Positions 1 through 64,000 of a stretch of 64,000 bases of DNA are shown here, one piece after another. Position 1 is the first letter of the stretch. The number at the start of each line of letters is the position of its first letter. The stretch is from Sphingomonas montanisoli (GTDB taxonomy: Bacteria > Pseudomonadota > Alphaproteobacteria > Sphingomonadales > Sphingomonadaceae). Position numbers and translations under genes: made by a program. The DNA is taken from positions 62,001-126,000 of the forward strand of contig NZ_VTOU01000004.1 in the NCBI RefSeq assembly GCF_008274695.1. Reading direction: 5' to 3'. Below the pieces are notes generated by a model. The model worked only from the letters and a program-made list of their open reading frames with translations. It had not been told where the DNA came from and ran no database searches.

Positions 1-1
1 C

Positions 2-2634
<2,633 letters not shown>

Positions 2635-2648
2635 CGGACCGGTTCCTT

Positions 2649-3032
2649 TCAGTGCCCGCTGCCCAACAGCGATACGTGCGCCGCCACCACCCGCCAGCCT
2701 TCGGGTCTGCGCACCCATGTCTGGCTCTGGCGCCCGGTCGCGTCAGCGCCTTCGCGTCGGAATTCGGCATTGGCGATCGCGAAGTCGGGGCCGAAGGTTG
2801 TGATCTCGACGCGCAGCAGCGTGCGTTGCGGTGATCCGCCCGGCCGCGCCTTGCGAAACTCGCGGATCGCGTCGATCCCAAAGCTGTTCTGGCCGGGGCC
2901 GAAGCGGACGGTGGAGGCGCTGTCCCAGAACAAAGCGTCCATCGCGTCGAGGTCATTCGCCATCAGCGCGGCTTCATAGGCGTCGAACGCGGCGCGAACC
3001 TCCGCGACGACGAGCGGGTCGTCGATCGTCAA
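2649..3032 (-). CDS. AtzH/HpxZ-like NTF2-fold protein
   Basis: This small protein of 127 residues has an NTF2-like fold. It closely follows the pattern of AtzH/HpxZ-type proteins (DUF3225), with the segments GIDAIREFRKARP, NAEFRREG and QSQTWVRRPEGWRVVAAH. Family members sit near amidases or oxalurate/purine catabolism genes, and their biochemical role is poorly defined. Here it is embedded in a formaldehyde-oxidation operon: its start overlaps the stop of fghA by four bases. No purine or oxalurate genes are nearby, so transfer of the HpxZ role would be unsafe. An NTF2-like accessory or hydrolytic function is all that can be inferred. Confidence 0.8.
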   Translation of the reverse strand: MTIDDPLVVAEVRAAFDAYEAALMANDLDAMDALFWDSASTVRFGPGQNSFGIDAIREFRKARPGGSPQRTLLRVEITTFGPDFAIANAEFRREGADATGRQSQTWVRRPEGWRVVAAHVSLLGSGH

Positions 3033-3871
3033 GCAAGCCGCTCCGCATGCCAGCGCAGATGATCGTCCATGAAGGACGAGATGAAATAATAGCTGTGGTC
3101 GTAGCCCGGCTGCATGCGCAGCGTCAGGTCGATCCCCGCCTTCGCGCAGGCATCGGCCAGCAGATGCGGTTTCAACTGCTGGGCTAAGAAGCCGTCCGCC
3201 TCACCCTGATCGACCAATATATCTGCCACGCGGGCGCCATCCTCGATCAGCGCGACGGCGTCGTGCTTGCGCCACGCGGCGATGCCGGGGCCGAGATAGC
3301 CACCCAGTGCCTTGTGGCCCCACGGCACCTGCCCGGGCGCGACGATCGGCGCGAAGGCGGAGACCGCGCGGAAACGATCGGGAAAGGTCAGGGCGATCGT
3401 CAGCGCACCGTGGCCACCCATCGAATGGCCCATGATCGACTGGCGATCCATGTCGGCCGGAAACTCTGCCGCGATCAAGGCGGGAAGTTCGTCGGTGATG
3501 TAGGACCACATGCGGTAATTCGCCGCATAAGGCGCCTCGGTCGCGTCGACGTAGAAACCGGCGCCCAGCCCGAAGTCCCAGCTGCCCGCCGGATCGTCCG
3601 CCACGCCTTCGCCGCGTGGGCTTGTATCGGGCGCTACAAAAATCAGGCCGAGTTCGGCGCACAGGCGGCGATATTCGCCCTTCTCGGTCACGTTGGCGTG
3701 TGTGCAGGTGAGTCCGGACAGATACCAGATGACTGGAACCGGCCCGGCCTGAGCCTGCGGAGGCACGAAGACGCTGAAGGTCATGCGCGTGCTCGTGGCG
3801 GCGCTATCATGGGCATAGACGCCCTGCGTGCCGCCGTGGCTCGCGCTGACCGACAGCGTCTCCATCGTCAT
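3029..3871 (-). CDS. fghA: S-formylglutathione hydrolase
   Basis: The product hydrolyses S-formylglutathione to formate and glutathione, the second step of glutathione-dependent formaldehyde detoxification in the cytoplasm. At 280 residues it has the normal length for esterase-D-type enzymes. The nucleophile motif GHSMGG puts the serine near residue 150. The rest of the triad is visible as an aspartate in ILVDQGEAD and a histidine in GYDHSYY. SGLTCTHAN near residue 52 forms the oxyanion-side loop. It overlaps the upstream VOC gene and the downstream AtzH-like gene by four bases each, and shares an operon with the class III alcohol dehydrogenase that makes its substrate. Confidence 0.96.
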   Translation of the reverse strand: MTMETLSVSASHGGTQGVYAHDSAATSTRMTFSVFVPPQAQAGPVPVIWYLSGLTCTHANVTEKGEYRRLCAELGLIFVAPDTSPRGEGVADDPAGSWDFGLGAGFYVDATEAPYAANYRMWSYITDELPALIAAEFPADMDRQSIMGHSMGGHGALTIALTFPDRFRAVSAFAPIVAPGQVPWGHKALGGYLGPGIAAWRKHDAVALIEDGARVADILVDQGEADGFLAQQLKPHLLADACAKAGIDLTLRMQPGYDHSYYFISSFMDDHLRWHAERLA

Positions 3872-4245
3872 GCCGCGTCGAACGAGAAAGCGGCGATCTT
3901 GTTGCCGTCCGGATCGCGCAGATAGGCGCCGTACATGTTCGGCAAAGCGGGGCGCGGCCCCGGCGCGCCGGCGCAGGTGCCGCCATTGGCGAGGCCCGCC
4001 GCGTGGAAGGCGTCTACCTGTGCCTTGGTGCCGCCGTTGAAGCCGATCGTACCGCCGTTCGCGAAGGTCGCGTCTTCGCCATTTTCCGGCTTGCCGACCA
4101 TGAAGGACGGCGCGCCCTCGGCCTTGTAGATGGCGCGGGGGATCGCCGGGTTCGACTTGGGATAGCCGATAGCGCTGAGCGCTGCGTCGTAGAAGGCGCG
4201 CGATTTTTCGACGTCGTTCGCGCCGACCATGAAGTGCGTGATCAT
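3868..4245 (-). CDS. VOC (glyoxalase/bleomycin-resistance) family protein
   Basis: This 125-residue single-domain protein has the vicinal-oxygen-chelate fold. It begins MITHFMVGANDVEKS and ends with the family signature YLRDPDGNK. It is a paralogue of the next gene upstream, sharing GANDVEKS, NGGTIGF and YLRDPDGNK, so the two probably arose by tandem duplication. VOC proteins include glyoxalases, dioxygenases and binding proteins. Its place between purU and fghA suggests handling of a glutathione or aldehyde adduct, but that is context only. The usual metal-binding glutamate after DPDGN is not obvious, so an enzymatic role is uncertain. Confidence 0.85.
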   Translation of the reverse strand: MITHFMVGANDVEKSRAFYDAALSAIGYPKSNPAIPRAIYKAEGAPSFMVGKPENGEDATFANGGTIGFNGGTKAQVDAFHAAGLANGGTCAGAPGPRPALPNMYGAYLRDPDGNKIAAFSFDAA

Positions 4246-4267
4246 CTCGTTCTCCTTTGCGTCAGCG

Positions 4268-4648
4268 TCAGCCGGGAATGTTCATTCCGCACAGCTTGTT
4301 GCCATCGGGATCGCGCAGATAGGCGAGGTACATCTTGGTGCCGCCGACGTCGCGGATGCCGGGCGCGTCCTCGCAGGTGGTGCCACCATTTTCGGTGCCT
4401 GCCTTGTGCCAGGCGTCGGCCTGCGCGGTGCTGTCCATCTTGAAACCGATGGTGCCGCCATTGGCGTGGCAGGCGGGTTCGCCGTTGATCGGCTTGGTGA
4501 TCAGCAACATGCCGCCATTGTGCATGTAGATCACACGACCCTTGTCGTCGGTGAAGCCGGGATTGCCCCCGGTCACACCGATGATCGCATCATAGAACTT
4601 CTTCGATTTCTCGACGTCGTTGGCGCCGAGCACGACATGACTGAACAT
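4268..4648 (-). CDS. VOC family protein, tandem paralogue
   Basis: This is a 126-residue VOC-fold protein starting MFSHVVLGANDVEKSKKF and containing YLRDPDGNKLCG near the end. It is 22 bases upstream of its paralogue and 31 bases downstream of purU, in the same leftward operon. The first-strand histidine (residue 4) is conserved in both copies, while the C-terminal metal ligand expected after DPDGN is not clear. Glyoxalase-like proteins of this size often act as dimers. The pairing with formaldehyde/glutathione genes suggests a thiol-adduct substrate, but no specific reaction can be assigned. Confidence 0.85.
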   Translation of the reverse strand: MFSHVVLGANDVEKSKKFYDAIIGVTGGNPGFTDDKGRVIYMHNGGMLLITKPINGEPACHANGGTIGFKMDSTAQADAWHKAGTENGGTTCEDAPGIRDVGGTKMYLAYLRDPDGNKLCGMNIPG

Positions 4649-4679
4649 ATTCCGTCTCCCTTGTATTTTGCCTTGCCTA

Positions 4680-5546
4680 CTATCGAAATACGACGGTCCG
4701 TCGACCGTTGAGGATCACCCGACGTTCGGCGACCCAGCCGACCGCGCGAGCCAGCACCTGCGCCTCGATATCGCGGCCGATGCGGATCAGATCGTCGATT
4801 GATGCGCGATGATCGACGCGCTCGACCGCCTGTTCGATGATCGGTCCTTCGTCGAGATCGTCGGTCACGAAATGTGCGGTCGCGCCGATCAGCTTGACCC
4901 CGCGTTCATGCGCCCGGTGATAGGGTTTGGCGCCCTTGAAGCTGGGCAGGAAGCTGTGGTGGATGTTGATGCAGCGGCCTGAAAGCGAGTGTGACAATTC
5001 GGGCGACAATATCTGCATGTAGCGCGCGAGGATCAGGTAGCTCGATCTGGTGCGCTCGAAATGATCGAGGATCGCGGCTTCCTGCGTTGCCTTGCCGCCC
5101 TCGGTCGGTAGTTCGTGGAATGGCACGCCATGCCATTCGGTCAGCCGGCGCAGCGTGGGGTGGTTCGAAACCACGCCCATGATCTCGACGGGCAGGCCGC
5201 CGCTTTTCCAGCGGTGGAGCAGATCGTTCAGGCAGTGCGACCCCTTCGACACGGCCAGCAGGATGCGCGGCTTGTCGGCCGTATCGTTCAACTGCCAGTC
5301 GAACGCGAACTGCTCCGCGACCGGCGCCATCGCTTCGCGCAGCGCCGTCGTATCGCCCGGAAAGCCATCGGTCGCCGCTTTGAACTCGACCCGCATGAAG
5401 AAGCGGCCGCTGTCGAGATCGGCATATTGCTGGCTGTCGAGGATGAAGCCGCCCCGCTCGGCCAGCAGCCCGCTGACCGCCGCGACGATGCCGGGGCGAT
5501 CGTCGCAGGTCAGCGTCAGCACCCAGGAGCGGGGACGGTCGGTCAT
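4680..5546 (-). CDS. purU: Formyltetrahydrofolate deformylase
   Basis: PurU hydrolyses 10-formyl-tetrahydrofolate to formate and tetrahydrofolate, balancing the one-carbon pool. The 288-residue protein has an N-terminal ACT regulatory domain (about residues 8-85, with CDDRPGIVAAVSG) and a formyltransferase-type catalytic domain. INIHHSFLPSFKG carries the catalytic histidine, and HFVTDDLDEGP the catalytic aspartate. Its start codon shares one base with the stop of the class III alcohol dehydrogenase, so the two are translationally coupled. The pairing ties folate-bound and glutathione-bound formate release into one operon. Confidence 0.96.
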   Translation of the reverse strand: MTDRPRSWVLTLTCDDRPGIVAAVSGLLAERGGFILDSQQYADLDSGRFFMRVEFKAATDGFPGDTTALREAMAPVAEQFAFDWQLNDTADKPRILLAVSKGSHCLNDLLHRWKSGGLPVEIMGVVSNHPTLRRLTEWHGVPFHELPTEGGKATQEAAILDHFERTRSSYLILARYMQILSPELSHSLSGRCINIHHSFLPSFKGAKPYHRAHERGVKLIGATAHFVTDDLDEGPIIEQAVERVDHRASIDDLIRIGRDIEAQVLARAVGWVAERRVILNGRRTVVFR

Positions 5547-6658
5547 CAGTACACGACCACCGATCGGATCGATTTGCCCTCGTGCATCAGGTCGAAGGCC
5601 GTGTTGATCTCCTCCAGGCCCATAACGTGGGTGATCATCGGGTCGATCTCGATCTTGCCGGTCATGTACATGTCGACGATCTTAGGCACGTCGGTGCGGC
5701 CCTTGGCGCCGCCGAAGGCGGTCCCGCGCCAGTTGCGGCCCGTGACGAGCTGGAACGGGCGGGTGGATATCTCCTTACCCGCCTCGGCCACGCCGATGAT
5801 GATCGAGGTGCCCCAGCCGCGATGGCACGCCTCCAGCGCGGTGCGCATGACATCGGTGTTGCCGGTCGCGTCGAAGGTGTAGTCGGCGCCGCCATCGGTC
5901 ATCGCCACGATTCTAGCGACCACATCCTCGCGGCTCATGCCGCGGCTGTTGAGGAAGTCGGTCATGCCGAAGCGGCGGCCCCATTCTTCGCGATCGGGGT
6001 TGATGTCGACACCGATGATCTTGCTGGCGCCCGCCAGCCGCGCGCCCTGGATCACGTTCAAGCCGATGCCGCCCAGGCCGAAGATGACGACATTGTCGCC
6101 GACTTGCACTTTAGCGGTGTTCAGCACCGCGCCGACGCCGGTCGTCACGCCGCAGCCGATATAGCAGCTCGACTGAAACGGCGCGTCCTCGCGGATCTTT
6201 GCCACGGCGATTTCGGGCAGGACCGTGAAGTTCGAAAAGGTCGAGCAGCCCATATAATGGAAGATCGGCTGCCCCTTGTAGCTGAAGCGGCTGGTGCCGT
6301 CGGGCATCAGCCCCTGGCCCTGGGTCGCGCGGATCGCGATGCACAGGTTGGTCTTGCCGCTCAGGCACGATTTACACTGGCGGCATTCGGGGGTGTAGAG
6401 AGGGATCACGTGATCGCCCGGCTTCACGCTGGTGACGCCCGCCCCGACTTCGCGCACGATGCCCGCGCCCTCATGCCCCAGGATCGACGGGAAGATCCCC
6501 TCGCTGTCGAGGCCGTCGAGCGTGTAGGCATCGGTGTGGCAGATGCCGGTCGCCATGATCTCGACCAGAACCTCCCCCGCCTTGGGGCCCTCCAGATCGA
6601 CCTCCACGATCTCGAGCGGCTTCTTCGCCTCAAACGCGACGGCGGCACGGGTCTTCAT
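5546..6658 (-). CDS. frmA: S-(hydroxymethyl)glutathione dehydrogenase / class III alcohol dehydrogenase
   Basis: This NAD-dependent, zinc-containing enzyme oxidises S-hydroxymethylglutathione, the spontaneous adduct of formaldehyde and glutathione. At 370 residues it has the usual class III length. Catalytic-zinc ligands are visible at Cys40, His62 and Cys169 (YIGCGVTTG). The structural-zinc cysteines are 92, 95, 98 and 106 ([16 protein letters not shown]). The coenzyme motif FGLGGIGLN follows. It is the first gene of the leftward operon frmA-purU-VOC-VOC-fghA-HpxZ-like-D-2-hydroxyacid dehydrogenase. No FrmR-like regulator is present nearby. Confidence 0.97.
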
Positions 6659-6730
6659 GGCTTGGTATTCCCCGGGATAGATTCGTTACCGGGCCGGACA
6701 CTAGGCGGAGGGCGCGTCGGCGCAACAGCA

Positions 6731-6766
6731 AAAAGGCGGCCCTTCCGCGTGGGAAGGACCGCCTTT
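6731..6766 (-). terminator. Intrinsic terminator after the deoxyhypusine-synthase-like gene
   Basis: A long inverted repeat (AAAAGGCGG paired with CCGCCTTTT, extended inward by CCTTCC/GGAAGG around a GCGT loop) lies 47 bases past the stop of the leftward polyamine gene. Read leftward, the hairpin ends in a T run, the classic Rho-independent pattern. The stem is A/T-tailed on both sides, so it could work in both directions. It separates the polyamine operon from frmA. Confidence 0.8.
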
Positions 6767-6779
6767 TCTGCAACTCCAA

Positions 6780-6801
6780 TCCTCCCCCGCCAGGGGGAGG
6801 T
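6780..6801. repeat. Solo hairpin arm of the modular intergenic repeat
   Basis: A short CTCCCCC/GGGGGAG palindrome with a GCCA loop matches the terminal arm of the larger composite repeats near 42.4, 50.4, 54.5, 55.1 and 58.2-58.5 kb. Here only one arm is present, 11 bases from the stop of the deoxyhypusine-synthase-like gene. Confidence 0.6.
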
Positions 6802-6812
6802 GTAATCATTGA

Positions 6813-7865
6813 TCAGGCGAACAGCTTCGCCCAGGCGCGCTTGGCGCGGCCCTTCCAGTGACCGCGGTGGTAGGCGTCGGATGCCAGCAGCGGCAGGACC
6901 GAGCCGGCTTCGGCGAAGACCATCTGCTCGATGCCGGTGTTCACCTTGCCCCACGATGCCGCTTCCTGCAGCGTCGAGGACGAACAGGCGCCGTCGCGGA
7001 CGTCGGCAACGGTGATCTGCACGGCGTACTTATGGACCGCGACATCGTCATGGCCGAGGATCTCGGCGCACACGACGGTGTCCTGGATGAAGTTCTTCGG
7101 CACGCCGCCGCCGATCATCAGCAGGCCGGTGGTGCCCGCCTTGATCTTGATGTCGGTCAGTTCGCGGAAGTCGGCGATCGCATCGAGCACCATGTAGGGC
7201 TTGCCTGCCTTCATCGCGTCGACCTGATGCTTGACGAGGCCGAAGCCCGCCGAGCTGTCGACGAAAGCCGGGCAGAAGATCGGCACGTCATGCTCGTAAG
7301 CGAGCTTGACGAGGCTGTTCTCTTTCTTGCCGTGTTCGACGAGATATTTGCCCATCTCGCGGATGAAGGCGCGCGACGAATAGGGGCGGGGTTCCAGCGT
7401 CTCGGCGATCTCAAAGATCGTGTGGTCGACGTGCTGGAGATCTTCCTCGTCGATATAGGTATCGTAGATCCGGTCGATCAGCAGCGAGCGCAGCGTATCG
7501 TCGTCGGGCACTTCGAGCGCCTGATAATGCTTGTGGCCAAGGCCTTCGAAGAAATCCATGTCGACGATGGTGGCACCCGTGGCGACGATGCCGTCGACCA
7601 TGCCCGAACGGACCAGCTCGGCATAAGCGTCCATGCAACCGCCGGCCGAGGTCGAACCCGCGATCACCAGGAAGATCGTGCAGTCCGGATCGGCGAGCAT
7701 GTCGTTGTAGATGCCGGTCGCGCGGGCGAGGTCGCGGCTCGTGAAGCTCATCTTGCCCATCGCGTCGATGATCGGGCGCGCATCGAAGCTGGTGATGTCG
7801 ACATGCTCGACAACGGTCGAGAGCAGCTCGGCCTTGCGCGTGTCGTTGATGGCGGCGTCGGTCAT
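6813..7865 (-). CDS. Deoxyhypusine-synthase-family polyamine enzyme (homospermidine synthase-like)
   Basis: This 350-residue protein belongs to the deoxyhypusine synthase fold family. Bacteria have no eIF5A to modify; bacterial members use small amines and are proposed to make homospermidine or bis-guanidino polyamines from putrescine or agmatine with NAD. TIFLVIAGSTSAGG and GLLMIGGGVPKNF are the NAD/substrate loops. EAASWGKVNTG carries the lysine that forms the enzyme-imine intermediate. The ATG at 7865 follows GGAGAT and is preferred over a longer start that runs into an upstream palindromic repeat. It sits downstream of an ornithine decarboxylase, which supplies putrescine and makes homospermidine the most likely product. 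Confidence 0.82.
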   Translation of the reverse strand: MTDAAINDTRKAELLSTVVEHVDITSFDARPIIDAMGKMSFTSRDLARATGIYNDMLADPDCTIFLVIAGSTSAGGCMDAYAELVRSGMVDGIVATGATIVDMDFFEGLGHKHYQALEVPDDDTLRSLLIDRIYDTYIDEEDLQHVDHTIFEIAETLEPRPYSSRAFIREMGKYLVEHGKKENSLVKLAYEHDVPIFCPAFVDSSAGFGLVKHQVDAMKAGKPYMVLDAIADFRELTDIKIKAGTTGLLMIGGGVPKNFIQDTVVCAEILGHDDVAVHKYAVQITVADVRDGACSSSTLQEAASWGKVNTGIEQMVFAEAGSVLPLLASDAYHRGHWKGRAKRAWAKLFA

Positions 7866-7888
7866 TAATATCTCCGTGAATCCAAACA

Positions 7889-7974
7889 CCGTCACCCCCG
7901 CGAAGGCGGGGGCCTATCCAAGCTCATCTCATGGGACGGCGTTGGATGGGTCCCCGCCTTCGCGGGGATGACGG
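7889..7974. repeat. Dispersed palindromic repeat (CCGCGAAGGCGG family), copy 1
   Basis: Long imperfect inverted repeat: the left arm begins CCGTCACCCCCGCGAAGGCG, and the right arm carries its complement and ends TGACGG. It lies between the ornithine decarboxylase and its downstream gene. A second copy is at 22164-22248. Such elements are common between genes in sphingomonads; whether they affect mRNA processing here is unknown. Confidence 0.75.
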
Positions 7975-7994
7975 CTCAATTAGTGGATGGCTTC

Positions 7995-9188
7995 TTACAG
8001 CGTGATGACGTTCGACGGAACCTTGGTCGCCAGTTCGTCGTCGATGACGTACATCGTCGCCATCGGCTCGTCGTCCATCTCGACCCGCTCGCCGGCCGTG
8101 AAGCCGTTAAAGCCGGTGCGCATCGCGCAGCCATAGGCGCCGAGCATGCCGATCTCGATATAATCGCCCGGCTGGACGTCGGCTGGCAGATTGAACGGAC
8201 CCGCCATGCGATCCATGTCGTCGCAGGTAGGACCGTAGAAGCTGAAGCCGATTTCGCGAACATCCGACTCCGGCTCACGAAGGAGCTTCACCGGGAAGCG
8301 CCAGCCAACATGCGCCGCATCGAACAGTGCGCCATAGGCACCGTCGTTGATGTAGAGCTCGTCACCGCGGCGACGCTCCACGCGGACCAGCAGGCTGGCA
8401 TATTCCGCGCACAGGGCGCGGCCGGGCTCGCACCACAGTTCCGACGAGTAGGACACTGGCAGGCTTTCGAACGCCTTGTGGATGGCGTGGAAATACGCCT
8501 CCATCGCCGGCGGCTCCATGTCCGGATAGATCGACGGGAAGCCGCCGCCGACGTCGATCACGTCGACCGTGACCGCGGCCTGCACGATCGCGGCGCGCAC
8601 CTTATCCATCGCCTGGACATAGGCCTGCGGGCTCATCGCCTGGCTGCCGACGTGGAAGCAGATGCCCAGCGCGTCCGCCGCCTGACGGGTCCGCTGCAGC
8701 AGTTCCTTCGCTTCGGTCAGCTCGACGCCGAACTTCGATGCGAGGCTCAGCTTCGAATGATCGGACGAAACGCGCATGCGCACGCACAGCGTAAGATCTT
8801 CAGCGCCGTTGGTAGCCGCGACGATCTTGTCCAGTTCCTCAATCGAATCGAGTGAGAAGGTGCGGACGCCAAAGTCGAAATAGGCTTCCTCGATCGCCTC
8901 GGTCGCCTTCACCGGGTGCATGAAGCACAAGGTGGCGCCGGGCAGGGTCGAGCGGACGAGGCGAACCTCGGCGATCGACGCCACGTCGTAATGCGTGACC
9001 CCGTTATCCCACAGGATCTGCAGGAGGTCGGGCGAGGGATTCGCCTTCACGGCATACATCGGGCGGCCCGGAAACTTCTCGACGAAGAATCGGGCTGCAC
9101 GCGCAGCGGCGTGAGGACGAAGGAGCGTGACCGGCTGAACCGGACGAAGGGCGGTCGCTAGCCCCAGCGCGCTATGATGCTTGTGCAA
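7995..9188 (-). CDS. Ornithine decarboxylase, PLP fold type III
   Basis: The product decarboxylates ornithine (possibly also lysine) to a diamine, the first step of polyamine synthesis. The 397-residue protein is of the eukaryote-like alanine-racemase-fold class. MYAVKANPSPD carries the PLP lysine (about residue 48), CEPGRAL is the phosphate-binding motif, and GPTCDDMD holds the active-site cysteine. A TTG at 9188 is the best start because GGAGG lies nine bases upstream and no in-frame ATG occurs before the PLP lysine region. The ribosome-binding site is buried in a hairpin of the leader, which points to translational control. Confidence 0.93.
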   Translation of the reverse strand: MHKHHSALGLATALRPVQPVTLLRPHAAARAARFFVEKFPGRPMYAVKANPSPDLLQILWDNGVTHYDVASIAEVRLVRSTLPGATLCFMHPVKATEAIEEAYFDFGVRTFSLDSIEELDKIVAATNGAEDLTLCVRMRVSSDHSKLSLASKFGVELTEAKELLQRTRQAADALGICFHVGSQAMSPQAYVQAMDKVRAAIVQAAVTVDVIDVGGGFPSIYPDMEPPAMEAYFHAIHKAFESLPVSYSSELWCEPGRALCAEYASLLVRVERRRGDELYINDGAYGALFDAAHVGWRFPVKLLREPESDVREIGFSFYGPTCDDMDRMAGPFNLPADVQPGDYIEIGMLGAYGCAMRTGFNGFTAGERVEMDDEPMATMYVIDDELATKVPSNVITL

Positions 9189-9193
9189 TTCAA

Positions 9194-9264
9194 GGGACCT
9201 CCAATGCCACAGGCAAGCCCGCGGTCTTCAGTTTCAACGAAAGCTGCCTTGCGGTGGAAGTCCC
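9194..9264 (-). promoter_or_regulatory. Structured 5' leader of ornithine decarboxylase (speF-type candidate)
   Basis: The mRNA leader folds into a closing stem in which GGGACTTCC (9256-9264, read on the minus strand) pairs with GGAGGTCCC (9194-9202). The second strand contains the Shine-Dalgarno sequence. An inner stem pairs 9245-9254 with 9207-9215 (CCGCAAGGCA with TGCCTGTGG, one bulged A). Alphaproteobacterial ornithine decarboxylase genes are known to carry a conserved speF leader motif. Assignment to that family is from position and fold only. Confidence 0.6.
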
Positions 9265-9462
9265 ATGGGGCAGCGAGGGGCGGCATATATGGCCGGCCGA
9301 CAGGCGTGTAAAGTTTCGATATGCAGCTTAACGCGATTTATCATTCGTTGGTCGCAGCGTGCTTTCCCAAACGGGTTCGGCTGTGACGGAAGGGGGATGT
9401 TGGGAGTCCGTTCCGACATTCACAATGCCCTGTAATCCGGGCCTTCGCGCTGGTATCGAGTG

Positions 9463-10434
9463 ATGATGTCGGCACACGCGCATCATCACGATCATGGGGC
9501 TCACGGGCATGGCCATGGTCACGCCCACGGCCATTCGCACGGGCACGATCACGGTCCGATGTCCTACGGGCGCGCCTTCGTGATAGGAATCACCCTCAAT
9601 ATCGTCTTCGTCGCGATCGAAGCGGGGGCGGGATGGATGGCCGATTCGGTCGCCCTGATCGCCGACGCCGGGCACAACCTTTCCGACGTCCTCGGCCTGT
9701 TCATGGCGTGGGGCGCCTATGTCCTGTCGAAGCGGCCGGCGAGCGAGCGTTATACCTACGGCCTGCGCAGCTCGTCGATCGTGGCGGCCCTGCTCAACGC
9801 CATCCTGCTCCTGGTCGCGTGCGGCGCAATCATGCTGGGGGCGATCGAGCGGCTGATCGAGCCGGTACAGCCCGAGGGCGGGATGATGATGGCGGTGGCG
9901 GCTGCCGGCATCGTCGTCAATCTCGGCACGGCTCTGCTGTTTCTGCGCGGATCGCACGATCTCAACATCCGGGGCGCCTTCCTCCACATGATGGCTGATG
10001 CGGGCGTGTCGGCGGGCGTGGTCGTGGCGGGCTTGCTGGTCGTCTATACCGGTCTGTCGTGGATCGATCCGCTCGTAAGCATCGTGGTGGTGGTGGTGAT
10101 CGTGTGGGGTACTTGGGGGCTGTTCCGCCATTCGCTCACGCTGGCGCTGCAGGGGGTTCCGCAGGGGATCGATCCGGCCGCCGTCACCACGACGCTGAGT
10201 GCGCTGCCGGGCGTCGCGGCGGTGCACCATGTCCACATCTGGCCCGTCAGCACCACCGATACCGCGCTCACCGCACACCTCGTCATGCCCGAAGGCGCCG
10301 ATGACGCCTTCCTCGCGAGGAGTGCGGCAACCATCAAGCACGACTTCGGCATCGGCCATTCGACCTTCCAGGTCGAGCGGGGAGAATGCGCCGACGATCC
10401 GCACCACGACGCACATTGCGGCGATGCGGGCTGA
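9463..10434 (+). CDS. Cation diffusion facilitator (Zn2+ efflux, ZitB/CzcD-like)
   Basis: This inner-membrane proton-coupled metal exporter is 323 residues long. The N-terminus is an extreme histidine/glycine-rich metal-binding tail (about residues 4-32). Six membrane helices follow. Helix 2 carries HNLSD and helix 5 carries HMMAD, the HxxxD pair typical of zinc-selective CDF proteins. A cytoplasmic C-terminal ferredoxin-like domain begins around LSALPGVAAVHHVHIW, and a short histidine-rich tail ends the protein. The start could be GTG 9460 or either ATG at 9463 or 9466; no strong ribosome-binding site separates them. It stands alone, just before a tRNA. Confidence 0.93.
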   Translation: MMSAHAHHHDHGAHGHGHGHAHGHSHGHDHGPMSYGRAFVIGITLNIVFVAIEAGAGWMADSVALIADAGHNLSDVLGLFMAWGAYVLSKRPASERYTYGLRSSSIVAALLNAILLLVACGAIMLGAIERLIEPVQPEGGMMMAVAAAGIVVNLGTALLFLRGSHDLNIRGAFLHMMADAGVSAGVVVAGLLVVYTGLSWIDPLVSIVVVVVIVWGTWGLFRHSLTLALQGVPQGIDPAAVTTTLSALPGVAAVHHVHIWPVSTTDTALTAHLVMPEGADDAFLARSAATIKHDFGIGHSTFQVERGECADDPHHDAHCGDAG

Positions 10435-10452
10435 ACGCTAATGGGGCCGAAC

Positions 10453-10529
10453 GGCTCCGTAGCTCAGCAGGATAGAGCAAGCGTTTCCTAAACGAGAGGT
10501 CGGGGGTTCGAATCCCTCCGGGGCCACCA
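10453..10529 (+). tRNA. tRNA-Arg (anticodon CCT)
   Basis: A full cloverleaf can be drawn. The acceptor is GGCTCCG/CGGGGCC, the D-stem GCTC/GAGC, and the anticodon loop TTCCTAA gives anticodon CCT at 10487-10489. The T-arm is GGGGG-TTCGAAT-CCCTC, followed by discriminator A and an encoded CCA. The outer two pairs of the anticodon stem (A/G and G/A) do not match, which is unusual; the inner three pairs hold. CCT decodes the rare AGG arginine codon. A covariance-model scan would settle the anticodon-stem question. Confidence 0.87.
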
Positions 10530-10538
10530 CTTGCCGCC

Positions 10539-10982
10539 TCATCCCGCAGCGGCCGCCACGCCCCATGCGAAGACGATCGCGGCGGTCGCGCCCAGCACGC
10601 TGCGGACATGGTGCAGCCTTCCCCATTTCAGGAGCAACTGACGGCTTTCGGCGTTCGCTGCGCTGGGGGTGATGGCGTGCAGGCGCTTGTTCACCGGAAA
10701 TATGACCAGAAGGGTGAACGGCCAGTTCGCCAGCAGGATCAGACTTCCCGCCGCCCAAATCCAGTTAGCGGAAAGATAGCAGGCGATCAGCCCCGCAACC
10801 CCGCCGACGATGGCCAGGCCGGACTGGATCGGAAGTGCGCGATCGTAGCTCGGCTGCCATTGCGCGAGCAGGGGCCCGTCATCTAGCAGAAGGCGCGCCG
10901 GATGCTCCACCAGGCTGATGTAGATCGCTGCGCCTGTGAACAGCGTCGATGCGAGCAGTGCGACAATCGAAGAAATGACCAT
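10539..10982 (-). CDS. DUF1772-type small membrane protein
   Basis: A 147-residue integral membrane protein with four likely helices. It resembles DUF1772/anthrone-oxygenase-like proteins, with the early segment ISLVEHPARLLL and FPVNKRLHAI between helices. The function of the bacterial members is unknown. The ATG at 10982 is preferred because GAGG lies seven bases upstream; an in-frame TTG two codons earlier is too close to that site. It is a single leftward gene ending ten bases from the tRNA. Confidence 0.75.
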   Translation of the reverse strand: MVISSIVALLASTLFTGAAIYISLVEHPARLLLDDGPLLAQWQPSYDRALPIQSGLAIVGGVAGLIACYLSANWIWAAGSLILLANWPFTLLVIFPVNKRLHAITPSAANAESRQLLLKWGRLHHVRSVLGATAAIVFAWGVAAAAG

Positions 10983-11151
10983 AATCAATCCTCGGCAAGA
11001 TCCGAGGGCAGCGCCTGAATAGCCCGATGCGCCGCCCCGAATGTTTCGGTTCGACGCCGCGGCTGGGAAGAACCCGCTTCGCGGGTGCAGGAACTACCAA
11101 CCTGCTGCTCTATTTCCGGCTCTCGGAATATCCATGATCGGCAGCGACATT

Positions 11152-11871
11152 TCAACGTCGATCGATGGCGGCGGGATTATGATGGGCGTGGGTTCGCCGA
11201 TGATAGAGATGCGTCGCCATCGCCCCGCCCAGGATCGGCGCGAGCAGGTTGGCGAAGGGTATCAGGAACAGGAAGGTCGTGATCGCGCCGATCAGGAAGC
11301 GGCCGACCCGTGACGAGACCAGCCACGCCGCCCGCGACGCACGATCGCCATGCCGTGATGCGACCATCTCGCCCAGATCTCGGCCGAGTGCGGCGCCGTT
11401 GACGGCGACGAACAGGGCGAACGGGCCGATCACCGTGAACAGCAGCAGGATGTAGAAGGGCAGGGCGATCAGATTGTAGAGCAGCACCCGCCCCGCCGAT
11501 CGCAGCCCCAGCAGCGCGACGGAAGCGACGCCCGGTGAACGCGCGGTGGCCGCTGCCTGCGGATAGTGCCGTGCCTCCACGATCGCCACCACGCGGTCGA
11601 TATAGGCGCACAGTACGCCCACCGCGATCGCGGGGAACAGGAACCAGCCCGCGAGCAATGTCAGCGCCACTGCGCCGATTCCGCCGCCGGTAGCATCCAG
11701 CGGGCAACTGCCGTCGAACCACGAACAGGGATCGACGCCGACGAGCGCCCATCCCACCAGCACCGCCAGCGCGGCGAAGATCAGCAACGTCACCAGCATC
11801 GACCGGAGGAAGATGCCAACGATCCGTCGGTCGGCGAAGTCGCTCAGCGACAGGAACAGCGTTTGGATCAT
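11152..11871 (-). CDS. EI24/CysZ-like membrane protein
   Basis: A 239-residue membrane protein with several hydrophobic segments, matching the EI24 domain group (CysZ-like, formerly DUF540). It has the characteristic run LYNLIALPFYILLLFT and a C-terminal LAPILGGAMATHLYHRR. CysZ proteins import sulfate in enterobacteria, but most alphaproteobacterial EI24 members are uncharacterised. The ATG at 11871 gives the normal EI24 length; the frame is open further upstream only because it crosses the antisense of the terminator and receptor gene. Confidence 0.78.
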   Translation of the reverse strand: MIQTLFLSLSDFADRRIVGIFLRSMLVTLLIFAALAVLVGWALVGVDPCSWFDGSCPLDATGGGIGAVALTLLAGWFLFPAIAVGVLCAYIDRVVAIVEARHYPQAAATARSPGVASVALLGLRSAGRVLLYNLIALPFYILLLFTVIGPFALFVAVNGAALGRDLGEMVASRHGDRASRAAWLVSSRVGRFLIGAITTFLFLIPFANLLAPILGGAMATHLYHRRTHAHHNPAAIDRR

Positions 11872-11910
11872 CCTGCCGCTACGGCCTGATCGCGCGTTGG
11901 TTCCGCCCAA

Positions 11911-11939
11911 AAGAAAACGGCGGCCCTTTCGGGCCGCCG
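11911..11939 (-). terminator. Intrinsic terminator of the TonB-dependent receptor gene
   Basis: CGGCGGCCC (11918-11926) and GGGCCGCCG (11931-11939) form a perfect nine-pair stem with a four-base loop. Read leftward it is followed by TTTTCTT. It lies 24 bases past the stop of the receptor gene. Confidence 0.9.
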
Positions 11940-11963
11940 CAGGATTGCTCAAGGAGCGGGCAA

Positions 11964-14897
11964 TCAGAACTTGAAGCGCACACCGCCGGTGAAGGCGCGG
12001 CCGACCTGATCGTAAACCGAGATGATCGTCGGCAGGTTGAGGCCGGGGATCGTGCCCGGGATCAGCGGCGGCTTCTTGTCGAACAGGTTGTTGACCGTGC
12101 CGAAAAGCTCGATGTAGCCGCCATAGGCGTCGATCTTCTTGCTGATCGTCAGATCGGTGTACCATACCACTGGCACCTTCGGATCGGCGAACACCTGGTT
12201 CTGGCCGGTCGCGGCGGGGAAGCCGAGCTTCGACGAGCCGATATACTGTTCGGAGACGAAGACGCCCCAGCCTGCATTTTCGTAGTTCACGTTGAACGTG
12301 CCGCGCCATTTTGGACGGGCGATCGGCTGGTTGCCCGTGGCCGCACGTCCCGCATTCTCAAGCACCACAGCAGTTGCCGACTGCTGGGTCTTGAAGCTGT
12401 CGAGATAGTTCACATAGGCGCGCAGGCTCAGATTGCCGTTGCCGAGCTCGGTCCGATACGAGGCGTCGAAATCGATGCCCCGGGTCTTGAGCGCGGCGAT
12501 GTTCGCCGGGGCGATGCGCACGCTGGTCGGGAAGGCGGTCGGCGACGGGCGGGTCACCAGCGCGCATTCCGGCGCGTTTGCGTCGAGGCGGCAGTTGTTG
12601 ACGATCTGCGCCGTTCCCAGCGTGCCGATCGCATCGTCGATCTTCAGGTTGTAATAGTCGACCGAGATCGAGAAGCCGCGCAGGAAGCTGGGGGTCAACA
12701 CGCCGCCGAAGGTCAGCGTGTCGGCCTTTTCCGGCTTCAGGCTGGCGTTGCCGCCGGTGATCTGCGGAACGTTCGAGGTGATACCCGAGACCGGATCGTT
12801 GAGCGTGCCGATGCCCGAGCTGTCGCCAGCGAACAGATCGTAAAGCGCAGGTGCGCGTATGTCGCGCGACCGCGTGATGCGGAACAGCAGGTCATCGACC
12901 GGCTTCCAGGTGCCGCCGACCTTCCACGTCTCGACGCGACCGCTTGTCGAGTAGTCGGTGACACGGCCCGCAGCGTTCAGGTCGAGCGAGCGGAAGAAGG
13001 GTGTGTCCTTCAGGATCGGAACGCTGATTTCGGCGAATGCTTCCTTCACGGTTACGCGGCCATTGGCGATGCCGGTGTTGGTGAGGTTATAGTAGAGCGC
13101 CGTCGTCGGCACGCCGCGCAGGCCCGCAAAATAGGCGTTGCGTAGCGCAGTGGTCTGCGCCGCGTTGGCGCCCGCCAGCGTCGCCGGATCCGAGTTCGAG
13201 GTCAGGTGCAGCTTCTGGCGACGCCATTCCGCGCCGACCACGACGTCGACCGGACCGGCGGGCAGGTCAAACAGCGAGCCCTGGATGGCACCCTGCAACT
13301 GATCCTGCGTGGTTTCGGCGCGGTAGCGCGAAACACCATTGGCATAGTTGTAACCCGCCATCGTGCCGGCGGCTGCGCCGACACCAAGGAGGTTGAGCGG
13401 CTGACAGCCCTGATATTGCGACGCCACGGTCGGATCGAGCAGGACACGGCAGGTGATCTGTCCGTTCGCCGGATTGCGGACCGCGTCGATCGAGGCGAAG
13501 ACCTTCTTGATGTCGAACGTCTGCTGCGCGAGCGTGAAGATCGACTCGCTGTGGACGTAGCCGAGGTTCCAGCTGAAGTTGCCCAGCTTACCTTCGATAC
13601 CCGCCTGACCCATGTAGAAGTCGGTGCGCTCCTTGGCCTTCAACGTGCCCATCTCGCTCAGATAATCCGAGAGCGTGAAGGAGGCGACGCCCTGCGCAGT
13701 CATCGCCGCCTGGACGTTGGCCGGGATATAGGGGTTGCCGCTGAAGATCGTCGCGACGTTCGGCGGGGTGAAGGCGTTGGCGAGCGAATTGTACTTCAGG
13801 TCGCTGCGCGTGAAAATGCCCTGCACATAGACATTCACGTCGTCGGTGACGTCGTAGCTCAGGCGGCCGAAGGTCTGGTAGGTGCGCAGCGGAGCAACCG
13901 CGGTGCTGTCGGTCGGGATCACATATCCGTCGCCGCCCACCGAGTAACCGGGCGTGCCGATTTGCGTGCCGATGTTGAACGGAACGGCCTGGCCGGCGGC
14001 GTTGAATCGGAAGTTGTTGAAGCTGAAATTGGCCGGACCGTTGATCAGGCCGCCGACGGTCGCATTGTTGATCGTCGTGTTGTTGTAGATCACGAACGGG
14101 TTCGCCGCCGAACCGCCGGGGCTTCCGGCGAGCAGTGCCGCACGACTCTGGCCGGCGTAGAGGAAGTTGCCACGGCTCGAGGAGCGATCCGAACGCAGCA
14201 TGCCGCGGCTGTTATAATATTCGCCGCTGAGCAGGACGTGGCCACGGCCGTCTGCGAAGTCGGAGCCATAAGCCAGGCCGAACTTCTCGTTGCCGTTGTT
14301 GCCGCGCTGGTCGACGCCGCCCTGGGCGACGCCGGTAAGGCCGGTGAACCTCTTGTTGAGGACGAAGTTGACGACGCCCGAGACGGCGTCCGAGCCGTAG
14401 GCAGCCGAAGCGCCGGCGGTCACGATGTCGACCCGCTCGATCAGCAGGTTCGGGATGATGTTGACGTCGACGACGCCGCGGAACGTCGTTGGCGGCATGC
14501 GGACGCTGTCGAACATGATCAGCGTGCGCTCAGGGCCGACGCCGCGCAGGTTGAGCAGGTTGCCGTTGGCGGCCGACGAGGCGAAGTTGTGCGTGGAACG
14601 GGCCGGGCCGCTCGACAGGCTGAACTGCGGCAGCTTGTTCAGGCCGTCCGCGATGTTTGTCGGGGTCGCCTTGGCGAGATCGGCCGTCGGTGCCACCGTC
14701 ACCGGGGTCGGTGCGGTATAGCCGTCGCGAACGATGCGCGAACCCGTGACGATGATGTCCTGGACGCCACTGTCGTCGCTGCTCGTTTCGGCCGGAGCCG
14801 GGGCTGGCGCGGGTGTGGCCGGAGCCGTCTGCGCTGCTGCCGCCGTGGATACGAGCACCGTGCTCGCCAACAGAGCGGACTTCACCCATGCCTTCAT
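11964..14897 (-). CDS. TonB-dependent outer-membrane receptor
   Basis: This 977-residue outer-membrane active-transport protein probably imports the substrate, or a precursor, of the catabolic genes that follow. Residues 1-22 are a signal peptide ending in AAAAQ. A proline/alanine-rich spacer follows, then a TonB-box-like DIIVTGSRI, a plug domain, and a beta-barrel ending in aromatic phenylalanine (GGVRFKF). The large size and the GSRI motif fit the oar/nucleotide-sugar-like TonB receptors abundant in sphingomonads. It is transcribed divergently from the PQQ dehydrogenases. A copy of the shared 14-bp palindrome lies at 14921-14934, just upstream of its ribosome-binding site. Confidence 0.94.
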   Translation of the reverse strand: MKAWVKSALLASTVLVSTAAAAQTAPATPAPAPAPAETSSDDSGVQDIIVTGSRIVRDGYTAPTPVTVAPTADLAKATPTNIADGLNKLPQFSLSSGPARSTHNFASSAANGNLLNLRGVGPERTLIMFDSVRMPPTTFRGVVDVNIIPNLLIERVDIVTAGASAAYGSDAVSGVVNFVLNKRFTGLTGVAQGGVDQRGNNGNEKFGLAYGSDFADGRGHVLLSGEYYNSRGMLRSDRSSSRGNFLYAGQSRAALLAGSPGGSAANPFVIYNNTTINNATVGGLINGPANFSFNNFRFNAAGQAVPFNIGTQIGTPGYSVGGDGYVIPTDSTAVAPLRTYQTFGRLSYDVTDDVNVYVQGIFTRSDLKYNSLANAFTPPNVATIFSGNPYIPANVQAAMTAQGVASFTLSDYLSEMGTLKAKERTDFYMGQAGIEGKLGNFSWNLGYVHSESIFTLAQQTFDIKKVFASIDAVRNPANGQITCRVLLDPTVASQYQGCQPLNLLGVGAAAGTMAGYNYANGVSRYRAETTQDQLQGAIQGSLFDLPAGPVDVVVGAEWRRQKLHLTSNSDPATLAGANAAQTTALRNAYFAGLRGVPTTALYYNLTNTGIANGRVTVKEAFAEISVPILKDTPFFRSLDLNAAGRVTDYSTSGRVETWKVGGTWKPVDDLLFRITRSRDIRAPALYDLFAGDSSGIGTLNDPVSGITSNVPQITGGNASLKPEKADTLTFGGVLTPSFLRGFSISVDYYNLKIDDAIGTLGTAQIVNNCRLDANAPECALVTRPSPTAFPTSVRIAPANIAALKTRGIDFDASYRTELGNGNLSLRAYVNYLDSFKTQQSATAVVLENAGRAATGNQPIARPKWRGTFNVNYENAGWGVFVSEQYIGSSKLGFPAATGQNQVFADPKVPVVWYTDLTISKKIDAYGGYIELFGTVNNLFDKKPPLIPGTIPGLNLPTIISVYDQVGRAFTGGVRFKF

Positions 14898-15251
14898 TAT
14901 CGTCTCCCAACAGTCAATTCTGTTCTATGGTGCATTTTTGCCCATGCCAATTTTGCATGTCAATGCCATTTTTGCGCAGCCGTATCGCTGCCGCCTCTTA
15001 ATTGGGTCTGCGGCGCTTTTTCTTTTCGGCGCCAATCGGCGATTCATGCGCCTGCGTCGCTTCGATCCAAATCGTCGCATTTATCCTTAGCTGCGACCAC
15101 GATTGCGAAGGTGCAAAGCGTGCGACTCGATTTTGAGGCGTGGGGATGTGCCGACCTGCGCACGGCAGACGCGAACCGGGGGCTGACTTTGAGGTTTGAC
15201 TTGGGGCTAATTCTGCACAAGAGTATAGAAAAGGGTTGAACGAGGATTGCC
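14898..15251. promoter_or_regulatory. Divergent intergenic region, TonB receptor / PQQ dehydrogenases
   Basis: This 354-bp gap holds promoters in both directions. Next to the receptor are three near-repeats of a TGC-A/T-TTTTGC element (about 14930-14980). On the minus strand a -35-like TTGACA follows GGCA. Towards the PQQ gene, AATTCTGCAC at 15211-15219 resembles the flank-plus-half-site of the shared operator, but its second half is degenerate. No gene is seen in the gap. Confidence 0.6.
14921..14934 (-). promoter_or_regulatory. Copy of shared 14-bp operator (TonB receptor)
   Basis: Read leftward the site is TGCACCATAGAACA, matching the consensus TGCACnnnnGgtCA at the first half and at the closing G and CA. 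It ends 24 bases upstream of the receptor ATG, so a bound repressor would block the promoter or early elongation. Confidence 0.5.
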
Positions 15252-17336
15252 ATGAAAGTCACGAAGAAGGCGGCGCTGGCATGCAGCGCGATCGCGCTTG
15301 CCTTTGCCGGCGGAATTGCCGGCTCGCGCGGCCCTGCGGGCGTTGTTGCCAATGCGGACGGCACCGATTGGGGCTCCTATGGGCGCACCAGCGACGAAGA
15401 CCATTATAGCCCGCTGACCCAGGTCAACGCCGGCAATATCAACCGACTCGGCCTCGCCTGGTCGATGGATCTCGACACCTACGACAGCTTCACGGCTCCG
15501 CTCGAAGTTGGCGGCGTCCTTTATTTCGGTGTCGGCAGCTCCGTCGTCAGCGCGGTCGATGCGGTCACCGGCAAGCAACTGTGGCAGTTCGATCCAGAGG
15601 TTTCGAAGGTCGTCGGGCACAAGATGCGCGCCGGCTGGGGCACGCGCGGCATCGCTTATTCGCAGGGGCGCGTCTTCACCGCGACCCGCGACGGCCGCAT
15701 GATCGCGATCGACGCCAAGACGGGCAAGCAGCTCTGGTCGGCGATGACGCTCGATCCCAAGGACGATGCCTATATCAGCGGCCCGCCGTGGGTTGCGGGT
15801 GACAAGGTGATCATCGGCTTCGGCGGCGGCGATTACGGGCCGGTTCGTGGCTATGTCACTGCCTATGACGTGGCGACAGGCAAGAAGGCGTGGCGTTTCT
15901 ACACCGTCCCCGGCAATCCCGCGAATGGGCCGGACGGCGAAGCGTCCGATGGCGTGATGGACATGGCCGCCAAGACGTGGACCGGCGAATGGTGGAAGGT
16001 CGGCGGCGGCGGCAACGTCTGGCACGCCATGGCGTATGACAAGAAATATGACCGGGTTTATCTGGGCACCGGCAACGGCTTCCCCTGGAACCAGAAGCTG
16101 CGCAGCCCCGCCGGCGGCGACAATCTGTTCCTCGCTTCGATCGTCGCGGTCGATCGCAAGACCGGCAAATATCTCTGGCACTATCAGGTCAATCCCGGGA
16201 ATACCTGGGACTATAACGACGCGATGGATATCCAGATGGCGACCCTCACTATCGAGGGCAAGCCGCGCGACGTGATCCTGCACGCGCCGAAGAACGGCTT
16301 CTTCTACGTGATCGACCGGACGACGGGTAAGCCGATCTCCGCCGGGCAGTTCGCCCCCGCCAACTGGGCGAGCCACATCGACCTCAAGACCGGCCGCCCG
16401 GTGGAAAATCCCAAGGCGCGCTATCCCGATGGCGAGCCGTTCATCATGTGGCCGTCGCCCACCGGCGCGCATGCCGTCCAGACCATGTCGTTCAATCCCA
16501 AGACGGGCCTGGTCTATATCCCCCAGATCGAGCAGCAGCGCGTCGTCGTCGATCCGCCCAAGCTCGCCGAGTGGAAGTATAAGGAGGGCATGTTCGTCAA
16601 CACCGGCCTGGGTGCGGTGCCAGCGGGCATGAAGACGGCGCCGGCTAGCAGCAACCTCGTCGCCTATGATCCGGTCGCGGCCAAGATCCGCTGGAAGATC
16701 CCGCAGAACGGCATCCTCAACGGCGGCACGATCACGACCGGCGGCAATCTGATCTTCCAGGGGCTCAACACCGGCAAGTTCACTGCGCTCGCGGCCGACA
16801 GCGGCAAGACCCTGTGGGAATTCGATGCGCAGAACGGCATTCTCGGCAACGCCATCACTTACTCGGTGAAGGGCACGCAGTATGTTACCGTCATCACCGG
16901 TTTCCGTTCGTCCTTCGCGAACACGCCCAACTGGGATTATCGCGAGCAGAAGCGCCGCGTGCTGACCTTTGCGCTCGACGCCAAGGCCAAGCTGCCCCCG
17001 GTCGAGCCGATGGATCAGCCGATCCAGGACGATCCGGCGTTCGTGGTCGATGCGGCCAAGGCGAAGATCGGCGGCGGCGTGTTCAATTCCAGCTGCATCA
17101 TCTGCCACGGTGCGGGCATGATCGCGGGCGGCGCGGCCCCCGATCTGCGAAAGTCGGCGATCCCGCTCGATGCGGATGCGTTCAAGCAGGTCGTCCATGA
17201 CGGTGCGCTGATGGATCGCGGCATGGGCAAATTCGACAATCTGAGTGATGCCGAACTCGAAGGTCTGCGCCACTATATCCGCCAGCGTGCCCGCGAGACC
17301 GCGCAGCCCGTGGCCCCGAACCCGGCCGCGAAATGA
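15252..17336 (+). CDS. PQQ-dependent quinohemoprotein dehydrogenase 1
   Basis: This 694-residue periplasmic dehydrogenase has an N-terminal signal peptide (about residues 1-24), an eight-bladed PQQ propeller and a C-terminal cytochrome c domain. Propeller repeats such as AVDAVTGKQLWQFD are clear. WDYNDAMD carries the catalytic aspartate. Heme attachment is at C615-I-I-C618-H619. Such enzymes oxidise alcohols or aldehydes and pass electrons to periplasmic cytochromes. The vicinal cysteine pair expected before the NRG segment in alcohol dehydrogenases is absent: the equivalent stretch is HKMRAGWGTRGIAY. It heads an operon with a second copy, so the preferred alcohol cannot be inferred from known members. 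Confidence 0.93.
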   Translation: MKVTKKAALACSAIALAFAGGIAGSRGPAGVVANADGTDWGSYGRTSDEDHYSPLTQVNAGNINRLGLAWSMDLDTYDSFTAPLEVGGVLYFGVGSSVVSAVDAVTGKQLWQFDPEVSKVVGHKMRAGWGTRGIAYSQGRVFTATRDGRMIAIDAKTGKQLWSAMTLDPKDDAYISGPPWVAGDKVIIGFGGGDYGPVRGYVTAYDVATGKKAWRFYTVPGNPANGPDGEASDGVMDMAAKTWTGEWWKVGGGGNVWHAMAYDKKYDRVYLGTGNGFPWNQKLRSPAGGDNLFLASIVAVDRKTGKYLWHYQVNPGNTWDYNDAMDIQMATLTIEGKPRDVILHAPKNGFFYVIDRTTGKPISAGQFAPANWASHIDLKTGRPVENPKARYPDGEPFIMWPSPTGAHAVQTMSFNPKTGLVYIPQIEQQRVVVDPPKLAEWKYKEGMFVNTGLGAVPAGMKTAPASSNLVAYDPVAAKIRWKIPQNGILNGGTITTGGNLIFQGLNTGKFTALAADSGKTLWEFDAQNGILGNAITYSVKGTQYVTVITGFRSSFANTPNWDYREQKRRVLTFALDAKAKLPPVEPMDQPIQDDPAFVVDAAKAKIGGGVFNSSCIICHGAGMIAGGAAPDLRKSAIPLDADAFKQVVHDGALMDRGMGKFDNLSDAELEGLRHYIRQRARETAQPVAPNPAAK

Positions 17337-19474
17337 CCGCCAGTCCGCAGGGCCGCCAGGTCCGCAGCGGTGCGATCGTGCTTGCGGTCGCGGCGGTCGG
17401 CATTGCCGCGGTCGCGGGAATGCAGCCGATCAAGGCACCCGCCGCCGCGACGCCCGGGCAGAACTGGACCGACTATGGCGGCCCGGACGCGCAGCATTAC
17501 AGTCCGCTCGATCAGATCAACCGCGCCAACGTAAGCCAGCTCGGCATGATCTGGTCGCTCGATCTCGACGACGGCCCGAATGCGATGAGCGTGCCGCTCG
17601 CGGTCGACGGCGTGGTCTATTTCACCACGGGTTACAGCCTGATCCACGCGGTCGATGCGCGGACGGGCAAGGAGTTGTGGCGTTACGATCCCAAGGCGCC
17701 CGAAGCCGCGGGCCACAAGATGCGCGCGGCGTGGGGAAGCCGTGGCATCGCTTATGCGCGCGGCAAGATCTTCACCGGCACGATCGACGGCCGGCTGGTT
17801 GCGGTCGACGCAAAGACGGGCGCGCTTGCGTGGGAAAAGCAGACTCTGTCGAAAACCGACGAAAGCTATATCAGCGGCCCGCCGTGGATCGCAGGCGACA
17901 AGGTGGTGATCGGCTTCGGCGGCGGCGATTTCGGCCCGGTACGCGGCTATGTCACCGCGTATGACATCGCCACCGGCGACAAGGCGTGGCGTTTCTACAC
18001 GGTGCCCGGCGATCCTGCGAAAGGGCCGGACGGCGAGGCGTCCGACGATGTCATGGCGATGGCCGCCAAGACGTGGACCGGCGACTTCTGGAAATATGGC
18101 GGCGGCGGCACCGTCTGGCACGCCATGGCCTATGACGCGAAGCGCGAGCTCTTGTTCTTCGGCACCGGCAACGGCGCGCCGTGGAACCGCAAGATCCGCA
18201 GCCCCGGCGGCGGCGACACATTGTTCGTGTGCAGCATCATCGCGGTCGACGCCAAGACCGGCAAATACCGCTGGCACTATCAGGTGAACCCCGGCGAAAG
18301 CTGGGACTATAACAGCGCGATGGATATCGAGCTGGCGACGCTCGACATCGGCGGCAAGCCCCGCGACGTGGTGATGCACGCGCCCAAGAACGGCTTCTAT
18401 TACGTCATCGATCGCGACACCGGAAAGCTGATCTCGGCCGAGAATTTTGCGCCGGTGAACTGGGCGACCGGGATCGATCTCAAGACCGGCCGTCCGAACG
18501 AAACGCCCTGGGCGCGCTTCCCCGATGGCAAGCCGGTCGTGTTGTGGCCATCGCCGGTCGGTGCGCATGCGGCCGAAGCAATGGCGTACAGCCCACGCAC
18601 GCAGCTCACCTACATCCCGGCCTATGACCAGAAGCGCGTCTATGTCGATCCGCCGAGCCTGAAGGACTTCAGCTTCAAGCCTGGCCAGGTCATCAACAAC
18701 GGCATCGGCACCCCGCCGCCCACGATGATCCCCCCGGCGGGCACCAGCGAACTCCTTGCCTGGGATCCGGTTCGCCAGAAGAAGGTGTGGAGCGTTCCGC
18801 AGGTTGGCCAGCGCACAGGCAGCGTCACCGCCACTGGCGGCGACCTGGTGTTCCAGGGTCAGGCCGATGGCATGTTGCAGGCGTTCGACGCGCGCACCGG
18901 CAAGAGCCTGTGGCGTTTCGATACGCAGAACGGCGTGCAGGCACAGCCGATCACCTATCTGCTCGACGGCAAGCAATATGTGACGGTGATGGCCAGCTGG
19001 CGTGCGATGGGCGCCAGCGGTCGCGTGCCGGAATATGACTATTACACCACCCGCCGCCGCGTGATTACCTTCGCGCTGGGCGGCGCCGCCAAATTGCCGC
19101 CGGTCGCGCCGGTCACACCGGTCGCGAACGATCCGACGTTCAAGGTCGATCCCGCGCTCGCCGATGCGGGTAAGCCGATCTTCGGTGCACATTGTGCAAT
19201 CTGTCATGGCCCGGCGACGATGTCGGGCGGCGCCGCGCCCGATCTGAAGCGGGCAGGAGCGCCGCTTTCGTTCGACGCGATCAAGGCGGTCCTTCACGAC
19301 GGGCTGCTCGTTCCGCGCGGCATGCCGCGGTTCGCAGAGTTCAGCGACGCCGAGATCGCGTCGATCCAACACTATATCCGCCAGCAGGCGCGCGCTGCGC
19401 TCGCCGCCCAGACGTCCGATGCGGCGCGGGCAAAGCTGGCGCAGGAAGCAAGGAAGCTGCATGTCGATCAATGA
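17333..19474 (+). CDS. PQQ-dependent quinohemoprotein dehydrogenase 2 (tandem paralogue)
   Basis: A 713-residue paralogue of the preceding gene, overlapping it by four bases (ATGA). It has an N-terminal hydrophobic segment (about residues 12-30; signal peptide or anchor), the PQQ propeller with WDYNSAMD, and a C-terminal cytochrome c domain with C621-A-I-C624-H625. The vicinal cysteine pair is again replaced (KMRAAWGSRGIAY). The two proteins share long motifs such as YISGPPW and GFGGGD and have probably diverged to different substrates or form a heteromer. Close coupling to CoA-linked genes downstream suggests they start side-chain oxidation in the periplasm. Confidence 0.92.
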   Translation: MTASPQGRQVRSGAIVLAVAAVGIAAVAGMQPIKAPAAATPGQNWTDYGGPDAQHYSPLDQINRANVSQLGMIWSLDLDDGPNAMSVPLAVDGVVYFTTGYSLIHAVDARTGKELWRYDPKAPEAAGHKMRAAWGSRGIAYARGKIFTGTIDGRLVAVDAKTGALAWEKQTLSKTDESYISGPPWIAGDKVVIGFGGGDFGPVRGYVTAYDIATGDKAWRFYTVPGDPAKGPDGEASDDVMAMAAKTWTGDFWKYGGGGTVWHAMAYDAKRELLFFGTGNGAPWNRKIRSPGGGDTLFVCSIIAVDAKTGKYRWHYQVNPGESWDYNSAMDIELATLDIGGKPRDVVMHAPKNGFYYVIDRDTGKLISAENFAPVNWATGIDLKTGRPNETPWARFPDGKPVVLWPSPVGAHAAEAMAYSPRTQLTYIPAYDQKRVYVDPPSLKDFSFKPGQVINNGIGTPPPTMIPPAGTSELLAWDPVRQKKVWSVPQVGQRTGSVTATGGDLVFQGQADGMLQAFDARTGKSLWRFDTQNGVQAQPITYLLDGKQYVTVMASWRAMGASGRVPEYDYYTTRRRVITFALGGAAKLPPVAPVTPVANDPTFKVDPALADAGKPIFGAHCAICHGPATMSGGAAPDLKRAGAPLSFDAIKAVLHDGLLVPRGMPRFAEFSDAEIASIQHYIRQQARAALAAQTSDAARAKLAQEARKLHVDQ

Positions 19475-20588
19475 TGTGACCACGCTGGAGATGGACGGTG
19501 AGGTCGCCGTCGTCACCGTCGATTATCCGCCGGTCAACGTGCTGTCGGCAGCGGTACGGCAGGGTGTCGCCGCTGCACTCGACCAGGCGGGCCAGGATGA
19601 TGCGGTTAAGGCCGTGGTCCTGATCTGCGCGGGCAAGACCTTCTTCGCGGGCGCGGACATCACCGAATTCGGCAAGCCGCTCGCCGAACCCACAATCCGC
19701 CAGCTGGAGGAGATCGTCGAGGACACGCCCAAGCCCGTGATTGCCGCAATGCATGGCACCGCGCTCGGCGGCGGTTTCGAACTCGCGCTTTCGGCGCATT
19801 ATCGCGTCGCGTCGGCCCCTGCGAAGATGGGTCTGCCCGAGGTCAAGCTGGGCCTCCTCCCCGGCGCGGGCGGTACCCAGCGACTGCCGCGCGTCGTCGG
19901 CGTCGCCAAGGCGCTCGACCTGATGACGATCGGTAATCCGGTTACGGCCGATGAAGCGGCGACAATGGGGCTGATCGACGCGGTCGTCGACGGCGACCTG
20001 CGCGCCGCAGCCGTCGCCTTCGCAAAAACGAAGATCGGCGCGCCGCTGGAGCGCATCCGCGATCGCCCGGTCACGGTCGATCCTGGCCAGATCGCGGCGT
20101 TCCGTACCGCCAATGCCGACCGCTTTCGCAACCTCGATGCGCCCGAAGCGATCATCAAGACGGTCGAAGCGAGCGCGCTCCCCTTCGCCGAGGGCATGGA
20201 CCGCGAGCGCGATCTGTTCCGCGAACTGATGGCCGGCCCGCAGTCGGCCGCGCTCCGCTACGTCTTCTTCGGCGAACGGCAGGCCGCCAAGGCCGATCCG
20301 CTGCCCGTGTCGGCTGTGGATCGCCTGACGGCCGCGAAAGAATCCGAACTCGCGCTGATCAACGAAGGCGCCAAGCTGCTCGACGAAGGGATCGCCCCGC
20401 GCGCGCTCGAAATCGATGCGCTGGCGGTGAAGGCGCTCGGCTGGCCGTCCTATCTCGGCGGCCCGCTCTATTCGGCCGACAAACAGGGGCTGCCGACCAT
20501 CATCAAGCGGATGCGCGCTGACGGGATCGAACCCTCGCCGCTGATCGAACGGCTCGCTGCTGAAGGAAAGGGATTTACCCAGGCATGA
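19461..20588 (+). CDS. Enoyl-CoA hydratase fused to a 3HCDH C-terminal remnant (FadB-like without NAD domain)
   Basis: This 375-residue protein starts as a FadB/FadJ-type crotonase: GTALGGGFELAL carries Glu107 and GLPEVKLGLLPGAGG carries Glu127, the catalytic pair 20 residues apart. After the usual linker (GPQSAALRYVFFGER, about residue 260) the NAD-binding and first helical 3-hydroxyacyl-CoA dehydrogenase domains are missing. The chain goes straight to a C-terminal 3HCDH segment (INEGAKLLDEGIAPRALEID, then GWPSYLGGP). The gene is intact and in frame. The ATG at 19461 follows AGGAAG and overlaps the previous stop by 14 bases. Hydratase activity is likely; dehydrogenase activity is not possible from this chain. 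Confidence 0.85.
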   Translation: MSINDVTTLEMDGEVAVVTVDYPPVNVLSAAVRQGVAAALDQAGQDDAVKAVVLICAGKTFFAGADITEFGKPLAEPTIRQLEEIVEDTPKPVIAAMHGTALGGGFELALSAHYRVASAPAKMGLPEVKLGLLPGAGGTQRLPRVVGVAKALDLMTIGNPVTADEAATMGLIDAVVDGDLRAAAVAFAKTKIGAPLERIRDRPVTVDPGQIAAFRTANADRFRNLDAPEAIIKTVEASALPFAEGMDRERDLFRELMAGPQSAALRYVFFGERQAAKADPLPVSAVDRLTAAKESELALINEGAKLLDEGIAPRALEIDALAVKALGWPSYLGGPLYSADKQGLPTIIKRMRADGIEPSPLIERLAAEGKGFTQA

Positions 20589-21736
20589 CGATGAAGGCCG
20601 GAACCATCGCGATCACAGGCGTCGGCGAAACGCCGATGGTCCGCGCGAGCCAGCAGTCGCTGCTCGAAATGACGGTCGACGCCAGCATGATGGCGATCGC
20701 CGATGCCGGCTTGAAGCCGCAGGACATCGACGGCTTCGTCGTCAACCGCAACAGCCATTCGGCCGACGAACTCGGCTTCGCGTTGGGCATCGACAAGCGC
20801 CCGTTCAGCGCGATCACCGACACGGTCGGCGGCACCGGCCCGACGGCATCGGCGCTGACGCTGGCATTGCTCGCGATCGAGGCGGGCCTCGCGCGTCACG
20901 TCCTCGTCCCCTACGGTTTCCAGGCGACCCGCCCCGGCGGCCCCTATGGCTTCCACTCGCGCGAGCCGCTCAAGGCCGATCTCGAAATGCCGGTCGGCTA
21001 TTTCGGCCAGCCGAGCTACTTCGCCGCGATGGCGAACCGCTATGCCCACGAATATGGGCTGAGCGAGGAGGAATTGGCCTCGGTCTCGATCACCTTCCGC
21101 AAATGGGCCGAACTGACCCCGGCCGCGCAGAAGCGCGATCCGATGGATCTGGAGGGCTATCGCAAGAGCCCGATGATCTCGACCCCGTTCCGCGTCGCCG
21201 ATTGCTGCCTGATGACCGATGCGGGCGCCGCCTATGTCGTCAGCCGGGCGGATGAGGCGCGCGACATGGCGCAGCCGCGCGTGCTGGTCGACGGGCTTGG
21301 TCTGGGCACGACCCGCTGGCCGCATTCGATGATGTTCACGCAGGCGCCGTCGATCTTCGACTTCCCCGGTCGTGAATCCGCCAAGCCGGCGTTCGAAATG
21401 GCGGGCGTCATCGCCGCCGATCTCGATTGTGCGCAGATTTATGACGGCTTCAGCATCTCCGCGCTTGTCCAGGCCGAACAGCTTGGCCTGTGCGGCGAGG
21501 GGGAGGGTGGCAAGTTCTTCCACGCGGGCCATGCCGCGCCGGGCGGCAAGATGCCGGTCAACACCTCGGGCGGGCACATGTCGGGCGGCTATCTGCCGGG
21601 CATCACCCTGCTGATCGAGGGCGTCCGCCAGCTTCGCCACCAGCGCGACGCTGCGCAGGTGCCCGATGCCACGCTCTGCGCCGTCACCGGCCTTGGCGGC
21701 AATTCGCACGCCACCACCATTTTGCGGAGAGGCTGA
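20585..21736 (+). CDS. SCP2-type thiolase-like protein lacking the catalytic cysteine (aldolase candidate)
   Basis: This 383-residue thiolase-fold protein belongs to the sterol-carrier/lipid-transfer thiolase group. Where thiolases have the nucleophilic cysteine it reads SAITDTVGGTGPTASA, with no cysteine. The C-terminal loop is VNTSGGHMSGGYLPG. Cysteine-less members such as Ltp2 pair with DUF35 proteins and act as retro-aldolases on 3-hydroxyacyl-CoA side chains of steroids. A DUF35 gene follows three bases downstream, so that reaction is the best guess here. The start overlaps the hydratase stop (ATGA); an ATG two codons later is also possible. Confidence 0.85.
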   Translation: MTMKAGTIAITGVGETPMVRASQQSLLEMTVDASMMAIADAGLKPQDIDGFVVNRNSHSADELGFALGIDKRPFSAITDTVGGTGPTASALTLALLAIEAGLARHVLVPYGFQATRPGGPYGFHSREPLKADLEMPVGYFGQPSYFAAMANRYAHEYGLSEEELASVSITFRKWAELTPAAQKRDPMDLEGYRKSPMISTPFRVADCCLMTDAGAAYVVSRADEARDMAQPRVLVDGLGLGTTRWPHSMMFTQAPSIFDFPGRESAKPAFEMAGVIAADLDCAQIYDGFSISALVQAEQLGLCGEGEGGKFFHAGHAAPGGKMPVNTSGGHMSGGYLPGITLLIEGVRQLRHQRDAAQVPDATLCAVTGLGGNSHATTILRRG

Positions 21737-21738
21737 TC

Positions 21739-22155
21739 ATGGGCATTCCCGTCCACGCTCCCAAGTTCGAAAGCGACCTGCTCAAGCCCTTTTACGAAGG
21801 GCTGGCCGAAGGCGAACTGCGCCTGACCGCCGATACGGAGACCGGCGAATGGGTCTGGTATCCGCCTGAAATGGTCTCTGGCCGCCCGCACGCGACGCTG
21901 GAATGGAAGAAGGCGAGCGCGGAGGGCACCGTCTATACCTACACCACCGTCATCCGCAGCCTGCTCCCCGGTGATCACAAGGCGGAGGTGCCGTTCACCG
22001 TCGTCCTCGTCGAGCCGGACGACGCGCCGGGCTGCCGCGTGCCGGGCCTGTTCGTGGCGGACGAGGGCGTCGCTGCGGTCTGCGATATGCGCGTGCGGCT
22101 GCATCCGGTGCAGGCGGGCGATCATGTGATCGCGGGGTTTGCGCCGATTTCCTGA
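21739..22155 (+). CDS. DUF35 OB-fold partner protein (zinc-ribbon cysteines lost)
   Basis: This 138-residue protein is of the DUF35/OB-fold group that binds SCP2-type thiolases. The C-terminal OB fold is clear (GTVYTYTTVIRS, then VPFTVVLVEPDD). The N-terminal rubredoxin-like zinc ribbon is present in outline, but its four cysteines are gone: the region reads TGEWVWYPPEMVSGRPHATLEW. In ChsH2/Ltp2 complexes the DUF35 subunit is needed for aldolase activity. It closes the PQQ-hydratase-thiolase operon and is followed by a palindromic repeat. Confidence 0.85.
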   Translation: MGIPVHAPKFESDLLKPFYEGLAEGELRLTADTETGEWVWYPPEMVSGRPHATLEWKKASAEGTVYTYTTVIRSLLPGDHKAEVPFTVVLVEPDDAPGCRVPGLFVADEGVAAVCDMRVRLHPVQAGDHVIAGFAPIS

Positions 22156-22163
22156 ACCAAGAT

Positions 22164-22248
22164 CGTCATTCCCGCGAAGGCGGGAACCTATCCAGTCTCT
22201 CCGCGAGAGAAAGCATTGGATAGGCCCCCGCCTTCGCGGGGGTGACGG
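22164..22248. repeat. Dispersed palindromic repeat (CCGCGAAGGCGG family), copy 2
   Basis: Arms CGTCATTCCCGCGAAGGCGG and its near-complement (ending TGACGG) enclose a short inner hairpin. It is nearly the same element as the one at 7889-7974. It lies between the convergent ends of the DUF35 gene and the quinone-reductase-like gene and may act as a bidirectional transcription barrier. Confidence 0.75.
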
Positions 22249-22250
22249 CA

Positions 22251-23225
22251 TTAGGGAAAGATAACCACCTTCCCCTCGACCTTGCGGTCCAGCATCGCCC
22301 GCAGTGCCTCGCCGCCACGCTCCAGCGGCAGGCGCAGGCCGATATGCGGCCTGAACGCGCCCGCTTCGTACATCGCGGCCAGTCGATCGGCATTGGCGCG
22401 ATAGCCCGCCGGATCGGCCCCCGCGAACGCCCCCCACGCCACGCCGACGATATCGGCCTGACGCAGCAGCGGCAGGTTGAGCGGGATGGCGGGGATCGTG
22501 CCCGCGGCAAAGCCGATCACCAGATGGCGGCCGTGCAGCGCGATGCTGCGAAACGCCGCCTCGCTGAGCGAACCGCCGACCGGATCGAAGATCACATCGA
22601 CCCCTCGCCCACCGGTCCGATCGCGGATCGCCTGTTTCAGATCCTCGGCGGCATAATCGATCACGTCGTCGGCGCCATGCGCGCGCGCCAGATCGAGCTT
22701 GGTCGCGCTCGACGCCGCCGCGATCACGGTCGCGCCCATCGCCTTGGCGACCTCGACCGCCGCCAGCCCCACGCCGCCCGCCGCGCCCAGCACCAACACG
22801 GTCTCCCCGGCCTGCAGACGCCCGCGATCGTGGAGCGCATGGAAGGCGGTGCCGTAAACCATCGTGAAGACGGCCCCGGTCTCGAAATCCATCTTGGGGG
22901 AGAGTGGCACCACCCGGCTCGCGGGCACCACCATCGCCTCGGCGAAGGCGCCCGACAGCGCATAGGCGGCGACCCGGTCGCCGATGCTCCAGCCGGTCAC
23001 GCCCGGCCCGATCGCATCGATCAGGCCGGCGGCTTCACCACCGGGGGCGAAGGGGAGGGGCGGCTGGCGCTGGTACATGTTGCGGATGACGAGCGCGTCG
23101 GGGAAGTTCACCCCCGCCGCGCGCACCGCGATCCGAATCTCGCCCGGCCCCGGTTCGGGCGCGGGCACGTCGCGCATGACGAGGGTCTCCGGCTCGCCAT
23201 GCGCCTCGCACATCAATGCGCGCAT
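22251..23225 (-). CDS. NADPH:quinone-reductase-like MDR oxidoreductase
   Basis: A 324-residue zinc-free medium-chain dehydrogenase/reductase. It has an N-terminal GroES-like domain with AAGVNFPDALVI and a Rossmann domain with VLVLGAAGGVGLAAVEVAK. No zinc-binding cysteines are seen, which fits quinone oxidoreductases and crotonyl-CoA/enal reductases that use NADPH. It is the last gene of the leftward CoA-transferase operon and starts five bases from the preceding stop. The substrate is probably an alpha,beta-unsaturated ketone or CoA ester, but this is inferred from context. Confidence 0.88.
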   Translation of the reverse strand: MRALMCEAHGEPETLVMRDVPAPEPGPGEIRIAVRAAGVNFPDALVIRNMYQRQPPLPFAPGGEAAGLIDAIGPGVTGWSIGDRVAAYALSGAFAEAMVVPASRVVPLSPKMDFETGAVFTMVYGTAFHALHDRGRLQAGETVLVLGAAGGVGLAAVEVAKAMGATVIAAASSATKLDLARAHGADDVIDYAAEDLKQAIRDRTGGRGVDVIFDPVGGSLSEAAFRSIALHGRHLVIGFAAGTIPAIPLNLPLLRQADIVGVAWGAFAGADPAGYRANADRLAAMYEAGAFRPHIGLRLPLERGGEALRAMLDRKVEGKVVIFP

Positions 23226-23230
23226 GGGGA

Positions 23231-23869
23231 TCAGCTGCCCCGGAACGCCTTCTGCATCGCGTAATAATCGTCGCTCGGGAAGCGCTCGCTATGCTGGCCG
23301 GCGGGCCAGGAGGCGAAGGGCGTCGTCGCCGGAATCACCTGCGAATAATCCGAAAGCCCCCGGCGCTGGATGATCTTCCACACGCCGTTGCGGCGCTCGA
23401 GCCGGTCGATATAGCGGCCTTCGAAGAAGGCATCCTCCTCGCCGCCACCCGACTTGGCGTCGCGGCGGTGGTGCGCGAAATAATAGCATTCGCTCAGCGC
23501 CTGATCGCCCTTCACCTCGATTGCGACGTTTGAAATGTGGTGCGCGGTATATTTGACGCCCAGGATGATCTTCATCGCGAAGTTGATAAAGTCGGTCGAC
23601 AGGCCGTTGAAGCCGCCATGGTGATGTTTCGATTCCGGCCAGAAGCAGCCGCGCAGCAGCGTCTCGTCCGCGCGATCATTGGCGCGGGCATAATCGAACA
23701 GCACCTTCTGGATCGCGTCCTTCGATTCCAGCACATCGAGCCGCGACGCCACATCGCCGCCCGAAGGCTTGGCCGCCTTCGCACCCGATGCGATCGCGGC
23801 GAGGCCGACGGGCACCGCCAGCATCGTCCACAGCGAACGGCGGCGCAGGTTCGGATTTTCTTCGGACAT
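23231..23869 (-). CDS. NTF2-like (SnoaL-type) protein with twin-arginine-like leader
   Basis: A 212-residue protein. The N-terminus LRRRSLWTMLAVPVGLAAIA looks like a Tat-type signal, suggesting periplasmic export; cleavage after KAA is plausible. The remainder is an NTF2/SnoaL-like domain (SKDAIQKVLFDYARANDRAD, and near the end a YIDRLERRNGVWKIIQRR segment). Related proteins include steroid-isomerase-like enzymes and small subunits of oxygenases. A hydratase, isomerase or dehydratase role is possible but cannot be fixed. It sits between the luciferase-like oxidoreductase and the MDR reductase in one operon. Confidence 0.78.
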   Translation of the reverse strand: MSEENPNLRRRSLWTMLAVPVGLAAIASGAKAAKPSGGDVASRLDVLESKDAIQKVLFDYARANDRADETLLRGCFWPESKHHHGGFNGLSTDFINFAMKIILGVKYTAHHISNVAIEVKGDQALSECYYFAHHRRDAKSGGGEEDAFFEGRYIDRLERRNGVWKIIQRRGLSDYSQVIPATTPFASWPAGQHSERFPSDDYYAMQKAFRGS

Positions 23870-23885
23870 CCTCTTCTCTCCTGTC

Positions 23886-24902
23886 TTATGCGGCGAGCGC
23901 GGCGCGGGCTTCGTCGGCCAGGCCGAGTTCGATCAGCTTGGGCAGAACTTCCTTCTCGAACAGGCGCAGGCTCGCCCACGACAATTCGGGGTCGATCCCT
24001 CCCAGCAGCGCGTGGAAGGTCAGCTGGCCGGTATTGCCGAGGTTCTTGGCGATCTCGATGCATTCGTCGGGCGTCACCACCTTGATGTTCGGCATCTTCT
24101 TCAGCTCTTCGACCGTTTCGGCCGCGCTGTAGCGGGTCTGGCCCTCGCCGCGTTCCTTCGCCCATTCGGCATAGGTGTTGAACGCATAGGCGATGTGCGG
24201 TGCGAGCAGCGGCCAGTCACGATCGGGATTGTCCGAAACGTACAGGAAGCTCGGCCCCGGCGTGGTCAGTTCCTCGGGCGCCGGATATCCGCACTTCTCG
24301 CGCTCTTCCTTGTAGATGCGGAACAGGTCGGGCGTGCCGGGGAAATATTGATAGCCCTTGCGCGCGGCGCGCAGAGCCGACTTCTCGGTCGAACCGCCCA
24401 TGTAGATCTTCGGCCCGCCCGGCGTGTAGGGCTTCGGCGTCACGCGCACGGTGCGGCCCTGATATTCGAACGGCTCACCGGTCCACGCCGCCGCGCAGGC
24501 GTCGAGCGCTTCGGTCTGCAGCGCGAGGCGCTTCGACATGTCCTTGCCGAACATCTCGAATTCGTGCGGGCGATATCCCATGCCGGCGGTGAAGACGAGG
24601 CGACCCTTCGACATGATGTCGAGCACGGCCAGATCCTCAGCCATGCGCAGCGGCTCGTGCATCGTCACGACCAGCGCGGACAGGTGCGCCAGGATATTCT
24701 CGGTCACGCCGAAGATCGCGGCGGCCATGATCATCGACGACGGGCAATAGCCGCCATCGGCATTGTGATGCTCGGCCAGATAGACCTGCTTGAAGCCCAG
24801 CTTGTCGGCCCAGGCCGACTGCTCGATCGCGGTGCGATAGAGCGCTTCGTGCGGCGCCCCGAAATCGGGGCGGTTCATGTCGTAACGGAGATTGAGTTCC
24901 AT
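23886..24902 (-). CDS. Luciferase-like (LLM) flavin/F420-dependent oxidoreductase
   Basis: A 338-residue TIM-barrel protein of the bacterial luciferase-like superfamily, whose members use FMNH2 or F420. Landmarks are FKQVYLAEHHNADGG, the VLDIMSKGRLVFTAGMGYRP substrate/cofactor region and GGPKIYMGGST. It lies 27 bases after the CoA-transferase gene. That operon is divergent from fbiC-npdG-cofE, the F420 biosynthesis and reduction genes. F420 is therefore a plausible cofactor, though the flavin reductase at 51.4 kb leaves FMNH2 possible. Monooxygenation or reduction of a CoA-activated or cyclic ketone substrate would suit the setting. Confidence 0.88.
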   Translation of the reverse strand: MELNLRYDMNRPDFGAPHEALYRTAIEQSAWADKLGFKQVYLAEHHNADGGYCPSSMIMAAAIFGVTENILAHLSALVVTMHEPLRMAEDLAVLDIMSKGRLVFTAGMGYRPHEFEMFGKDMSKRLALQTEALDACAAAWTGEPFEYQGRTVRVTPKPYTPGGPKIYMGGSTEKSALRAARKGYQYFPGTPDLFRIYKEEREKCGYPAPEELTTPGPSFLYVSDNPDRDWPLLAPHIAYAFNTYAEWAKERGEGQTRYSAAETVEELKKMPNIKVVTPDECIEIAKNLGNTGQLTFHALLGGIDPELSWASLRLFEKEVLPKLIELGLADEARAALAA

Positions 24903-24929
24903 CGGGGCAGTCCTGAAAAGAAAGGGGGA

Positions 24930-27305
24930 TCAGGCGGCGGTGGCCGCGGGGACAGGTTCGATCGCGATGCGGCGGGCGATCAGATCGTCGATCGCCTCCG
25001 CGCTGAAACCGGCTTCGGCCAGGATATCGCGCGTATGTTCGCCAAGCCGCGGTGCGGAGCCCTTCTTGACGCCGGGCGTGCCGCTCAGCCGGTTGAGCAG
25101 GCCGAATTCGCGAATGTGCTGGTAGATCGAGTTCTTATCCTCGAACACCCGGTTGGTTTCCTGCGCCCAAGGTTCGTGCAGAACCTCCTTGGCCCAGTTC
25201 TTGTTATAGACGATCTCGGCGGGTGCGCCGGCCGCGTCTAGGATCTCGAAGGCTTCCGCGCTGGTCTTGTCGGTGAAGAAGGGTGCGATAATCTCGCCCA
25301 GATCGGCGTCGTTGATCGTGCGGTCCACAGCGTTGCCGAAACCCTGCTCGGTCGGCAGTTCGGGCCGGCCGATCGCGCGGGCAAGCGCCGCGAAGCCCGC
25401 ATCGTCGCGTGCGCAGATGCACACCCATCCGTCGGTCGTCTGGTAGATGCGGTCGAGCGCGCTGAACCCGGTCTGCGCCTGATCGAGCCGCATGCCGTAA
25501 ACCACGCGATCTTCGGCATCGAGGAAGTGCTCCGACGTCGTCCACAGGCTCGAATGGAGCTGCGGGCATTCGACATAGTCGCCCTTGCCGGTGCGATAGC
25601 GGTTTTCGACCGCCATCAGCACTGCGGCGGCGCCCAGGAAGCCGTTGTTGTAATCCTCGTTGCCGAACACCGAACGGGTCGGCGGATTGCCCGCACCACC
25701 GCCTTCGTAGAGCAGCCCGGTCCAGCCGGACACGAGCGGTGCAAAGCTTTTGAGCAGCGACTTCGGCCCGCGCGAACCGTAGCCGGGCAGGTAAGTGTAG
25801 ATCAGGTCGGGCTTGATCGCGGTCAGCGTCTCAAACCCGATGCCCAATTTGTCGGCCTTGCCGGGGCGCAGGTTGTGCATGATCACGTCGGCGGTCTCGA
25901 CCAGCTTGTGCGCGGCGGCCAGGCCTTCGGGCGACTTGAGGTTCAGCACGATGCCGCGCTTGCCGCGCTGCGCTGCGTCGAACACGTCGGGCAGGGGGCG
26001 CATCTGATCGCCTTCGGGCGTCTCGATCTTGATCACGTCGGCGCCAAGATCCGACATCAGCCGGCCCGCATAACCGCACGCGAAGAAGGACGAAAAGTCG
26101 AGGACGCGCAGCCCTTCCAGCGCATGCTTGATCGGCGCGCCTTTGGGCGAAACCGGCTGCGCGGGGCGGGCGGGCAGGCTTGCCAGCTTGGCGTTATCCG
26201 CGCCGATCGCCGGGGCAGGCGTGGGCGTCGACGGCTGCGCGCTGCCGAAGCGGACGGCGGGGCCGGCCTGCTTGATCGTGCCGAAATCGGGATCGGCAAG
26301 CTCGATCCGCTGCCCGACAAATTCGACCTGATCGTCGAGCAGGATCTCGGCGGGTTCGAGGACCGGAAGGGCGGCGACATCGGCGGCGTGGAACGCCTTG
26401 ATCCATTCGTCGCGATTCCTGGTCTTGGTGCGCTCGAACACCTCGACGCGGGCGATCTGATATTCCTCGTCGTTCAGCGGCGTGGCCATTTCCGGCCCCT
26501 TCACCTGCTGGATGCGGTCGCCATAGCCCAGCACTTCCATCGCATTCTTGAAGCCGCCGGGGCCGCCGGTGTGGATCTGCATGAACAGGCCATCGGCACA
26601 TTCGAACATGCCGGTGATCAGGCGGGTGTGGCCGAAACGGTCCATCGCGCCCGCATCGGCGGTGCGGATGTAGGACAGGCCGTCCTGCTGCCACCAATTG
26701 TTCATCGGCGACTGCGCCGACATCGCGTCGAGCAGCGACGCGCGCACCGTCTGCCCCGCACCGTTTTCGCGGCGCGCGCGGATTGCGGCGAGTACGCCGA
26801 TATTCGCCAGGAACGCCTGGCCGTAATGGAGCGCGGGATGGCCCGGATACATCGGGCCGGGGCGGAAGCTGCTCGCCTTGTCGACCATCAGGCCCAGCTT
26901 AGCGGCGGCGAGCGACTCGCCATAGGGGCGATCGGCATAGGGCGTGTCGTCGCCATAGGCTTCGAGCGCGCAGACGATCAGGCCGGGATTGTCGCCCTCC
27001 AGCGCCTCGCGGTCCAAGCCCAGCGCGCGCGCCTGCTCGGTCGTCATCGAATGGATGAAGATGTCGGCCTTGGCGATCAGGCTTTTCAGCTTCGCGCGGT
27101 CGTCGCCATCTTCATAGGACAGCTCGACGCTCGCCTTGCCGCGATCCCACGCCTTGCGGGTCACGTCGTGCGCGAAGAAGGTGCCGCCGTGCGGCTCGAC
27201 CTTGATCACCTCGGCGCCGTGATCGGCCAGCATCATGCTGGTGATCGCACCGGGCATGACGCGCGATGCATCGACGACCACCAGCGAGTCCAACGGTCCG
27301 GCCAT
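24930..27305 (-). CDS. Two-domain family III CoA transferase (fused CaiB/BaiF)
   Basis: At 791 residues this is about twice the usual family III size, with two CaiB/BaiF units in one chain. Unit 1 starts LVVVDASRVMPGAITSMMLADHG; unit 2 starts near residue 395 (GLRVLDFSSFFACGYAGRLM). The aspartate that carries the CoA transfer seems present only in unit 2 (VFGNEDYNNGF). The matching part of unit 1 reads GHPALHYGQAFLA. Family III enzymes normally work as interlocked dimers, so a fused chain could act as a pseudo-heterodimer with one active half. It heads the leftward operon with the LLM oxidoreductase. Confidence 0.88.
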   Translation of the reverse strand: MAGPLDSLVVVDASRVMPGAITSMMLADHGAEVIKVEPHGGTFFAHDVTRKAWDRGKASVELSYEDGDDRAKLKSLIAKADIFIHSMTTEQARALGLDREALEGDNPGLIVCALEAYGDDTPYADRPYGESLAAAKLGLMVDKASSFRPGPMYPGHPALHYGQAFLANIGVLAAIRARRENGAGQTVRASLLDAMSAQSPMNNWWQQDGLSYIRTADAGAMDRFGHTRLITGMFECADGLFMQIHTGGPGGFKNAMEVLGYGDRIQQVKGPEMATPLNDEEYQIARVEVFERTKTRNRDEWIKAFHAADVAALPVLEPAEILLDDQVEFVGQRIELADPDFGTIKQAGPAVRFGSAQPSTPTPAPAIGADNAKLASLPARPAQPVSPKGAPIKHALEGLRVLDFSSFFACGYAGRLMSDLGADVIKIETPEGDQMRPLPDVFDAAQRGKRGIVLNLKSPEGLAAAHKLVETADVIMHNLRPGKADKLGIGFETLTAIKPDLIYTYLPGYGSRGPKSLLKSFAPLVSGWTGLLYEGGGAGNPPTRSVFGNEDYNNGFLGAAAVLMAVENRYRTGKGDYVECPQLHSSLWTTSEHFLDAEDRVVYGMRLDQAQTGFSALDRIYQTTDGWVCICARDDAGFAALARAIGRPELPTEQGFGNAVDRTINDADLGEIIAPFFTDKTSAEAFEILDAAGAPAEIVYNKNWAKEVLHEPWAQETNRVFEDKNSIYQHIREFGLLNRLSGTPGVKKGSAPRLGEHTRDILAEAGFSAEAIDDLIARRIAIEPVPAATAA

Positions 27306-27531
27306 TTCGATCCTCTCTCATCCTCGGGCGGCGCATCGAAAGGCGCCGATCAACCTGCCGCATCTCAATCAAAGTTGCATTGGGGATGCAAGCAATTTAG
27401 CACAGCAGTGCAAATTGTTCGATCCCGCATGTCCGGAAGGGTGCGGCAATTTGCGTAAGAAACACTGGCCTTCCGGGTGCTTTTGCCCGACAGGTGCAGG
27501 TGGAGAGATGGCTTGAAAACGGGCTGCTGAC
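27306..27531. promoter_or_regulatory. Divergent intergenic region, CoA transferase / fbiC
   Basis: This 226-bp gap carries two inverted repeats in tandem: TTGCAT/ATGCAA around TGGGG at 27375-27391, and the larger palindrome at 27393-27417. Both lie about mid-gap, where they could control promoters in both directions. No gene is seen here. Confidence 0.6.
27393..27417. promoter_or_regulatory. Copy of shared operator, extended palindrome (CoA transferase/fbiC)
   Basis: The 25-bp site runs from CAATTTAG to GCAAATTG with GCAC/GTGC at its centre. The core 14-mer (27399-27412, minus strand) is TGCACTGCTGTGCT, matching the consensus except for the final base. It is the most symmetric copy, with AATT flanks on both sides. 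Confidence 0.5.
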
Positions 27532-29856
27532 ATGAACGAATCGGATTTCCGGACATTGGTGGATCGCCCGCTCGATGCGATGATGGCGGCGGCGGAGGCG
27601 ATGACCCTCGAAGGTCATGGTGCGCTCGTCACCTATTCGCGCAAGGTGTTCATCCCCCTGACGCGCCTGTGTCGCGACGTGTGTCACTACTGCACTTTCG
27701 CGACCACGCCGAAGAAGGCGGGCAAGGCCTATCTGTCGGCGGACGAGGTTCTGGCGATTGCGCGCGAGGGCGTCGCCGCCGGCTGCCGCGAGGCTTTGTT
27801 CACGCTCGGCGACCGTCCCGAGGATCGTCACCCCGCCGCGCGGATCGCGCTCGACGCCAGCGGCCACGCCTCGACGCTCGATCTGCTGCTCGACATGGCG
27901 AAGCTGGTGTTCGAGGAAACGGGCCTTCTCCCGCATCTCAACGCCGGGCTGATGGACGAGGCCGATTTCCGACGCCTGCGCCCGGTCTCGGCATCGATGG
28001 GCATCATGCTGGAAACGATCTCGGATCGCCTGTCGGAAAAGGGTGGTCCGCACTATGGCTCGCCCGACAAGCTGCCCTCGGCACGTCTCGCAACGATGGA
28101 AGCGGCTGGGCGTGCAGGCATTCCATTCACGACCGGCCTGCTGATCGGCATCGGCGAAACCCGCGAGGAACGGATCGAGGCGCTGATCGCGATCCGCGAT
28201 CTCCACGCGCGTTACGGCCATATCCAGGAAGTCATCATCCAGAACTTCCGCGCCAAGGCCGGCACGAAGATGGCCAAGGCGCCCGAGCCGTCGCTGGAGG
28301 AGCATGCTTGGACGATCGCCGCCGCGCGCCTGATCCTCGGCCCCGCCATGACGATCCAGGCGCCGCCGAACCTCCATGCGGGCGAGGAACTGGCGACCCT
28401 GCTGCGCGCGGGCGTCAACGATTGGGGCGGCGTCTCACCGGTCACTCCGGACCACGTGAATCCCGAAGCACCGTGGCCCCACCTCGCTTTGCTCGACGCC
28501 GCCACCCGCGCGGCTAAGCGGACGCTGCGTGAACGCCTCGCGGTCGGTCCGGCTTATGCACAGGACGCCGAACGCTGGCTCGAACCCGCGATCGCCAAGG
28601 CTGTCGTCCGGCAGGTCGATGCCAAGGGTCTGCCTGTCGTCGACGGCTGGCACCCCGGCGGCACCGACGCGATGCCGACGATGCCGGCAGCTGGGGTGGG
28701 CGCCGATGACGCGCGCCTCGATGCGATCCTCGATCGCGCGACCGCTGGTGAGGAACTGACCGAGGCCGAGATCGTGCGCCTCTTCGCCGCCGAAGGTCCG
28801 GAGGTCGGCCGCATCGCCGCCGCCGCGAACCGGCTGCGCGTGGCCAATGCGGGTGAGACGGTCACCTACGTCGTCAACCGCAACATCAACTATACCAACA
28901 TCTGCCTCTACAAATGCGGCTTTTGCGCCTTTTCTAAGGGCAGCACGAAGGCGATGCGCGGTCCGGCCTATCGCCTCGATCTCGCCGAGGTCGGCCGCCG
29001 CGCCGCCGAGGCGTGGGATCGTGGCGCGACCGAGGTCTGCCTGCAGGGCGGCATTCACCCGGACTATGACGGCAACACCTATCTCTCGATCCTCGAGGCG
29101 GTGAAGACGGCCGCGCCGGACATCCACATCCACGCCTTCTCCCCGCTGGAGGTCACCCACGGCGCGCAGACGCTCGGCCTGCCGCTCGGCGAATTCCTGA
29201 CGCGGCTGAAGGAGGCGGGGCTGTCGACCCTTCCGGGCACTGCGGCCGAAATCCTCGACGACGAAATCCGCGACAAGATTTGTGTCGACAAGGTCAACAC
29301 CGCGGAATGGCTCGACGTCATGCGCACGGCGCACAACGTCGGCCTGCGCTCGACCGCGACGATCATGTTCGGCCATGTCGAAGGCTATCGCCATTGGGCG
29401 CGGCACCTGCTCCACATCCGCCGGCTCCAGGCCGAGACGGGCGGCTTTACCGAGTTCGTGCCCTTGCCTTTTGTCCATATGGAGGCGCCGATGTGGCGCA
29501 AGGCGCTGGTTCGCTCCGGCCCCTCGGCGCGTGAGGCGTTGCTGATGCAGGCGGTCAGCCGGCTGGTCCTTCACCCGCTGATCACCAACATCCAGGCAAG
29601 CTGGGTCAAGCTGGGCAAAGCAGGCGTGCTCCAGGCGCTCGACGCCGGGGTGAATGACCTTGGCGGCGTCCTGATGGACGAATCGATCACCCGCGCTGCG
29701 GGCGGACAGAACGGCCAGTTCTGGGATGCGACGCAGATGGCGGCGGTCGCGGCGAAGGCCGGACGGCCGGTGCGCCAGCGCACGACACTTTATGGGCAGG
29801 TCGATCGGCCGGCCCCGACAGGAGACGAGAATGACGACCAACGCTGCTTCGCCTGA
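27532..29856 (+). CDS. fbiC: FO synthase (fused CofG-CofH, FbiC)
   Basis: FbiC makes the 7,8-didemethyl-8-hydroxy-5-deazariboflavin chromophore of cofactor F420 from tyrosine and a flavin-pathway intermediate. The 774-residue chain has two radical SAM domains, each with CxxxCxxC: C47-RDV-C51-HY-C54 in the CofG-like half and C458-LYK-C462-GF-C465 in the CofH-like half. Fusion is the actinobacterial arrangement; archaea and cyanobacteria have separate proteins. It starts an F420 cluster with npdG and cofE. cofC and cofD, which are needed to complete F420, are not in this window. Confidence 0.95.
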   Translation: MNESDFRTLVDRPLDAMMAAAEAMTLEGHGALVTYSRKVFIPLTRLCRDVCHYCTFATTPKKAGKAYLSADEVLAIAREGVAAGCREALFTLGDRPEDRHPAARIALDASGHASTLDLLLDMAKLVFEETGLLPHLNAGLMDEADFRRLRPVSASMGIMLETISDRLSEKGGPHYGSPDKLPSARLATMEAAGRAGIPFTTGLLIGIGETREERIEALIAIRDLHARYGHIQEVIIQNFRAKAGTKMAKAPEPSLEEHAWTIAAARLILGPAMTIQAPPNLHAGEELATLLRAGVNDWGGVSPVTPDHVNPEAPWPHLALLDAATRAAKRTLRERLAVGPAYAQDAERWLEPAIAKAVVRQVDAKGLPVVDGWHPGGTDAMPTMPAAGVGADDARLDAILDRATAGEELTEAEIVRLFAAEGPEVGRIAAAANRLRVANAGETVTYVVNRNINYTNICLYKCGFCAFSKGSTKAMRGPAYRLDLAEVGRRAAEAWDRGATEVCLQGGIHPDYDGNTYLSILEAVKTAAPDIHIHAFSPLEVTHGAQTLGLPLGEFLTRLKEAGLSTLPGTAAEILDDEIRDKICVDKVNTAEWLDVMRTAHNVGLRSTATIMFGHVEGYRHWARHLLHIRRLQAETGGFTEFVPLPFVHMEAPMWRKALVRSGPSAREALLMQAVSRLVLHPLITNIQASWVKLGKAGVLQALDAGVNDLGGVLMDESITRAAGGQNGQFWDATQMAAVAAKAGRPVRQRTTLYGQVDRPAPTGDENDDQRCFA

Positions 29857-30505
29857 CACGACGATCGCGATCATCGGCGGCACCGGCAAACTGGGTGCCG
29901 CGATCGGCCGCCGGCTCGCGCAGGCAGGACGCAAGGTGATCCTGGGTTCGCGCGCCGCCGAAAGCGCCGTCGCGAAGGCCGAGGAACTGGGCTTCGGCCT
30001 GACGGGCATGAGCAACGCCGATGCGGCGGCGGCAGGCGATGTCCTGATCGTCACCGTCCCCTTCGCCGCGCAGGATGCTACGCTGGCGGAAATCGCGCCT
30101 TTCGCCGCCGGCAAGATCGTGTGCGACACCACCGTCCCGCTCGTCCCGCCCAAGGTGATGCGCGTGCAGATGCCGGCCGAAGGCAGCGCCGCCGTCCGCG
30201 CGCAGCAGATCCTGGGCGAAGGTGTCACCGTCGTCTCGGGTTTCCACAATGTCGCCGCGCACAAGCTGGCGACCGACGACGATATCGGCTGCGACGTCCT
30301 CGTCTTCGGTGACGACAAGGCGGCGCGTTCGGTGATCGTCGAACTGGCCGATGCAGCCCGCCTGCGCGGCTTGCACGGCGGCGCGCTCGTCAATTCGGCG
30401 GCGGCCGAGGCGCTGACCTCGGTCCTGATCTTCATGAACAAGACCTACAAGGTCGACGGCGCCGGCATCCGCATCACCGGCGAACTGATCCCGCTGGAAG
30501 ATTGA
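29831..30505 (+). CDS. npdG: NADPH-dependent F420 reductase
   Basis: This 224-residue Rossmann protein (FNO family) exchanges hydride between NADPH and F420, so it would supply F420H2 for the local oxidoreductase. IAIIGGTGKLGAAIG is the dinucleotide loop, GSRAAES the NADP-phosphate-binding turn, and VSGFHNVAAHKL a conserved core segment. The ATG at 29831 has AGGAGA in front and lies inside fbiC, overlapping it by 26 bases; earlier in-frame starts lack a ribosome-binding site. Its stop overlaps the start of cofE by one base. Confidence 0.92.
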   Translation: MTTNAASPDTTIAIIGGTGKLGAAIGRRLAQAGRKVILGSRAAESAVAKAEELGFGLTGMSNADAAAAGDVLIVTVPFAAQDATLAEIAPFAAGKIVCDTTVPLVPPKVMRVQMPAEGSAAVRAQQILGEGVTVVSGFHNVAAHKLATDDDIGCDVLVFGDDKAARSVIVELADAARLRGLHGGALVNSAAAEALTSVLIFMNKTYKVDGAGIRITGELIPLED

Positions 30506-31242
30506 TGATCGAAATCATCGGCCTCGACGCGATCGGGGAAGTGGGGGAGGGGGCTGATCTCGCCTCCATCCTCGCCGACGCGCTTCATGCGAAGAATATC
30601 GAACTGCGTGATGGCGACGTCCTCGTCGTCACGCAGAAGATCGTGTCGAAGGCCGAAGGTCGCATGATCGCGCTCGACGCGGTCCTGCCCGATGCGGCGG
30701 CGCAGGAACTCGCGGCCACCACGCGCAAGGATCCGCGCCTCGTGGCGCTGGTGCAGGCGGAATCGTCGGCGGTCGTCCGCGCGGTGCCGCACGTTCTGAT
30801 CACGCGTCACAATACCGGCCACGTCATGGCCAATGCCGGGATCGACCAGTCGAACCTCGGCCCCGATCGCGACGGTTTTGCCTTGCTGCTGCCGCAGGAC
30901 CCTGATGCGTCTGCCGCGCGCCTGCATGAAGCTCTCGGCGTCGCGGTGGTCATTTCGGACAGCTTCGGCCGCCCCTGGCGCTATGGCGTCGTCAATGTCG
31001 CGATCGGCGCTGCCGGCCTGCCCGCGCTGATCGATCGGCGCGGCGAACAGGATCGCGACGGCCGCATCCTCGAAGTCACCCAGGTTGCCCTGGCCGATGC
31101 GGTGGCGAGCGCGGCTGGCCTTGCGACGGGGGAGGGGGCCGAAGGCGTTCCCGCCGCACTCGTTCGCGGGCTGCGCTGGGATGCGCCCGATGTGCCCGCC
31201 GCTGCGATCGTCCGCCCGCCGCACGAGGATCTCTTCCGCTAG
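30505..31242 (+). CDS. cofE: Coenzyme F420-0:L-glutamate ligase
   Basis: CofE adds glutamate residues to F420-0 using GTP. The 245-residue protein shows the family start IGLDAIGEVGEGADL, the GDVLVVTQKIVSKAEGR motif, and SDSFGRPWRYGVVNVAIG in the catalytic core. It is only the ligase domain, without the nitroreductase-like C-terminal domain of mycobacterial FbiB. The ATG at 30505 shares one base with the npdG stop; a TTG one codon earlier is less likely. It ends the F420 gene set; a 222-bp gap follows. Confidence 0.94.
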   Translation: MIEIIGLDAIGEVGEGADLASILADALHAKNIELRDGDVLVVTQKIVSKAEGRMIALDAVLPDAAAQELAATTRKDPRLVALVQAESSAVVRAVPHVLITRHNTGHVMANAGIDQSNLGPDRDGFALLLPQDPDASAARLHEALGVAVVISDSFGRPWRYGVVNVAIGAAGLPALIDRRGEQDRDGRILEVTQVALADAVASAAGLATGEGAEGVPAALVRGLRWDAPDVPAAAIVRPPHEDLFR

Positions 31243-31464
31243 GGAGGATCCTCCGACTCGGTGCGATTTCTCGCCACCGGTATCGAATTATATCGTCATC
31301 CGTAACATCGGCCTCCGCCTGTCGCTGCGGACGGGCCTGGATTTTCGCGAGGAATTGCGGCCGCATGCCCGAAAACAATGTGGTGGGGCGATTGCCGTTG
31401 ACAGGTTGGCACGCTCACGTCATTTCTAACCCTAGATGCAGATTTCACTGCACCGGGGAGAGCG

Positions 31465-32688
31465 ATGTCGACCGTTCCTGATCATGTGCCGGCTGAGCTG
31501 GTAAAGGACTTCAGCTACTTCACTGGTCCGGGCATGTGCCCGATGCGTGGTGGCGATCCGCAGGGCGCACTCGCTGCGCTTCACGATGGCCCGCCCGTCT
31601 TCTACGCGCCGAACAACACCTATGACGGATACGGCACCTGGGTGTTCGTACGCGCCGAGGATCAGCGCCGCGTGCTGCAGGATGCGGAAACCTTCTCTTC
31701 GCACCGCAAAATCTTCGAAAAAGCGCTCGGATACGATCTCCCGACGATCCCGCTCGAGGTCGATCCGCCCGAACATGGCGCCTATCGCTCGCTCCTCAAT
31801 CCACTGCTCAGCCCCAAGCGGGTCATGGCGATGGAGGCGGCCAATCGCGCCCGCGCCGTCGAACTGATCGAGGGGATCAAGGCCAGGGGCAATGACTGCG
31901 AAGTCATGAACGAGTTCGCCTTCCCCTTCGCGGTCGGCGTGTTTCTTGAATTTCTGGGTCTCCCCCAGTCGCGCCGCGAGGAATTCCTCGGCTGGGCCGA
32001 CAAGCAATTCCACGGCACACCTGAAGAGCGCGGTGAGGCGATCCGCACCGTCATCGCCTTCATGCAGGAATTGGTCGATCTGCGCCGCCGCGAGCCCGCT
32101 GAGGACTTCATGACCTTCGTCGTCCAGGCGAAGGTTGATGGCCGCGAGATGACCGACAAGGAAGCCGTTGGCATGGGGGCGCTATTGTTCGTCGCCGGCC
32201 TCGACACCGTCGCCGCCGCGATCGGCTTCGATTTCCGTTATCTCGCCGAAAATCCGGAGCAGCAGGAAAAGCTGCGCGCCGAGCCGCAGGGCGTGGTGCT
32301 GGCGGTGGAGGAGCTGCTGCGCGCCTTCCCGACCGTGATCATGACGCGCATCGCTTCGCGCGATACCGAATATGACGGCATCAAGATCAAGGCGGGCGAT
32401 CGCATCTCGTGCCCGTCGATGGTCGCGAACCGTGACCCGCAGGAATTTCCCGATCCCAACACGATCGATCTGGCGCGTCCGAATAACCGCCACGTCGCCT
32501 TCGCTTATGGTCCGCACCGGTGCCTCGGGTCGCATCTTGCCCGGCGCGAACTGGCTATCGCGATGGAGGAATGGCTCAAGCGCATCCCCACCTTCCGCCT
32601 GAAGGACGGCGTCGCGCCGACCACCTATGGCGGCCACGTCTTCGGGATCGAAGACGTGCGGCTGGCTTGGGGGGCGGCGGGTCGATGA
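31465..32688 (+). CDS. Cytochrome P450 (P450cam-like class I)
   Basis: A soluble bacterial P450 of 407 residues. The heme-binding motif is FAYGPHRCLG with Cys353, the I-helix oxygen-activation motif is VAGLDT, and the K-helix EELLR is present. The N-terminal sequence and length resemble CYP101-type enzymes that hydroxylate terpenoids and other small hydrophobic molecules. The ferredoxin gene overlaps its stop by four bases and is probably its redox partner; a ferredoxin reductase is not in the window. It heads a long rightward operon with paired acyl-CoA dehydrogenases, so hydroxylation probably precedes beta-oxidation. Confidence 0.94.
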   Translation: MSTVPDHVPAELVKDFSYFTGPGMCPMRGGDPQGALAALHDGPPVFYAPNNTYDGYGTWVFVRAEDQRRVLQDAETFSSHRKIFEKALGYDLPTIPLEVDPPEHGAYRSLLNPLLSPKRVMAMEAANRARAVELIEGIKARGNDCEVMNEFAFPFAVGVFLEFLGLPQSRREEFLGWADKQFHGTPEERGEAIRTVIAFMQELVDLRRREPAEDFMTFVVQAKVDGREMTDKEAVGMGALLFVAGLDTVAAAIGFDFRYLAENPEQQEKLRAEPQGVVLAVEELLRAFPTVIMTRIASRDTEYDGIKIKAGDRISCPSMVANRDPQEFPDPNTIDLARPNNRHVAFAYGPHRCLGSHLARRELAIAMEEWLKRIPTFRLKDGVAPTTYGGHVFGIEDVRLAWGAAGR

Positions 32689-32897
32689 AAATCCGTGTCG
32701 TGAAGGAAAAGTGCGCGGGCCACGCCCGCTGCTGGGCGCAGTCGCCCGAAATCTACGATCTCGATGACGAGGGCTACATTCTCGACGGCGATATCGACGT
32801 GCCCGAGGGACAGGAGCGCGCTGCCTGGCTCGGCGCCAAATCGTGCCCCGAGCGCGCGCTCGTCATCGAAGACTATAAGAAGGACAGCGCCGCGTGA
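32685..32897 (+). CDS. Small ferredoxin with CxxHxxC cluster motif (P450 partner)
   Basis: A 70-residue ferredoxin. The cluster ligands are C10-x2-H13-x2-C16 and a distal C54-P. In ordinary [4Fe-4S] ferredoxins position 13 is cysteine; with histidine there, the protein is of the 3Fe-4S or His-ligated variant type that serves many actinobacterial P450s. The overlap with the P450 stop codon makes it the likely electron donor. It is less common for alphaproteobacterial P450cam-like systems, which usually use [2Fe-2S] ferredoxins. Confidence 0.9.
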   Translation: MKIRVVKEKCAGHARCWAQSPEIYDLDDEGYILDGDIDVPEGQERAAWLGAKSCPERALVIEDYKKDSAA

Positions 32898-34075
32898 GTG
32901 AAGCGTTCCGGGCCGAAGCGCGCGCATGGATGGAGGACAATTTCCCGCCCTCGCTCGCCTTCAAGAATCCGGTCCCCTACCAGAATGACGCCCCCTACGC
33001 GGAGGGCGATCCCGACTGGATCGTCTGGCGCGATCGCATGGCGGAAAAGGGCTGGGGCGCGCCCGGCTGGCCGAAAATCTACGGCGGCGGCGAGCTCGGT
33101 CACGCCGAAATCAAGATCCTGACCGAAGAGATGCGGCGCATCGGGGCGTTCAACCCGATGAAGATGACCGGCTATACGATGCTCGGTCCCACGCTGCTCG
33201 AATTCGGTACCGAGGAACAGAAGGCACAGCACCTTCCCGGCGTCGCCGCCGGCACGTCGCGCTGGTGCCAGGGCTTTTCGGAGCCGGGTGCGGGTTCGGA
33301 CCTCGCCTCGCTCCAGACACGCTGCGTCGACATGGGCGATCATTATCTGGTCGAGGGGCAGAAAATCTGGACCTCGGGCGCCAATCACGCCGACTGGTGC
33401 TTCGCGCTGGTCCGCACCGATACCAGCTCGAAGCAGGGGGGCATCTCCTTCCTGCTGATCGACATGAAGAGCGAAGGCGTCGAGACGCGCCCGATCACGC
33501 TGATCAGCGGATCGACCCATTTCTGCGAGATGTTCCTGAACGCCGTGAAGGTGCCCAAGGACAATCTCGTCGGTGAACTGAACAAGGGCTGGGGCATTGC
33601 CAAGCGCCTGCTCCAGTTCGAACGCGACAGCCTGTCTGAAGGGCGTGGTGAGGGCGTTCCCCTGCTGCCGCTCGCGCAGGAGCGGGTGGGCACCGACGCC
33701 GATGGCCGCATCGCTGACAGCGATCTGCGCACCCGGCTCGTCGCCCATGCGATGCGCGCGCAGGCGTATAACCTTACGATGGGCCGGATCGCGGCCGAGG
33801 GTAAGGCGGGGCAGCGCAACGACGCGCTCGTGCCCGTCCTCAAGAATCTCGGGTCGGATGTCGCGCAGGTGCGCGCCGACCTGATCATGGAAATCCTTGG
33901 CGAGCAGGGGCTCGGCTGGAGCGGAGAGGGCTATTCGGACGTCGAACTCGACGCCTCGCACCAATGGCTCCACGCGCGCGCCTTCTCGATCTACGGCGGG
34001 AGCTTCGAGATTCAGAACAATATCGCGGCCAAGGTGCTGCTGGGCCTTCCCAGCGCGCCGGCTCCGGGGCGCTGA
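32894..34075 (+). CDS. Acyl-CoA dehydrogenase, large subunit of a paired enzyme
   Basis: A 393-residue FAD-dependent acyl-CoA dehydrogenase. The FAD/substrate segment CQGFSEPGAGSDLASL is clear. At the usual C-terminal catalytic position it reads IYGGSFEIQNN, with glycine in place of glutamate. Glu243 in LLQFERDS on the G helix matches the alternative catalytic site used in isovaleryl-CoA-type and steroid-side-chain enzymes. It starts at a GTG overlapping the ferredoxin stop. The next gene is a second ACAD, and adjacent unlike subunits are the pattern of the heterotetrameric ChsE/FadE26-27-type enzymes. Confidence 0.92.
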   Translation: MSEAFRAEARAWMEDNFPPSLAFKNPVPYQNDAPYAEGDPDWIVWRDRMAEKGWGAPGWPKIYGGGELGHAEIKILTEEMRRIGAFNPMKMTGYTMLGPTLLEFGTEEQKAQHLPGVAAGTSRWCQGFSEPGAGSDLASLQTRCVDMGDHYLVEGQKIWTSGANHADWCFALVRTDTSSKQGGISFLLIDMKSEGVETRPITLISGSTHFCEMFLNAVKVPKDNLVGELNKGWGIAKRLLQFERDSLSEGRGEGVPLLPLAQERVGTDADGRIADSDLRTRLVAHAMRAQAYNLTMGRIAAEGKAGQRNDALVPVLKNLGSDVAQVRADLIMEILGEQGLGWSGEGYSDVELDASHQWLHARAFSIYGGSFEIQNNIAAKVLLGLPSAPAPGR

Positions 34076-34076
34076 C

Positions 34077-35186
34077 ATGGCGGTGCTCACCGAAGAACAG
34101 ACGATGCTGCGCGACATGGCGGCCGAATGGGTGCCCGATCGCGCGCCCGTCACCGCCTTCCGCCGCGTCGCGCATGAGAAACTGGGCCACGATCCCGAAT
34201 TGTGGGCCGAGATCGCCGGCACAATGGGCTGGGCGGGCATCCTCGTTCCCGAAGAACATGGCGGCTCCGATTTCGGCTATCTCAGCATGGGCCTGGTGCT
34301 GGAGGAAATGGGGCGCACCCTCGTCGCATCCCCGCTGATCGCGACCGGCGTGCTGGGCGTCGCCGCGCTGCGCCTGGGCGGCGACGCCGAACAGCAGACC
34401 GCGTGGCTCGCGCGCATCGCGACGGGCGAGGCGATCGTCGCGTTCGCCTGCGATGAGGATGGCCGCCACGATCCGGCGAACGTGAAGCTGACCGCGAAGC
34501 GCGACGGCGACGGCTTCCGCCTCGACGGCGTCAAGGCGCCGGTCTCCGAAGGTGTCTCTGCCCGCCTGCTGATCGTCGCCGCGCGCGATGAGGCTGGTAA
34601 GATCGTCCTGCTCCTCGTCCCCGGCGACGCGGCCGGCGTCACCCGCACCCGCCTCGATCGCATCGACGGGCGCGAGGCCGCTCTGATCCGCTTCGACGGC
34701 GTGACCGTGGGCGCCGATGCCGCGCTGACCGGCGGCGCGGCGCTGCTCGATCGCGTCCTCGATCGCGGGCGCGCGGCGCTGGCGGCCGAAATGCTCGGCA
34801 GCGCCACGCAGGCGTTCGAAACGACGATCGACTATCTCAAGACCCGCGTTCAGTTCGGCCAACTGATCGGATCGTTCCAGGCGCTTCAGCACCGCGCGGT
34901 CGCGATGCAGGGCGAGCTGCTGATGACCCGCTCGGCGGTCGAAGCGGCGCTCACCGCGCTCGACGAGGATCGCGACGATGCCCCCATGCTCGTCTCGCTC
35001 GCCAAGGCGATTGCCGGCGACACGCTGCGCCTCTGCTCGCGTGAGATGGTGCAGATGCACGGCGGCATCGGCATGACTGAGGAACATGACGCCGGCTTGT
35101 ACTACAAGCGGTCGGCGACGGCGGACGCAACCGGGGGCAATAGCGCCTTTCACCGCGAACGTTACGCCCGCCTCGCGGGCTATTGA
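34077..35186 (+). CDS. Acyl-CoA dehydrogenase, small subunit of a paired enzyme
   Basis: A 369-residue acyl-CoA dehydrogenase starting one base after the preceding stop. It carries the C-terminal ACAD motifs RVQFGQLIGSFQALQHR and QMHGGIGMTEEHDAGLYYKR. The middle part lacks the substrate-binding SEPGAGSD motif (here CDEDGRHDPANV). In heterotetrameric enzymes one subunit binds FAD mainly and the other supplies the base, and this pair looks like that arrangement. A role on a branched or cyclic acyl-CoA chain is inferred, not shown. Confidence 0.9.
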   Translation: MAVLTEEQTMLRDMAAEWVPDRAPVTAFRRVAHEKLGHDPELWAEIAGTMGWAGILVPEEHGGSDFGYLSMGLVLEEMGRTLVASPLIATGVLGVAALRLGGDAEQQTAWLARIATGEAIVAFACDEDGRHDPANVKLTAKRDGDGFRLDGVKAPVSEGVSARLLIVAARDEAGKIVLLLVPGDAAGVTRTRLDRIDGREAALIRFDGVTVGADAALTGGAALLDRVLDRGRAALAAEMLGSATQAFETTIDYLKTRVQFGQLIGSFQALQHRAVAMQGELLMTRSAVEAALTALDEDRDDAPMLVSLAKAIAGDTLRLCSREMVQMHGGIGMTEEHDAGLYYKRSATADATGGNSAFHRERYARLAGY

Positions 35187-35197
35187 GGAGTTTGGCG

Positions 35198-36196
35198 ATG
35201 CGTTCGCGTGAAGTGCGGCTCGAACGGCGCCCGAACGGCAGCCCGGTCCGCGACGATTTCTCCTTCGGCGAAGTCGACCTGCCCGACCCCGGCCCCGGCG
35301 AGGTGCAGGTCCGCAATCTTTGGATGGCGATGGACCCCGCGATGCGCGGCCGCATGAGCGAGGCGCGCTCCTATGTGCCCCCGTTCGAACTCGGCAAGGC
35401 GATGGAAGGCCCGGCGGTGGGCGAGGTGGTCGCCTCGAACGATCCGAACTTCGTACCCGGCGATCTTGTCTGGTCGCGCCTCGGCTGGCGTGAGGGCTTC
35501 ACGGCTCCGGCGAACAAGGTCGAGAAGCGCAGCCGCGATCTACCGCCGCAGGCCTATCTGGGCTTCGCGGGCATGACCGGCCTCACGGCCTATGTCGGCC
35601 TGCTCCACAGCGCCGCGCTCAAGCCCGGTGACACCGTGTTCGTCTCGGCCGCGTCGGGCGGCGTCGGCTCGGTCGTCTGCCAGATCGCCAAGCTCAAGGG
35701 CCACAAGGTGATCGGTGCGGCGGGCGGTGAGCGCAAGAAGCGCTATCTGCTCGACGTCCTCAAGCTGGACGGCGCGATCGACTATAAGGCCGAACCCAGC
35801 CTCACCAAGGCGCTCGCGCGTGAGGCGCCCGAAGGCATCGACGTCTATTTCGACAATGTCGGCGGCGAACATCTCCAGGCTGCGCTCGCGATCGCGAACA
35901 AATATGCGCGCTTCGCCCTGTGCGGGATGATCTCGCAGTATAATTCGACCGAGCCTTCGGCCGCACCGCGCAACCTGACGGCCGCGGTGACGAAGGAACT
36001 GACGCTCCAGGGCTTCATCGCGCTCAACCATCTCGACAAGATGGACGCGTTCCTGGCCGACGTCCGCGCCTGGCACGCCGCCGGCCTGCTGACCCCGGCC
36101 GAGACCGTCTATGAAGGCCTCGACCGTTCGCTCGAAGCTTTTGACGGTCTGTTCGACGGCTCCGGCCTCGGCAAGATGCTCGTCAAGATCGCCTGA
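35198..36196 (+). CDS. NADP-dependent MDR oxidoreductase (prostaglandin/alkenal reductase-like)
   Basis: A 332-residue zinc-free MDR enzyme of the PTGR/CurA group, which reduces alpha,beta-double bonds of enones and enals with NADPH. Typical features are WMAMDPAMRGRM, FAGMTGLTAYVGL, VFVSAASGGVGSVV and YFDNVGGEHLQAAL. The ATG at 35198 with GAGGAG upstream is chosen over a TTG five codons earlier that overlaps the previous gene. Within the P450-ACAD operon it could saturate an intermediate double bond. Confidence 0.9.
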   Translation: MRSREVRLERRPNGSPVRDDFSFGEVDLPDPGPGEVQVRNLWMAMDPAMRGRMSEARSYVPPFELGKAMEGPAVGEVVASNDPNFVPGDLVWSRLGWREGFTAPANKVEKRSRDLPPQAYLGFAGMTGLTAYVGLLHSAALKPGDTVFVSAASGGVGSVVCQIAKLKGHKVIGAAGGERKKRYLLDVLKLDGAIDYKAEPSLTKALAREAPEGIDVYFDNVGGEHLQAALAIANKYARFALCGMISQYNSTEPSAAPRNLTAAVTKELTLQGFIALNHLDKMDAFLADVRAWHAAGLLTPAETVYEGLDRSLEAFDGLFDGSGLGKMLVKIA

Positions 36197-36219
36197 TTTT
36201 CGGAACTGAAAGGACTTTC

Positions 36220-37428
36220 ATGCGCCGCGCCGCCATCGTCTCGCCCATCCGCACCGCCGTCGGCGGCTTCGGGGGCAGCCTCGCCAACATTCCGCCGGGT
36301 GAGCTGGGCGCGATCGTCCTGAAGGCTCTGCTCGCGCGCACCAAGATCGATCCGGAGCGGATCGACGATGTCGTGTTCGCGCAAGGCTATGGCAATGGCG
36401 AGGCGCCCGCCATCGGCCGCTGGGCCGCTCTGGCTGCCGGCCTCCCGATCGAGGTTCCGGGCTATCAGCTCGATCGCCGCTGCGGCTCGGGCCTGCAGGC
36501 CGTGATCGACGCCGCGATGATGATCCAGACGGGCGCCGCCGATGTCGTCGTCGCTGGCGGCGTCGAAAGCATGTCGAACGTCGAATATTATTCGATGGAC
36601 CACCGCCGTGGCGCGCGTTCGGGCTCGACCACGATGCACGATCGCCTGACGCGCGGACGCGTGATGTCGCAGCCGATCGAGCGGTTCGGCGTGATCTCGG
36701 GCATGATCGAGACCGCGAACAACCTCGCCAGCGACTACAATATCAGCCGCGAGGAATGCGACGCCTACGCGCTGCGCAGCCACCGCCGCGCCGCCGCGGC
36801 CTGGGCCGAAGGCAAGTTCGACGACGAACTGGTTCCCGTCTCCGTTCCCCAGAAGCGTGGCGAGCCAGTGATCTTCGCGAAGGACGAGGGCATCCGCGCC
36901 GACGCGACGATGGAATCGCTGGGCGCGCTTCGCTCGCTCGAAAAGGGTGGTGTGGTCACGGCGGGCAATGCCAGTCAGCAGAATGATGCGGGGGCGGCTT
37001 GCCTCGTCGTCGCCGAAGACAAGCTCGAAGAACTCGGCCTCGAGCCGCTGGCGTGGTTCCACAGCTGGGCTGCCGCGGGTTGCGAGCCGTCGCGCATGGG
37101 CATCGGCCCGGTGCCGGCAACCGAGCGCCTGTTTCGCCGCACCGGCCTTTCGTGGAAGGATATCGGCCTCGTCGAACTCAACGAAGCCTTCGCGCCGCAG
37201 GTGCTCGCCTGCCTCAAGGGCTTCGGTTGGGGCGGGGAGGAGGATTGGGGCGATCGCCTCAACGTCAACGGATCGGGCATTTCGCTCGGCCACCCGATCG
37301 GCGCGACCGGCGGACGCATCCTGGCGAACCTGCTGCGCGAAATGCAGCGCCGCGAGGTCCGCTACGGGCTGGAGACGATGTGCATCGGCGGCGGGCAGGG
37401 GCTCGCGGCGGTGTTTGAGCGCGCCTGA
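36220..37428 (+). CDS. Thiolase (acetyl-CoA C-acyltransferase)
   Basis: A 402-residue thiolase with the full catalytic set: nucleophile Cys88 in DRRCGSGLQ, histidine in GHPIGATGG, and a C-terminal cysteine in CIGGGQG. It cleaves 3-ketoacyl-CoA with CoA, releasing acetyl- or propionyl-CoA. It lies 23 bases after the MDR gene, in the same operon. A separate thiolase gene is present at 42.5 kb, and a thiolase-like protein without the cysteine at 20.6 kb. Confidence 0.95.
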   Translation: MRRAAIVSPIRTAVGGFGGSLANIPPGELGAIVLKALLARTKIDPERIDDVVFAQGYGNGEAPAIGRWAALAAGLPIEVPGYQLDRRCGSGLQAVIDAAMMIQTGAADVVVAGGVESMSNVEYYSMDHRRGARSGSTTMHDRLTRGRVMSQPIERFGVISGMIETANNLASDYNISREECDAYALRSHRRAAAAWAEGKFDDELVPVSVPQKRGEPVIFAKDEGIRADATMESLGALRSLEKGGVVTAGNASQQNDAGAACLVVAEDKLEELGLEPLAWFHSWAAAGCEPSRMGIGPVPATERLFRRTGLSWKDIGLVELNEAFAPQVLACLKGFGWGGEEDWGDRLNVNGSGISLGHPIGATGGRILANLLREMQRREVRYGLETMCIGGGQGLAAVFERA

Positions 37429-37500
37429 ACAGGTTGATCACGAACGGTTCAGCCACCGCCGGGCAGGGCGGGAGCCGGTAACGTGGAAGGGAATGTGGAT

Positions 37501-37869
37501 ATGCGTATCGGTGGTGTGATTCTGGGGGCGCTGGCGCTGGCGACATCGTCGGGCGCGATGGCGGCGGGCGATGCGGCGAAGGGCAAGTCCTTCTTCGTGC
37601 GTTGCGCGGTGTGCCACAAGACGGTCGCGGGTCAGAACGGCATCGGGCCCAGCCTGGCCGGCGTTTCAGGTCGCAAGGCCGGCACGCTGGCCGGCTTCAA
37701 TTACTCTCCGGCGATGAAGGGCGCGAACTTCGCCTGGACCCAGGCGAACCTGGACGCCTATCTCACCAAGCCGATGGCCAAGGTGCCGGGCACGCGGATG
37801 ATCTTCATGGGCGTGCCCAAGGCAGAGGATCGGGAAAACCTGATCGCCTATCTCGCGACGCTGAAATAA
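37501..37869 (+). CDS. Soluble cytochrome c (class I, c2-like)
   Basis: A 122-residue periplasmic monoheme cytochrome. It has a signal peptide to about residue 22 (SGAMAA), heme attachment C35-AV-C38-H39, and a C-terminal methionine ligand region in GTRMIFMGV. It resembles mitochondrial-type/c2 cytochromes. An upstream GTG at 37483 is also in frame, but ATG 37501 gives a normal signal peptide. Its place amid CoA genes is odd; it could accept electrons from the quinohemoprotein dehydrogenases of this region. Confidence 0.92.
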   Translation: MRIGGVILGALALATSSGAMAAGDAAKGKSFFVRCAVCHKTVAGQNGIGPSLAGVSGRKAGTLAGFNYSPAMKGANFAWTQANLDAYLTKPMAKVPGTRMIFMGVPKAEDRENLIAYLATLK

Positions 37870-37880
37870 GGACAGGCATA

Positions 37881-39149
37881 GTGGCAGGTTTCGCGCTCGA
37901 AGGCGTCAAGGTGCTCGATCTCTCGCGGGTTCTCGCGGGTCCGTGGTGCACGCAGATCCTTGCCGATTTCGGCGCGGACGTCCTGAAGATCGAGGCTCCC
38001 GGCGCGGGCGACGACACCCGCAGCTGGGGCCCGCCCTACCTGACCGGACCGGATGACATGCCGGGGGAGAAGGGCGAGAGCGGCTATTATCTCTCGGCCA
38101 ACCGCAACAAGCGTTCGGTCGCGGTCAATCTCGCCGATCCGCGCGGCGCCGATCTGATCCGCCGCCTCGCCGCCGAGGCCGATATCGTGGTCGAGAATTT
38201 CAAGCTCGGCGGCCTCAGGAAATACGGCCTCGATTATGCGAGCCTGAGCGCGATCAACCCGCGCCTCGTCTATACCTCGATCACCGGGTTCGGGCAGACC
38301 GGCCCCTATGCCGATCGCGCGGGTTACGACTTCGTGGCGCAGGCGATGGGTGGCCTCATGAGCATCACCGGCGAGAAGGACGGCCCGCCGCTCAAGGTCG
38401 GCGTCGCGATGGCCGATCTGTCGACCGGCATGTACGCCGCGACCAGCACGCTTCTGGCGCTGCGCCATGCCGAACGGACGGGCGAGGGGCAGCATGTCGA
38501 CGTCTCGCTGCTCGATACGCAGATCGCGATGCTTGCCAATCAGGCGCTGACCTATCTGGTCGGTGGCTATTCACCCGGTCGGCTCGGCAATGCGCACCCG
38601 ACCGTCGTTCCCTATCGCCTGTTCCCGACATCGGATGGCGAGATCGTGATCGCGGTCGGCAACAACGGCCAGTTCCGCCAGCTCGTCGCCGTGCTGGGCG
38701 CGCCCGAAATGGCGAACGATCCGCGCTATGCCGGCAATGGCGAGCGCGTGATCAACCGCGACACGCTCGAAGCCACGCTCGACGATCTCACCCGCACGTG
38801 GGTCTCGACCGATCTCACCGCCGCTTTGTTGGCCAAGGGCGTGCCTGCGGGTCCGGTCAATTCGGTCGGTGACATCCTGACCGACGAGTTCGCCGAGGCG
38901 CGCGGAACGGTCCATCATTTCGATCGCGCCGACGGCGCCAAAGTGCCCAGCGTCGCCTATCCGGGCAAGCTGAGTGCCACGCCGATGACCTTCCGCCGAT
39001 CGCCCCCGCGCGTCGGCGAACATAGCCGCTCCGCGCTCGCCGAATGGCTGGGCCTCAGCACCACCGAATTGGACGCGCTCGCCGATGCCGGCGTGATCGC
39101 GGATCGCGCCGACCTGCTGGCGCGCGAAGAACAGGGAGAACATGCATGA
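37881..39149 (+). CDS. CaiB/BaiF family III CoA transferase
   Basis: A 422-residue single-unit CoA transferase. The N-terminal Rossmann-like part VLDLSRVLAGPWCTQIL binds CoA. Asp179 in KVGVAMADLSTGM is the residue expected to form the acyl-anhydride intermediate. The start is a GTG at 37881 behind AAGGA. It overlaps the following SDR gene by four bases. It activates an organic acid by moving CoA from another ester such as succinyl-CoA. Unlike the fused protein at 25-27 kb, it has the normal length. Confidence 0.93.
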   Translation: MAGFALEGVKVLDLSRVLAGPWCTQILADFGADVLKIEAPGAGDDTRSWGPPYLTGPDDMPGEKGESGYYLSANRNKRSVAVNLADPRGADLIRRLAAEADIVVENFKLGGLRKYGLDYASLSAINPRLVYTSITGFGQTGPYADRAGYDFVAQAMGGLMSITGEKDGPPLKVGVAMADLSTGMYAATSTLLALRHAERTGEGQHVDVSLLDTQIAMLANQALTYLVGGYSPGRLGNAHPTVVPYRLFPTSDGEIVIAVGNNGQFRQLVAVLGAPEMANDPRYAGNGERVINRDTLEATLDDLTRTWVSTDLTAALLAKGVPAGPVNSVGDILTDEFAEARGTVHHFDRADGAKVPSVAYPGKLSATPMTFRRSPPRVGEHSRSALAEWLGLSTTELDALADAGVIADRADLLAREEQGEHA

Positions 39150-39928
39150 AGCTCGACGCAACCATTGCCGCCGTTGTCACCGGCGGCGCCTCGGGCCTGG
39201 GCGCTGCCACCGCGCGCGCGCTGGCGGCCAAGGGCGTGAAGGTCGCCCTGTTCGATCTCAACGCCGAACTGGGTGAGGCGCTGGCCCAGGAACTGGGCGG
39301 CACCTTCTGCGAAGTTAACGTCACCGATGAGGCGTCGGTCGAAGCGGGCTTCGCCAAGGCGCGCGCCGCCCACGGTCAGGAACGCATTCTCGTCAACTGC
39401 GCGGGCACCGGTAGCGCGCAGAAGACCGCGAGCCGCGACAAGGCCACCGGCCAGACCAAGCATCACGATCTGGAGCTGTTCCGCCGCGTCGTGAACATCA
39501 ACCTGATCGGCACCTTCACCTGCATCGCCAAGTCGGCGCAGGGCATGCTCGATCTGGAGCCGTTCGAACACAATGCGCGTGGCGTGATCGTCAACACCGC
39601 GTCGGCTGCGGCCGAAGACGGGCAGATGGGCCAGGTTGCCTATTCGGCGTCGAAGGGCGGCGTCGTCGCCATGACCCTGCCGATCGCGCGCGACCTGATG
39701 GGCGACGGCATCCGCATCAACACGATCCTGCCGGGCATCTTCGATACCCCGCTGATGGGCCGCGCGAGCCAGCAGGTCCGCGACTCGCTCGCCGCCTCGG
39801 TCCCTTTTCCGAAGCGCTTCGGCGAACCGGCGGAATATGCCCAGCTCGCGATCGCGATGATCGAAAACGACTATTTCAACGGCGAAGACGTCCGCCTCGA
39901 CGGCGCCATCCGCATGGCGCCGCGCTGA
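39146..39928 (+). CDS. SDR 3-hydroxyacyl-CoA dehydrogenase (HSD17B10-like)
   Basis: A 260-residue short-chain dehydrogenase. It has TGGASGLG for NAD binding, NCAGTG, and the catalytic YSASK. The long insertion with QTKHHDLELFRRVV and the ending RLDGAIRMAPR are typical of type II 3-hydroxyacyl-CoA dehydrogenases. It would supply the dehydrogenase step that the truncated FadB-like hydratase at 19.5 kb cannot. It is translationally coupled to the CoA transferase; a repeat region follows. Confidence 0.93.
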   Translation: MKLDATIAAVVTGGASGLGAATARALAAKGVKVALFDLNAELGEALAQELGGTFCEVNVTDEASVEAGFAKARAAHGQERILVNCAGTGSAQKTASRDKATGQTKHHDLELFRRVVNINLIGTFTCIAKSAQGMLDLEPFEHNARGVIVNTASAAAEDGQMGQVAYSASKGGVVAMTLPIARDLMGDGIRINTILPGIFDTPLMGRASQQVRDSLAASVPFPKRFGEPAEYAQLAIAMIENDYFNGEDVRLDGAIRMAPR

Positions 39929-39934
39929 TTTGGC

Positions 39935-40040
39935 GAGGGGAGGGGCCTCATCTCCCCTCCCCGTTCGTGTCGAGCGAAGTCGAGACACGTCCCCACGCAC
40001 CACCCGGCCAACGTGTCTCGACTTCGCTCGACACGAACGG
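39935..40040. repeat. Hairpin plus perfect 30-bp inverted repeat
   Basis: A GAGGGGAG/CTCCCCTC hairpin (39935-39959) is followed by a perfect inverted repeat with 30-base arms, 39961-39990 and 40011-40040, around a 20-base loop. The left arm starts CCGTTCGTGTCGAGCGAAGT. The pair lies between the SDR stop and the promoter of the next gene and could end the upstream transcript, though no T run follows. Similar arms recur in other sphingomonad genomes (established knowledge); no other copy was seen here. Confidence 0.8.
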
Positions 40041-40051
40041 TCGTGCGTGGA

Positions 40052-40080
40052 TTGAAAACTGCACAATGGTGCAGTATCCA
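40052..40080 (+). promoter_or_regulatory. Sigma-70-like promoter with operator in its spacer
   Basis: TTGAAA (40052-40057) and TATCCA (40075-40080) are 17 bases apart. The spacer holds TGCACAATGGTGCA (40060-40073), an almost perfect copy of the shared palindrome. Binding there would block RNA polymerase. The crotonase ATG is 24 bases past the -10 box. Confidence 0.65.
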
Positions 40081-40104
40081 GATCGCAACAGAGAGGATTG
40101 CGAC

Positions 40105-40968
40105 ATGGCCGACACTGCCCAAGACCCCCGCTTCGTCAGCTATGAGGTGCGCGACGGCACCGCCTGGGTGATGCTCGATCGCCCGCAATATTCGAACGCG
40201 CAGAATTACCGCCTTCTCAACCAGCTCGACGCCTGTTTCCGGCGCGCGGTGGAGGATGATGCGGTCAAGGTCATCGTGCTCGGCGGCAACGGCAAGCATT
40301 TCTCGGCCGGCCACGATCTCGGCACGCCGGACAAGGACACCAAGTTCGAACGCGAGCGGATCGACCTGTGGTGGAACCACACCGACAAGGAAGGCGCGGA
40401 GTCGCAGTACGTCTTGGAACAGGACGTCTATCTGGGCCTGTGCCGCCGCTGGGCCGCGATCCCCAAGCCGATGGTCGCGATGGTGCAGGGCGCGTGCATT
40501 GCGGGCGGGCTGATGCTCGCCTGGGTGTGCGACATGATCGTCGCGTCGGACGATGCCTTCTTCCAGGATCCGGTCGTCCGCATGGCGCAGCCAGGCGTCG
40601 AATATTTCGCCCACGCCTTCGAACTGCCGCCACGCATTGCGCGTGAATTCCTTTATCTGGGGCAGCGCATGCCGGCCGAGCGCGCCTATCAGTACGGCAT
40701 GGTCAACCGCGTCGTGCCTCGCGCCGACCTGCAGGACGAAGTCACCAAGATCGCTGCCGAGATCGGTGAACGTCCGCGCCTCGGCCTCGCGCTCACCAAG
40801 CAGGCGGTCAATCTGGTGGAGGATCTGCGCGGCAAGCGCACCGCGATGGACGGCGTCTTCCACATGCACCATTTCGCGCACGCCCAGAACCAGCTCGTTT
40901 CGGGCAGCCTGATCGGGGGTATCGGCCTCAAGCAGATGGCGGAAGCCAACAAAGGCGAGGCCAAATGA
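40105..40968 (+). CDS. Crotonase-family protein (non-canonical active site)
   Basis: A 287-residue enoyl-CoA hydratase/isomerase-fold protein. The oxyanion-hole parts are present: GKHFSAGHDL and GACIAGGLMLAWVCD. At the first hydratase glutamate position it has LML instead of FEL. At the second, the sequence reads DPVVRMAQPGVEYF. So it is probably not a simple hydratase; isomerase, ring hydrolase or decarboxylase chemistry is possible. The ATG at 40105 follows GAGAGG. It has its own promoter with the shared operator. The stop overlaps the M20 gene by four bases. Confidence 0.88.
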   Translation: MADTAQDPRFVSYEVRDGTAWVMLDRPQYSNAQNYRLLNQLDACFRRAVEDDAVKVIVLGGNGKHFSAGHDLGTPDKDTKFERERIDLWWNHTDKEGAESQYVLEQDVYLGLCRRWAAIPKPMVAMVQGACIAGGLMLAWVCDMIVASDDAFFQDPVVRMAQPGVEYFAHAFELPPRIAREFLYLGQRMPAERAYQYGMVNRVVPRADLQDEVTKIAAEIGERPRLGLALTKQAVNLVEDLRGKRTAMDGVFHMHHFAHAQNQLVSGSLIGGIGLKQMAEANKGEAK

Positions 40969-42368
40969 GCCGCCTGCGGACAATTGTCACTGCATTGCTG
41001 ATGACCAGCGGCAGCGCCGCCGCCGCCGCAGACCTGCGCCCCGATCAGACGGCGTTCCGCGCCTTGTTCGAGGAGATGGTCAACACCGATACCTCGGCGA
41101 CCACCGGCTCCTGCACGCTCGCGTCTGAACGCCTGCTCGCCCGCATGCGTGCGGGTGGGTTCAAGGCAGGCGAGGCCGATCTGTTCGTTCCCGAGGGCAA
41201 GCCCAAGGATGGCGGCGTGATCGCACGCATCACCGGCACCGATCCGAAGGCCAAGGCGATCCTGCTCGTCGACCATATCGATGTGGTCGCCGCCAAGCGT
41301 GAGGACTGGTCGCGCGATCCTTTCACGCTCGGCGAGGAGGATGGCTTCTTCATCGGACGTGGCGTGATCGACGACAAGGCGCTTGTCGCGATCTGGGCCG
41401 ACATGCTGATCCGCATGAAGGGCGAAGGTTTTCGCCCCCGCCGCACGATCAAGTTCGCCGCGACCTGCGGCGAGGAAAGCGGCCTCGCCACCAACGGCGT
41501 CAAATGGCTGATCGCGAACAAGCGCGAGGCGGTCGACGCGGGCTTCGCGCTCAACGAAGGCGGGCACGGCCTGGCCGACAAGGATGGCAAGCCGATCGCC
41601 ATGCTGCTCGCCGTCGGCGAAAAGCATAGCCAGACCTTCACGATCGAGGCGCGCAATCCCGGCGGCCACAGTTCGCGCCCGCGCGCCGATAATGCGATCT
41701 ACGATCTGGCCGACGCGCTCGAGAAGATCCGCGCCTTCCAGTTTCCGGTCACGCCCAGCCCGGTCGTCACCGCTTATCTCCAGCGCATGGGGCCGGTTAT
41801 CGGCGGCGCGAAGGGAACGGCGATGACGGCCTTCGCGGCGGGCACGGCCGATGCGGACCAGCAGCAACTCGTCTTCGGCGATGCAATGCTCAACGCGATG
41901 CTGCGCACCACCTGCGTCGCGACCACCTTCGACGCCGGCCACGCGGTCAACGCGCTCCCGCAGCGCGCCCGCTCGACGATCCAGTGCCGCCTGCTGCCGG
42001 GCGACACGACCGCCAACGTGCAGAAGGCGCTCACCGCCTTGCTGCCCGAAGGCGTCGCCTTGCTCCCGCCCGAAAAGGACGGCGATCCGACCGCTATCGC
42101 CCCGCCGCTGACCCCCGCGATCCTCGGCCCCGCCGAAGCGGTGGCGAAGGCGCACTTCCCGGGGGTGCCGGTTGTCCCGAACCTGCTGACGGCGGGCACC
42201 GACGGCCGTTATCTGAGCGCGGCCGGCATCCCCACCTACGGCGTCCCCGGCATCGCGATCGATGCCGACGGCAACGGCGCCCACGGCCTGAACGAGCGCG
42301 TGCGGGTGCGCAGCGTCTATGCGGGCCGCGACTATCTCTACGATCTGGTGAAGCGCTACGCCCGCTAA
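40965..42368 (+). CDS. M20-family metallopeptidase/amidohydrolase, exported
   Basis: A 467-residue protein with a signal peptide (about residues 1-22, SGSAAAAAD) and an M20/ArgE-type di-zinc hydrolase domain. LLVDHIDVVAA and GRGVIDDKALVA hold the first metal ligands, CGEESG the catalytic glutamate, and NPGGHSSRP the dimerisation-domain histidine. The usual HxD reads DHIDV, as in several carboxypeptidase-like members. It would cleave a peptide or N-acyl amino acid in the periplasm. Coupling to a crotonase suggests release of an acyl group from a conjugate, but this is a guess. Confidence 0.9.
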   Translation: MSRLRTIVTALLMTSGSAAAAADLRPDQTAFRALFEEMVNTDTSATTGSCTLASERLLARMRAGGFKAGEADLFVPEGKPKDGGVIARITGTDPKAKAILLVDHIDVVAAKREDWSRDPFTLGEEDGFFIGRGVIDDKALVAIWADMLIRMKGEGFRPRRTIKFAATCGEESGLATNGVKWLIANKREAVDAGFALNEGGHGLADKDGKPIAMLLAVGEKHSQTFTIEARNPGGHSSRPRADNAIYDLADALEKIRAFQFPVTPSPVVTAYLQRMGPVIGGAKGTAMTAFAAGTADADQQQLVFGDAMLNAMLRTTCVATTFDAGHAVNALPQRARSTIQCRLLPGDTTANVQKALTALLPEGVALLPPEKDGDPTAIAPPLTPAILGPAEAVAKAHFPGVPVVPNLLTAGTDGRYLSAAGIPTYGVPGIAIDADGNGAHGLNERVRVRSVYAGRDYLYDLVKRYAR

Positions 42369-42370
42369 CT

Positions 42371-42497
42371 AATCCTCCCCCGCCAGGGTGAGGTGGCGCC
42401 GAAGGCGACGGAGGGGGAGGGCGGCGACCAACTTGAGTGAGCCGTATCCTCCCCCTCCGCCAGCTACGCTGACACCTCCCCCTGGCGGGGGAGGATT
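42371..42497. repeat. Composite intergenic repeat, copy A
   Basis: The two ends are TCCTCCCCCGCC-type hairpin arms. Inside are a GGCGCCGAAGGCG hairpin module, a GGAGGGGGAGG/CCTCCCCCTCC stem, and a GCCAGCTACGCTGAC module. The whole can fold as a cloverleaf. It lies between the convergent ends of the M20 gene and the thiolase. Confidence 0.8.
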
Positions 42498-42500
42498 AAA

Positions 42501-43673
42501 TCAGAGCCGCTCGACGATCGTCACGTTCGCCATGCCGCCGGCCTCGCACATCGTCTGGAGGCCATAGCGCCCGCCGGTCTGCTTGAGCGAGTTCACCAAA
42601 GTCGCCATCAGCTTCGCGCCGCTGGCACCCAGCGGGTGGCCGAGCGCGATCGCGCCGCCGTGGATGTTGAGCTTCGCGGCGTCCGCGCCGATTTCCTTCA
42701 GCCACGCCAGTGGCACCGGCGCGAAGGCTTCGTTGACCTCGTACAGGTCGATATCGTCGATCGACATGCCCGCCTTCGCCAGCGCCTTGCGGGTCGCCGC
42801 GATCGGCGTGTCGAGCATGATGATCGGATCACCGCCCAGCACGGTCATCTGGTGGATGCGCGCCAGCGGGGTCGCGCCGGTCGCCTTCAGGCCCGCTTCG
42901 TTGCACACCAGCACCGCCGCAGCACCGTCGCAGATCTGGCTGGCGTTCGCGGCGGTGATCATGCCGCCCTCCACCAGCGTCTTCACGCCGCCGATCTTCT
43001 CCAGCGTGCTGTCCGGACGCACGCCTTCATCATGGCCGTGCATGACTGTCGTGCCGTCCTCCAGCGTGACTTCGAGCGGGATGATCTCGTCGGCGAACTT
43101 GCCGGCCGCCGCCGCCGCCGCCGCCTTCTGGTGGCTCTCCAGCGCGAAACGGTCGAGCTGCTCGCGGTTGAAGCCGAACTTCTCCGCCAGCATCTCGGCG
43201 CCCTTGAACTGGCTGAACGGCTCGGTGCCGAAGCGCGCGTCGAGGCCGGGGCTGCGATAGGTGCCGAAGCCATGCTTGGCGGCCAGCGTCCACGGCAGGC
43301 CCATTGGCACGCGCGTCATCGATTCGACGCCGGCGGCGACCACCACGTCCTGCAGGCCCGCCATCACGGTAGCCGCGGCGAAGTGCAGCGCCTGTTGCGA
43401 GGATCCGCACTGGCGATCGACCGTGGTGCCGGGAACCGTTTCAGGGAAGCCCGCCGCGAGCGCGGCATAGCGGCCGATATTCGCACCCTGTTCGCCCCCC
43501 GGGCATGCGCAGCCGAGGATCACGTCCTCTACCAGTGCCGGATCGACGCCGGCGCGATCGACCAGCCCGCGAATCACCGCGCCGGCCAGGTCGGTCGGGT
43601 GCCAGCCCGCCATGCGGCCGCCCTTGCGGCCCCCGGCACTGCGCGCCACTGCTGCGATATAGGCTTCGGCCAT
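42501..43673 (-). CDS. Thiolase (acetyl-CoA C-acetyltransferase)
   Basis: A 390-residue thiolase with nucleophile Cys89 (VDRQCGSSQQ), histidine in GHPLGASGAK, and the second cysteine in MCEAGGMAN. The ATG at 43673 follows GGAGAG; a longer frame is open upstream but extends towards the operator. It is transcribed away from the phosphotransferase-led operon, with an operator-like site between them, so it probably provides the final cleavage step of that pathway. Confidence 0.94.
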   Translation of the reverse strand: MAEAYIAAVARSAGGRKGGRMAGWHPTDLAGAVIRGLVDRAGVDPALVEDVILGCACPGGEQGANIGRYAALAAGFPETVPGTTVDRQCGSSQQALHFAAATVMAGLQDVVVAAGVESMTRVPMGLPWTLAAKHGFGTYRSPGLDARFGTEPFSQFKGAEMLAEKFGFNREQLDRFALESHQKAAAAAAAGKFADEIIPLEVTLEDGTTVMHGHDEGVRPDSTLEKIGGVKTLVEGGMITAANASQICDGAAAVLVCNEAGLKATGATPLARIHQMTVLGGDPIIMLDTPIAATRKALAKAGMSIDDIDLYEVNEAFAPVPLAWLKEIGADAAKLNIHGGAIALGHPLGASGAKLMATLVNSLKQTGGRYGLQTMCEAGGMANVTIVERL

Positions 43674-43718
43674 CGGTCCGCTCTCCATAAACTCTGTTGG
43701 GTATCCGCTACGCAATTC

Positions 43719-43732
43719 TGCCCCATAGGTCA
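43719..43732. promoter_or_regulatory. Copy of shared operator between thiolase and phosphotransferase genes
   Basis: TGCCCCATAGGTCA differs from the consensus only at base 4. It is flanked by CAATTC and AAAAT, the same flanks as at 58.1 and 49.7 kb. On the minus strand a -35-like TTGACC overlaps it. It can serve the divergent promoters of both genes. Confidence 0.55.
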
Positions 43733-43807
43733 AAATCTAAGTTGCCAACGCCGCGTCGGCCATGCAATGTCAGGCAAGAGATAAGAGCAAGGACGAGAGG
43801 TTTCACG

Positions 43808-44830
43808 GTGATCGATGTTGCGGCGCTGGAGCGCTGGATGGACGGGCAGGGTGTCGGCCAGGGGCCGATCCGTGACCTCGTTCCCCTGACCGGCGGATCG
43901 CAGAACATCATCGCCCGCTTCTCGCGCGACAATGGCGAGGACTATGTCCTGCGCCGCCCCCCGCAGCATCCGCGCCCCGATGCGAGCGAGACGATGCGCC
44001 GCGAGGCGCGCGTTCTGAAGGCGCTGGCGGGCACCAATGTCCCCCATCCTGCGCTCGTCGCGGCCTGTGGCGACGAGGATGTGCTGGGTGCAGCATTTTA
44101 CATCATGCGCCCGGTCGACGGCTTCAATCCGGCGTCGGCGCTGTCGCCGCTGCTGGCATCCGATCCCGCGCTGCGCCACCGCCTCGGCCTCGCGCTGGTG
44201 GAAGGAATTGCTGCGCTCGGTGCGCTCGATCATGTCGCATTGGGCCTCGCCGATTTCGGCCGGGGCGAGGGCTATCTGGAACGACAGATCGGCCGCTGGC
44301 GCAAGCAATATGACGGCTATGCCGCTGCCCCCGAATGGAATGGCGGCGCGGACCTTCCGGGGCTGATGGAGGTCGCCGACTGGCTTTCCGCCAATCTGCC
44401 CGCGACGTCGGTCCCCGGCATCCTCCACGGCGACTATCACCTCGCCAACGTCATGGTCCGCCACGACAGCGCCGAACTGGCCGCGATCGTCGACTGGGAG
44501 CTCGCGACGATCGGCGATCCGCTCGTCGATCTCGGCTGGGTGCTGGCGACATGGCCCGAACCCGACGGCACCGGCGGCACGCTCCCGATCGAGCCGTGGG
44601 CCGGTTTCCCCGCCGCCGACGAGCTGATCGCCCATTATGCCGCGCGATCGGAGCGCGATCTCTCGGCGATCGGATGGTATCGCGTCTTCGCCGCGTGGAA
44701 GCTCGCCGTGCTGCTCGAAGGCACCTATGTTCGCGCCTGCACGGGCAAGGCTGACAAGGCTGTGGGCGATCGGCTCCACGGCCGCGCGGTCGCGCTGATC
44801 AAGCGCGCGCAGAACTGGATCGCAGCATGA
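43808..44830 (+). CDS. APH-type phosphotransferase (LvaA/ACAD10-11 kinase-like)
   Basis: A 340-residue aminoglycoside-phosphotransferase-fold kinase. The catalytic loop is HGDYHLANVM, and the metal-binding motif is VDWELATIGDP. This subgroup is fused to acyl-CoA dehydrogenase domains in ACAD10/11 and stands alone as LvaA in Pseudomonas. It phosphorylates the 4-hydroxyl of 4-hydroxyacyl-CoA. The start is a GTG at 43808 with GAGAGG ahead. It overlaps the SDR by four bases, and an ACAD11-like gene follows; that supports the 4-hydroxyacyl-CoA role over antibiotic resistance. Confidence 0.88.
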   Translation: MIDVAALERWMDGQGVGQGPIRDLVPLTGGSQNIIARFSRDNGEDYVLRRPPQHPRPDASETMRREARVLKALAGTNVPHPALVAACGDEDVLGAAFYIMRPVDGFNPASALSPLLASDPALRHRLGLALVEGIAALGALDHVALGLADFGRGEGYLERQIGRWRKQYDGYAAAPEWNGGADLPGLMEVADWLSANLPATSVPGILHGDYHLANVMVRHDSAELAAIVDWELATIGDPLVDLGWVLATWPEPDGTGGTLPIEPWAGFPAADELIAHYAARSERDLSAIGWYRVFAAWKLAVLLEGTYVRACTGKADKAVGDRLHGRAVALIKRAQNWIAA

Positions 44831-45564
44831 CCAATCCTCTCGATTACACGGCCAAGAAAGTCCTCGTCGTCGGTGGCTCGTCCGGCATCGGCAACGGCAT
44901 CGCGCAGGCGTTCCGCGCGGCGGGCGCTGAGGTCCACGTCTGGGGTACGCGCGCCAGTGCGGCGGACTATGCGGACGAGGACGGCTCCGATCTCGACGGC
45001 CTTGGCTACACCCAGGTCGACGTCTCCTCGCCCGACGCGCTCCTGTCCGCCCCCGCGCCGTTCGACGGGCTCGACATCCTCGTCCTCTCGCAAGGTTCGG
45101 TCCTCTACAAGCGGCAGGAATTCGCGCCCGCCGGCTGGGACAAGGTGATGTCGATCAACCTCGACAGCGTCATGCACTCGGCGCAGCGTTTCCATGACGA
45201 TCTGAAGGCCGCCGCCGGTTCGGTGATCGTCGTCAGTTCGATCGCCGCCTATCGCGCGACGATGGGCAACCCGGCCTATGCCGCGTCGAAGGCGGCTGCC
45301 GTCGCCCTCGTCCGCACGCTGGGTCAGGCGTGGGCGCCCGAGGGGATCCGCGTCAACGGCTTCGCCCCCAGCCTGGTCGAAACCAAGATGACCCGCGTCA
45401 CCACCGAACATCCCGAGCGCCGCGAAAAGGCGCTCGCCAAGATCCCGCTCGCGCGCTTCGGCACCATCGAAGAGATGGCCGGCGTCGCCCTTTTCCTCGC
45501 CTCGCCGCTTGCCGGCTACGTCGTCGGTCAGACGATCGTGGTCGACGGCGGGCTCACCCTCTGA
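44827..45564 (+). CDS. SDR oxidoreductase (possible 4-keto/hydroxyacyl-CoA reductase)
   Basis: A 245-residue classical short-chain dehydrogenase. It has [16 protein letters not shown] for nucleotide binding, the catalytic YAASK with upstream VVSSIAAY, and the end motif [12 protein letters not shown]. In the levulinate cluster of Pseudomonas an SDR reduces the 4-keto group before phosphorylation; this gene holds a similar place between kinase and ACAD. A sugar or 3-hydroxyacyl substrate remains possible. Confidence 0.88.
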
Positions 45565-45574
45565 GGGACTGCAC

Positions 45575-46804
45575 ATGGACTTCGAATATTCGGACAAGGT
45601 GAAGGCGCTTCGCGAGAAGCTCGAGGCTTTCATGGACGCCAATGTCTATCCCATCGAGCGCGAGAAATATGAGTGGGAGCATGACCACCATAATCTCTGG
45701 GTCCGCTGGCCGGGGATGGAGGACATCAAGGCCAAGGCACGAGAGGCGGGCCTGTGGAACCTCTTCATGCCGCACGAATATGGCAAGTGGAGCCCGGGCC
45801 TCACCAACCTCGAATATGCGCCGCTCGCCGAGATGATGGGTCGCGTCTTCGGCGCGTCGGAGATGTTCAATTGCTCCGCGCCCGACACCGGTAACATGGA
45901 AGTGCTGGCGCGCTACGGCACGCCCGAGCAGCAGGAACAGTGGCTCAAGCCGCTGATGGCCGGCACGATCCGTTCGGCTTATGTGATGACCGAGCCCGAG
46001 GTCGCATCGTCCGACGCGACCAACATCCGCACCAGCATCGTGCGCGACGGCGATCATTACGTCATCAACGGCCTGAAATGGTGGATTTCGGGGATGATGG
46101 ACCCGAACACCAAGATGCTGATCGTTCTGGGCCATCAGCCCTCCGACGATCGCGCCCGTCACCAGCAGCACACCCAGATCATCGTCCCCCGCGACACGCC
46201 GGGCGTTGAGGTGATCCGCCCGTTGAGTGTCATGGGGTCGTACCATTCGCCAAGCGGCCATGCCGAAATGCGCTTCACCGACGTGCGCGTGCCGGTCGGG
46301 AACGTCATCCTCGGCGAAGGCCGCGGGTTCGAGATTGCACAAGGGCGTCTCGGGCCAGGTCGCATCCACCATTGCATGCGCCTGATCGGCGGTGCGCAGC
46401 GCGCGCTCGAATATATGGCGAATCGCGTGAACGATCGCGTTGCCTTCGGCCGCAAGCTCGCCGATCAGGGGAGCATCCGGCAGGACGTCGCCAGGTCCTT
46501 CTGCGAGATTGAGCAGGCTCGCCTGCTCACGCTCAAGGCGGCCGACGCGATGGACCGGCACGGCAACAAGGTCGCCAAGGATCTGATCGCGGCGATCAAG
46601 GTCGTCGCGCCGCAGATGGCGCAGACCGTCGCCGATCGCGCGATGCAGAGCTTCGGCGGCATGGGCGTCAGCGACGACACGCCGATCGCGGGCATCTTCG
46701 CCACCGCGCGCTACATCCGCCTCGCGGACGGCCCGGATGAGGTCCACATGGCGCAGCTTGGCAAGCTGAAGATCAACGAATTGGCAGGGCTGCCCCAGCG
46801 GTGA
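45575..46804 (+). CDS. ACAD10/11-like acyl-CoA dehydrogenase (LvaC-like)
   Basis: A 409-residue acyl-CoA dehydrogenase of the ACAD10/11 subgroup. N-terminal features such as [22 protein letters not shown], the segment [14 protein letters not shown] and the late [13 protein letters not shown] are typical. In ACAD11 and LvaC the domain eliminates phosphate from 4-phosphoacyl-CoA to make an enoyl-CoA instead of simply oxidising. The kinase gene two positions upstream makes that reaction likely here. It overlaps the MFS gene through a GTGA junction. Confidence 0.92.
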
Positions 46805-48114
46805 GCGCCGTGGGTCAGGAGGAGCCGAAAGGTGGTGCGGGCGCGTGGTGGATGGTCGCCGTCCTCTTCGCCATGTACGTTTTCTCCTGGCTCGACCGGC
46901 TGATCCTGTCGATGCTCGTCACGCCGCTGAAGGCCGATCTCGGCATCAGCGACGTGCAGGTGAGCATGATCACCTCGACCAGTTTTGCGATCTTCTACGC
47001 GCTGTTCGGCCTGCCGCTCGGTTGGGCGGCGGATCGCTGGCCGCGCCGCTGGATCATCTTCGGCGGCGTGATCGTGTGGGCCTCGGCGACGATCGCTTGC
47101 GGCTATGCACGCAGCTTCGAAGGGCTGCTCGCCGGTCGCATCCTGGTGGGGGCGGGGGAGGCGGCTTTGTTGCCGGCCGCTTACTCGCTGATCGCCGACG
47201 GCTTTCCGCGCGATCGGCTGGCGACGGCCAGCGCGGTGTTCCAGATGGCGGGCAAGGTCGGCTCGGCTACCGCCTTCGGCTTTGGCGGTCTCGCCATCGC
47301 CTATGCCACCGCGCATGAAAGCGTGTCGCTGCCCTTCCACGGGCCGGCGCAGCCGTGGCAGCTCGTCATGATGATGGTCGGCCTGCCGGGCTTCCTGCTC
47401 GCCTTCCTGGTCTTCACTTTCAAGGAGCCGGCGCGGCGCGGCGTCGCCAAGGCCGCCGTCGCCAAGGGCGCGATGGGCTCCTTCCTGCGCGACAATGCGA
47501 AGTTGGTCTCTTTGATGCTGATCGGCACGTCGGCGCTCGCGATCTGCGGCTATTCGATGACGAATTGGGTGCCGACCTTCATCGAGCGCCGCTACGGCAT
47601 GGCGCCCGCCAGCTATGGTCTCTGGCTGTCGGCAATGAACATCCTCGCCGCTGCATCGCTGGCCGTCAGCGGCGGGATCGTCGATCGGCTCTATCGCCGC
47701 GGCATGAACGACGCGCACCTGCGCTTCTACAGCTGGCTGATCGGCGCGCTGTTCCCCGTGGTCGTCTTCACCTTCTTCGCGCCGACCGTGTGGATCTTCC
47801 TGATCTGCTACGGCATCGTCCAGTTCATCACCGTGCCGTTCATGGTCTATATCGCGGCGGTCGTCGGTCTGCTGGCACCCAGCGATATTCGCGCGCGTCT
47901 GCTCGCGATGTTCCTGTTCGTGTTCACGATCCTCGGCCTCGGCGCCGGCCCCGCGATCGTCGCGCTGATCACCGATCATATCCTGCACGACGAAAGCCGC
48001 ATCGGCACATCGATGGCGATCGTCGTCATCGGCGGCGCTGCGATCGCGTTCGTCTCGTTCCGCCTTGCCCTCAGCTCTCTCGCGTCCGCCGTGGCGCGCA
48101 ATCGTTCCGCCTGA
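46801..48114 (+). CDS. MFS transporter (organic acid uptake candidate)
   Basis: A 437-residue inner-membrane protein with twelve predicted helices and the MFS signature [11 protein letters not shown] after helix 2. Helix 1 carries [12 protein letters not shown], the pattern of MFS members that import aromatic or other organic acids. Its GTG start overlaps the ACAD stop, and the ligase gene begins 11 bases after its end, so it probably imports the acid that the ligase activates. Confidence 0.92.
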
Positions 48115-48125
48115 AAGGATTTCGC

Positions 48126-49661
48126 ATGTCGTTGACCGTAGCCGGCATCCCCACCGAACGGCGCGATAGCCTCGCGCTGGCGGACGATCGGGTGCGCTAC
48201 AGCTGGGCGGATCTCGATCCCGTCCTGAACCGCGCGATCAACGCGATGGGCGGCCTCGACTTCCCCAACGAGCGTCGCGTCGCGGTGTTCGCGCCCAATT
48301 CGTCCGAGACGGTGCTGGCCTATGTCGCCGCACTCGAAGCCGGCGTGTCGAGCGCGCCGGTCAGCTATCATCTGAACGAGGAGGAGGTTGCCTATATCCT
48401 CGGCCTCGCCGGTGCCGGCGCGTTGTTCGTCGGCCCCGAGACCGCGAGCGTTGGCGTCCAGGCCGCGAAGGAAGCCGGCGTTCCGCTCGTCATCGGCTGG
48501 CGCTGTCCGGACATCGAGGGCGTGACCCCCTGGGAGGATTGGCTCGCCGCCGCTTCCGACGCCGTCCCCGCGACAAACGTGAAGCCGCGTCCGCACCTCC
48601 ACTTCACCTCCGGCACCACCGGCAAGCCCAAGGCGACCGAAACCCCGCCGGGCTATTTCCCGCCCGCCGACGACATGGCCGCCTTCGTCGATATTCTGCG
48701 CACCCGCGCGACGCCGTCGCCCGGCATCGTCGTCGGCCCGCTTTATCACACCGGCCCGCTCACGATGGTCCGCAGCCTGGCGGGCGGCAGCGCGCTGGTG
48801 GTGATGGAGCATTTCGATCCCGAACAGGCGCTGGCGATCATCGAGCGCGAGAAGATCGCCGGTTCGGTGATGGTGCCGACGCACTTCCAGCGCCTCCTCG
48901 CGCTGCCCGAAGACGTGCGCGCCAAGTATGACGTGTCGAGCATGAAGCGGCTCGCCCATACCGGTGCGGCCTGCCCGCCGCAGGTGAAGCGCGCGATGAT
49001 CGACTGGTTCGGCCCGGTCCTCGTCGAAGCCTATGGCGGGACCGAGGCGGGGACGACCCACGCGATCACGTCCGAGGAATGGCTGCGCAAGCCCGGATCG
49101 GTAGGGCGCGCGGCGGCCCCCCTCGAAACCGTCGTGATTGGCGAGGATGGCAAGCCGCTTGGTCCCAACGAAATCGGCCAGCTTTACGTCCGCGATCCAA
49201 GCGGACGGGGCATCATCTATCATGGCGACCCGGAAAAGACCGCCGCCGCGCACATCGCACCGGGCGTCTTCACGCTGGGTGAGATGGGCTATGTCGACGA
49301 CGAAGGCTATGTCTTCATTACCGATCGCGTGTCCGACATGATCGTGTCGGGCGGCGTGAACATCTACCCGGCCGAGGCCGAACAGGTGCTGCTGCAGCAT
49401 CCCAAGGTCGCCGACGTCGCGATCATCGGCGTGCCGAATGCGGACATGGGCGAGGAGGCGAAGGCACTGGTGATCCCGCGCGATCCCGCCAACCCGCCGA
49501 GCGCCGACGAGCTTCGAACCTTTTGTCGCGAGACTTTGGCCGGGTTCAAATGCCCGCGCAGCTACGACATGGTCGACGATATCGGCCGCAACATCATGGG
49601 CAAGGTCAACAAGAAGGCGCTGCGTCGTCCCTATTGGCCGTCAGATCGCACAATTGGTTAA
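48126..49661 (+). CDS. AMP-forming acyl-CoA ligase (LvaE-like)
   Basis: A 511-residue ANL-superfamily ligase that makes an acyl-AMP and then an acyl-CoA. The P-loop-like motif is FTSGTTGKPKATE. The adenine site YGGTEAGT, the hinge DRVSDMIVSGGVNIYP and the C-terminal lysine in GRNIMGKVNKKAL are all present. It is the last catabolic gene of the operon that starts with the phosphotransferase. An imperfect CAATTG-based palindrome (49651-49669) covers its stop codon and lies next to the promoter of the TetR gene. Confidence 0.94.
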   Translation: MSLTVAGIPTERRDSLALADDRVRYSWADLDPVLNRAINAMGGLDFPNERRVAVFAPNSSETVLAYVAALEAGVSSAPVSYHLNEEEVAYILGLAGAGALFVGPETASVGVQAAKEAGVPLVIGWRCPDIEGVTPWEDWLAAASDAVPATNVKPRPHLHFTSGTTGKPKATETPPGYFPPADDMAAFVDILRTRATPSPGIVVGPLYHTGPLTMVRSLAGGSALVVMEHFDPEQALAIIEREKIAGSVMVPTHFQRLLALPEDVRAKYDVSSMKRLAHTGAACPPQVKRAMIDWFGPVLVEAYGGTEAGTTHAITSEEWLRKPGSVGRAAAPLETVVIGEDGKPLGPNEIGQLYVRDPSGRGIIYHGDPEKTAAAHIAPGVFTLGEMGYVDDEGYVFITDRVSDMIVSGGVNIYPAEAEQVLLQHPKVADVAIIGVPNADMGEEAKALVIPRDPANPPSADELRTFCRETLAGFKCPRSYDMVDDIGRNIMGKVNKKALRRPYWPSDRTIG

Positions 49662-49670
49662 CTCAATTGC

Positions 49671-49698
49671 TTGACGGTTTTGAACCGCTGTGCAGAAT
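49671..49698 (+). promoter_or_regulatory. TetR promoter and autoregulatory operator copy
   Basis: TTGACG (49671-49676) and CAGAAT (49693-49698) form a sigma-70-like promoter with a 16-base spacer. Read on the minus strand, the site 49681-49694 is TGCACAGCGGTTCA, flanked by CAATTC, and fits the shared consensus. The palindrome lies in the spacer, as at 40.1 kb. Its position argues that translation starts downstream of it. Confidence 0.5.
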
Positions 49699-49725
49699 TG
49701 GCGCTTTCCTGCCGAGGATCGACGT

Positions 49726-50394
49726 TTGAACGAGTTTATCGAGAAGCCGCTTACCTATGCCAGCCCCGCAATTCTGGAACGGCGGCGGCGCATTCTCGAT
49801 GAGACTCGGGCGCTGATCGAGGAGCAGGGAATCGAGAATCTGAGCATGAACGAGTTGTGCAAGCGCGCCGACGTGGCGAAGCGCACGCTCTACAATGCCT
49901 TCCAGACACGCGAGCGGCTGATCGCGGCGGCGATTCAGGAATATTTCCTCGAATATCTGGGCAAGATTCCCTACAAATCCGAAGTCGGCACGCTCCAGCA
50001 CAATATCGAGCGCATCGTCGCGGTGGGCCGCCGCAACCGCAAAATTCGCAACTATATCCGCGCGATCATGGCGGTCTATTTCAGCCCGGACGTGAATATC
50101 GATATCTGGAACGCGATGCATTCGGTCGCGGTGGAATCGAATCTTGGCTGGATCCGCAACCTGCAGCGCCGCCGCCAGCTCCAACCCTGGGTGGATGCCG
50201 ATGCGCTGGCCAACGACATCGTCCGCTACGAATATGCGACGATCCACGATTGGGCGCGCGGGCTGATGCCCGACGATGATCTGCTGCCCCGCCTCGTCAA
50301 CTCGTACCTCACCTTCATGCTCGGCGCGACGCGCGGCGCCGCGAAGACCGAGATCGAGACGATGCTGCGCGAGCAGGAAAGCAAGGCGGCCTGA
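49726..50394 (+). CDS. TetR/AcrR-family transcriptional regulator
   Basis: A 222-residue regulator. The N-terminal TetR helix-turn-helix runs from ILDETRALIEEQGIENLSM to ADVAKRTLYNAFQTRERLI. The C-terminal half (from residue 80) is an all-helical ligand domain. The TTG at 49726 is chosen because GAGG lies eight bases upstream. A GTG at 49690 would lie inside the operator-like site and lacks a ribosome-binding site. As the only TetR in the window, next to a CoA ligase and carrying the recurrent palindrome in its own promoter, it is the best candidate for the regulon regulator, perhaps sensing a CoA ester. Confidence 0.88.
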   Translation: MNEFIEKPLTYASPAILERRRRILDETRALIEEQGIENLSMNELCKRADVAKRTLYNAFQTRERLIAAAIQEYFLEYLGKIPYKSEVGTLQHNIERIVAVGRRNRKIRNYIRAIMAVYFSPDVNIDIWNAMHSVAVESNLGWIRNLQRRRQLQPWVDADALANDIVRYEYATIHDWARGLMPDDDLLPRLVNSYLTFMLGATRGAAKTEIETMLREQESKAA

Positions 50395-50401
50395 CCTCCT
50401 A

Positions 50402-50526
50402 AATCCTCCCCGGTACGGGGAGGTGGCGCCGAAGGCGACGGAGGGGGCTGGCCACAAGCGATGCGCTTTGCCTCCAACCCCCTCCACCATCCTGCGGATG
50501 GTCCCCCTCCCCGTGCCGGCGAGGAT
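50402..50526. repeat. Composite intergenic repeat, copy B
   Basis: Outer arms are CCTCCCCGGTACGGGGAGG and CCTCCCCGTGCCGGCGAGG. Inner modules are GGCGCCGAAGGCG on the left and ACCATCCTGCGGATGGT on the right. The same arms and left module occur at 55.1 kb. It follows the TetR gene directly. Confidence 0.8.
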
Positions 50527-50534
50527 CAAGAAAA

Positions 50535-50548
50535 TGCACATTGGTGCA
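50535..50548. promoter_or_regulatory. Copy of shared operator (crotonase at 50.6 kb)
   Basis: TGCACATTGGTGCA is one of the two most symmetrical cores in the set, nearly the same as the site at 40.06 kb. It is 64 bases upstream of the crotonase ATG. Confidence 0.55.
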
Positions 50549-50612
50549 ATTTCACGTTGAGATGGTGACAAGGCTAAACTAGCATCCGTCGAAAGATCGG
50601 AGAGGTTTGGAT

Positions 50613-51422
50613 ATGGCCGAAGGCGCACCGCCCCTGCTCGTCGAGCGGACCGAGGACGATATCGTCATCGTTACCCTGAACCGCCGTCAAGCGGTCAATT
50701 CGGTCTCGTTCGAGATGTGGGAATTGTTCGGCGCGGCGCTCGACGAGATCGAGCGGAACACGCCGCCGCGCGGGCTGGTGGTGACAGGTGCTGGCGGATT
50801 CTTCTGCATCGGCGGCGACGTGAAGCTGCCCCCCGCACGCGGCGAAGGCGCGCTGTCGCCCGCGACCCGGCTGGAGATGGGGCAGCGGATCATCGCGCGG
50901 CTGCGCAAGCTGCCCGTCCCCGTCATCTCGGCGGTCGAGGGTGGCGCGTTCGGGATCGGCCTCGCGCTCGCGCTTTCCGCCGACATGGTGTTCGCGGGCG
51001 AAGGTTCGCAATTCGGCGCGCCCTTCATCGATTATGGCACCGTGCCCGATGGCGGCGCGACGTGGCTGCTCGAACGGCAGATCGGGCGCTATCGCACCGC
51101 CGAACTGATCTTCTCGGGCCGCACGATCGACGTGGCCGAGGCTTCGTCGCTGGGCCTGATCAGCCGCGCCACGCCGAAGGGCGAGGCGCTCTCCACCGCG
51201 GTCGAATTCCTCAAGAATGTCGGCCAGGGTAACGCCCATGCGACCGAACTGGCCAAGCGGCTGCTGCAGGGCGCGCAGGAGGGCGGGATCGACGCCAGCC
51301 ACAGTCTGGAGCTCGCCTATTGCGCGATCTGCCAGACCGGCGAGGAAGTGGCCCGCGCGCGCGAAGCCTTCATCGCCAAGGCGCAGGCAGCCCGCGCGGC
51401 CAAAGCCGAAGCGAAGGGCTGA
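50613..51422 (+). CDS. Enoyl-CoA hydratase/isomerase family protein
   Basis: A 269-residue crotonase-fold protein. It has the oxyanion-hole segments GAGGFFCIGGDV and EGGAFGIGLALALSAD. The two catalytic glutamates of classical hydratases are not in place: the second region reads GAPFIDYGTVPDGG, with an aspartate nearby. An isomerase or atypical hydratase is therefore likely. The ATG at 50613 follows GGAGAGG. It begins an operon with the flavin reductase, EamA exporter and esterase, under a copy of the shared operator. Confidence 0.88.
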   Translation: MAEGAPPLLVERTEDDIVIVTLNRRQAVNSVSFEMWELFGAALDEIERNTPPRGLVVTGAGGFFCIGGDVKLPPARGEGALSPATRLEMGQRIIARLRKLPVPVISAVEGGAFGIGLALALSADMVFAGEGSQFGAPFIDYGTVPDGGATWLLERQIGRYRTAELIFSGRTIDVAEASSLGLISRATPKGEALSTAVEFLKNVGQGNAHATELAKRLLQGAQEGGIDASHSLELAYCAICQTGEEVARAREAFIAKAQAARAAKAEAKG

Positions 51423-51427
51423 CCGGA

Positions 51428-52057
51428 ATGCAGATCGACATGGCCGCGACGCCCTTTGGCGCGCGCTACAACATCATGAACTCGACGGTGACGCCGCGCC
51501 CGATCGCGTGGACGGTGACGCTGGATGAGGAGGGCAAGCCCAACGCCGCCCCGCACAGCTTCTTCAACGCGCTGGGCAGCGATCCGGCGATGGTCGTGCT
51601 GGGCCTGATGAAGATCAAGGGGCAGGACAAGGACACCGCCGCCTATATCCGCGCGCGCCCCGACTTCGTGATCGCGCTGGTGGCGGAGCATGACGCCGAG
51701 GCGATGAACAAGACCGCGACCGACAGCCCGCGCGGCGTCGACGAACTCGCGATGTTCGGGATCGGCACCGCGCCCGCATCGGTCGTCGCGCCGCCGCTGA
51801 TCGCCAGCGCGCCGGTCAATTTTGAATGCCGGGTGCGCGACATGCTCGATTATCCGGGGCAGACGGTGGTGATCGCCGAAATCCTGGTCGCGCATATCAA
51901 GGACGAGTTCATCCTGAATGCGGAACGGATGCACCTCGATACGCCCGCGATGCAGCTGATCGCGCGCACGCATGGCGCGGGCTGGTATGAGCGCGGGACC
52001 GACCTGTTCCAGATGAACCGCCCGAGCTACGCGCAGCTGATCGAGGACGCAAAGTGA
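51428..52057 (+). CDS. Flavin reductase-like FMN-binding split-barrel protein
   Basis: A 209-residue protein of the flavin reductase/flavoredoxin group. It opens with GARYNIMNSTVTPRPIAWTVT and has APHSFFNALGSDPAMVVLGL, the FMN-binding core. It may give reduced FMN to the LLM oxidoreductase at 23.9 kb or act as a reductase on its own substrate. Its start is five bases after the crotonase stop, and its end overlaps the next gene by four bases (GTGA). Confidence 0.88.
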   Translation: MQIDMAATPFGARYNIMNSTVTPRPIAWTVTLDEEGKPNAAPHSFFNALGSDPAMVVLGLMKIKGQDKDTAAYIRARPDFVIALVAEHDAEAMNKTATDSPRGVDELAMFGIGTAPASVVAPPLIASAPVNFECRVRDMLDYPGQTVVIAEILVAHIKDEFILNAERMHLDTPAMQLIARTHGAGWYERGTDLFQMNRPSYAQLIEDAK

Positions 52058-52965
52058 CTCCGCGCACTGCCGGTGGTGAACCGGCGGTGCCGTTCGGAGC
52101 GTTGGACCTGTCCGTTGCCGCCGCGATGAACATCCTGTGGGGGATGAACATCATCGCGATGAAGGTGACGGTCGGCGCGCTCGCCCCCTTCACCGCGGGC
52201 GCCGCGCGCCTCGCGATCGTCGGGCTGATCTGCGCGCCGTGGATGCGGCCGCCGCAGGGGCGGGTGAAGTCTCTTGCATTGTTCGGGCTGATCACGGGCG
52301 GGCTGTTCCTCCTCTTCCTCAACCTCGCGCTCAAGGTGTCGACCAATGTCGGCGCGCTCGCGATCGTCGGGCAGATGGCGGTGCCGATCGCACTGGTGCT
52401 GGGCGCAGTGATCCTGAAGGAACGGATGAGCCGCGCGCAACTGGCGGGGATCGCGGTCGCGATCGTCGGGATCGTCGTGCTGATGTTCGATCCGCGCATC
52501 TTCGGCGAGTTGCCGGGGCTGCTGCTGATGCTGCTCGCGGCGACGATGTGGGGGACGAGTTCGCTCGTCCAACGGCAACTGGCCGGCGTGCCGGTGCTGA
52601 CGCTCTATTTCTGGACCGGGCTGATGGGCACCGCGCTCCTGCTGCCGATGTCGCTGGTGCTGGAGCCTGGGGTGCTGGCGAAGCTGCCGGGCCTGCCCGC
52701 AGCACCGCTCGCGTGGCTCGCTTTCTCGGTGCTGGGCGCGACGCTGGCGGGGCAGGGCGGGATGGCGTGGCTGCTGGGTCGCCACCCGCTGTCGGCGGTG
52801 ATGCCGCTGACGCTCGCGGCGCCGGTCGTGTCGGTGGCGGCATCGCACTGGATGTTCGGAACGCCGGTAACGGCGTCGATGGTGATCGGCGGACTGATGA
52901 CGCTCGCCGGCGTGGTGATCGTAACGATGGCGCGACGACGCGCACTGAAGGAGATGGGTGCATGA
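52054..52965 (+). CDS. EamA/DMT-superfamily transporter
   Basis: A 303-residue membrane protein with ten predicted helices in two EamA repeats (first from LSVAAAMNILWGMNIIAMKV, second from LPGLLLMLLAATMWGTSS). DMT members usually export metabolites or amino acids. Start codon GTG at 52054 overlaps the previous stop. The position between catabolic genes points to export of an end product or shuttle of the substrate; the substrate is unknown. Confidence 0.9.
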   Translation: MTPRTAGGEPAVPFGALDLSVAAAMNILWGMNIIAMKVTVGALAPFTAGAARLAIVGLICAPWMRPPQGRVKSLALFGLITGGLFLLFLNLALKVSTNVGALAIVGQMAVPIALVLGAVILKERMSRAQLAGIAVAIVGIVVLMFDPRIFGELPGLLLMLLAATMWGTSSLVQRQLAGVPVLTLYFWTGLMGTALLLPMSLVLEPGVLAKLPGLPAAPLAWLAFSVLGATLAGQGGMAWLLGRHPLSAVMPLTLAAPVVSVAASHWMFGTPVTASMVIGGLMTLAGVVIVTMARRRALKEMGA

Positions 52966-54485
52966 AGGGTATGACACGGAGCCTGCTGGCGTCGGTGGCG
53001 CTGTGCGCGAGCGTGGCGAACGCCGCCGCGCCGATCGTGACGACCGATCTGGGGCAGGTGAAGGGCATCGCCGTTCCCGAAGGCTATTCCTATCGCGGTA
53101 TCCCCTTCGCGGCTCCGCCGGTGGGCGAGGGCCGCTGGAAGGCGCCGGCGCCGGCCAAGGCGTGGAAGGGCGTGCGCGATGCGAGCCAGTTTGGCTACAA
53201 CTGCATCCAATCCGAACGTGGGCGCGAAGTCGGCGAGACATCCGAGGATTGCCTGACGCTCAGCGTCGTGACGCCGGAAGTGGGCGCCAAGAAGCTGCCC
53301 GTGCTGGTGTCGATCCACGGCGGCGCCTTTGCGTTCGGTTCGGGCCGCTACCTGGCCGATGGCGGGGCGGCGGCGATCGTGAAGCAGGGCATCGTGCTGG
53401 TGTCGCCCAATTACCGCGTCGGCCGCATGGGCTTTTTCGCGCATCCGGCGCTGACGGCGGAGGCCAAAGGCGGCGCGACGGCCAATTTCTGGCTGATGGA
53501 CCAGATTGCGGCGCTGGGCTGGGTCCGGCGCAACATCGACAAGTTCGGTGGCGATCCGTCGAACGTGACGATCCTGGGCTGCTCGGCGGGCGGATCGAGC
53601 GTCAATCAGTTGCTCGTCGCGCCCTCGGCCAAGGGGCTGTTCGCGAAGGCCAGCGTCCATTCGGGCGGTGGTGTGTTCAACGCCAGCCGGTCGCTGGAGG
53701 TCGCGGAAAAGCAGGGCGTGGCCTTTGCCGATCGCACCGGCATCCAGGGCACCGACGCGGCGGCGCTGGCGAAGCTGCGCAAGCTGACCCCGGCACAGGT
53801 GCTGGCGGGCGATCCGGGCGCGCCGGAATTCGGCGCGATCGTCGACGGCAAGCTGCTGCCGATCGGCACGGCCGAGGCGTTCGCAACGGGCGCGATCACG
53901 AAGGTGCCGCTGTTTTCGGGATCGACCAGCGATGAGGCGAGCGTGTTCGGGCTGATGGGCTTCGACAAGGAAACGCTGAAAGACCGCTTCGGCGTCGATG
54001 TCGATGCACTGCGCCCGATCTATGAGGAGGCGGAGGGGCAGAAGCTGAGCGACGCCGAACTGCTGCGCCAGGTGCAGACCGACTTCATCTTCACGTCGGC
54101 CGCGATGGGCGTTTCGGGGATGGCTGACAAGGCGGGGCTGCCTAGCTGGGGCTATCACTTCGGTTATGTCGATGCGGCCGATCAGGGCAAGAAGCCCGGT
54201 GTGCCGCATTGTGGGGACATGCCCTACTTCTTCGGCACGCCGAAGGGCACGGCCCCGGCCGACCTGAAGGTGTCGCAGACGATGCAGAACTATCTGGTCA
54301 ACTTCATCAAGGCGGGCGATCCGAACGGCGCCGGCCTGCCCGCATGGCCGCGCTACCAGACCCCGAACGCGGCGCCGCTGGTGGTCGACAAGGAGATCAA
54401 GGCGGTGCCCGGCTTCCGGGCGAAGCAGCTCGAATTCTTCCTGAACAAGGGCGGGGACGAGATGGGGCACAAGATCCCGCGGTAG
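52962..54485 (+). CDS. Type-B carboxylesterase, exported
   Basis: A 507-residue alpha/beta hydrolase of the carboxylesterase type-B family. It has a signal peptide (residues 1-22, SVANA), the YRGIPFAAPPVGEGRW start and the oxyanion motif SIHGGAFAFGS. The nucleophile elbow reads GCSAGGSS with Ser208; the family normally has GESAGG, so glutamate is replaced by cysteine. The charge-relay acid is expected near DEAS (around residue 325), and the histidine near VPHCGDMPYFF. Secreted to the periplasm, it could hydrolyse an ester so that the acid can enter the pathway. Confidence 0.92.
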   Translation: MKGMTRSLLASVALCASVANAAAPIVTTDLGQVKGIAVPEGYSYRGIPFAAPPVGEGRWKAPAPAKAWKGVRDASQFGYNCIQSERGREVGETSEDCLTLSVVTPEVGAKKLPVLVSIHGGAFAFGSGRYLADGGAAAIVKQGIVLVSPNYRVGRMGFFAHPALTAEAKGGATANFWLMDQIAALGWVRRNIDKFGGDPSNVTILGCSAGGSSVNQLLVAPSAKGLFAKASVHSGGGVFNASRSLEVAEKQGVAFADRTGIQGTDAAALAKLRKLTPAQVLAGDPGAPEFGAIVDGKLLPIGTAEAFATGAITKVPLFSGSTSDEASVFGLMGFDKETLKDRFGVDVDALRPIYEEAEGQKLSDAELLRQVQTDFIFTSAAMGVSGMADKAGLPSWGYHFGYVDAADQGKKPGVPHCGDMPYFFGTPKGTAPADLKVSQTMQNYLVNFIKAGDPNGAGLPAWPRYQTPNAAPLVVDKEIKAVPGFRAKQLEFFLNKGGDEMGHKIPR

Positions 54486-54490
54486 TCCGA

Positions 54491-54613
54491 AATCCTCCCC
54501 GGGACGGGGAGGGGGACCGCGAAGCGGTGGAGGGGGGTGGCCGCGGGCGATGCGTCAAGCCTCCTGCCCCCTCCGTCAGCTGTGCTGACACCTCCCCGGA
54601 TCGGGGAGGATTT
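54491..54613. repeat. Composite intergenic repeat, copy C
   Basis: Outer arms are CCTCCCCGGGACGGGGAGG and CCTCCCCGGATCGGGGAGG. The left module is ACCGCGAAGCGGT, while the right is GTCAGCTGTGCTGAC. This copy mixes a left module of one type with the right module seen at 42.4 and 58.5 kb. It follows the esterase gene. Confidence 0.8.
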
Positions 54614-55128
54614 TCGGTAGGCGCACCCGTGGCGTAGAATCAGGACAGGTGAAGGTCGGCGCGTCCTGCCAAAAGGGCACCCGGACGTTGGGTAACGTAA
54701 AGATAGTCGTGCGGGCATGGCTGGGGCCGACCGAACCGACATGCTTTGCCTGCTGTCACCAGGCCAGGGGATGCGGTCCTGCGATTGGCTGCTGCCATCC
54801 TTGCAGGGGATGGCCCCGGCGATTGGGGGCGAAGCGCGGTCTGTCCGGTCGGGGCTACCGGGGATGCGGGACTCTGACTTCCCGCAGTGGATCGGCCCTG
54901 TCTTCCCTTCGAAACCGCAAGTCGCCTCCGCCTGCCGGCGGGTTCGTCCAGCACATGCCGGCGAGAAGCGATGCGCATCCGCTTCTGAACCGGATGACTT
55001 CGCGCCGACCTGTCACGGCCCGGTGACGGAGCGAGCTCTGCTCCGGGCCGGTCCTGTATCCTCACGCTGATCGGGCGAGAGGATGAGTGAGTGAATAACC
55101 CAAATGGTTCTTTTTGTCAAGTATAAAG
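54614..55128. other. Gene-less, hairpin-rich segment between two repeat copies
   Basis: About 515 bases with no convincing gene. Open frames exist in several phases, but none has a ribosome-binding site, recognisable protein motif or normal codon pattern. Hairpins are dense: CCATCC/GGATGG (54795-54813), GCGGGA/TCCCGC (54866-54885), a 21-base palindrome GAAGCG...CGCTTC (54965-54985), and a nested stem GGCCC-GGAGC/GCTCC-GGGCC (55017-55049). An AT-rich patch (55090-55128) precedes the right-hand repeat. It may encode a structured RNA or be a relic; I cannot decide. Confidence 0.45.
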
Positions 55129-55255
55129 ATCCTCCCCGGGACGGGGAGGTGGCGCCGAAGGCGACGGAGGGGGCAGGAGGCAAGGCGATGCGCCCGGTCT
55201 CCTGCCCCCTCCACCATGCTCCGCATGGTCCCCCTCCCCGTGCCGGGGAGGATTT
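55129..55255. repeat. Composite intergenic repeat, copy D
   Basis: Outer arms CCTCCCCGGGACGGGGAGG and CTCCCCGTGCCGGGGAG; left module GGCGCCGAAGGCG; right module ACCATGCTCCGCATGGT; and between them an AGGGGGCAGGAGG/CCTCCTGCCCCCT stem. It lies past the stop of the aldehyde dehydrogenase. Confidence 0.8.
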
Positions 55256-55260
55256 TCAGA

Positions 55261-56733
55261 TCAATCCATCCGGACCCAGATGCTCTTGGTGTTGAGGTAG
55301 CTGGCGACGTGTTCGTAGCCGCCTTCGCGGCCGAAGCCGGACATCTTGTAGCCGCCGAAGGGGACCGAGGGGTCCATCGCGAAATAGTGGTTCACCCAGA
55401 CGGTGCCCGATTTGATGCGGTTGGCGGTCGACAGGCCGACGGTGATATCCTTGGTCCAGACGCCACCCGCGAGGCCGAAGCGCGATGCGTTGGCGCGGGC
55501 GATCACCTCTTCCTGCGTATCGAACACCATGATCGAGGCGACGGGGCCGAAGATCTCCTCACGCGCGATGCGCATGTCGTCATTGACGTCGGCGAAGACG
55601 GTGGGGGCGACCCAGTGGCCGGTGTCGAGGCCGCCATCGGTGACGCGCGCGCCACCCGCAACGAGGCGGGCACCTTCGGTCGGGCCGTGATCGAGATAGT
55701 CCTGCACGCGGGTATATTGTTTGGCCGAGACGAGCGGGCCGACCTGCGTCGTGGGATCGAGGCTGGGGCCGATCTTCATCGCCGAGGCGAAGGCGGCGAC
55801 ACCGGCGACGACCTCCTCATAGACGCCGCGCTGGACGAACAGGCGGGTGCCGGCGGCGCAGACCTGCCCCGAATTGTTGAACACGCCGATCGCGGCGGCG
55901 GGGATGGCGCGGGTGAGATCGGCGTCGTTGAAGATGATGTTGGGGGACTTGCCGCCCAGCTCCATCGTGACGCGCTTCACGGTGCCGGCCGACGCCTGAA
56001 TGATCCGCTGCCCGGTCTCGCAGCTTCCGGTGAAGCTGATCTTGTCGATGTCGGGGTGGTTGGAGAGCGCGGCGCCCGTCGCGCCCATGCCGGTGACGAT
56101 GTTGACGACGCCTGCGGGGATGCCGGCCTCCAGGCACAGTTTGCCGAAGGCGAGGGGGCTGAGCGAGGCGTCCTCGGCGGGCTTCAGCACCACGGTGCAG
56201 CCCGCGGCGAGGGCGGGGGCGATCTTCCACACCGCGCTGAACAGCGGGCCGTTCCACGGAATGATCGCGCCGACGACGCCGATCGGCTCGCGCACCGTAT
56301 AGGTGAACAGATCGACGGGCGCTGAATTGTGGATCGTCTCACCGTGGATCGCGGTGGCGAGGCCGGCGAAGTGGCGGATCGCGCGCAGGACGAGATCGCG
56401 GAGACCCCGGGCGGCCGTGATCGGGCGGCCCATTTCGAGTGTGTCGAGCAGGGCGAGATCGTCGAAGTCGCGATCGATCAGGTCGGCGAGGCGCAGGAGC
56501 ATCGCCTGACGCTCGGCGGGCTTCACCTTGGCCCAACTGCCTTCGAGCGCGCGGCGCGCGGCGGCAACGGCGCGATCGACATCGGCTTCGGCCCCCAGAG
56601 GGATGTCGGCAAGCTTCGCACCGGTGTTCGGATTGAGCGTGTCGAAACGCTCGCCGGAGATGGCGTCGACGAACTGGCCGTCGATCAGGAGACCCTTGGG
56701 CGTGCCCGCGATGAGGGCGGCGTGATCGGTCAT
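55261..56733 (-). CDS. NAD(P)-dependent aldehyde dehydrogenase
   Basis: A 490-residue aldehyde dehydrogenase. Glu258 (TMELGGKSPN) and nucleophile Cys292 (NNSGQVCAAG) are in place. IPWNGPLF and the KPAE motif (Lys184) bind the coenzyme. The ATG at 56733 has AAGGA upstream; a ten-codon longer frame overlaps the preceding gene and is rejected. It follows the MFS gene after a ten-base gap, so an alcohol oxidised by the periplasmic PQQ enzymes or a related aldehyde could be its substrate after import. Confidence 0.94.
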   Translation of the reverse strand: MTDHAALIAGTPKGLLIDGQFVDAISGERFDTLNPNTGAKLADIPLGAEADVDRAVAAARRALEGSWAKVKPAERQAMLLRLADLIDRDFDDLALLDTLEMGRPITAARGLRDLVLRAIRHFAGLATAIHGETIHNSAPVDLFTYTVREPIGVVGAIIPWNGPLFSAVWKIAPALAAGCTVVLKPAEDASLSPLAFGKLCLEAGIPAGVVNIVTGMGATGAALSNHPDIDKISFTGSCETGQRIIQASAGTVKRVTMELGGKSPNIIFNDADLTRAIPAAAIGVFNNSGQVCAAGTRLFVQRGVYEEVVAGVAAFASAMKIGPSLDPTTQVGPLVSAKQYTRVQDYLDHGPTEGARLVAGGARVTDGGLDTGHWVAPTVFADVNDDMRIAREEIFGPVASIMVFDTQEEVIARANASRFGLAGGVWTKDITVGLSTANRIKSGTVWVNHYFAMDPSVPFGGYKMSGFGREGGYEHVASYLNTKSIWVRMD

Positions 56734-56743
56734 TTGGTAATCC

Positions 56744-58078
56744 TTACAGGGCTTCGACGGCATTCCGCATCGAGCGGCGGCCGAGCGCGAACAGCAATGC
56801 CGAGGGGAGCAGCACGACGAATATGGTGATGACGAGCGACATGCCCACCAGCTTCTCGTCGCCCAGCACCTTGTCGGTGATGAGACCCACGGTGGCGGGG
56901 CCGCCCGCCAACGCGATCAGGCCGGTGACGAGGACGTAGAGCGCGGAGACGCGGCCGCGCAGGCGCGGGGCGGTAACGACCTGCACCACCGTCGGGCCCA
57001 TGCTGGCGGCGGCGAGGACGAGCGCCATGAACAGGCCGTAGAGAATGACGGTCACCCACGGGTTTGACACGAGGAAGGCGACGACGCCGAGCGGGGCGGC
57101 GATGATCACCGCGCCCATGCACCACAGGAGATGTGCGTCACGACGGCCGGCCTTGAACATCCGATCGACCGCCCAGCCATGCACCGGCATCAAAGCGGCA
57201 GCGAGGATCTGGGTAACGCCGAGGACCGGGCCGATCTGCGCGGGTGTCCAGCCGTGGACGCGGGCGAGGAAGCTGGGGGTCCACAGCTGGAAGCCGATCG
57301 TGCAGGCATAGGTGAGGCCGAAGCCGAGGAATGTCGCGACGGCGAGCGGCTTGTGCGCCTTCAGGAAGGTCCACGCCTCGCCATAGCCGGCGCCTTGGTC
57401 GATCGAGGTCTTCTTGCGGCGGATAGGCTCACGGAAGAGGAATACGAGCAGCGCGAGCAGGATGCCGGGTGCGCCGGTGATGATGAACACCTCCTGCCAC
57501 GGCTGGAGCGCGCCGAGGATCGGCCAGACCGAGCCGCCGCCCTGCATCACGGCCGACACGATCGGCCCGCCGACGAGGAACACCACGCCCGCGCCCATCA
57601 CGCCGCCCATGATGAAGATCGACATGGCGAGGCCGACCTTGTGCGGGGGGAAACTGTCCCCCACCACCGAATAGCTGCCGGTCGAGAAACCGGATTCGCC
57701 GACGCCGACGCCAGCGCGCGATATGGCCAGCATCGCGAAGCTGGAGGCCAGGCCGCACGAGGCGGCGGCGATGCTCCAGATCGTGACTGACAGCCACAGG
57801 ATCACGCGGCGGCTGTAGCGATCGAGCGCCATGCCGACGGGCAGCGCGCAGATGCAGAACAGGAAGGCGAAGGCGGGACCTTGCAGCAGGCTGATCTGCA
57901 GATCGGACAGGCCGAGATCGGCTTTGATCGGGCCGACCATCAGCGCCATGATGTTCCGGTCGGTCAGCGACAATATGTAGAGCAGGAAGAGGATCGCGAC
58001 CGTAAGCCAGCCCATCGCGGGCGAGGGGTAGGCGGCGGCGTCCTGTTCGGACGCGGGGGAATCGGCGGGCGCGATCAT
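56744..58078 (-). CDS. MFS transporter (spinster-like/aromatic acid type)
   Basis: A 444-residue membrane transporter with twelve helices. The motif after helix 2 is GMALDRYSRR, and helix 1 carries LSLTDRNIMALMV. This is the general pattern of spinster-like MFS proteins common next to catabolic genes in sphingomonads. The ATG at 58078 follows GGAGAG with nine bases between. The frame stays open into the repeat upstream, but there is no ribosome-binding site there. A copy of the shared operator is 40 bases upstream of the start. Confidence 0.92.
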   Translation of the reverse strand: MIAPADSPASEQDAAAYPSPAMGWLTVAILFLLYILSLTDRNIMALMVGPIKADLGLSDLQISLLQGPAFAFLFCICALPVGMALDRYSRRVILWLSVTIWSIAAASCGLASSFAMLAISRAGVGVGESGFSTGSYSVVGDSFPPHKVGLAMSIFIMGGVMGAGVVFLVGGPIVSAVMQGGGSVWPILGALQPWQEVFIITGAPGILLALLVFLFREPIRRKKTSIDQGAGYGEAWTFLKAHKPLAVATFLGFGLTYACTIGFQLWTPSFLARVHGWTPAQIGPVLGVTQILAAALMPVHGWAVDRMFKAGRRDAHLLWCMGAVIIAAPLGVVAFLVSNPWVTVILYGLFMALVLAAASMGPTVVQVVTAPRLRGRVSALYVLVTGLIALAGGPATVGLITDKVLGDEKLVGMSLVITIFVVLLPSALLFALGRRSMRNAVEAL

Positions 58079-58117
58079 TCTTGTGTCTCTCCTATGCGCG
58101 AGCATAGGCCACAATTT

Positions 58118-58131
58118 TGCACGATAGGTCA
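58118..58131. promoter_or_regulatory. Copy of shared operator (MFS-aldehyde dehydrogenase operon)
   Basis: TGCACGATAGGTCA, with flanks CAATTT and ATAT, lies 40 bases upstream of the MFS ATG. On the minus strand a -35-like TTGACC overlaps its end, as at 43.7 kb. The two sites share 12 of 14 core bases plus flanks. Confidence 0.55.
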
Positions 58132-58149
58132 ATATGTGTGTGCGGGCAG

Positions 58150-58282
58150 ATCCTCTCCCGGAGGGAGAGGGGGACCGCGCCGAAGGCGTGGTGGAGAGGT
58201 ATTGGCCGGTAACGGTATTGGCGTGTGTGGAGAATACCCCTCCACCGGCTGCGCCGGTCCCCCTCCCCCTCCGGGGGAGGAC
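58150..58282. repeat. Composite intergenic repeat, copy E
   Basis: Outer arms CCTCTCCCGGAGGGAGAGG and CCCTCCCCCTCCGGGGGAGG enclose a left module ACCGCGCCGAAGGCGTGGT and a right module ACCGGCTGCGCCGGT. The central spacer is longer and less paired than in the other copies. It lies just upstream of the MFS operon promoter. Confidence 0.75.
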
Positions 58283-58294
58283 CGTCTGTTTTTG

Positions 58295-58484
58295 GTCCTT
58301 CCCCGTCAGGGAGCGCGAGGTTGAACATGCCCCCGGCATGTTCAAGGATCGTCCGGGGGACGATCCGACCTCGCACTGTGGCGCTGAAAGCGACGGAGGG
58401 GGAGGACACGACAAACCTGTGGTTCATCGCATCCTCCCCCTCCGTCAGCATGCGCTGACACCTCCCCCTGGCGGGGGAGGATTT
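58295..58484. repeat. Composite intergenic repeat, copy F, with a nested 60-bp hairpin insert
   Basis: The outer left arm (CCTTCCCCGTCAGGGAG) and right arm (CCTCCCCCTGGCGGGGGAGG) match the family, with the right-hand GTCAGCATGCGCTGAC module. Between the left arm and the GGCGCTGAAAGCG module sits an extra block at 58315-58374. It has an outer stem GCGAGGT/ACCTCGC enclosing two hairpins, TTGAACATGCC/GGCATGTTCAA and GGATCGTCC/GGACGATCC, so the block folds as a three-way junction. No other copy in the window has it. Confidence 0.8.
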
Positions 58485-58491
58485 ATGTTCC

Positions 58492-60249
58492 TTACTCCGC
58501 CGCCTGAGCCTCGGCGAAGGCTTCGTGCGTCTCATGCCCTGCGATGCGGCCTGGATAGGCGCCGGTGAACGAGCCGCCGTCGAAGATCGGCTCGCCGTGG
58601 ACCATCGTCATGCGCATCGGCGCGGCGTCGCGGGTGTAGCGATAGCCACGGCCGCCCGAGCCGTCCGGCACGTCGAACTCCTTGATCATCGGGCGACGCT
58701 CGACCTCGTCAATGTTCCAGATCGCGATGTCGGCGGTCTTGCCTTCGGCGATGTGGCCACGATCGGTGAAGCCGAAGAAGTTGGCGAGCTTGCCGGTCAG
58801 GTTGTAAACCGCCTGTTCGATCGTCAGCCAGTCATTGTCGCGGGCGAAGGTGGTGATCATGTTGATGTGATCGCCGATGCCGCACAGCATCTGGGCATGG
58901 GCGCCCGAGTCCGAGATGTTGCCGAGGGCGTTCTCATCCTTGAACAGGTTGATGATCTGCTCCATCGACGCCTTGGACATGCCGTAGCCGAGCGTCGAGC
59001 CGATGCCGTTGTCCAGCACCCAATCGGCCAGCACGTCCGACGGGTGGGCATTGTCCTTGCGGGCGTCGATCACGTCCTGGAACGTGACTTCCGAGCCGTA
59101 GGGCCCGACGCGATACTGGCTGTCGCGCATGATGACGCTTTCGGGGCGACGGAACATCGCCTGCGGGTACATCTCCTCCCACGACTGGCGCGCACGCTCG
59201 CGCCATTCTTCGGACTGGAGCAGTTCGAGCTTCTTGGCGGTGTTGGTCTCCTCGGCGACTTCGACCCAGGCGAGCAGGTTGGTCTGGCCGAAGGTGAGCG
59301 GCGAATTGAAGTTGATCATCGTCGCGGGGGCGACATGGGTGAAGCCGGTGTAGAGCGGATAGCCCTCGGCCTTGTAGCGCTCATGTTCCTCGACCAGCGG
59401 GGCGACCTTGCCGAGCTGATAGGTGAGGGTGGGGACGCCGGCCCACTGGGTCTTGAACTTGCGGTCCTTCACCAGCGGCACGAGGCGCTGCATGTCCTCG
59501 ACACCTGTGAAGCGCTGGAAGATCGAGATGATGACCTCGAACGTCTTGCCGGGGAATTCGTCGAGCACGTCGAACAGCGCCGAGAATTCCTTGTCGTCGG
59601 CGAGGAGCGACGGGACCGGATTGCCCTGCCCATCATAATCCATCGTGTTCGACGAGAAGCCGCACGCGCCGGCCTTCAGCGCTTCGCGCAGCATGTCGGC
59701 CATCACGCGAATCTCTTCGTCGTTCGCGGCGCGCTTGGTCGCATCGATGCCCATTGCGGCGAGGCGCAGCGCCTGGTGGCCGCAGAAGAACTCGAAGTTG
59801 ATCGGAACCTTGAGGTTGCGCAGCATCGAGTCGCGATACTCGCCCCAGGTCTTCCAGTCCCACGGCAGCTGCGAGTGGAACGGCTCGAGAGGGATATCTT
59901 CGAAGAAGGAGAAGATGCCGATCATGGCATCCTTGGCTTCCTTGGTCGGGTGGACCGGCGCGGCGCCGAAGCCGCAATTGCCGTTGACGGTGGTGGTAAT
60001 GCCATAGCCCGGCAGCGGGAACATGTTGGGCATCCACCACATCGGCGCGTCATAATGGTTGTGCGTTTCGATGAAACCCGGGGTCACGTAGCAGCCGGTC
60101 GCGTCGACGACGCGCTCCACGCCCTCGCGCTCGATCGTCTCGGCGACCTTGACGATCTTGCCGCCGGCGATGCGCACGTCCGCCTTGAACGCCGGCTTGT
60201 TCTGCCCGTCGATGACGGTGCCGTTCTTGATCAGGATATTGTAGCTCAT
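58492..60249 (-). CDS. N-acyl-D-amino-acid deacylase family amidohydrolase
   Basis: A 585-residue metal-dependent amidohydrolase of the D-aminoacylase group. FIETHNHYDA gives His63 and His65 as metal ligands. GNCGFGAAP carries the Cys92 used as a ligand in D-aminoacylases, and the catalytic aspartate is in SDSGAHAQ. Members remove acyl groups from N-acyl-D-amino acids or open related amides, and many in sphingomonads are uncharacterised. It is a single gene with its own 186-bp upstream gap and would fit with the M20 hydrolase if the growth substrate is an N-acyl conjugate. Confidence 0.9.
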   Translation of the reverse strand: MSYNILIKNGTVIDGQNKPAFKADVRIAGGKIVKVAETIEREGVERVVDATGCYVTPGFIETHNHYDAPMWWMPNMFPLPGYGITTTVNGNCGFGAAPVHPTKEAKDAMIGIFSFFEDIPLEPFHSQLPWDWKTWGEYRDSMLRNLKVPINFEFFCGHQALRLAAMGIDATKRAANDEEIRVMADMLREALKAGACGFSSNTMDYDGQGNPVPSLLADDKEFSALFDVLDEFPGKTFEVIISIFQRFTGVEDMQRLVPLVKDRKFKTQWAGVPTLTYQLGKVAPLVEEHERYKAEGYPLYTGFTHVAPATMINFNSPLTFGQTNLLAWVEVAEETNTAKKLELLQSEEWRERARQSWEEMYPQAMFRRPESVIMRDSQYRVGPYGSEVTFQDVIDARKDNAHPSDVLADWVLDNGIGSTLGYGMSKASMEQIINLFKDENALGNISDSGAHAQMLCGIGDHINMITTFARDNDWLTIEQAVYNLTGKLANFFGFTDRGHIAEGKTADIAIWNIDEVERRPMIKEFDVPDGSGGRGYRYTRDAAPMRMTMVHGEPIFDGGSFTGAYPGRIAGHETHEAFAEAQAAE

Positions 60250-60435
60250 CGCAGCCTCTCCACTGGCCGCCCGGGCTCTCGACCCGGACGGACGACACGA
60301 TAACAGATTTGGCGATGCGGCCGAAGCGACCGCTCGCCGATTCGTATCGGAGAGTTCTCCGTTTAGGTCAAGGCGCGCATTTTGCGCGTTTCGCGGGGTA
60401 AGCTGCCGGCGTCGTCGGGGGACGCGAAATGGCCC

Positions 60436-61452
60436 TCAGGATAATTCGCTCATCCAGCCGACCCAGCGGCGACGTGCGGTGAGGACGCCTTCGTCCGGAT
60501 TCGCCTGGACCTCGCGCCGATAGGCGCCGGGCGCGCGGCCGTTCACTTCGGAAAAGACGCGGCTCATATGCGCTTCGCTCGCGAAGCCGAATTGCTGGGC
60601 GAGTTCGCCGAGGCCGGCGGTCGATCCATCTTCGATCGCTGCCCGGATCGCCTCGAGACGACGCATCTGGACCAGCCGCGCGATCCCGCCCTGCCGGTCG
60701 TAGAGCCGATAGAGCGAGGAGCGCGATATGCCGGTCGCGTCGCTGATCGTCGCCGCGGACAGCCGGCGATCGGCAAGGTGGCGTGCGATATAGCTTTCGA
60801 CCGACTGACGGCGCAGCAAGTTCTGCTGGCGCGTCTCCGATCCGGGGCGCGAATAACCGGCGAGCGCGATCGCCAGCAGATCGACCAGCACGCGCGACAG
60901 ATTGGGCATCGCCGCCGTCGCGATACCGGGCGCGCGATGTGCGAGCGAGGCGAGGAAATCGATGAGGATCAGGGTCGATGGCGGCCGCAGGACCATCCCG
61001 TGCAGGCTGGCGGGATCGTCGACGATCGCTTCGACCAGATGGCGTGCGATGCTGACGGTAAGATAGTGCGCACCGACCGCCTGGGTGCGCGTGGCCATGC
61101 TGGTATCGAGCAGGACGACGTTGCCCGCGCCTGCCCGGTCGAAGCGGCTTTCCGGGCTGCCGATGATTTCACCGTCGATCATCGCATAGAGCACGAAATG
61201 ATCGAAGCCGTCGGAGGCGACCCGCTCGGTGCGCGAGTGGATGAGGCCATCGAGGCGGCGATCGAACAGCAGCATATTGCCCAGGCGCCAGGCGGTGACA
61301 TGCGCGTGGAACGGGCCTTCGGCGCGTTCGACATCCGAACCATTGGCGTAAAGCTGCCGATATTCGTCGAAGGCGAGATCGGGATCGCGACCTTCGCTGG
61401 AGAACGTAAATCCATTGCCCACGTTGGCAGGAAGGGAGGGGGCCGCGATCAT
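60436..61452 (-). CDS. AraC-family transcriptional regulator
   Basis: A 338-residue regulator with an N-terminal AraC_binding_2-like sensing domain (through LILIDFLASLAH) and a C-terminal AraC helix-turn-helix pair. The DNA-binding part includes LSAATISDATGISRSSLYRL and LAQQFGFASEAHMSRVFSEV. Its ATG at 61452 overlaps the stop of the MFS gene by four bases, so both form an operon, and the regulator probably controls that transporter. An effector cannot be proposed. Confidence 0.9.
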   Translation of the reverse strand: MIAAPSLPANVGNGFTFSSEGRDPDLAFDEYRQLYANGSDVERAEGPFHAHVTAWRLGNMLLFDRRLDGLIHSRTERVASDGFDHFVLYAMIDGEIIGSPESRFDRAGAGNVVLLDTSMATRTQAVGAHYLTVSIARHLVEAIVDDPASLHGMVLRPPSTLILIDFLASLAHRAPGIATAAMPNLSRVLVDLLAIALAGYSRPGSETRQQNLLRRQSVESYIARHLADRRLSAATISDATGISRSSLYRLYDRQGGIARLVQMRRLEAIRAAIEDGSTAGLGELAQQFGFASEAHMSRVFSEVNGRAPGAYRREVQANPDEGVLTARRRWVGWMSELS

Positions 61453-62714
61453 GCGTTGTTTCCCGCCAGTTGGCGCCACCCCGCCGAGGCGGACGCTGCC
61501 GAAACCGCCACCAGCACCGCCGATCCGGCAACCAGCAGCAGCAGCGCATAGTCCAGCGCGTGACCATCCCCCGCAATCGCGTCGCTCAGCCAGCCGGTGA
61601 GCCACGGGCCGACCGCATAGCCGAAAGCGGTGGTGACCGCGAGGAACAGCGCGTTGACCGACAGGCGTTCGCGCGGCGGGACCATCAGTTGCAGGCCGAT
61701 CAGCGACGTCGCGGCCGCGATCCCGCCCCCGCCGATCATCACCACCAGCGCCAGGAAAGCCCCCGCCAGCCCGCCTGCGGCATGAAGGCCCGCACACCCC
61801 GCCAGCGCGATCAGCACGCCGCCGATCATCAGCGGAGCGGGGCCGCTGCGCACGAAGCCGGGGCGCGATGCGAACCGGCCCGCCGCGAGGTGGCCGATCG
61901 GGACGCCGACGAGGACGGCGACCCCGGCGAGCATGGCGCTGCCCGCGGTCGAGAGGCCGAACTGGCGATTTAGGATCGACGGCGCCCAGGCGCCGATCGC
62001 CTGCACGATCATCAGCACGCCCGCCGATGCGACCACATGGCCGAGAAAGGTGGAGCGAACCGACCCGATCCAGCGCAGCCCGCTGCCCAGGCCGGGCGTG
62101 GGGACATGTGCCTCCGCCGCCCGGCGCGACATGCGCCAGAGCAGGAGCGCGAGCAGCAGGTTGGGCAGCAGCAGCACGATGCTGGCGATCCGCCATGGCG
62201 CGATCGCAAGCGTGAGGCTGCCGAGGCCGAGCAGCAACGCTCCCCCGATCAGCAATCCGCCGCTGCGGCCCGACGCCGAGCCCGTGGTGAAGGCCGATAT
62301 GGCGAGCGGGGCAGGGGGGGTGATCGACGCCGAGAGCAGCGAGGCGGCGGCGGGAGAGAAGCCGACCTGCGCGATGCCGAAGGCGATGCGACCCGCGACC
62401 AGCCCGGCGAACGTCGCTGCGAGCGCCCCGGCCGCGCTTGCCAGCGACCAGGCGATCAACGAGGCGATCACGATGTGCCAGGCGGAAAAGCGCCCTGCCC
62501 AGATCGCGGCGACGATCGTGCCGATCGCGAAGGGCAGGATCATCGCGGGGCCGATCAGGATGCCGAGTTGCGCATCCGTGAGATTGAAATCGGCGCGTAA
62601 GAGAGGAGCGAAGGCGGACGGGATCGCGCGATCGGCGAACAGGCAGAAGTGCGCCGCGCCCAACCCAAGAACCGCGGGCCACCCCAGCCCGCGACTTTCA
62701 CCATCCACCGCCAT
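61449..62714 (-). CDS. MFS transporter
   Basis: A 421-residue membrane protein with twelve predicted helices. After helix 2 it has AAIWAGRFSAWHIV in place of the usual MFS motif, and HLAAGRFASRPG after helix 8. The first helix includes CLFADRAIPSAFAPLL. It is co-transcribed with the AraC regulator. The substrate is not evident; the protein differs clearly from the MFS proteins at 47 and 57 kb. Confidence 0.88.
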   Translation of the reverse strand: MAVDGESRGLGWPAVLGLGAAHFCLFADRAIPSAFAPLLRADFNLTDAQLGILIGPAMILPFAIGTIVAAIWAGRFSAWHIVIASLIAWSLASAAGALAATFAGLVAGRIAFGIAQVGFSPAAASLLSASITPPAPLAISAFTTGSASGRSGGLLIGGALLLGLGSLTLAIAPWRIASIVLLLPNLLLALLLWRMSRRAAEAHVPTPGLGSGLRWIGSVRSTFLGHVVASAGVLMIVQAIGAWAPSILNRQFGLSTAGSAMLAGVAVLVGVPIGHLAAGRFASRPGFVRSGPAPLMIGGVLIALAGCAGLHAAGGLAGAFLALVVMIGGGGIAAATSLIGLQLMVPPRERLSVNALFLAVTTAFGYAVGPWLTGWLSDAIAGDGHALDYALLLLVAGSAVLVAVSAASASAGWRQLAGNNA

Positions 62715-63027
62715 TTTTTCCCCAATTTCGACCCCGTTCGAATCCGACCGGAAGATGAAAGGCCAAAGGCGTAAACCATTGAGGATACGGACGGGAAGGC
62801 GAAATATGTTCCTTTATGACACAGGCCGTAAACCATTTTGGGGCGTCCCATGAATTGGGATGCACAGACATTCCGCAACTGTTTGCGTTGTTTTACGAGG
62901 CCGGATCCGAAAAGCCGCGGTGAGTATCACCAAAGCGGTATCGGCGAGGGTGCATGGGGTTGATCGCGCCGCGCGCAGGCGATGGCGGTCGGCCTCGAGG
63001 TTCAGCGTAACACGGGGATTTTCTACT
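62715..63027. promoter_or_regulatory. Divergent intergenic region, MFS / autotransporter
   Basis: This 313-bp gap holds promoters in both directions. An 11-base direct repeat CGTAAACCATT occurs at 62770-62780 and 62827-62837, a spacing of 57 bases start to start, and may be a regulator site. GGGGA precedes the autotransporter start. No gene is seen in it. Confidence 0.5.
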
Positions 63028-64000
63028 ATGGCAGTCGGTTCTTTCCGCCGCATTCGCGGCGCGGTTTCGCGTTCGTCTTCGTTCCGTCTGTCCCTGCTGA
63101 TGGGCACCGCCCTCGCACTCCCCGCCGCTGCCTACGCCGAAAACATCGCGTTTAACGGCACCGGCGATTATAGCCTGACCCGCACCGATACGGTTGCCGG
63201 CGGCCCCCGCACCGTCGACATCGCGACCGATGGCACGATCACGCTCAACCTTGCCGGCCTGACTGTCGACAACAGCGTCGGCAATAACGGTGCGGGCATC
63301 AGCGCCGATGCGATCACCGGCGCCGGAGCCGTCAACGTCACCGTCGGTACGGTCAACGCCACGGGCACGGGATCGACCTTCGCCGTTCGCGGCAACAGCA
63401 ACACGGGCGCGATCACGATCAATGCGGGGTCGGTCACCTCGAACGGCAATTCGAGCAGTCGTGCGATCACCGCGACCACGAGCGGCGGGGACATCACGAT
63501 CAACTCGACGGGGACCGCGGCCGGTGGTCAGCGCGGCATCTTCACCGGCGGCCCGGCCGGCACGGTGACCGTCAACAGTGCGATCGCGACGGCCAACGGC
63601 AACAATGGCAGCAGCCTGGGTGCGCTGTTCATTCAGGGTAACAGCGTCAAGGTCGTCAGCGACATCGCCACGCTGACCAACGCGAATGCATCGCAGGGTT
63701 CGGGCATCTATGTCGGCGCCGCCACGCTCGCCAACATCAAGTCGAACACCGTCACCACCGCCGGCACCAACCAGGCGGGCATCTATGTCAGCACGGGCGG
63801 CGACACGATCATCGACAGCGGCACCATCACGGTCGCCGGCAACACGCCGTTTGGCATCGCGGTGTTCGGCACCAAGACGACCGACATCAAGAGCACCCTG
63901 ATCACGGGGACGGGGGCCAGCGGCGGCATCGGCATCAGCGTCACGCCTGACAGCGATCAGGCGGCAGGCACGCAGACTATCAAGATCGCCAGCGGCACTA
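63028..64000 (+). CDS. Autotransporter-like surface protein, N-terminal part (3' truncated by window edge)
   Basis: The frame is open from the ATG at 63028 to the last base (324 codons) without a stop. It has a long signal peptide: FRRIRGAVSRSSSFRLSLLM, then a hydrophobic stretch ending LPAAAYAEN at about residue 40. The rest is a repetitive passenger rich in Gly, Thr, Asn, Ile and Val, with recurring segments such as GAITINAGSVTS, GDITINSTG and GIYVSTGGDTIID. These are right-handed beta-helix rungs of autotransporters. The C-terminal barrel would lie outside the window. Likely a large outer-membrane adhesin or related surface protein. Confidence 0.8.
   Translation, partial: MAVGSFRRIRGAVSRSSSFRLSLLMGTALALPAAAYAENIAFNGTGDYSLTRTDTVAGGPRTVDIATDGTITLNLAGLTVDNSVGNNGAGISADAITGAGAVNVTVGTVNATGTGSTFAVRGNSNTGAITINAGSVTSNGNSSSRAITATTSGGDITINSTGTAAGGQRGIFTGGPAGTVTVNSAIATANGNNGSSLGALFIQGNSVKVVSDIATLTNANASQGSGIYVGAATLANIKSNTVTTAGTNQAGIYVSTGGDTIIDSGTITVAGNTPFGIAVFGTKTTDIKSTLITGTGASGGIGISVTPDSDQAAGTQTIKIASGT

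Follow-up and report, generated by a model that had tools for sequence, protein, structure and literature searches.

The window analysed here, a 64,000-nucleotide stretch of the Sphingomonas montanisoli genome, holds a 46-kb cluster (11964..58078) of 37 predicted genes, g14-g50, which we divide into 11 putative transcription units delimited by strand and gaps. Genes were called with a codon-usage script, and Pfam was run on all 37 cluster genes. Their predicted products include a TonB receptor, two PQQ alcohol dehydrogenases, an aldehyde dehydrogenase, two class-III CoA-transferases, an AMP-binding enzyme of the acyl-CoA ligase type, crotonases, acyl-CoA dehydrogenases, thiolases, a P450 with a ferredoxin, transporters, enzymes for cofactor F420 and one TetR-type protein, g44, which is the only regulator encoded among the 37 genes. 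A predicted operator lies upstream of each of the 11 units (ten sites, two of them common to divergent pairs; Table 1). The first-pass annotation had placed a recurrent palindrome before catabolic operons, with one copy at the tetR gene itself, and both statements hold for the cluster.

Three of the cluster genes, g24-g26, are assigned to F420 biosynthesis. CofGH scores 1128.5 bits in NF006687 (cut-off 1018), NpdG 175.4 bits in TIGR01915 (cut-off 149.8) and CofE 247.7 bits in TIGR01916 (cut-off 180.65); CofE falls below the cut-off of two other CofE models, NF009809 (223 against 274 bits) and NF009810 (192.3 against 304 bits). That F420 biosynthesis genes belong to the predicted regulon is new. 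The main text of a 2021 FEMS review on F420 contains no word that starts with "sphingomon" or "novosphingobium". The N-terminal helix-turn-helix of g44 matches PF00440 with E 2.2e-12 and a score of 47 bits (cut-off 24), which places the protein in the TetR family; its start codon is uncertain, with an upstream GTG at 49690 being possible.

Table 1. Predicted operators, promoter elements and selected genes of the cluster (positions are those of the window; left-out rank is the rank of a site in the window when it is omitted from the matrix)
Feature	Position	Strand	Left-out rank	Context
Predicted operator	14916..14939	-	1	Upstream of TonB receptor g14
Predicted operator, second before g14	14949..14972	+	1	New
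Predicted operator	15209..15232	+	1	Upstream of g15-g19
g15-g19 unit				PQQ alcohol dehydrogenases, crotonase, thiolase-like, OB-fold
Predicted operator	27394..27417	-	1	Between divergent g23 and g24
g23-g20 unit				CoA-transferase unit, beside operator 27394..27417
g24-g26 (F420 unit)	27532..31242	+		FO synthase CofGH (FbiC type), NADPH:F420 reductase NpdG, F420-0 ligase CofE; beside operator 27394..27417
Predicted operator	31422..31445	-	1	Upstream of P450 g27; new; same place in relatives
g36 promoter	TTGAAA 40052-40057, TATCCA 40075-40080	+		Core fills the 17-bp spacer
Predicted operator	40055..40078	+	1	Within g36 promoter spacer
Predicted operator	43714..43737	+	1	Between divergent g38 (thiolase) and g39-g43 unit
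Predicted operator	49676..49699	-	1	Upstream of tetR g44
g44, TetR-family regulator, 222 aa	49726..50394	+		Pfam TetR_N
Predicted operator	50530..50553	+	1	Between tetR and g45 unit
g45 promoter-like TTGAGA-N17-TAGCAT	50557-50585			Downstream of operator 50530..50553
Predicted operator	58113..58136	+	1	Upstream of g50-g49 (MFS transporter, aldehyde dehydrogenase)

The palindrome and its enrichment

Seven 14-bp cores had been reported in the first pass, and each was found with the letters and at the place given there, as was a weaker eighth match at 15214-15227. A symmetrised 24-bp matrix built from these eight sites returns them as ranks 1-8 in the window, and the ranks that follow are two more intergenic sites, at 14954 and 31427; the earlier count was right about its eight and had overlooked 14954-14967 and 31427-31440. 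When the symmetric matrix is built from all ten sites and each is left out in turn, every left-out site ranks first in the window (10/10, the weaker eighth included) with a score of 16.3-26.8, and the best non-site across all ten runs reaches 13.6. All ten sites are intergenic, and noncoding DNA makes up about 9% of the window (5950 bases by our own gene calls, counted after g54, a small predicted gene at 63783-63935, had been dropped by hand). The intergenic position claimed for the cores is borne out by these gene calls, given a g36 start at 40105. We set this start by hand, matching the relative G084, in place of the ATG at 40066 that the gene caller had chosen in the window, and it is because of this choice that the site at 40060-40073 counts as intergenic.

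The informative unit is a 24-bp palindrome, approximately AATTyTGCACnATnGTGCArAATT, and a large share of its information sits in the A+T-rich flanks. The first-pass annotation had taken the 14-bp core as the unit; by itself, TGCACnnnnGgtCA is not enriched. We rejected the bare consensus as the motif because it occurs at chance frequency (50 places with up to two mismatches, against 57.6 expected); the 4.1-Mb genome has 7 exact copies, of which one is within the window. The symmetric core TGCACN4GTGCA is enriched: the genome has 3 exact copies, and 2 of these fall within the window. When up to one mismatch is allowed, 58 places are counted genome-wide (29 for the reversed control). The intergenic DNA of the window then has 4 places, where a Markov model of that DNA predicts 0.16, and 1 further place in the window is inside a gene. 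A search of the open PubMed Central literature gave no occurrence of TGCACNNNNGTGCA, TGCAC-N4-GTGCA or TGCACN4GTGCA.

Recurrence in the genome and in relatives

A sequence-only model trained on the ten window sites was run on the whole 4.1-Mb genome. At E<=10 it recovers 7 of its 10 training sites and adds a single place outside the window, C9:275370. The palindrome stands at the promoters of the regulon and is rare elsewhere, with cluster sites and a single TonB-receptor/sulfatase place as the own-genome matches at this threshold. Weaker sites elsewhere may be missed, because the model loses the three weaker of its ten training sites and scored 150 of 244 candidates in this genome. The place at C9:275370 consists of two sites 35 bp apart, with matrix scores of 23.5 and 20.4. 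On one side of them is the gene for a TonB receptor, 87% identical to g14 and followed by a sulfatase gene; on the other is a second TetR gene, in divergent orientation. In G212 and G011, too, contigs other than that of the cluster have sites upstream of a g14-like TonB receptor that is followed by a sulfatase gene. Identity among the three sulfatases is 66-70%, and all contain the motif CSPTR, which we take to be the formylglycine site. With these site-bearing receptor/sulfatase pairs, the predicted regulon extends to a distant member in each of three genera. The C9 stretch also contains an additional site scoring 15.5. A group of F420 genes on contig C13 (CofD and CofC, with LLM and Rieske genes near) was considered as a further part of the regulon and rejected, since no site above 15 was found in the 18 kb examined.

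Matches to g44 at E<=1e-20 occur in 24 of 298 family genomes. The own genome is one of these 24, whereas the 6 other same-genus genomes of that set have no match. With the window-trained matrix, sites scoring at least 20 were found near tetR in all eight of the loci L002-L009 (TetR identity 59-88%); of the next two TetR loci, the one at 56% identity has no site and the one at 55% has one site of 18. Sites are present at orthologous promoters in G084, G156, G201, G011, G212 (gene frames called with the codon table of the window) and G206, despite differing gene order, and the operator between g23 and g24 occupies the same place in G084 (L031, 15478). The comparison of orthologous promoters that had been proposed earlier therefore finds the sites retained in relatives of several genera. 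Beyond the clusters, eight 20-kb stretches chosen as background contain no site of 15 or more. We note that G189 has one site scoring 21.7 away from cluster genes and outside these eight stretches.

Over a wider set of 34 named TetR-orthologue loci, which come from Sphingomonas, Sphingobium, Novosphingobium, Sandaracinobacteroides, MAGs of Emcibacter and Terricaulis, and others, 31 have a site scoring at least 20, and a site directly adjoins the TetR gene in 27 by hand count. Sphingomonas jatrophae and S. formosensis are two carriers of the cluster. Among 46 control loci with only a distantly related TetR, 4 have a site of at least 20 and 11 a site of at least 17. Pooled sites of at least 20 number 137 in intergenic DNA and 2 in genes, with the ten sites of the window included as given; these ten were entered with a placeholder score, and the logo was weighted. 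Relatives of g44 without a site are those of G266 (56%), L130 of Novosphingobium sp. Chol11 (57%) and L132 (45%), and the best site of G296/L123 (55% TetR) scores 18 only.

Presence of the sites follows presence of the regulator. The model run on 22 genomes at E<=3 gives places in 7 of the 8 genomes that have a close orthologue of the TetR; of the 14 that lack one, 2 have places. Applied to 298 genomes under stricter filters and at E<=1.2, it gives 22 genomes with a place. At least one place occurs in 8 of the 11 carriers of a close g44 orthologue and in 14 of 287 others, and at least two distinct places in 8 of 11 and 1 of 287, respectively (Fisher p ~1e-12, or 2.5e-11 when the own genome, the source of the training sites, is excluded). 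A close orthologue here means 55% or more identity, a limit set after seeing the list. One of the 14 remaining genomes, G133, carries the cluster and a 49% TetR and is therefore a member; the other 13 hold 15 places, 11 inside predicted genes and 4 outside, none of them beside close relatives of cluster genes. The close-orthologue genomes missed by the model are G189 (66% TetR), which has sites by the matrix and none by the model, G266, which has no cluster near its TetR and no site, and G296, with one weak site. The predicted operator is thus conserved at orthologous promoters and co-occurs with its putative regulator.

These data bear on whether the motif could be an effect of chance or composition, that is, a TGCA palindrome turning up in A+T-rich promoter DNA. 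Such a reading would account for the chance frequency of the bare 14-mer and for the occasional matches at control loci, but it does not accommodate the first rank of all ten left-out sites, the retention of sites at orthologous promoters or the single further place in the genome-wide scan. As far as sequence allows, these tests refute it, and we consider its probability negligible. That the sites form one regulon, as the first-pass annotation had proposed, is supported by their position before every cluster unit, their recurrence at orthologous promoters in several genera and the one further genomic place.

The probable binding protein and the placement of the sites

The palindrome is very probably the binding site of g44 and would mark its target genes, because it stands before each gene group and before the distant pair, and because it recurs in relatives that carry a g44-type TetR. 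The earlier suggestion that the local TetR probably runs the regulon is well supported by the co-occurrence, by the sites adjacent to tetR and by the position of g44 as sole regulator of the cluster. The region of its recognition helix is conserved among orthologues. A site upstream of tetR is present in the window (49681-49694) and in some relatives; none was seen in G084, G206 and G156. We also considered a plasmid origin and rejected it; g44 matches two plasmid records at E<=1e-30, with 36-40% identity. We assign a probability of roughly 0.86 to the reading that the palindrome is the operator of g44 and that g44 represses the cluster and the distant pair until a pathway intermediate releases it.

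The sites could instead be bound by another regulator, either the second TetR (L060:10450-11214) or one encoded elsewhere, with g44 as merely one of its targets. The second TetR is 30% identical to g44, and its gene directly adjoins and faces the distal sites of the own genome; in G011, the distal site likewise has a similar TetR next to it, and further TetR genes lie beside sites. For these reasons a second binder may exist. As a conserved master regulator, however, the second TetR was rejected: in G084, G206, G156, G201, G143 and G212, all of which carry sites, its best match (E<=1e-15) is the g44 orthologue. Furthermore, it is the presence of g44 that predicts sites over 298 genomes, and g44 is alone as a regulator among the 37 cluster genes. 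We therefore think it quite improbable that g44 is only a target, and retain g44 as the candidate binder.

A further new point is that the sites come in two geometries: some lie within the promoter spacer, whereas at two operons the site precedes a -35-like box by a near-fixed spacing. For the first, a core filling the 17-base spacer of a TTGAAA/TATCCA promoter had been described at 40.1 kb, and the sequence confirms this for g36. A similar layout is found in G084 and L095; it is absent in G201, L117 and L125, the other rows of our comparison with g36 in a single direction, and in five rows with divergent g36. At g14, g15, g27, g36, g38 and g50, the distance from the core to the start codon is 24-46 bp. 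Occupation of the g36 spacer and this proximity to six start codons lead us to infer that g44 would mostly repress.

The core-in-spacer picture stands for g36 and does not extend to g45 and g23, where the site precedes a -35-like box. This is an unusual place for a repressor. Of the 22 rows for g45, 19 have a TTG exactly 21 bases from the start of the core, as do 14 of the 19 rows for g23; among the other rows the count is 4 of 58. The rows include related strains, and the spacing at g45 in the window itself is one base longer. After this TTG, a TA occupies the -10 place in 17 of 22 g45 rows (hand count), and the g23 rows have poor -10 boxes, as scored with a hand-entered promoter-box matrix. 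In addition, the gene-proximal half-site is closer to GTGCA than the distal one: for 70 representatives the mean difference is +0.73 of 5 bases (p 0.001 in a flip test); the value is +1.09 (p 0.026) for g45 and g23 together and +0.61 (p 0.015) for other promoters.

This geometry suggests that g44 may act differently at g45 and g23, perhaps as an activator, and occlusion of an upstream element would look alike. A dual g44 would repress at g36, g27, g15 and g18, whose promoter or leader overlaps with the operator, and activate at g45 and g23, in keeping with the 21-base spacing of the TTG in both sets of rows, the TA at the -10 place and the better gene-proximal half-site. Yet a protein covering the A+T-rich stretch upstream of the -35 box could repress equally well, the g45 spacing of the window is one base off, and the half-site asymmetry is also seen at other promoters. 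Moreover, TetR proteins studied so far are mostly repressors, according to PMC3511530. We regard the dual mode as unlikely, if a serious candidate, and favor g44 acting mostly as a repressor.

Proposed route and comparison with known systems

In the mechanism that we propose, a g44 dimer would bind AATTyTGCACnATnGTGCArAATT-like sites before every unit of the 46-kb cluster and would act in trans on the distant TonB-receptor/sulfatase pair. Bound g44 would keep the units off until a pathway intermediate binds the protein and causes its release; this effector would be a CoA thioester or a related intermediate, and an acyl-CoA is a guess. The induced route would take up a branched or cyclic isoprenoid-type alcohol, and probably also its sulphate ester. 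The alcohol would be oxidised by the PQQ dehydrogenases and the aldehyde dehydrogenase and then activated to a CoA ester, which would be degraded through beta-oxidation and retro-aldol steps; the genes for cofactor F420 would be controlled in the same way. The nature of the substrate is purely our inference. The P450 is nearest to CYP101-type structures, and g18 has the thiolase 4u4e as its best match, followed by the lipid-transfer protein 6ok1, presumably the retro-aldolase Ltp2 of steroid side chains; together, these matches hint at a branched or cyclic isoprenoid-type compound.

A more far-reaching proposal would have a horizontally spread TetR couple on-demand F420 synthesis in Sphingomonadaceae to a route for sulphated isoprenoid- or steroid-like alcohols, reach the distant TonB-receptor/sulfatase pair, and repress some promoters while activating others from a near-fixed place upstream of the -35 box. 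Taken as a whole, this is speculative and we hold it to be doubtful. If F420 were indeed made solely together with a catabolic pathway, sphingomonad F420 genes would acquire a role. For a 46-kb cluster that had been uncharacterised, the analysis defines a predicted regulon and gives it a testable operator. The receptor-sulfatase pair linked in trans is a clue to the substrate, and the near-fixed spacing at two operons makes the question of repressor or activator directly testable. Among the matches listed in the open PubMed Central literature on sphingomonad F420/deazaflavin and TetR, there was no publication on the cluster or the motif.

Several TetR systems offer a comparison. KstR and KstR2 of Mycobacterium tuberculosis cholesterol degradation resemble g44 in that a TetR protein governs a large catabolic set including uptake (PMC6678751). 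We found weak matches of g44 to KstR structures and to the KstR model, and its identity with KstR was rejected at 37.4 bits in NCBIfam NF033703 against a cut-off of 280. The KstR operator probably differs from the g44 palindrome. FasR of M. tuberculosis, a TetR-like activator that senses long-chain fatty acids (PMC7382501), would provide a precedent for an activator with an acyl effector; g44 matches the FasR model only marginally, with 19.4 bits (cut-off 330). In Caenibius tardaugens, the bsd I bile-salt cluster encodes EGO55_16300, which like g44 is a sphingomonad catabolic-cluster TetR with proposed palindromic operators, although the two palindromes named for it in PMC12882949 differ from the motif of the g44 cluster.

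The nearest analogue among the systems compared appears to be MftR, which in Mycobacterium smegmatis acts on mycofactocin biosynthesis (PMC8728441). Both proteins are TetR-like and have, or in the case of g44 are predicted to have, a long palindromic operator upstream of redox-cofactor genes; that of MftR spans 27 bp and is conserved in relatives. According to the same source, binding of the operator and of long-chain acyl-CoA is experimental for MftR, whereas operator and effector of g44 are putative. The g44 system further differs in its cofactor, F420 rather than mycofactocin, and in its larger predicted regulon. By analogy, g44 would work like other catabolic TetR regulators, its regulon being new as a member and ordinary in kind.

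Edges of the cluster and F420 biosynthesis

The amidohydrolase gene g51 seems to lie outside the regulon of the 46-kb catabolic cluster, because no predicted operator is found upstream of it or of its relative in the family genome G084. At the opposite edge, the tRNA-Arg (CCT) gene is a possible insertion landmark, since g44, the TetR-family regulator gene of the cluster, was absent from all six other genomes of the genus that were searched. The F420 biosynthesis genes fall in two places, with CofGH, NpdG, and CofE inside the regulon and CofD and CofC on another contig of the same genome (C13), where no predicted operator occurs near them within the 18 kb examined.

Features at the cluster edges and at related loci of the same genome
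Feature	Position	Remark
tRNA-Arg (CCT) gene	10453-10529	~1.4 kb off cluster edge
CofGH, NpdG, CofE	27532-31242	regulon part of F420 biosynthesis
g51 amidohydrolase	58492-60249	relative at 80% near cluster of G084
CofD, CofC	L091:7957-9410 (contig C13)	LLM and Rieske genes nearby
Distant TonB receptor, then sulfatase gene	L060:5052-10284	two predicted operators upstream
Second TetR	L060:10450-11214	divergent from distant TonB receptor

A distant receptor-sulfatase pair

The distant TonB receptor is 87% identical to g14, the TonB receptor of the cluster, and shares its two predicted operators with the second TetR, which is 30% identical to g44. Comparable receptor/sulfatase pairs are present in G011 (L097) and G212 (L092).

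TetR relatives in other organisms

Novosphingobium sp. Chol11 encodes a g44 relative (57% identity, L130:10001-10645) with no predicted site and, within 10 kb, no cluster genes at ≥38% apart from one g25-like (NpdG) gene. In the Sphingobium faniae record (L114:10001-10633), a stop falls within the matched stretch of the TetR gene, which is called as two pieces; the surrounding putative operators are retained. Sites flank the TetR gene on both sides in the Emcibacter MAG loci L121 and L122, whose low GC (47-48%) also increases chance matches. A record labelled Luteimonas saliphila (L117:10001-10633) carries the TetR, predicted operators, and cluster genes elsewhere found in sphingomonads, reflecting either transfer or contamination.
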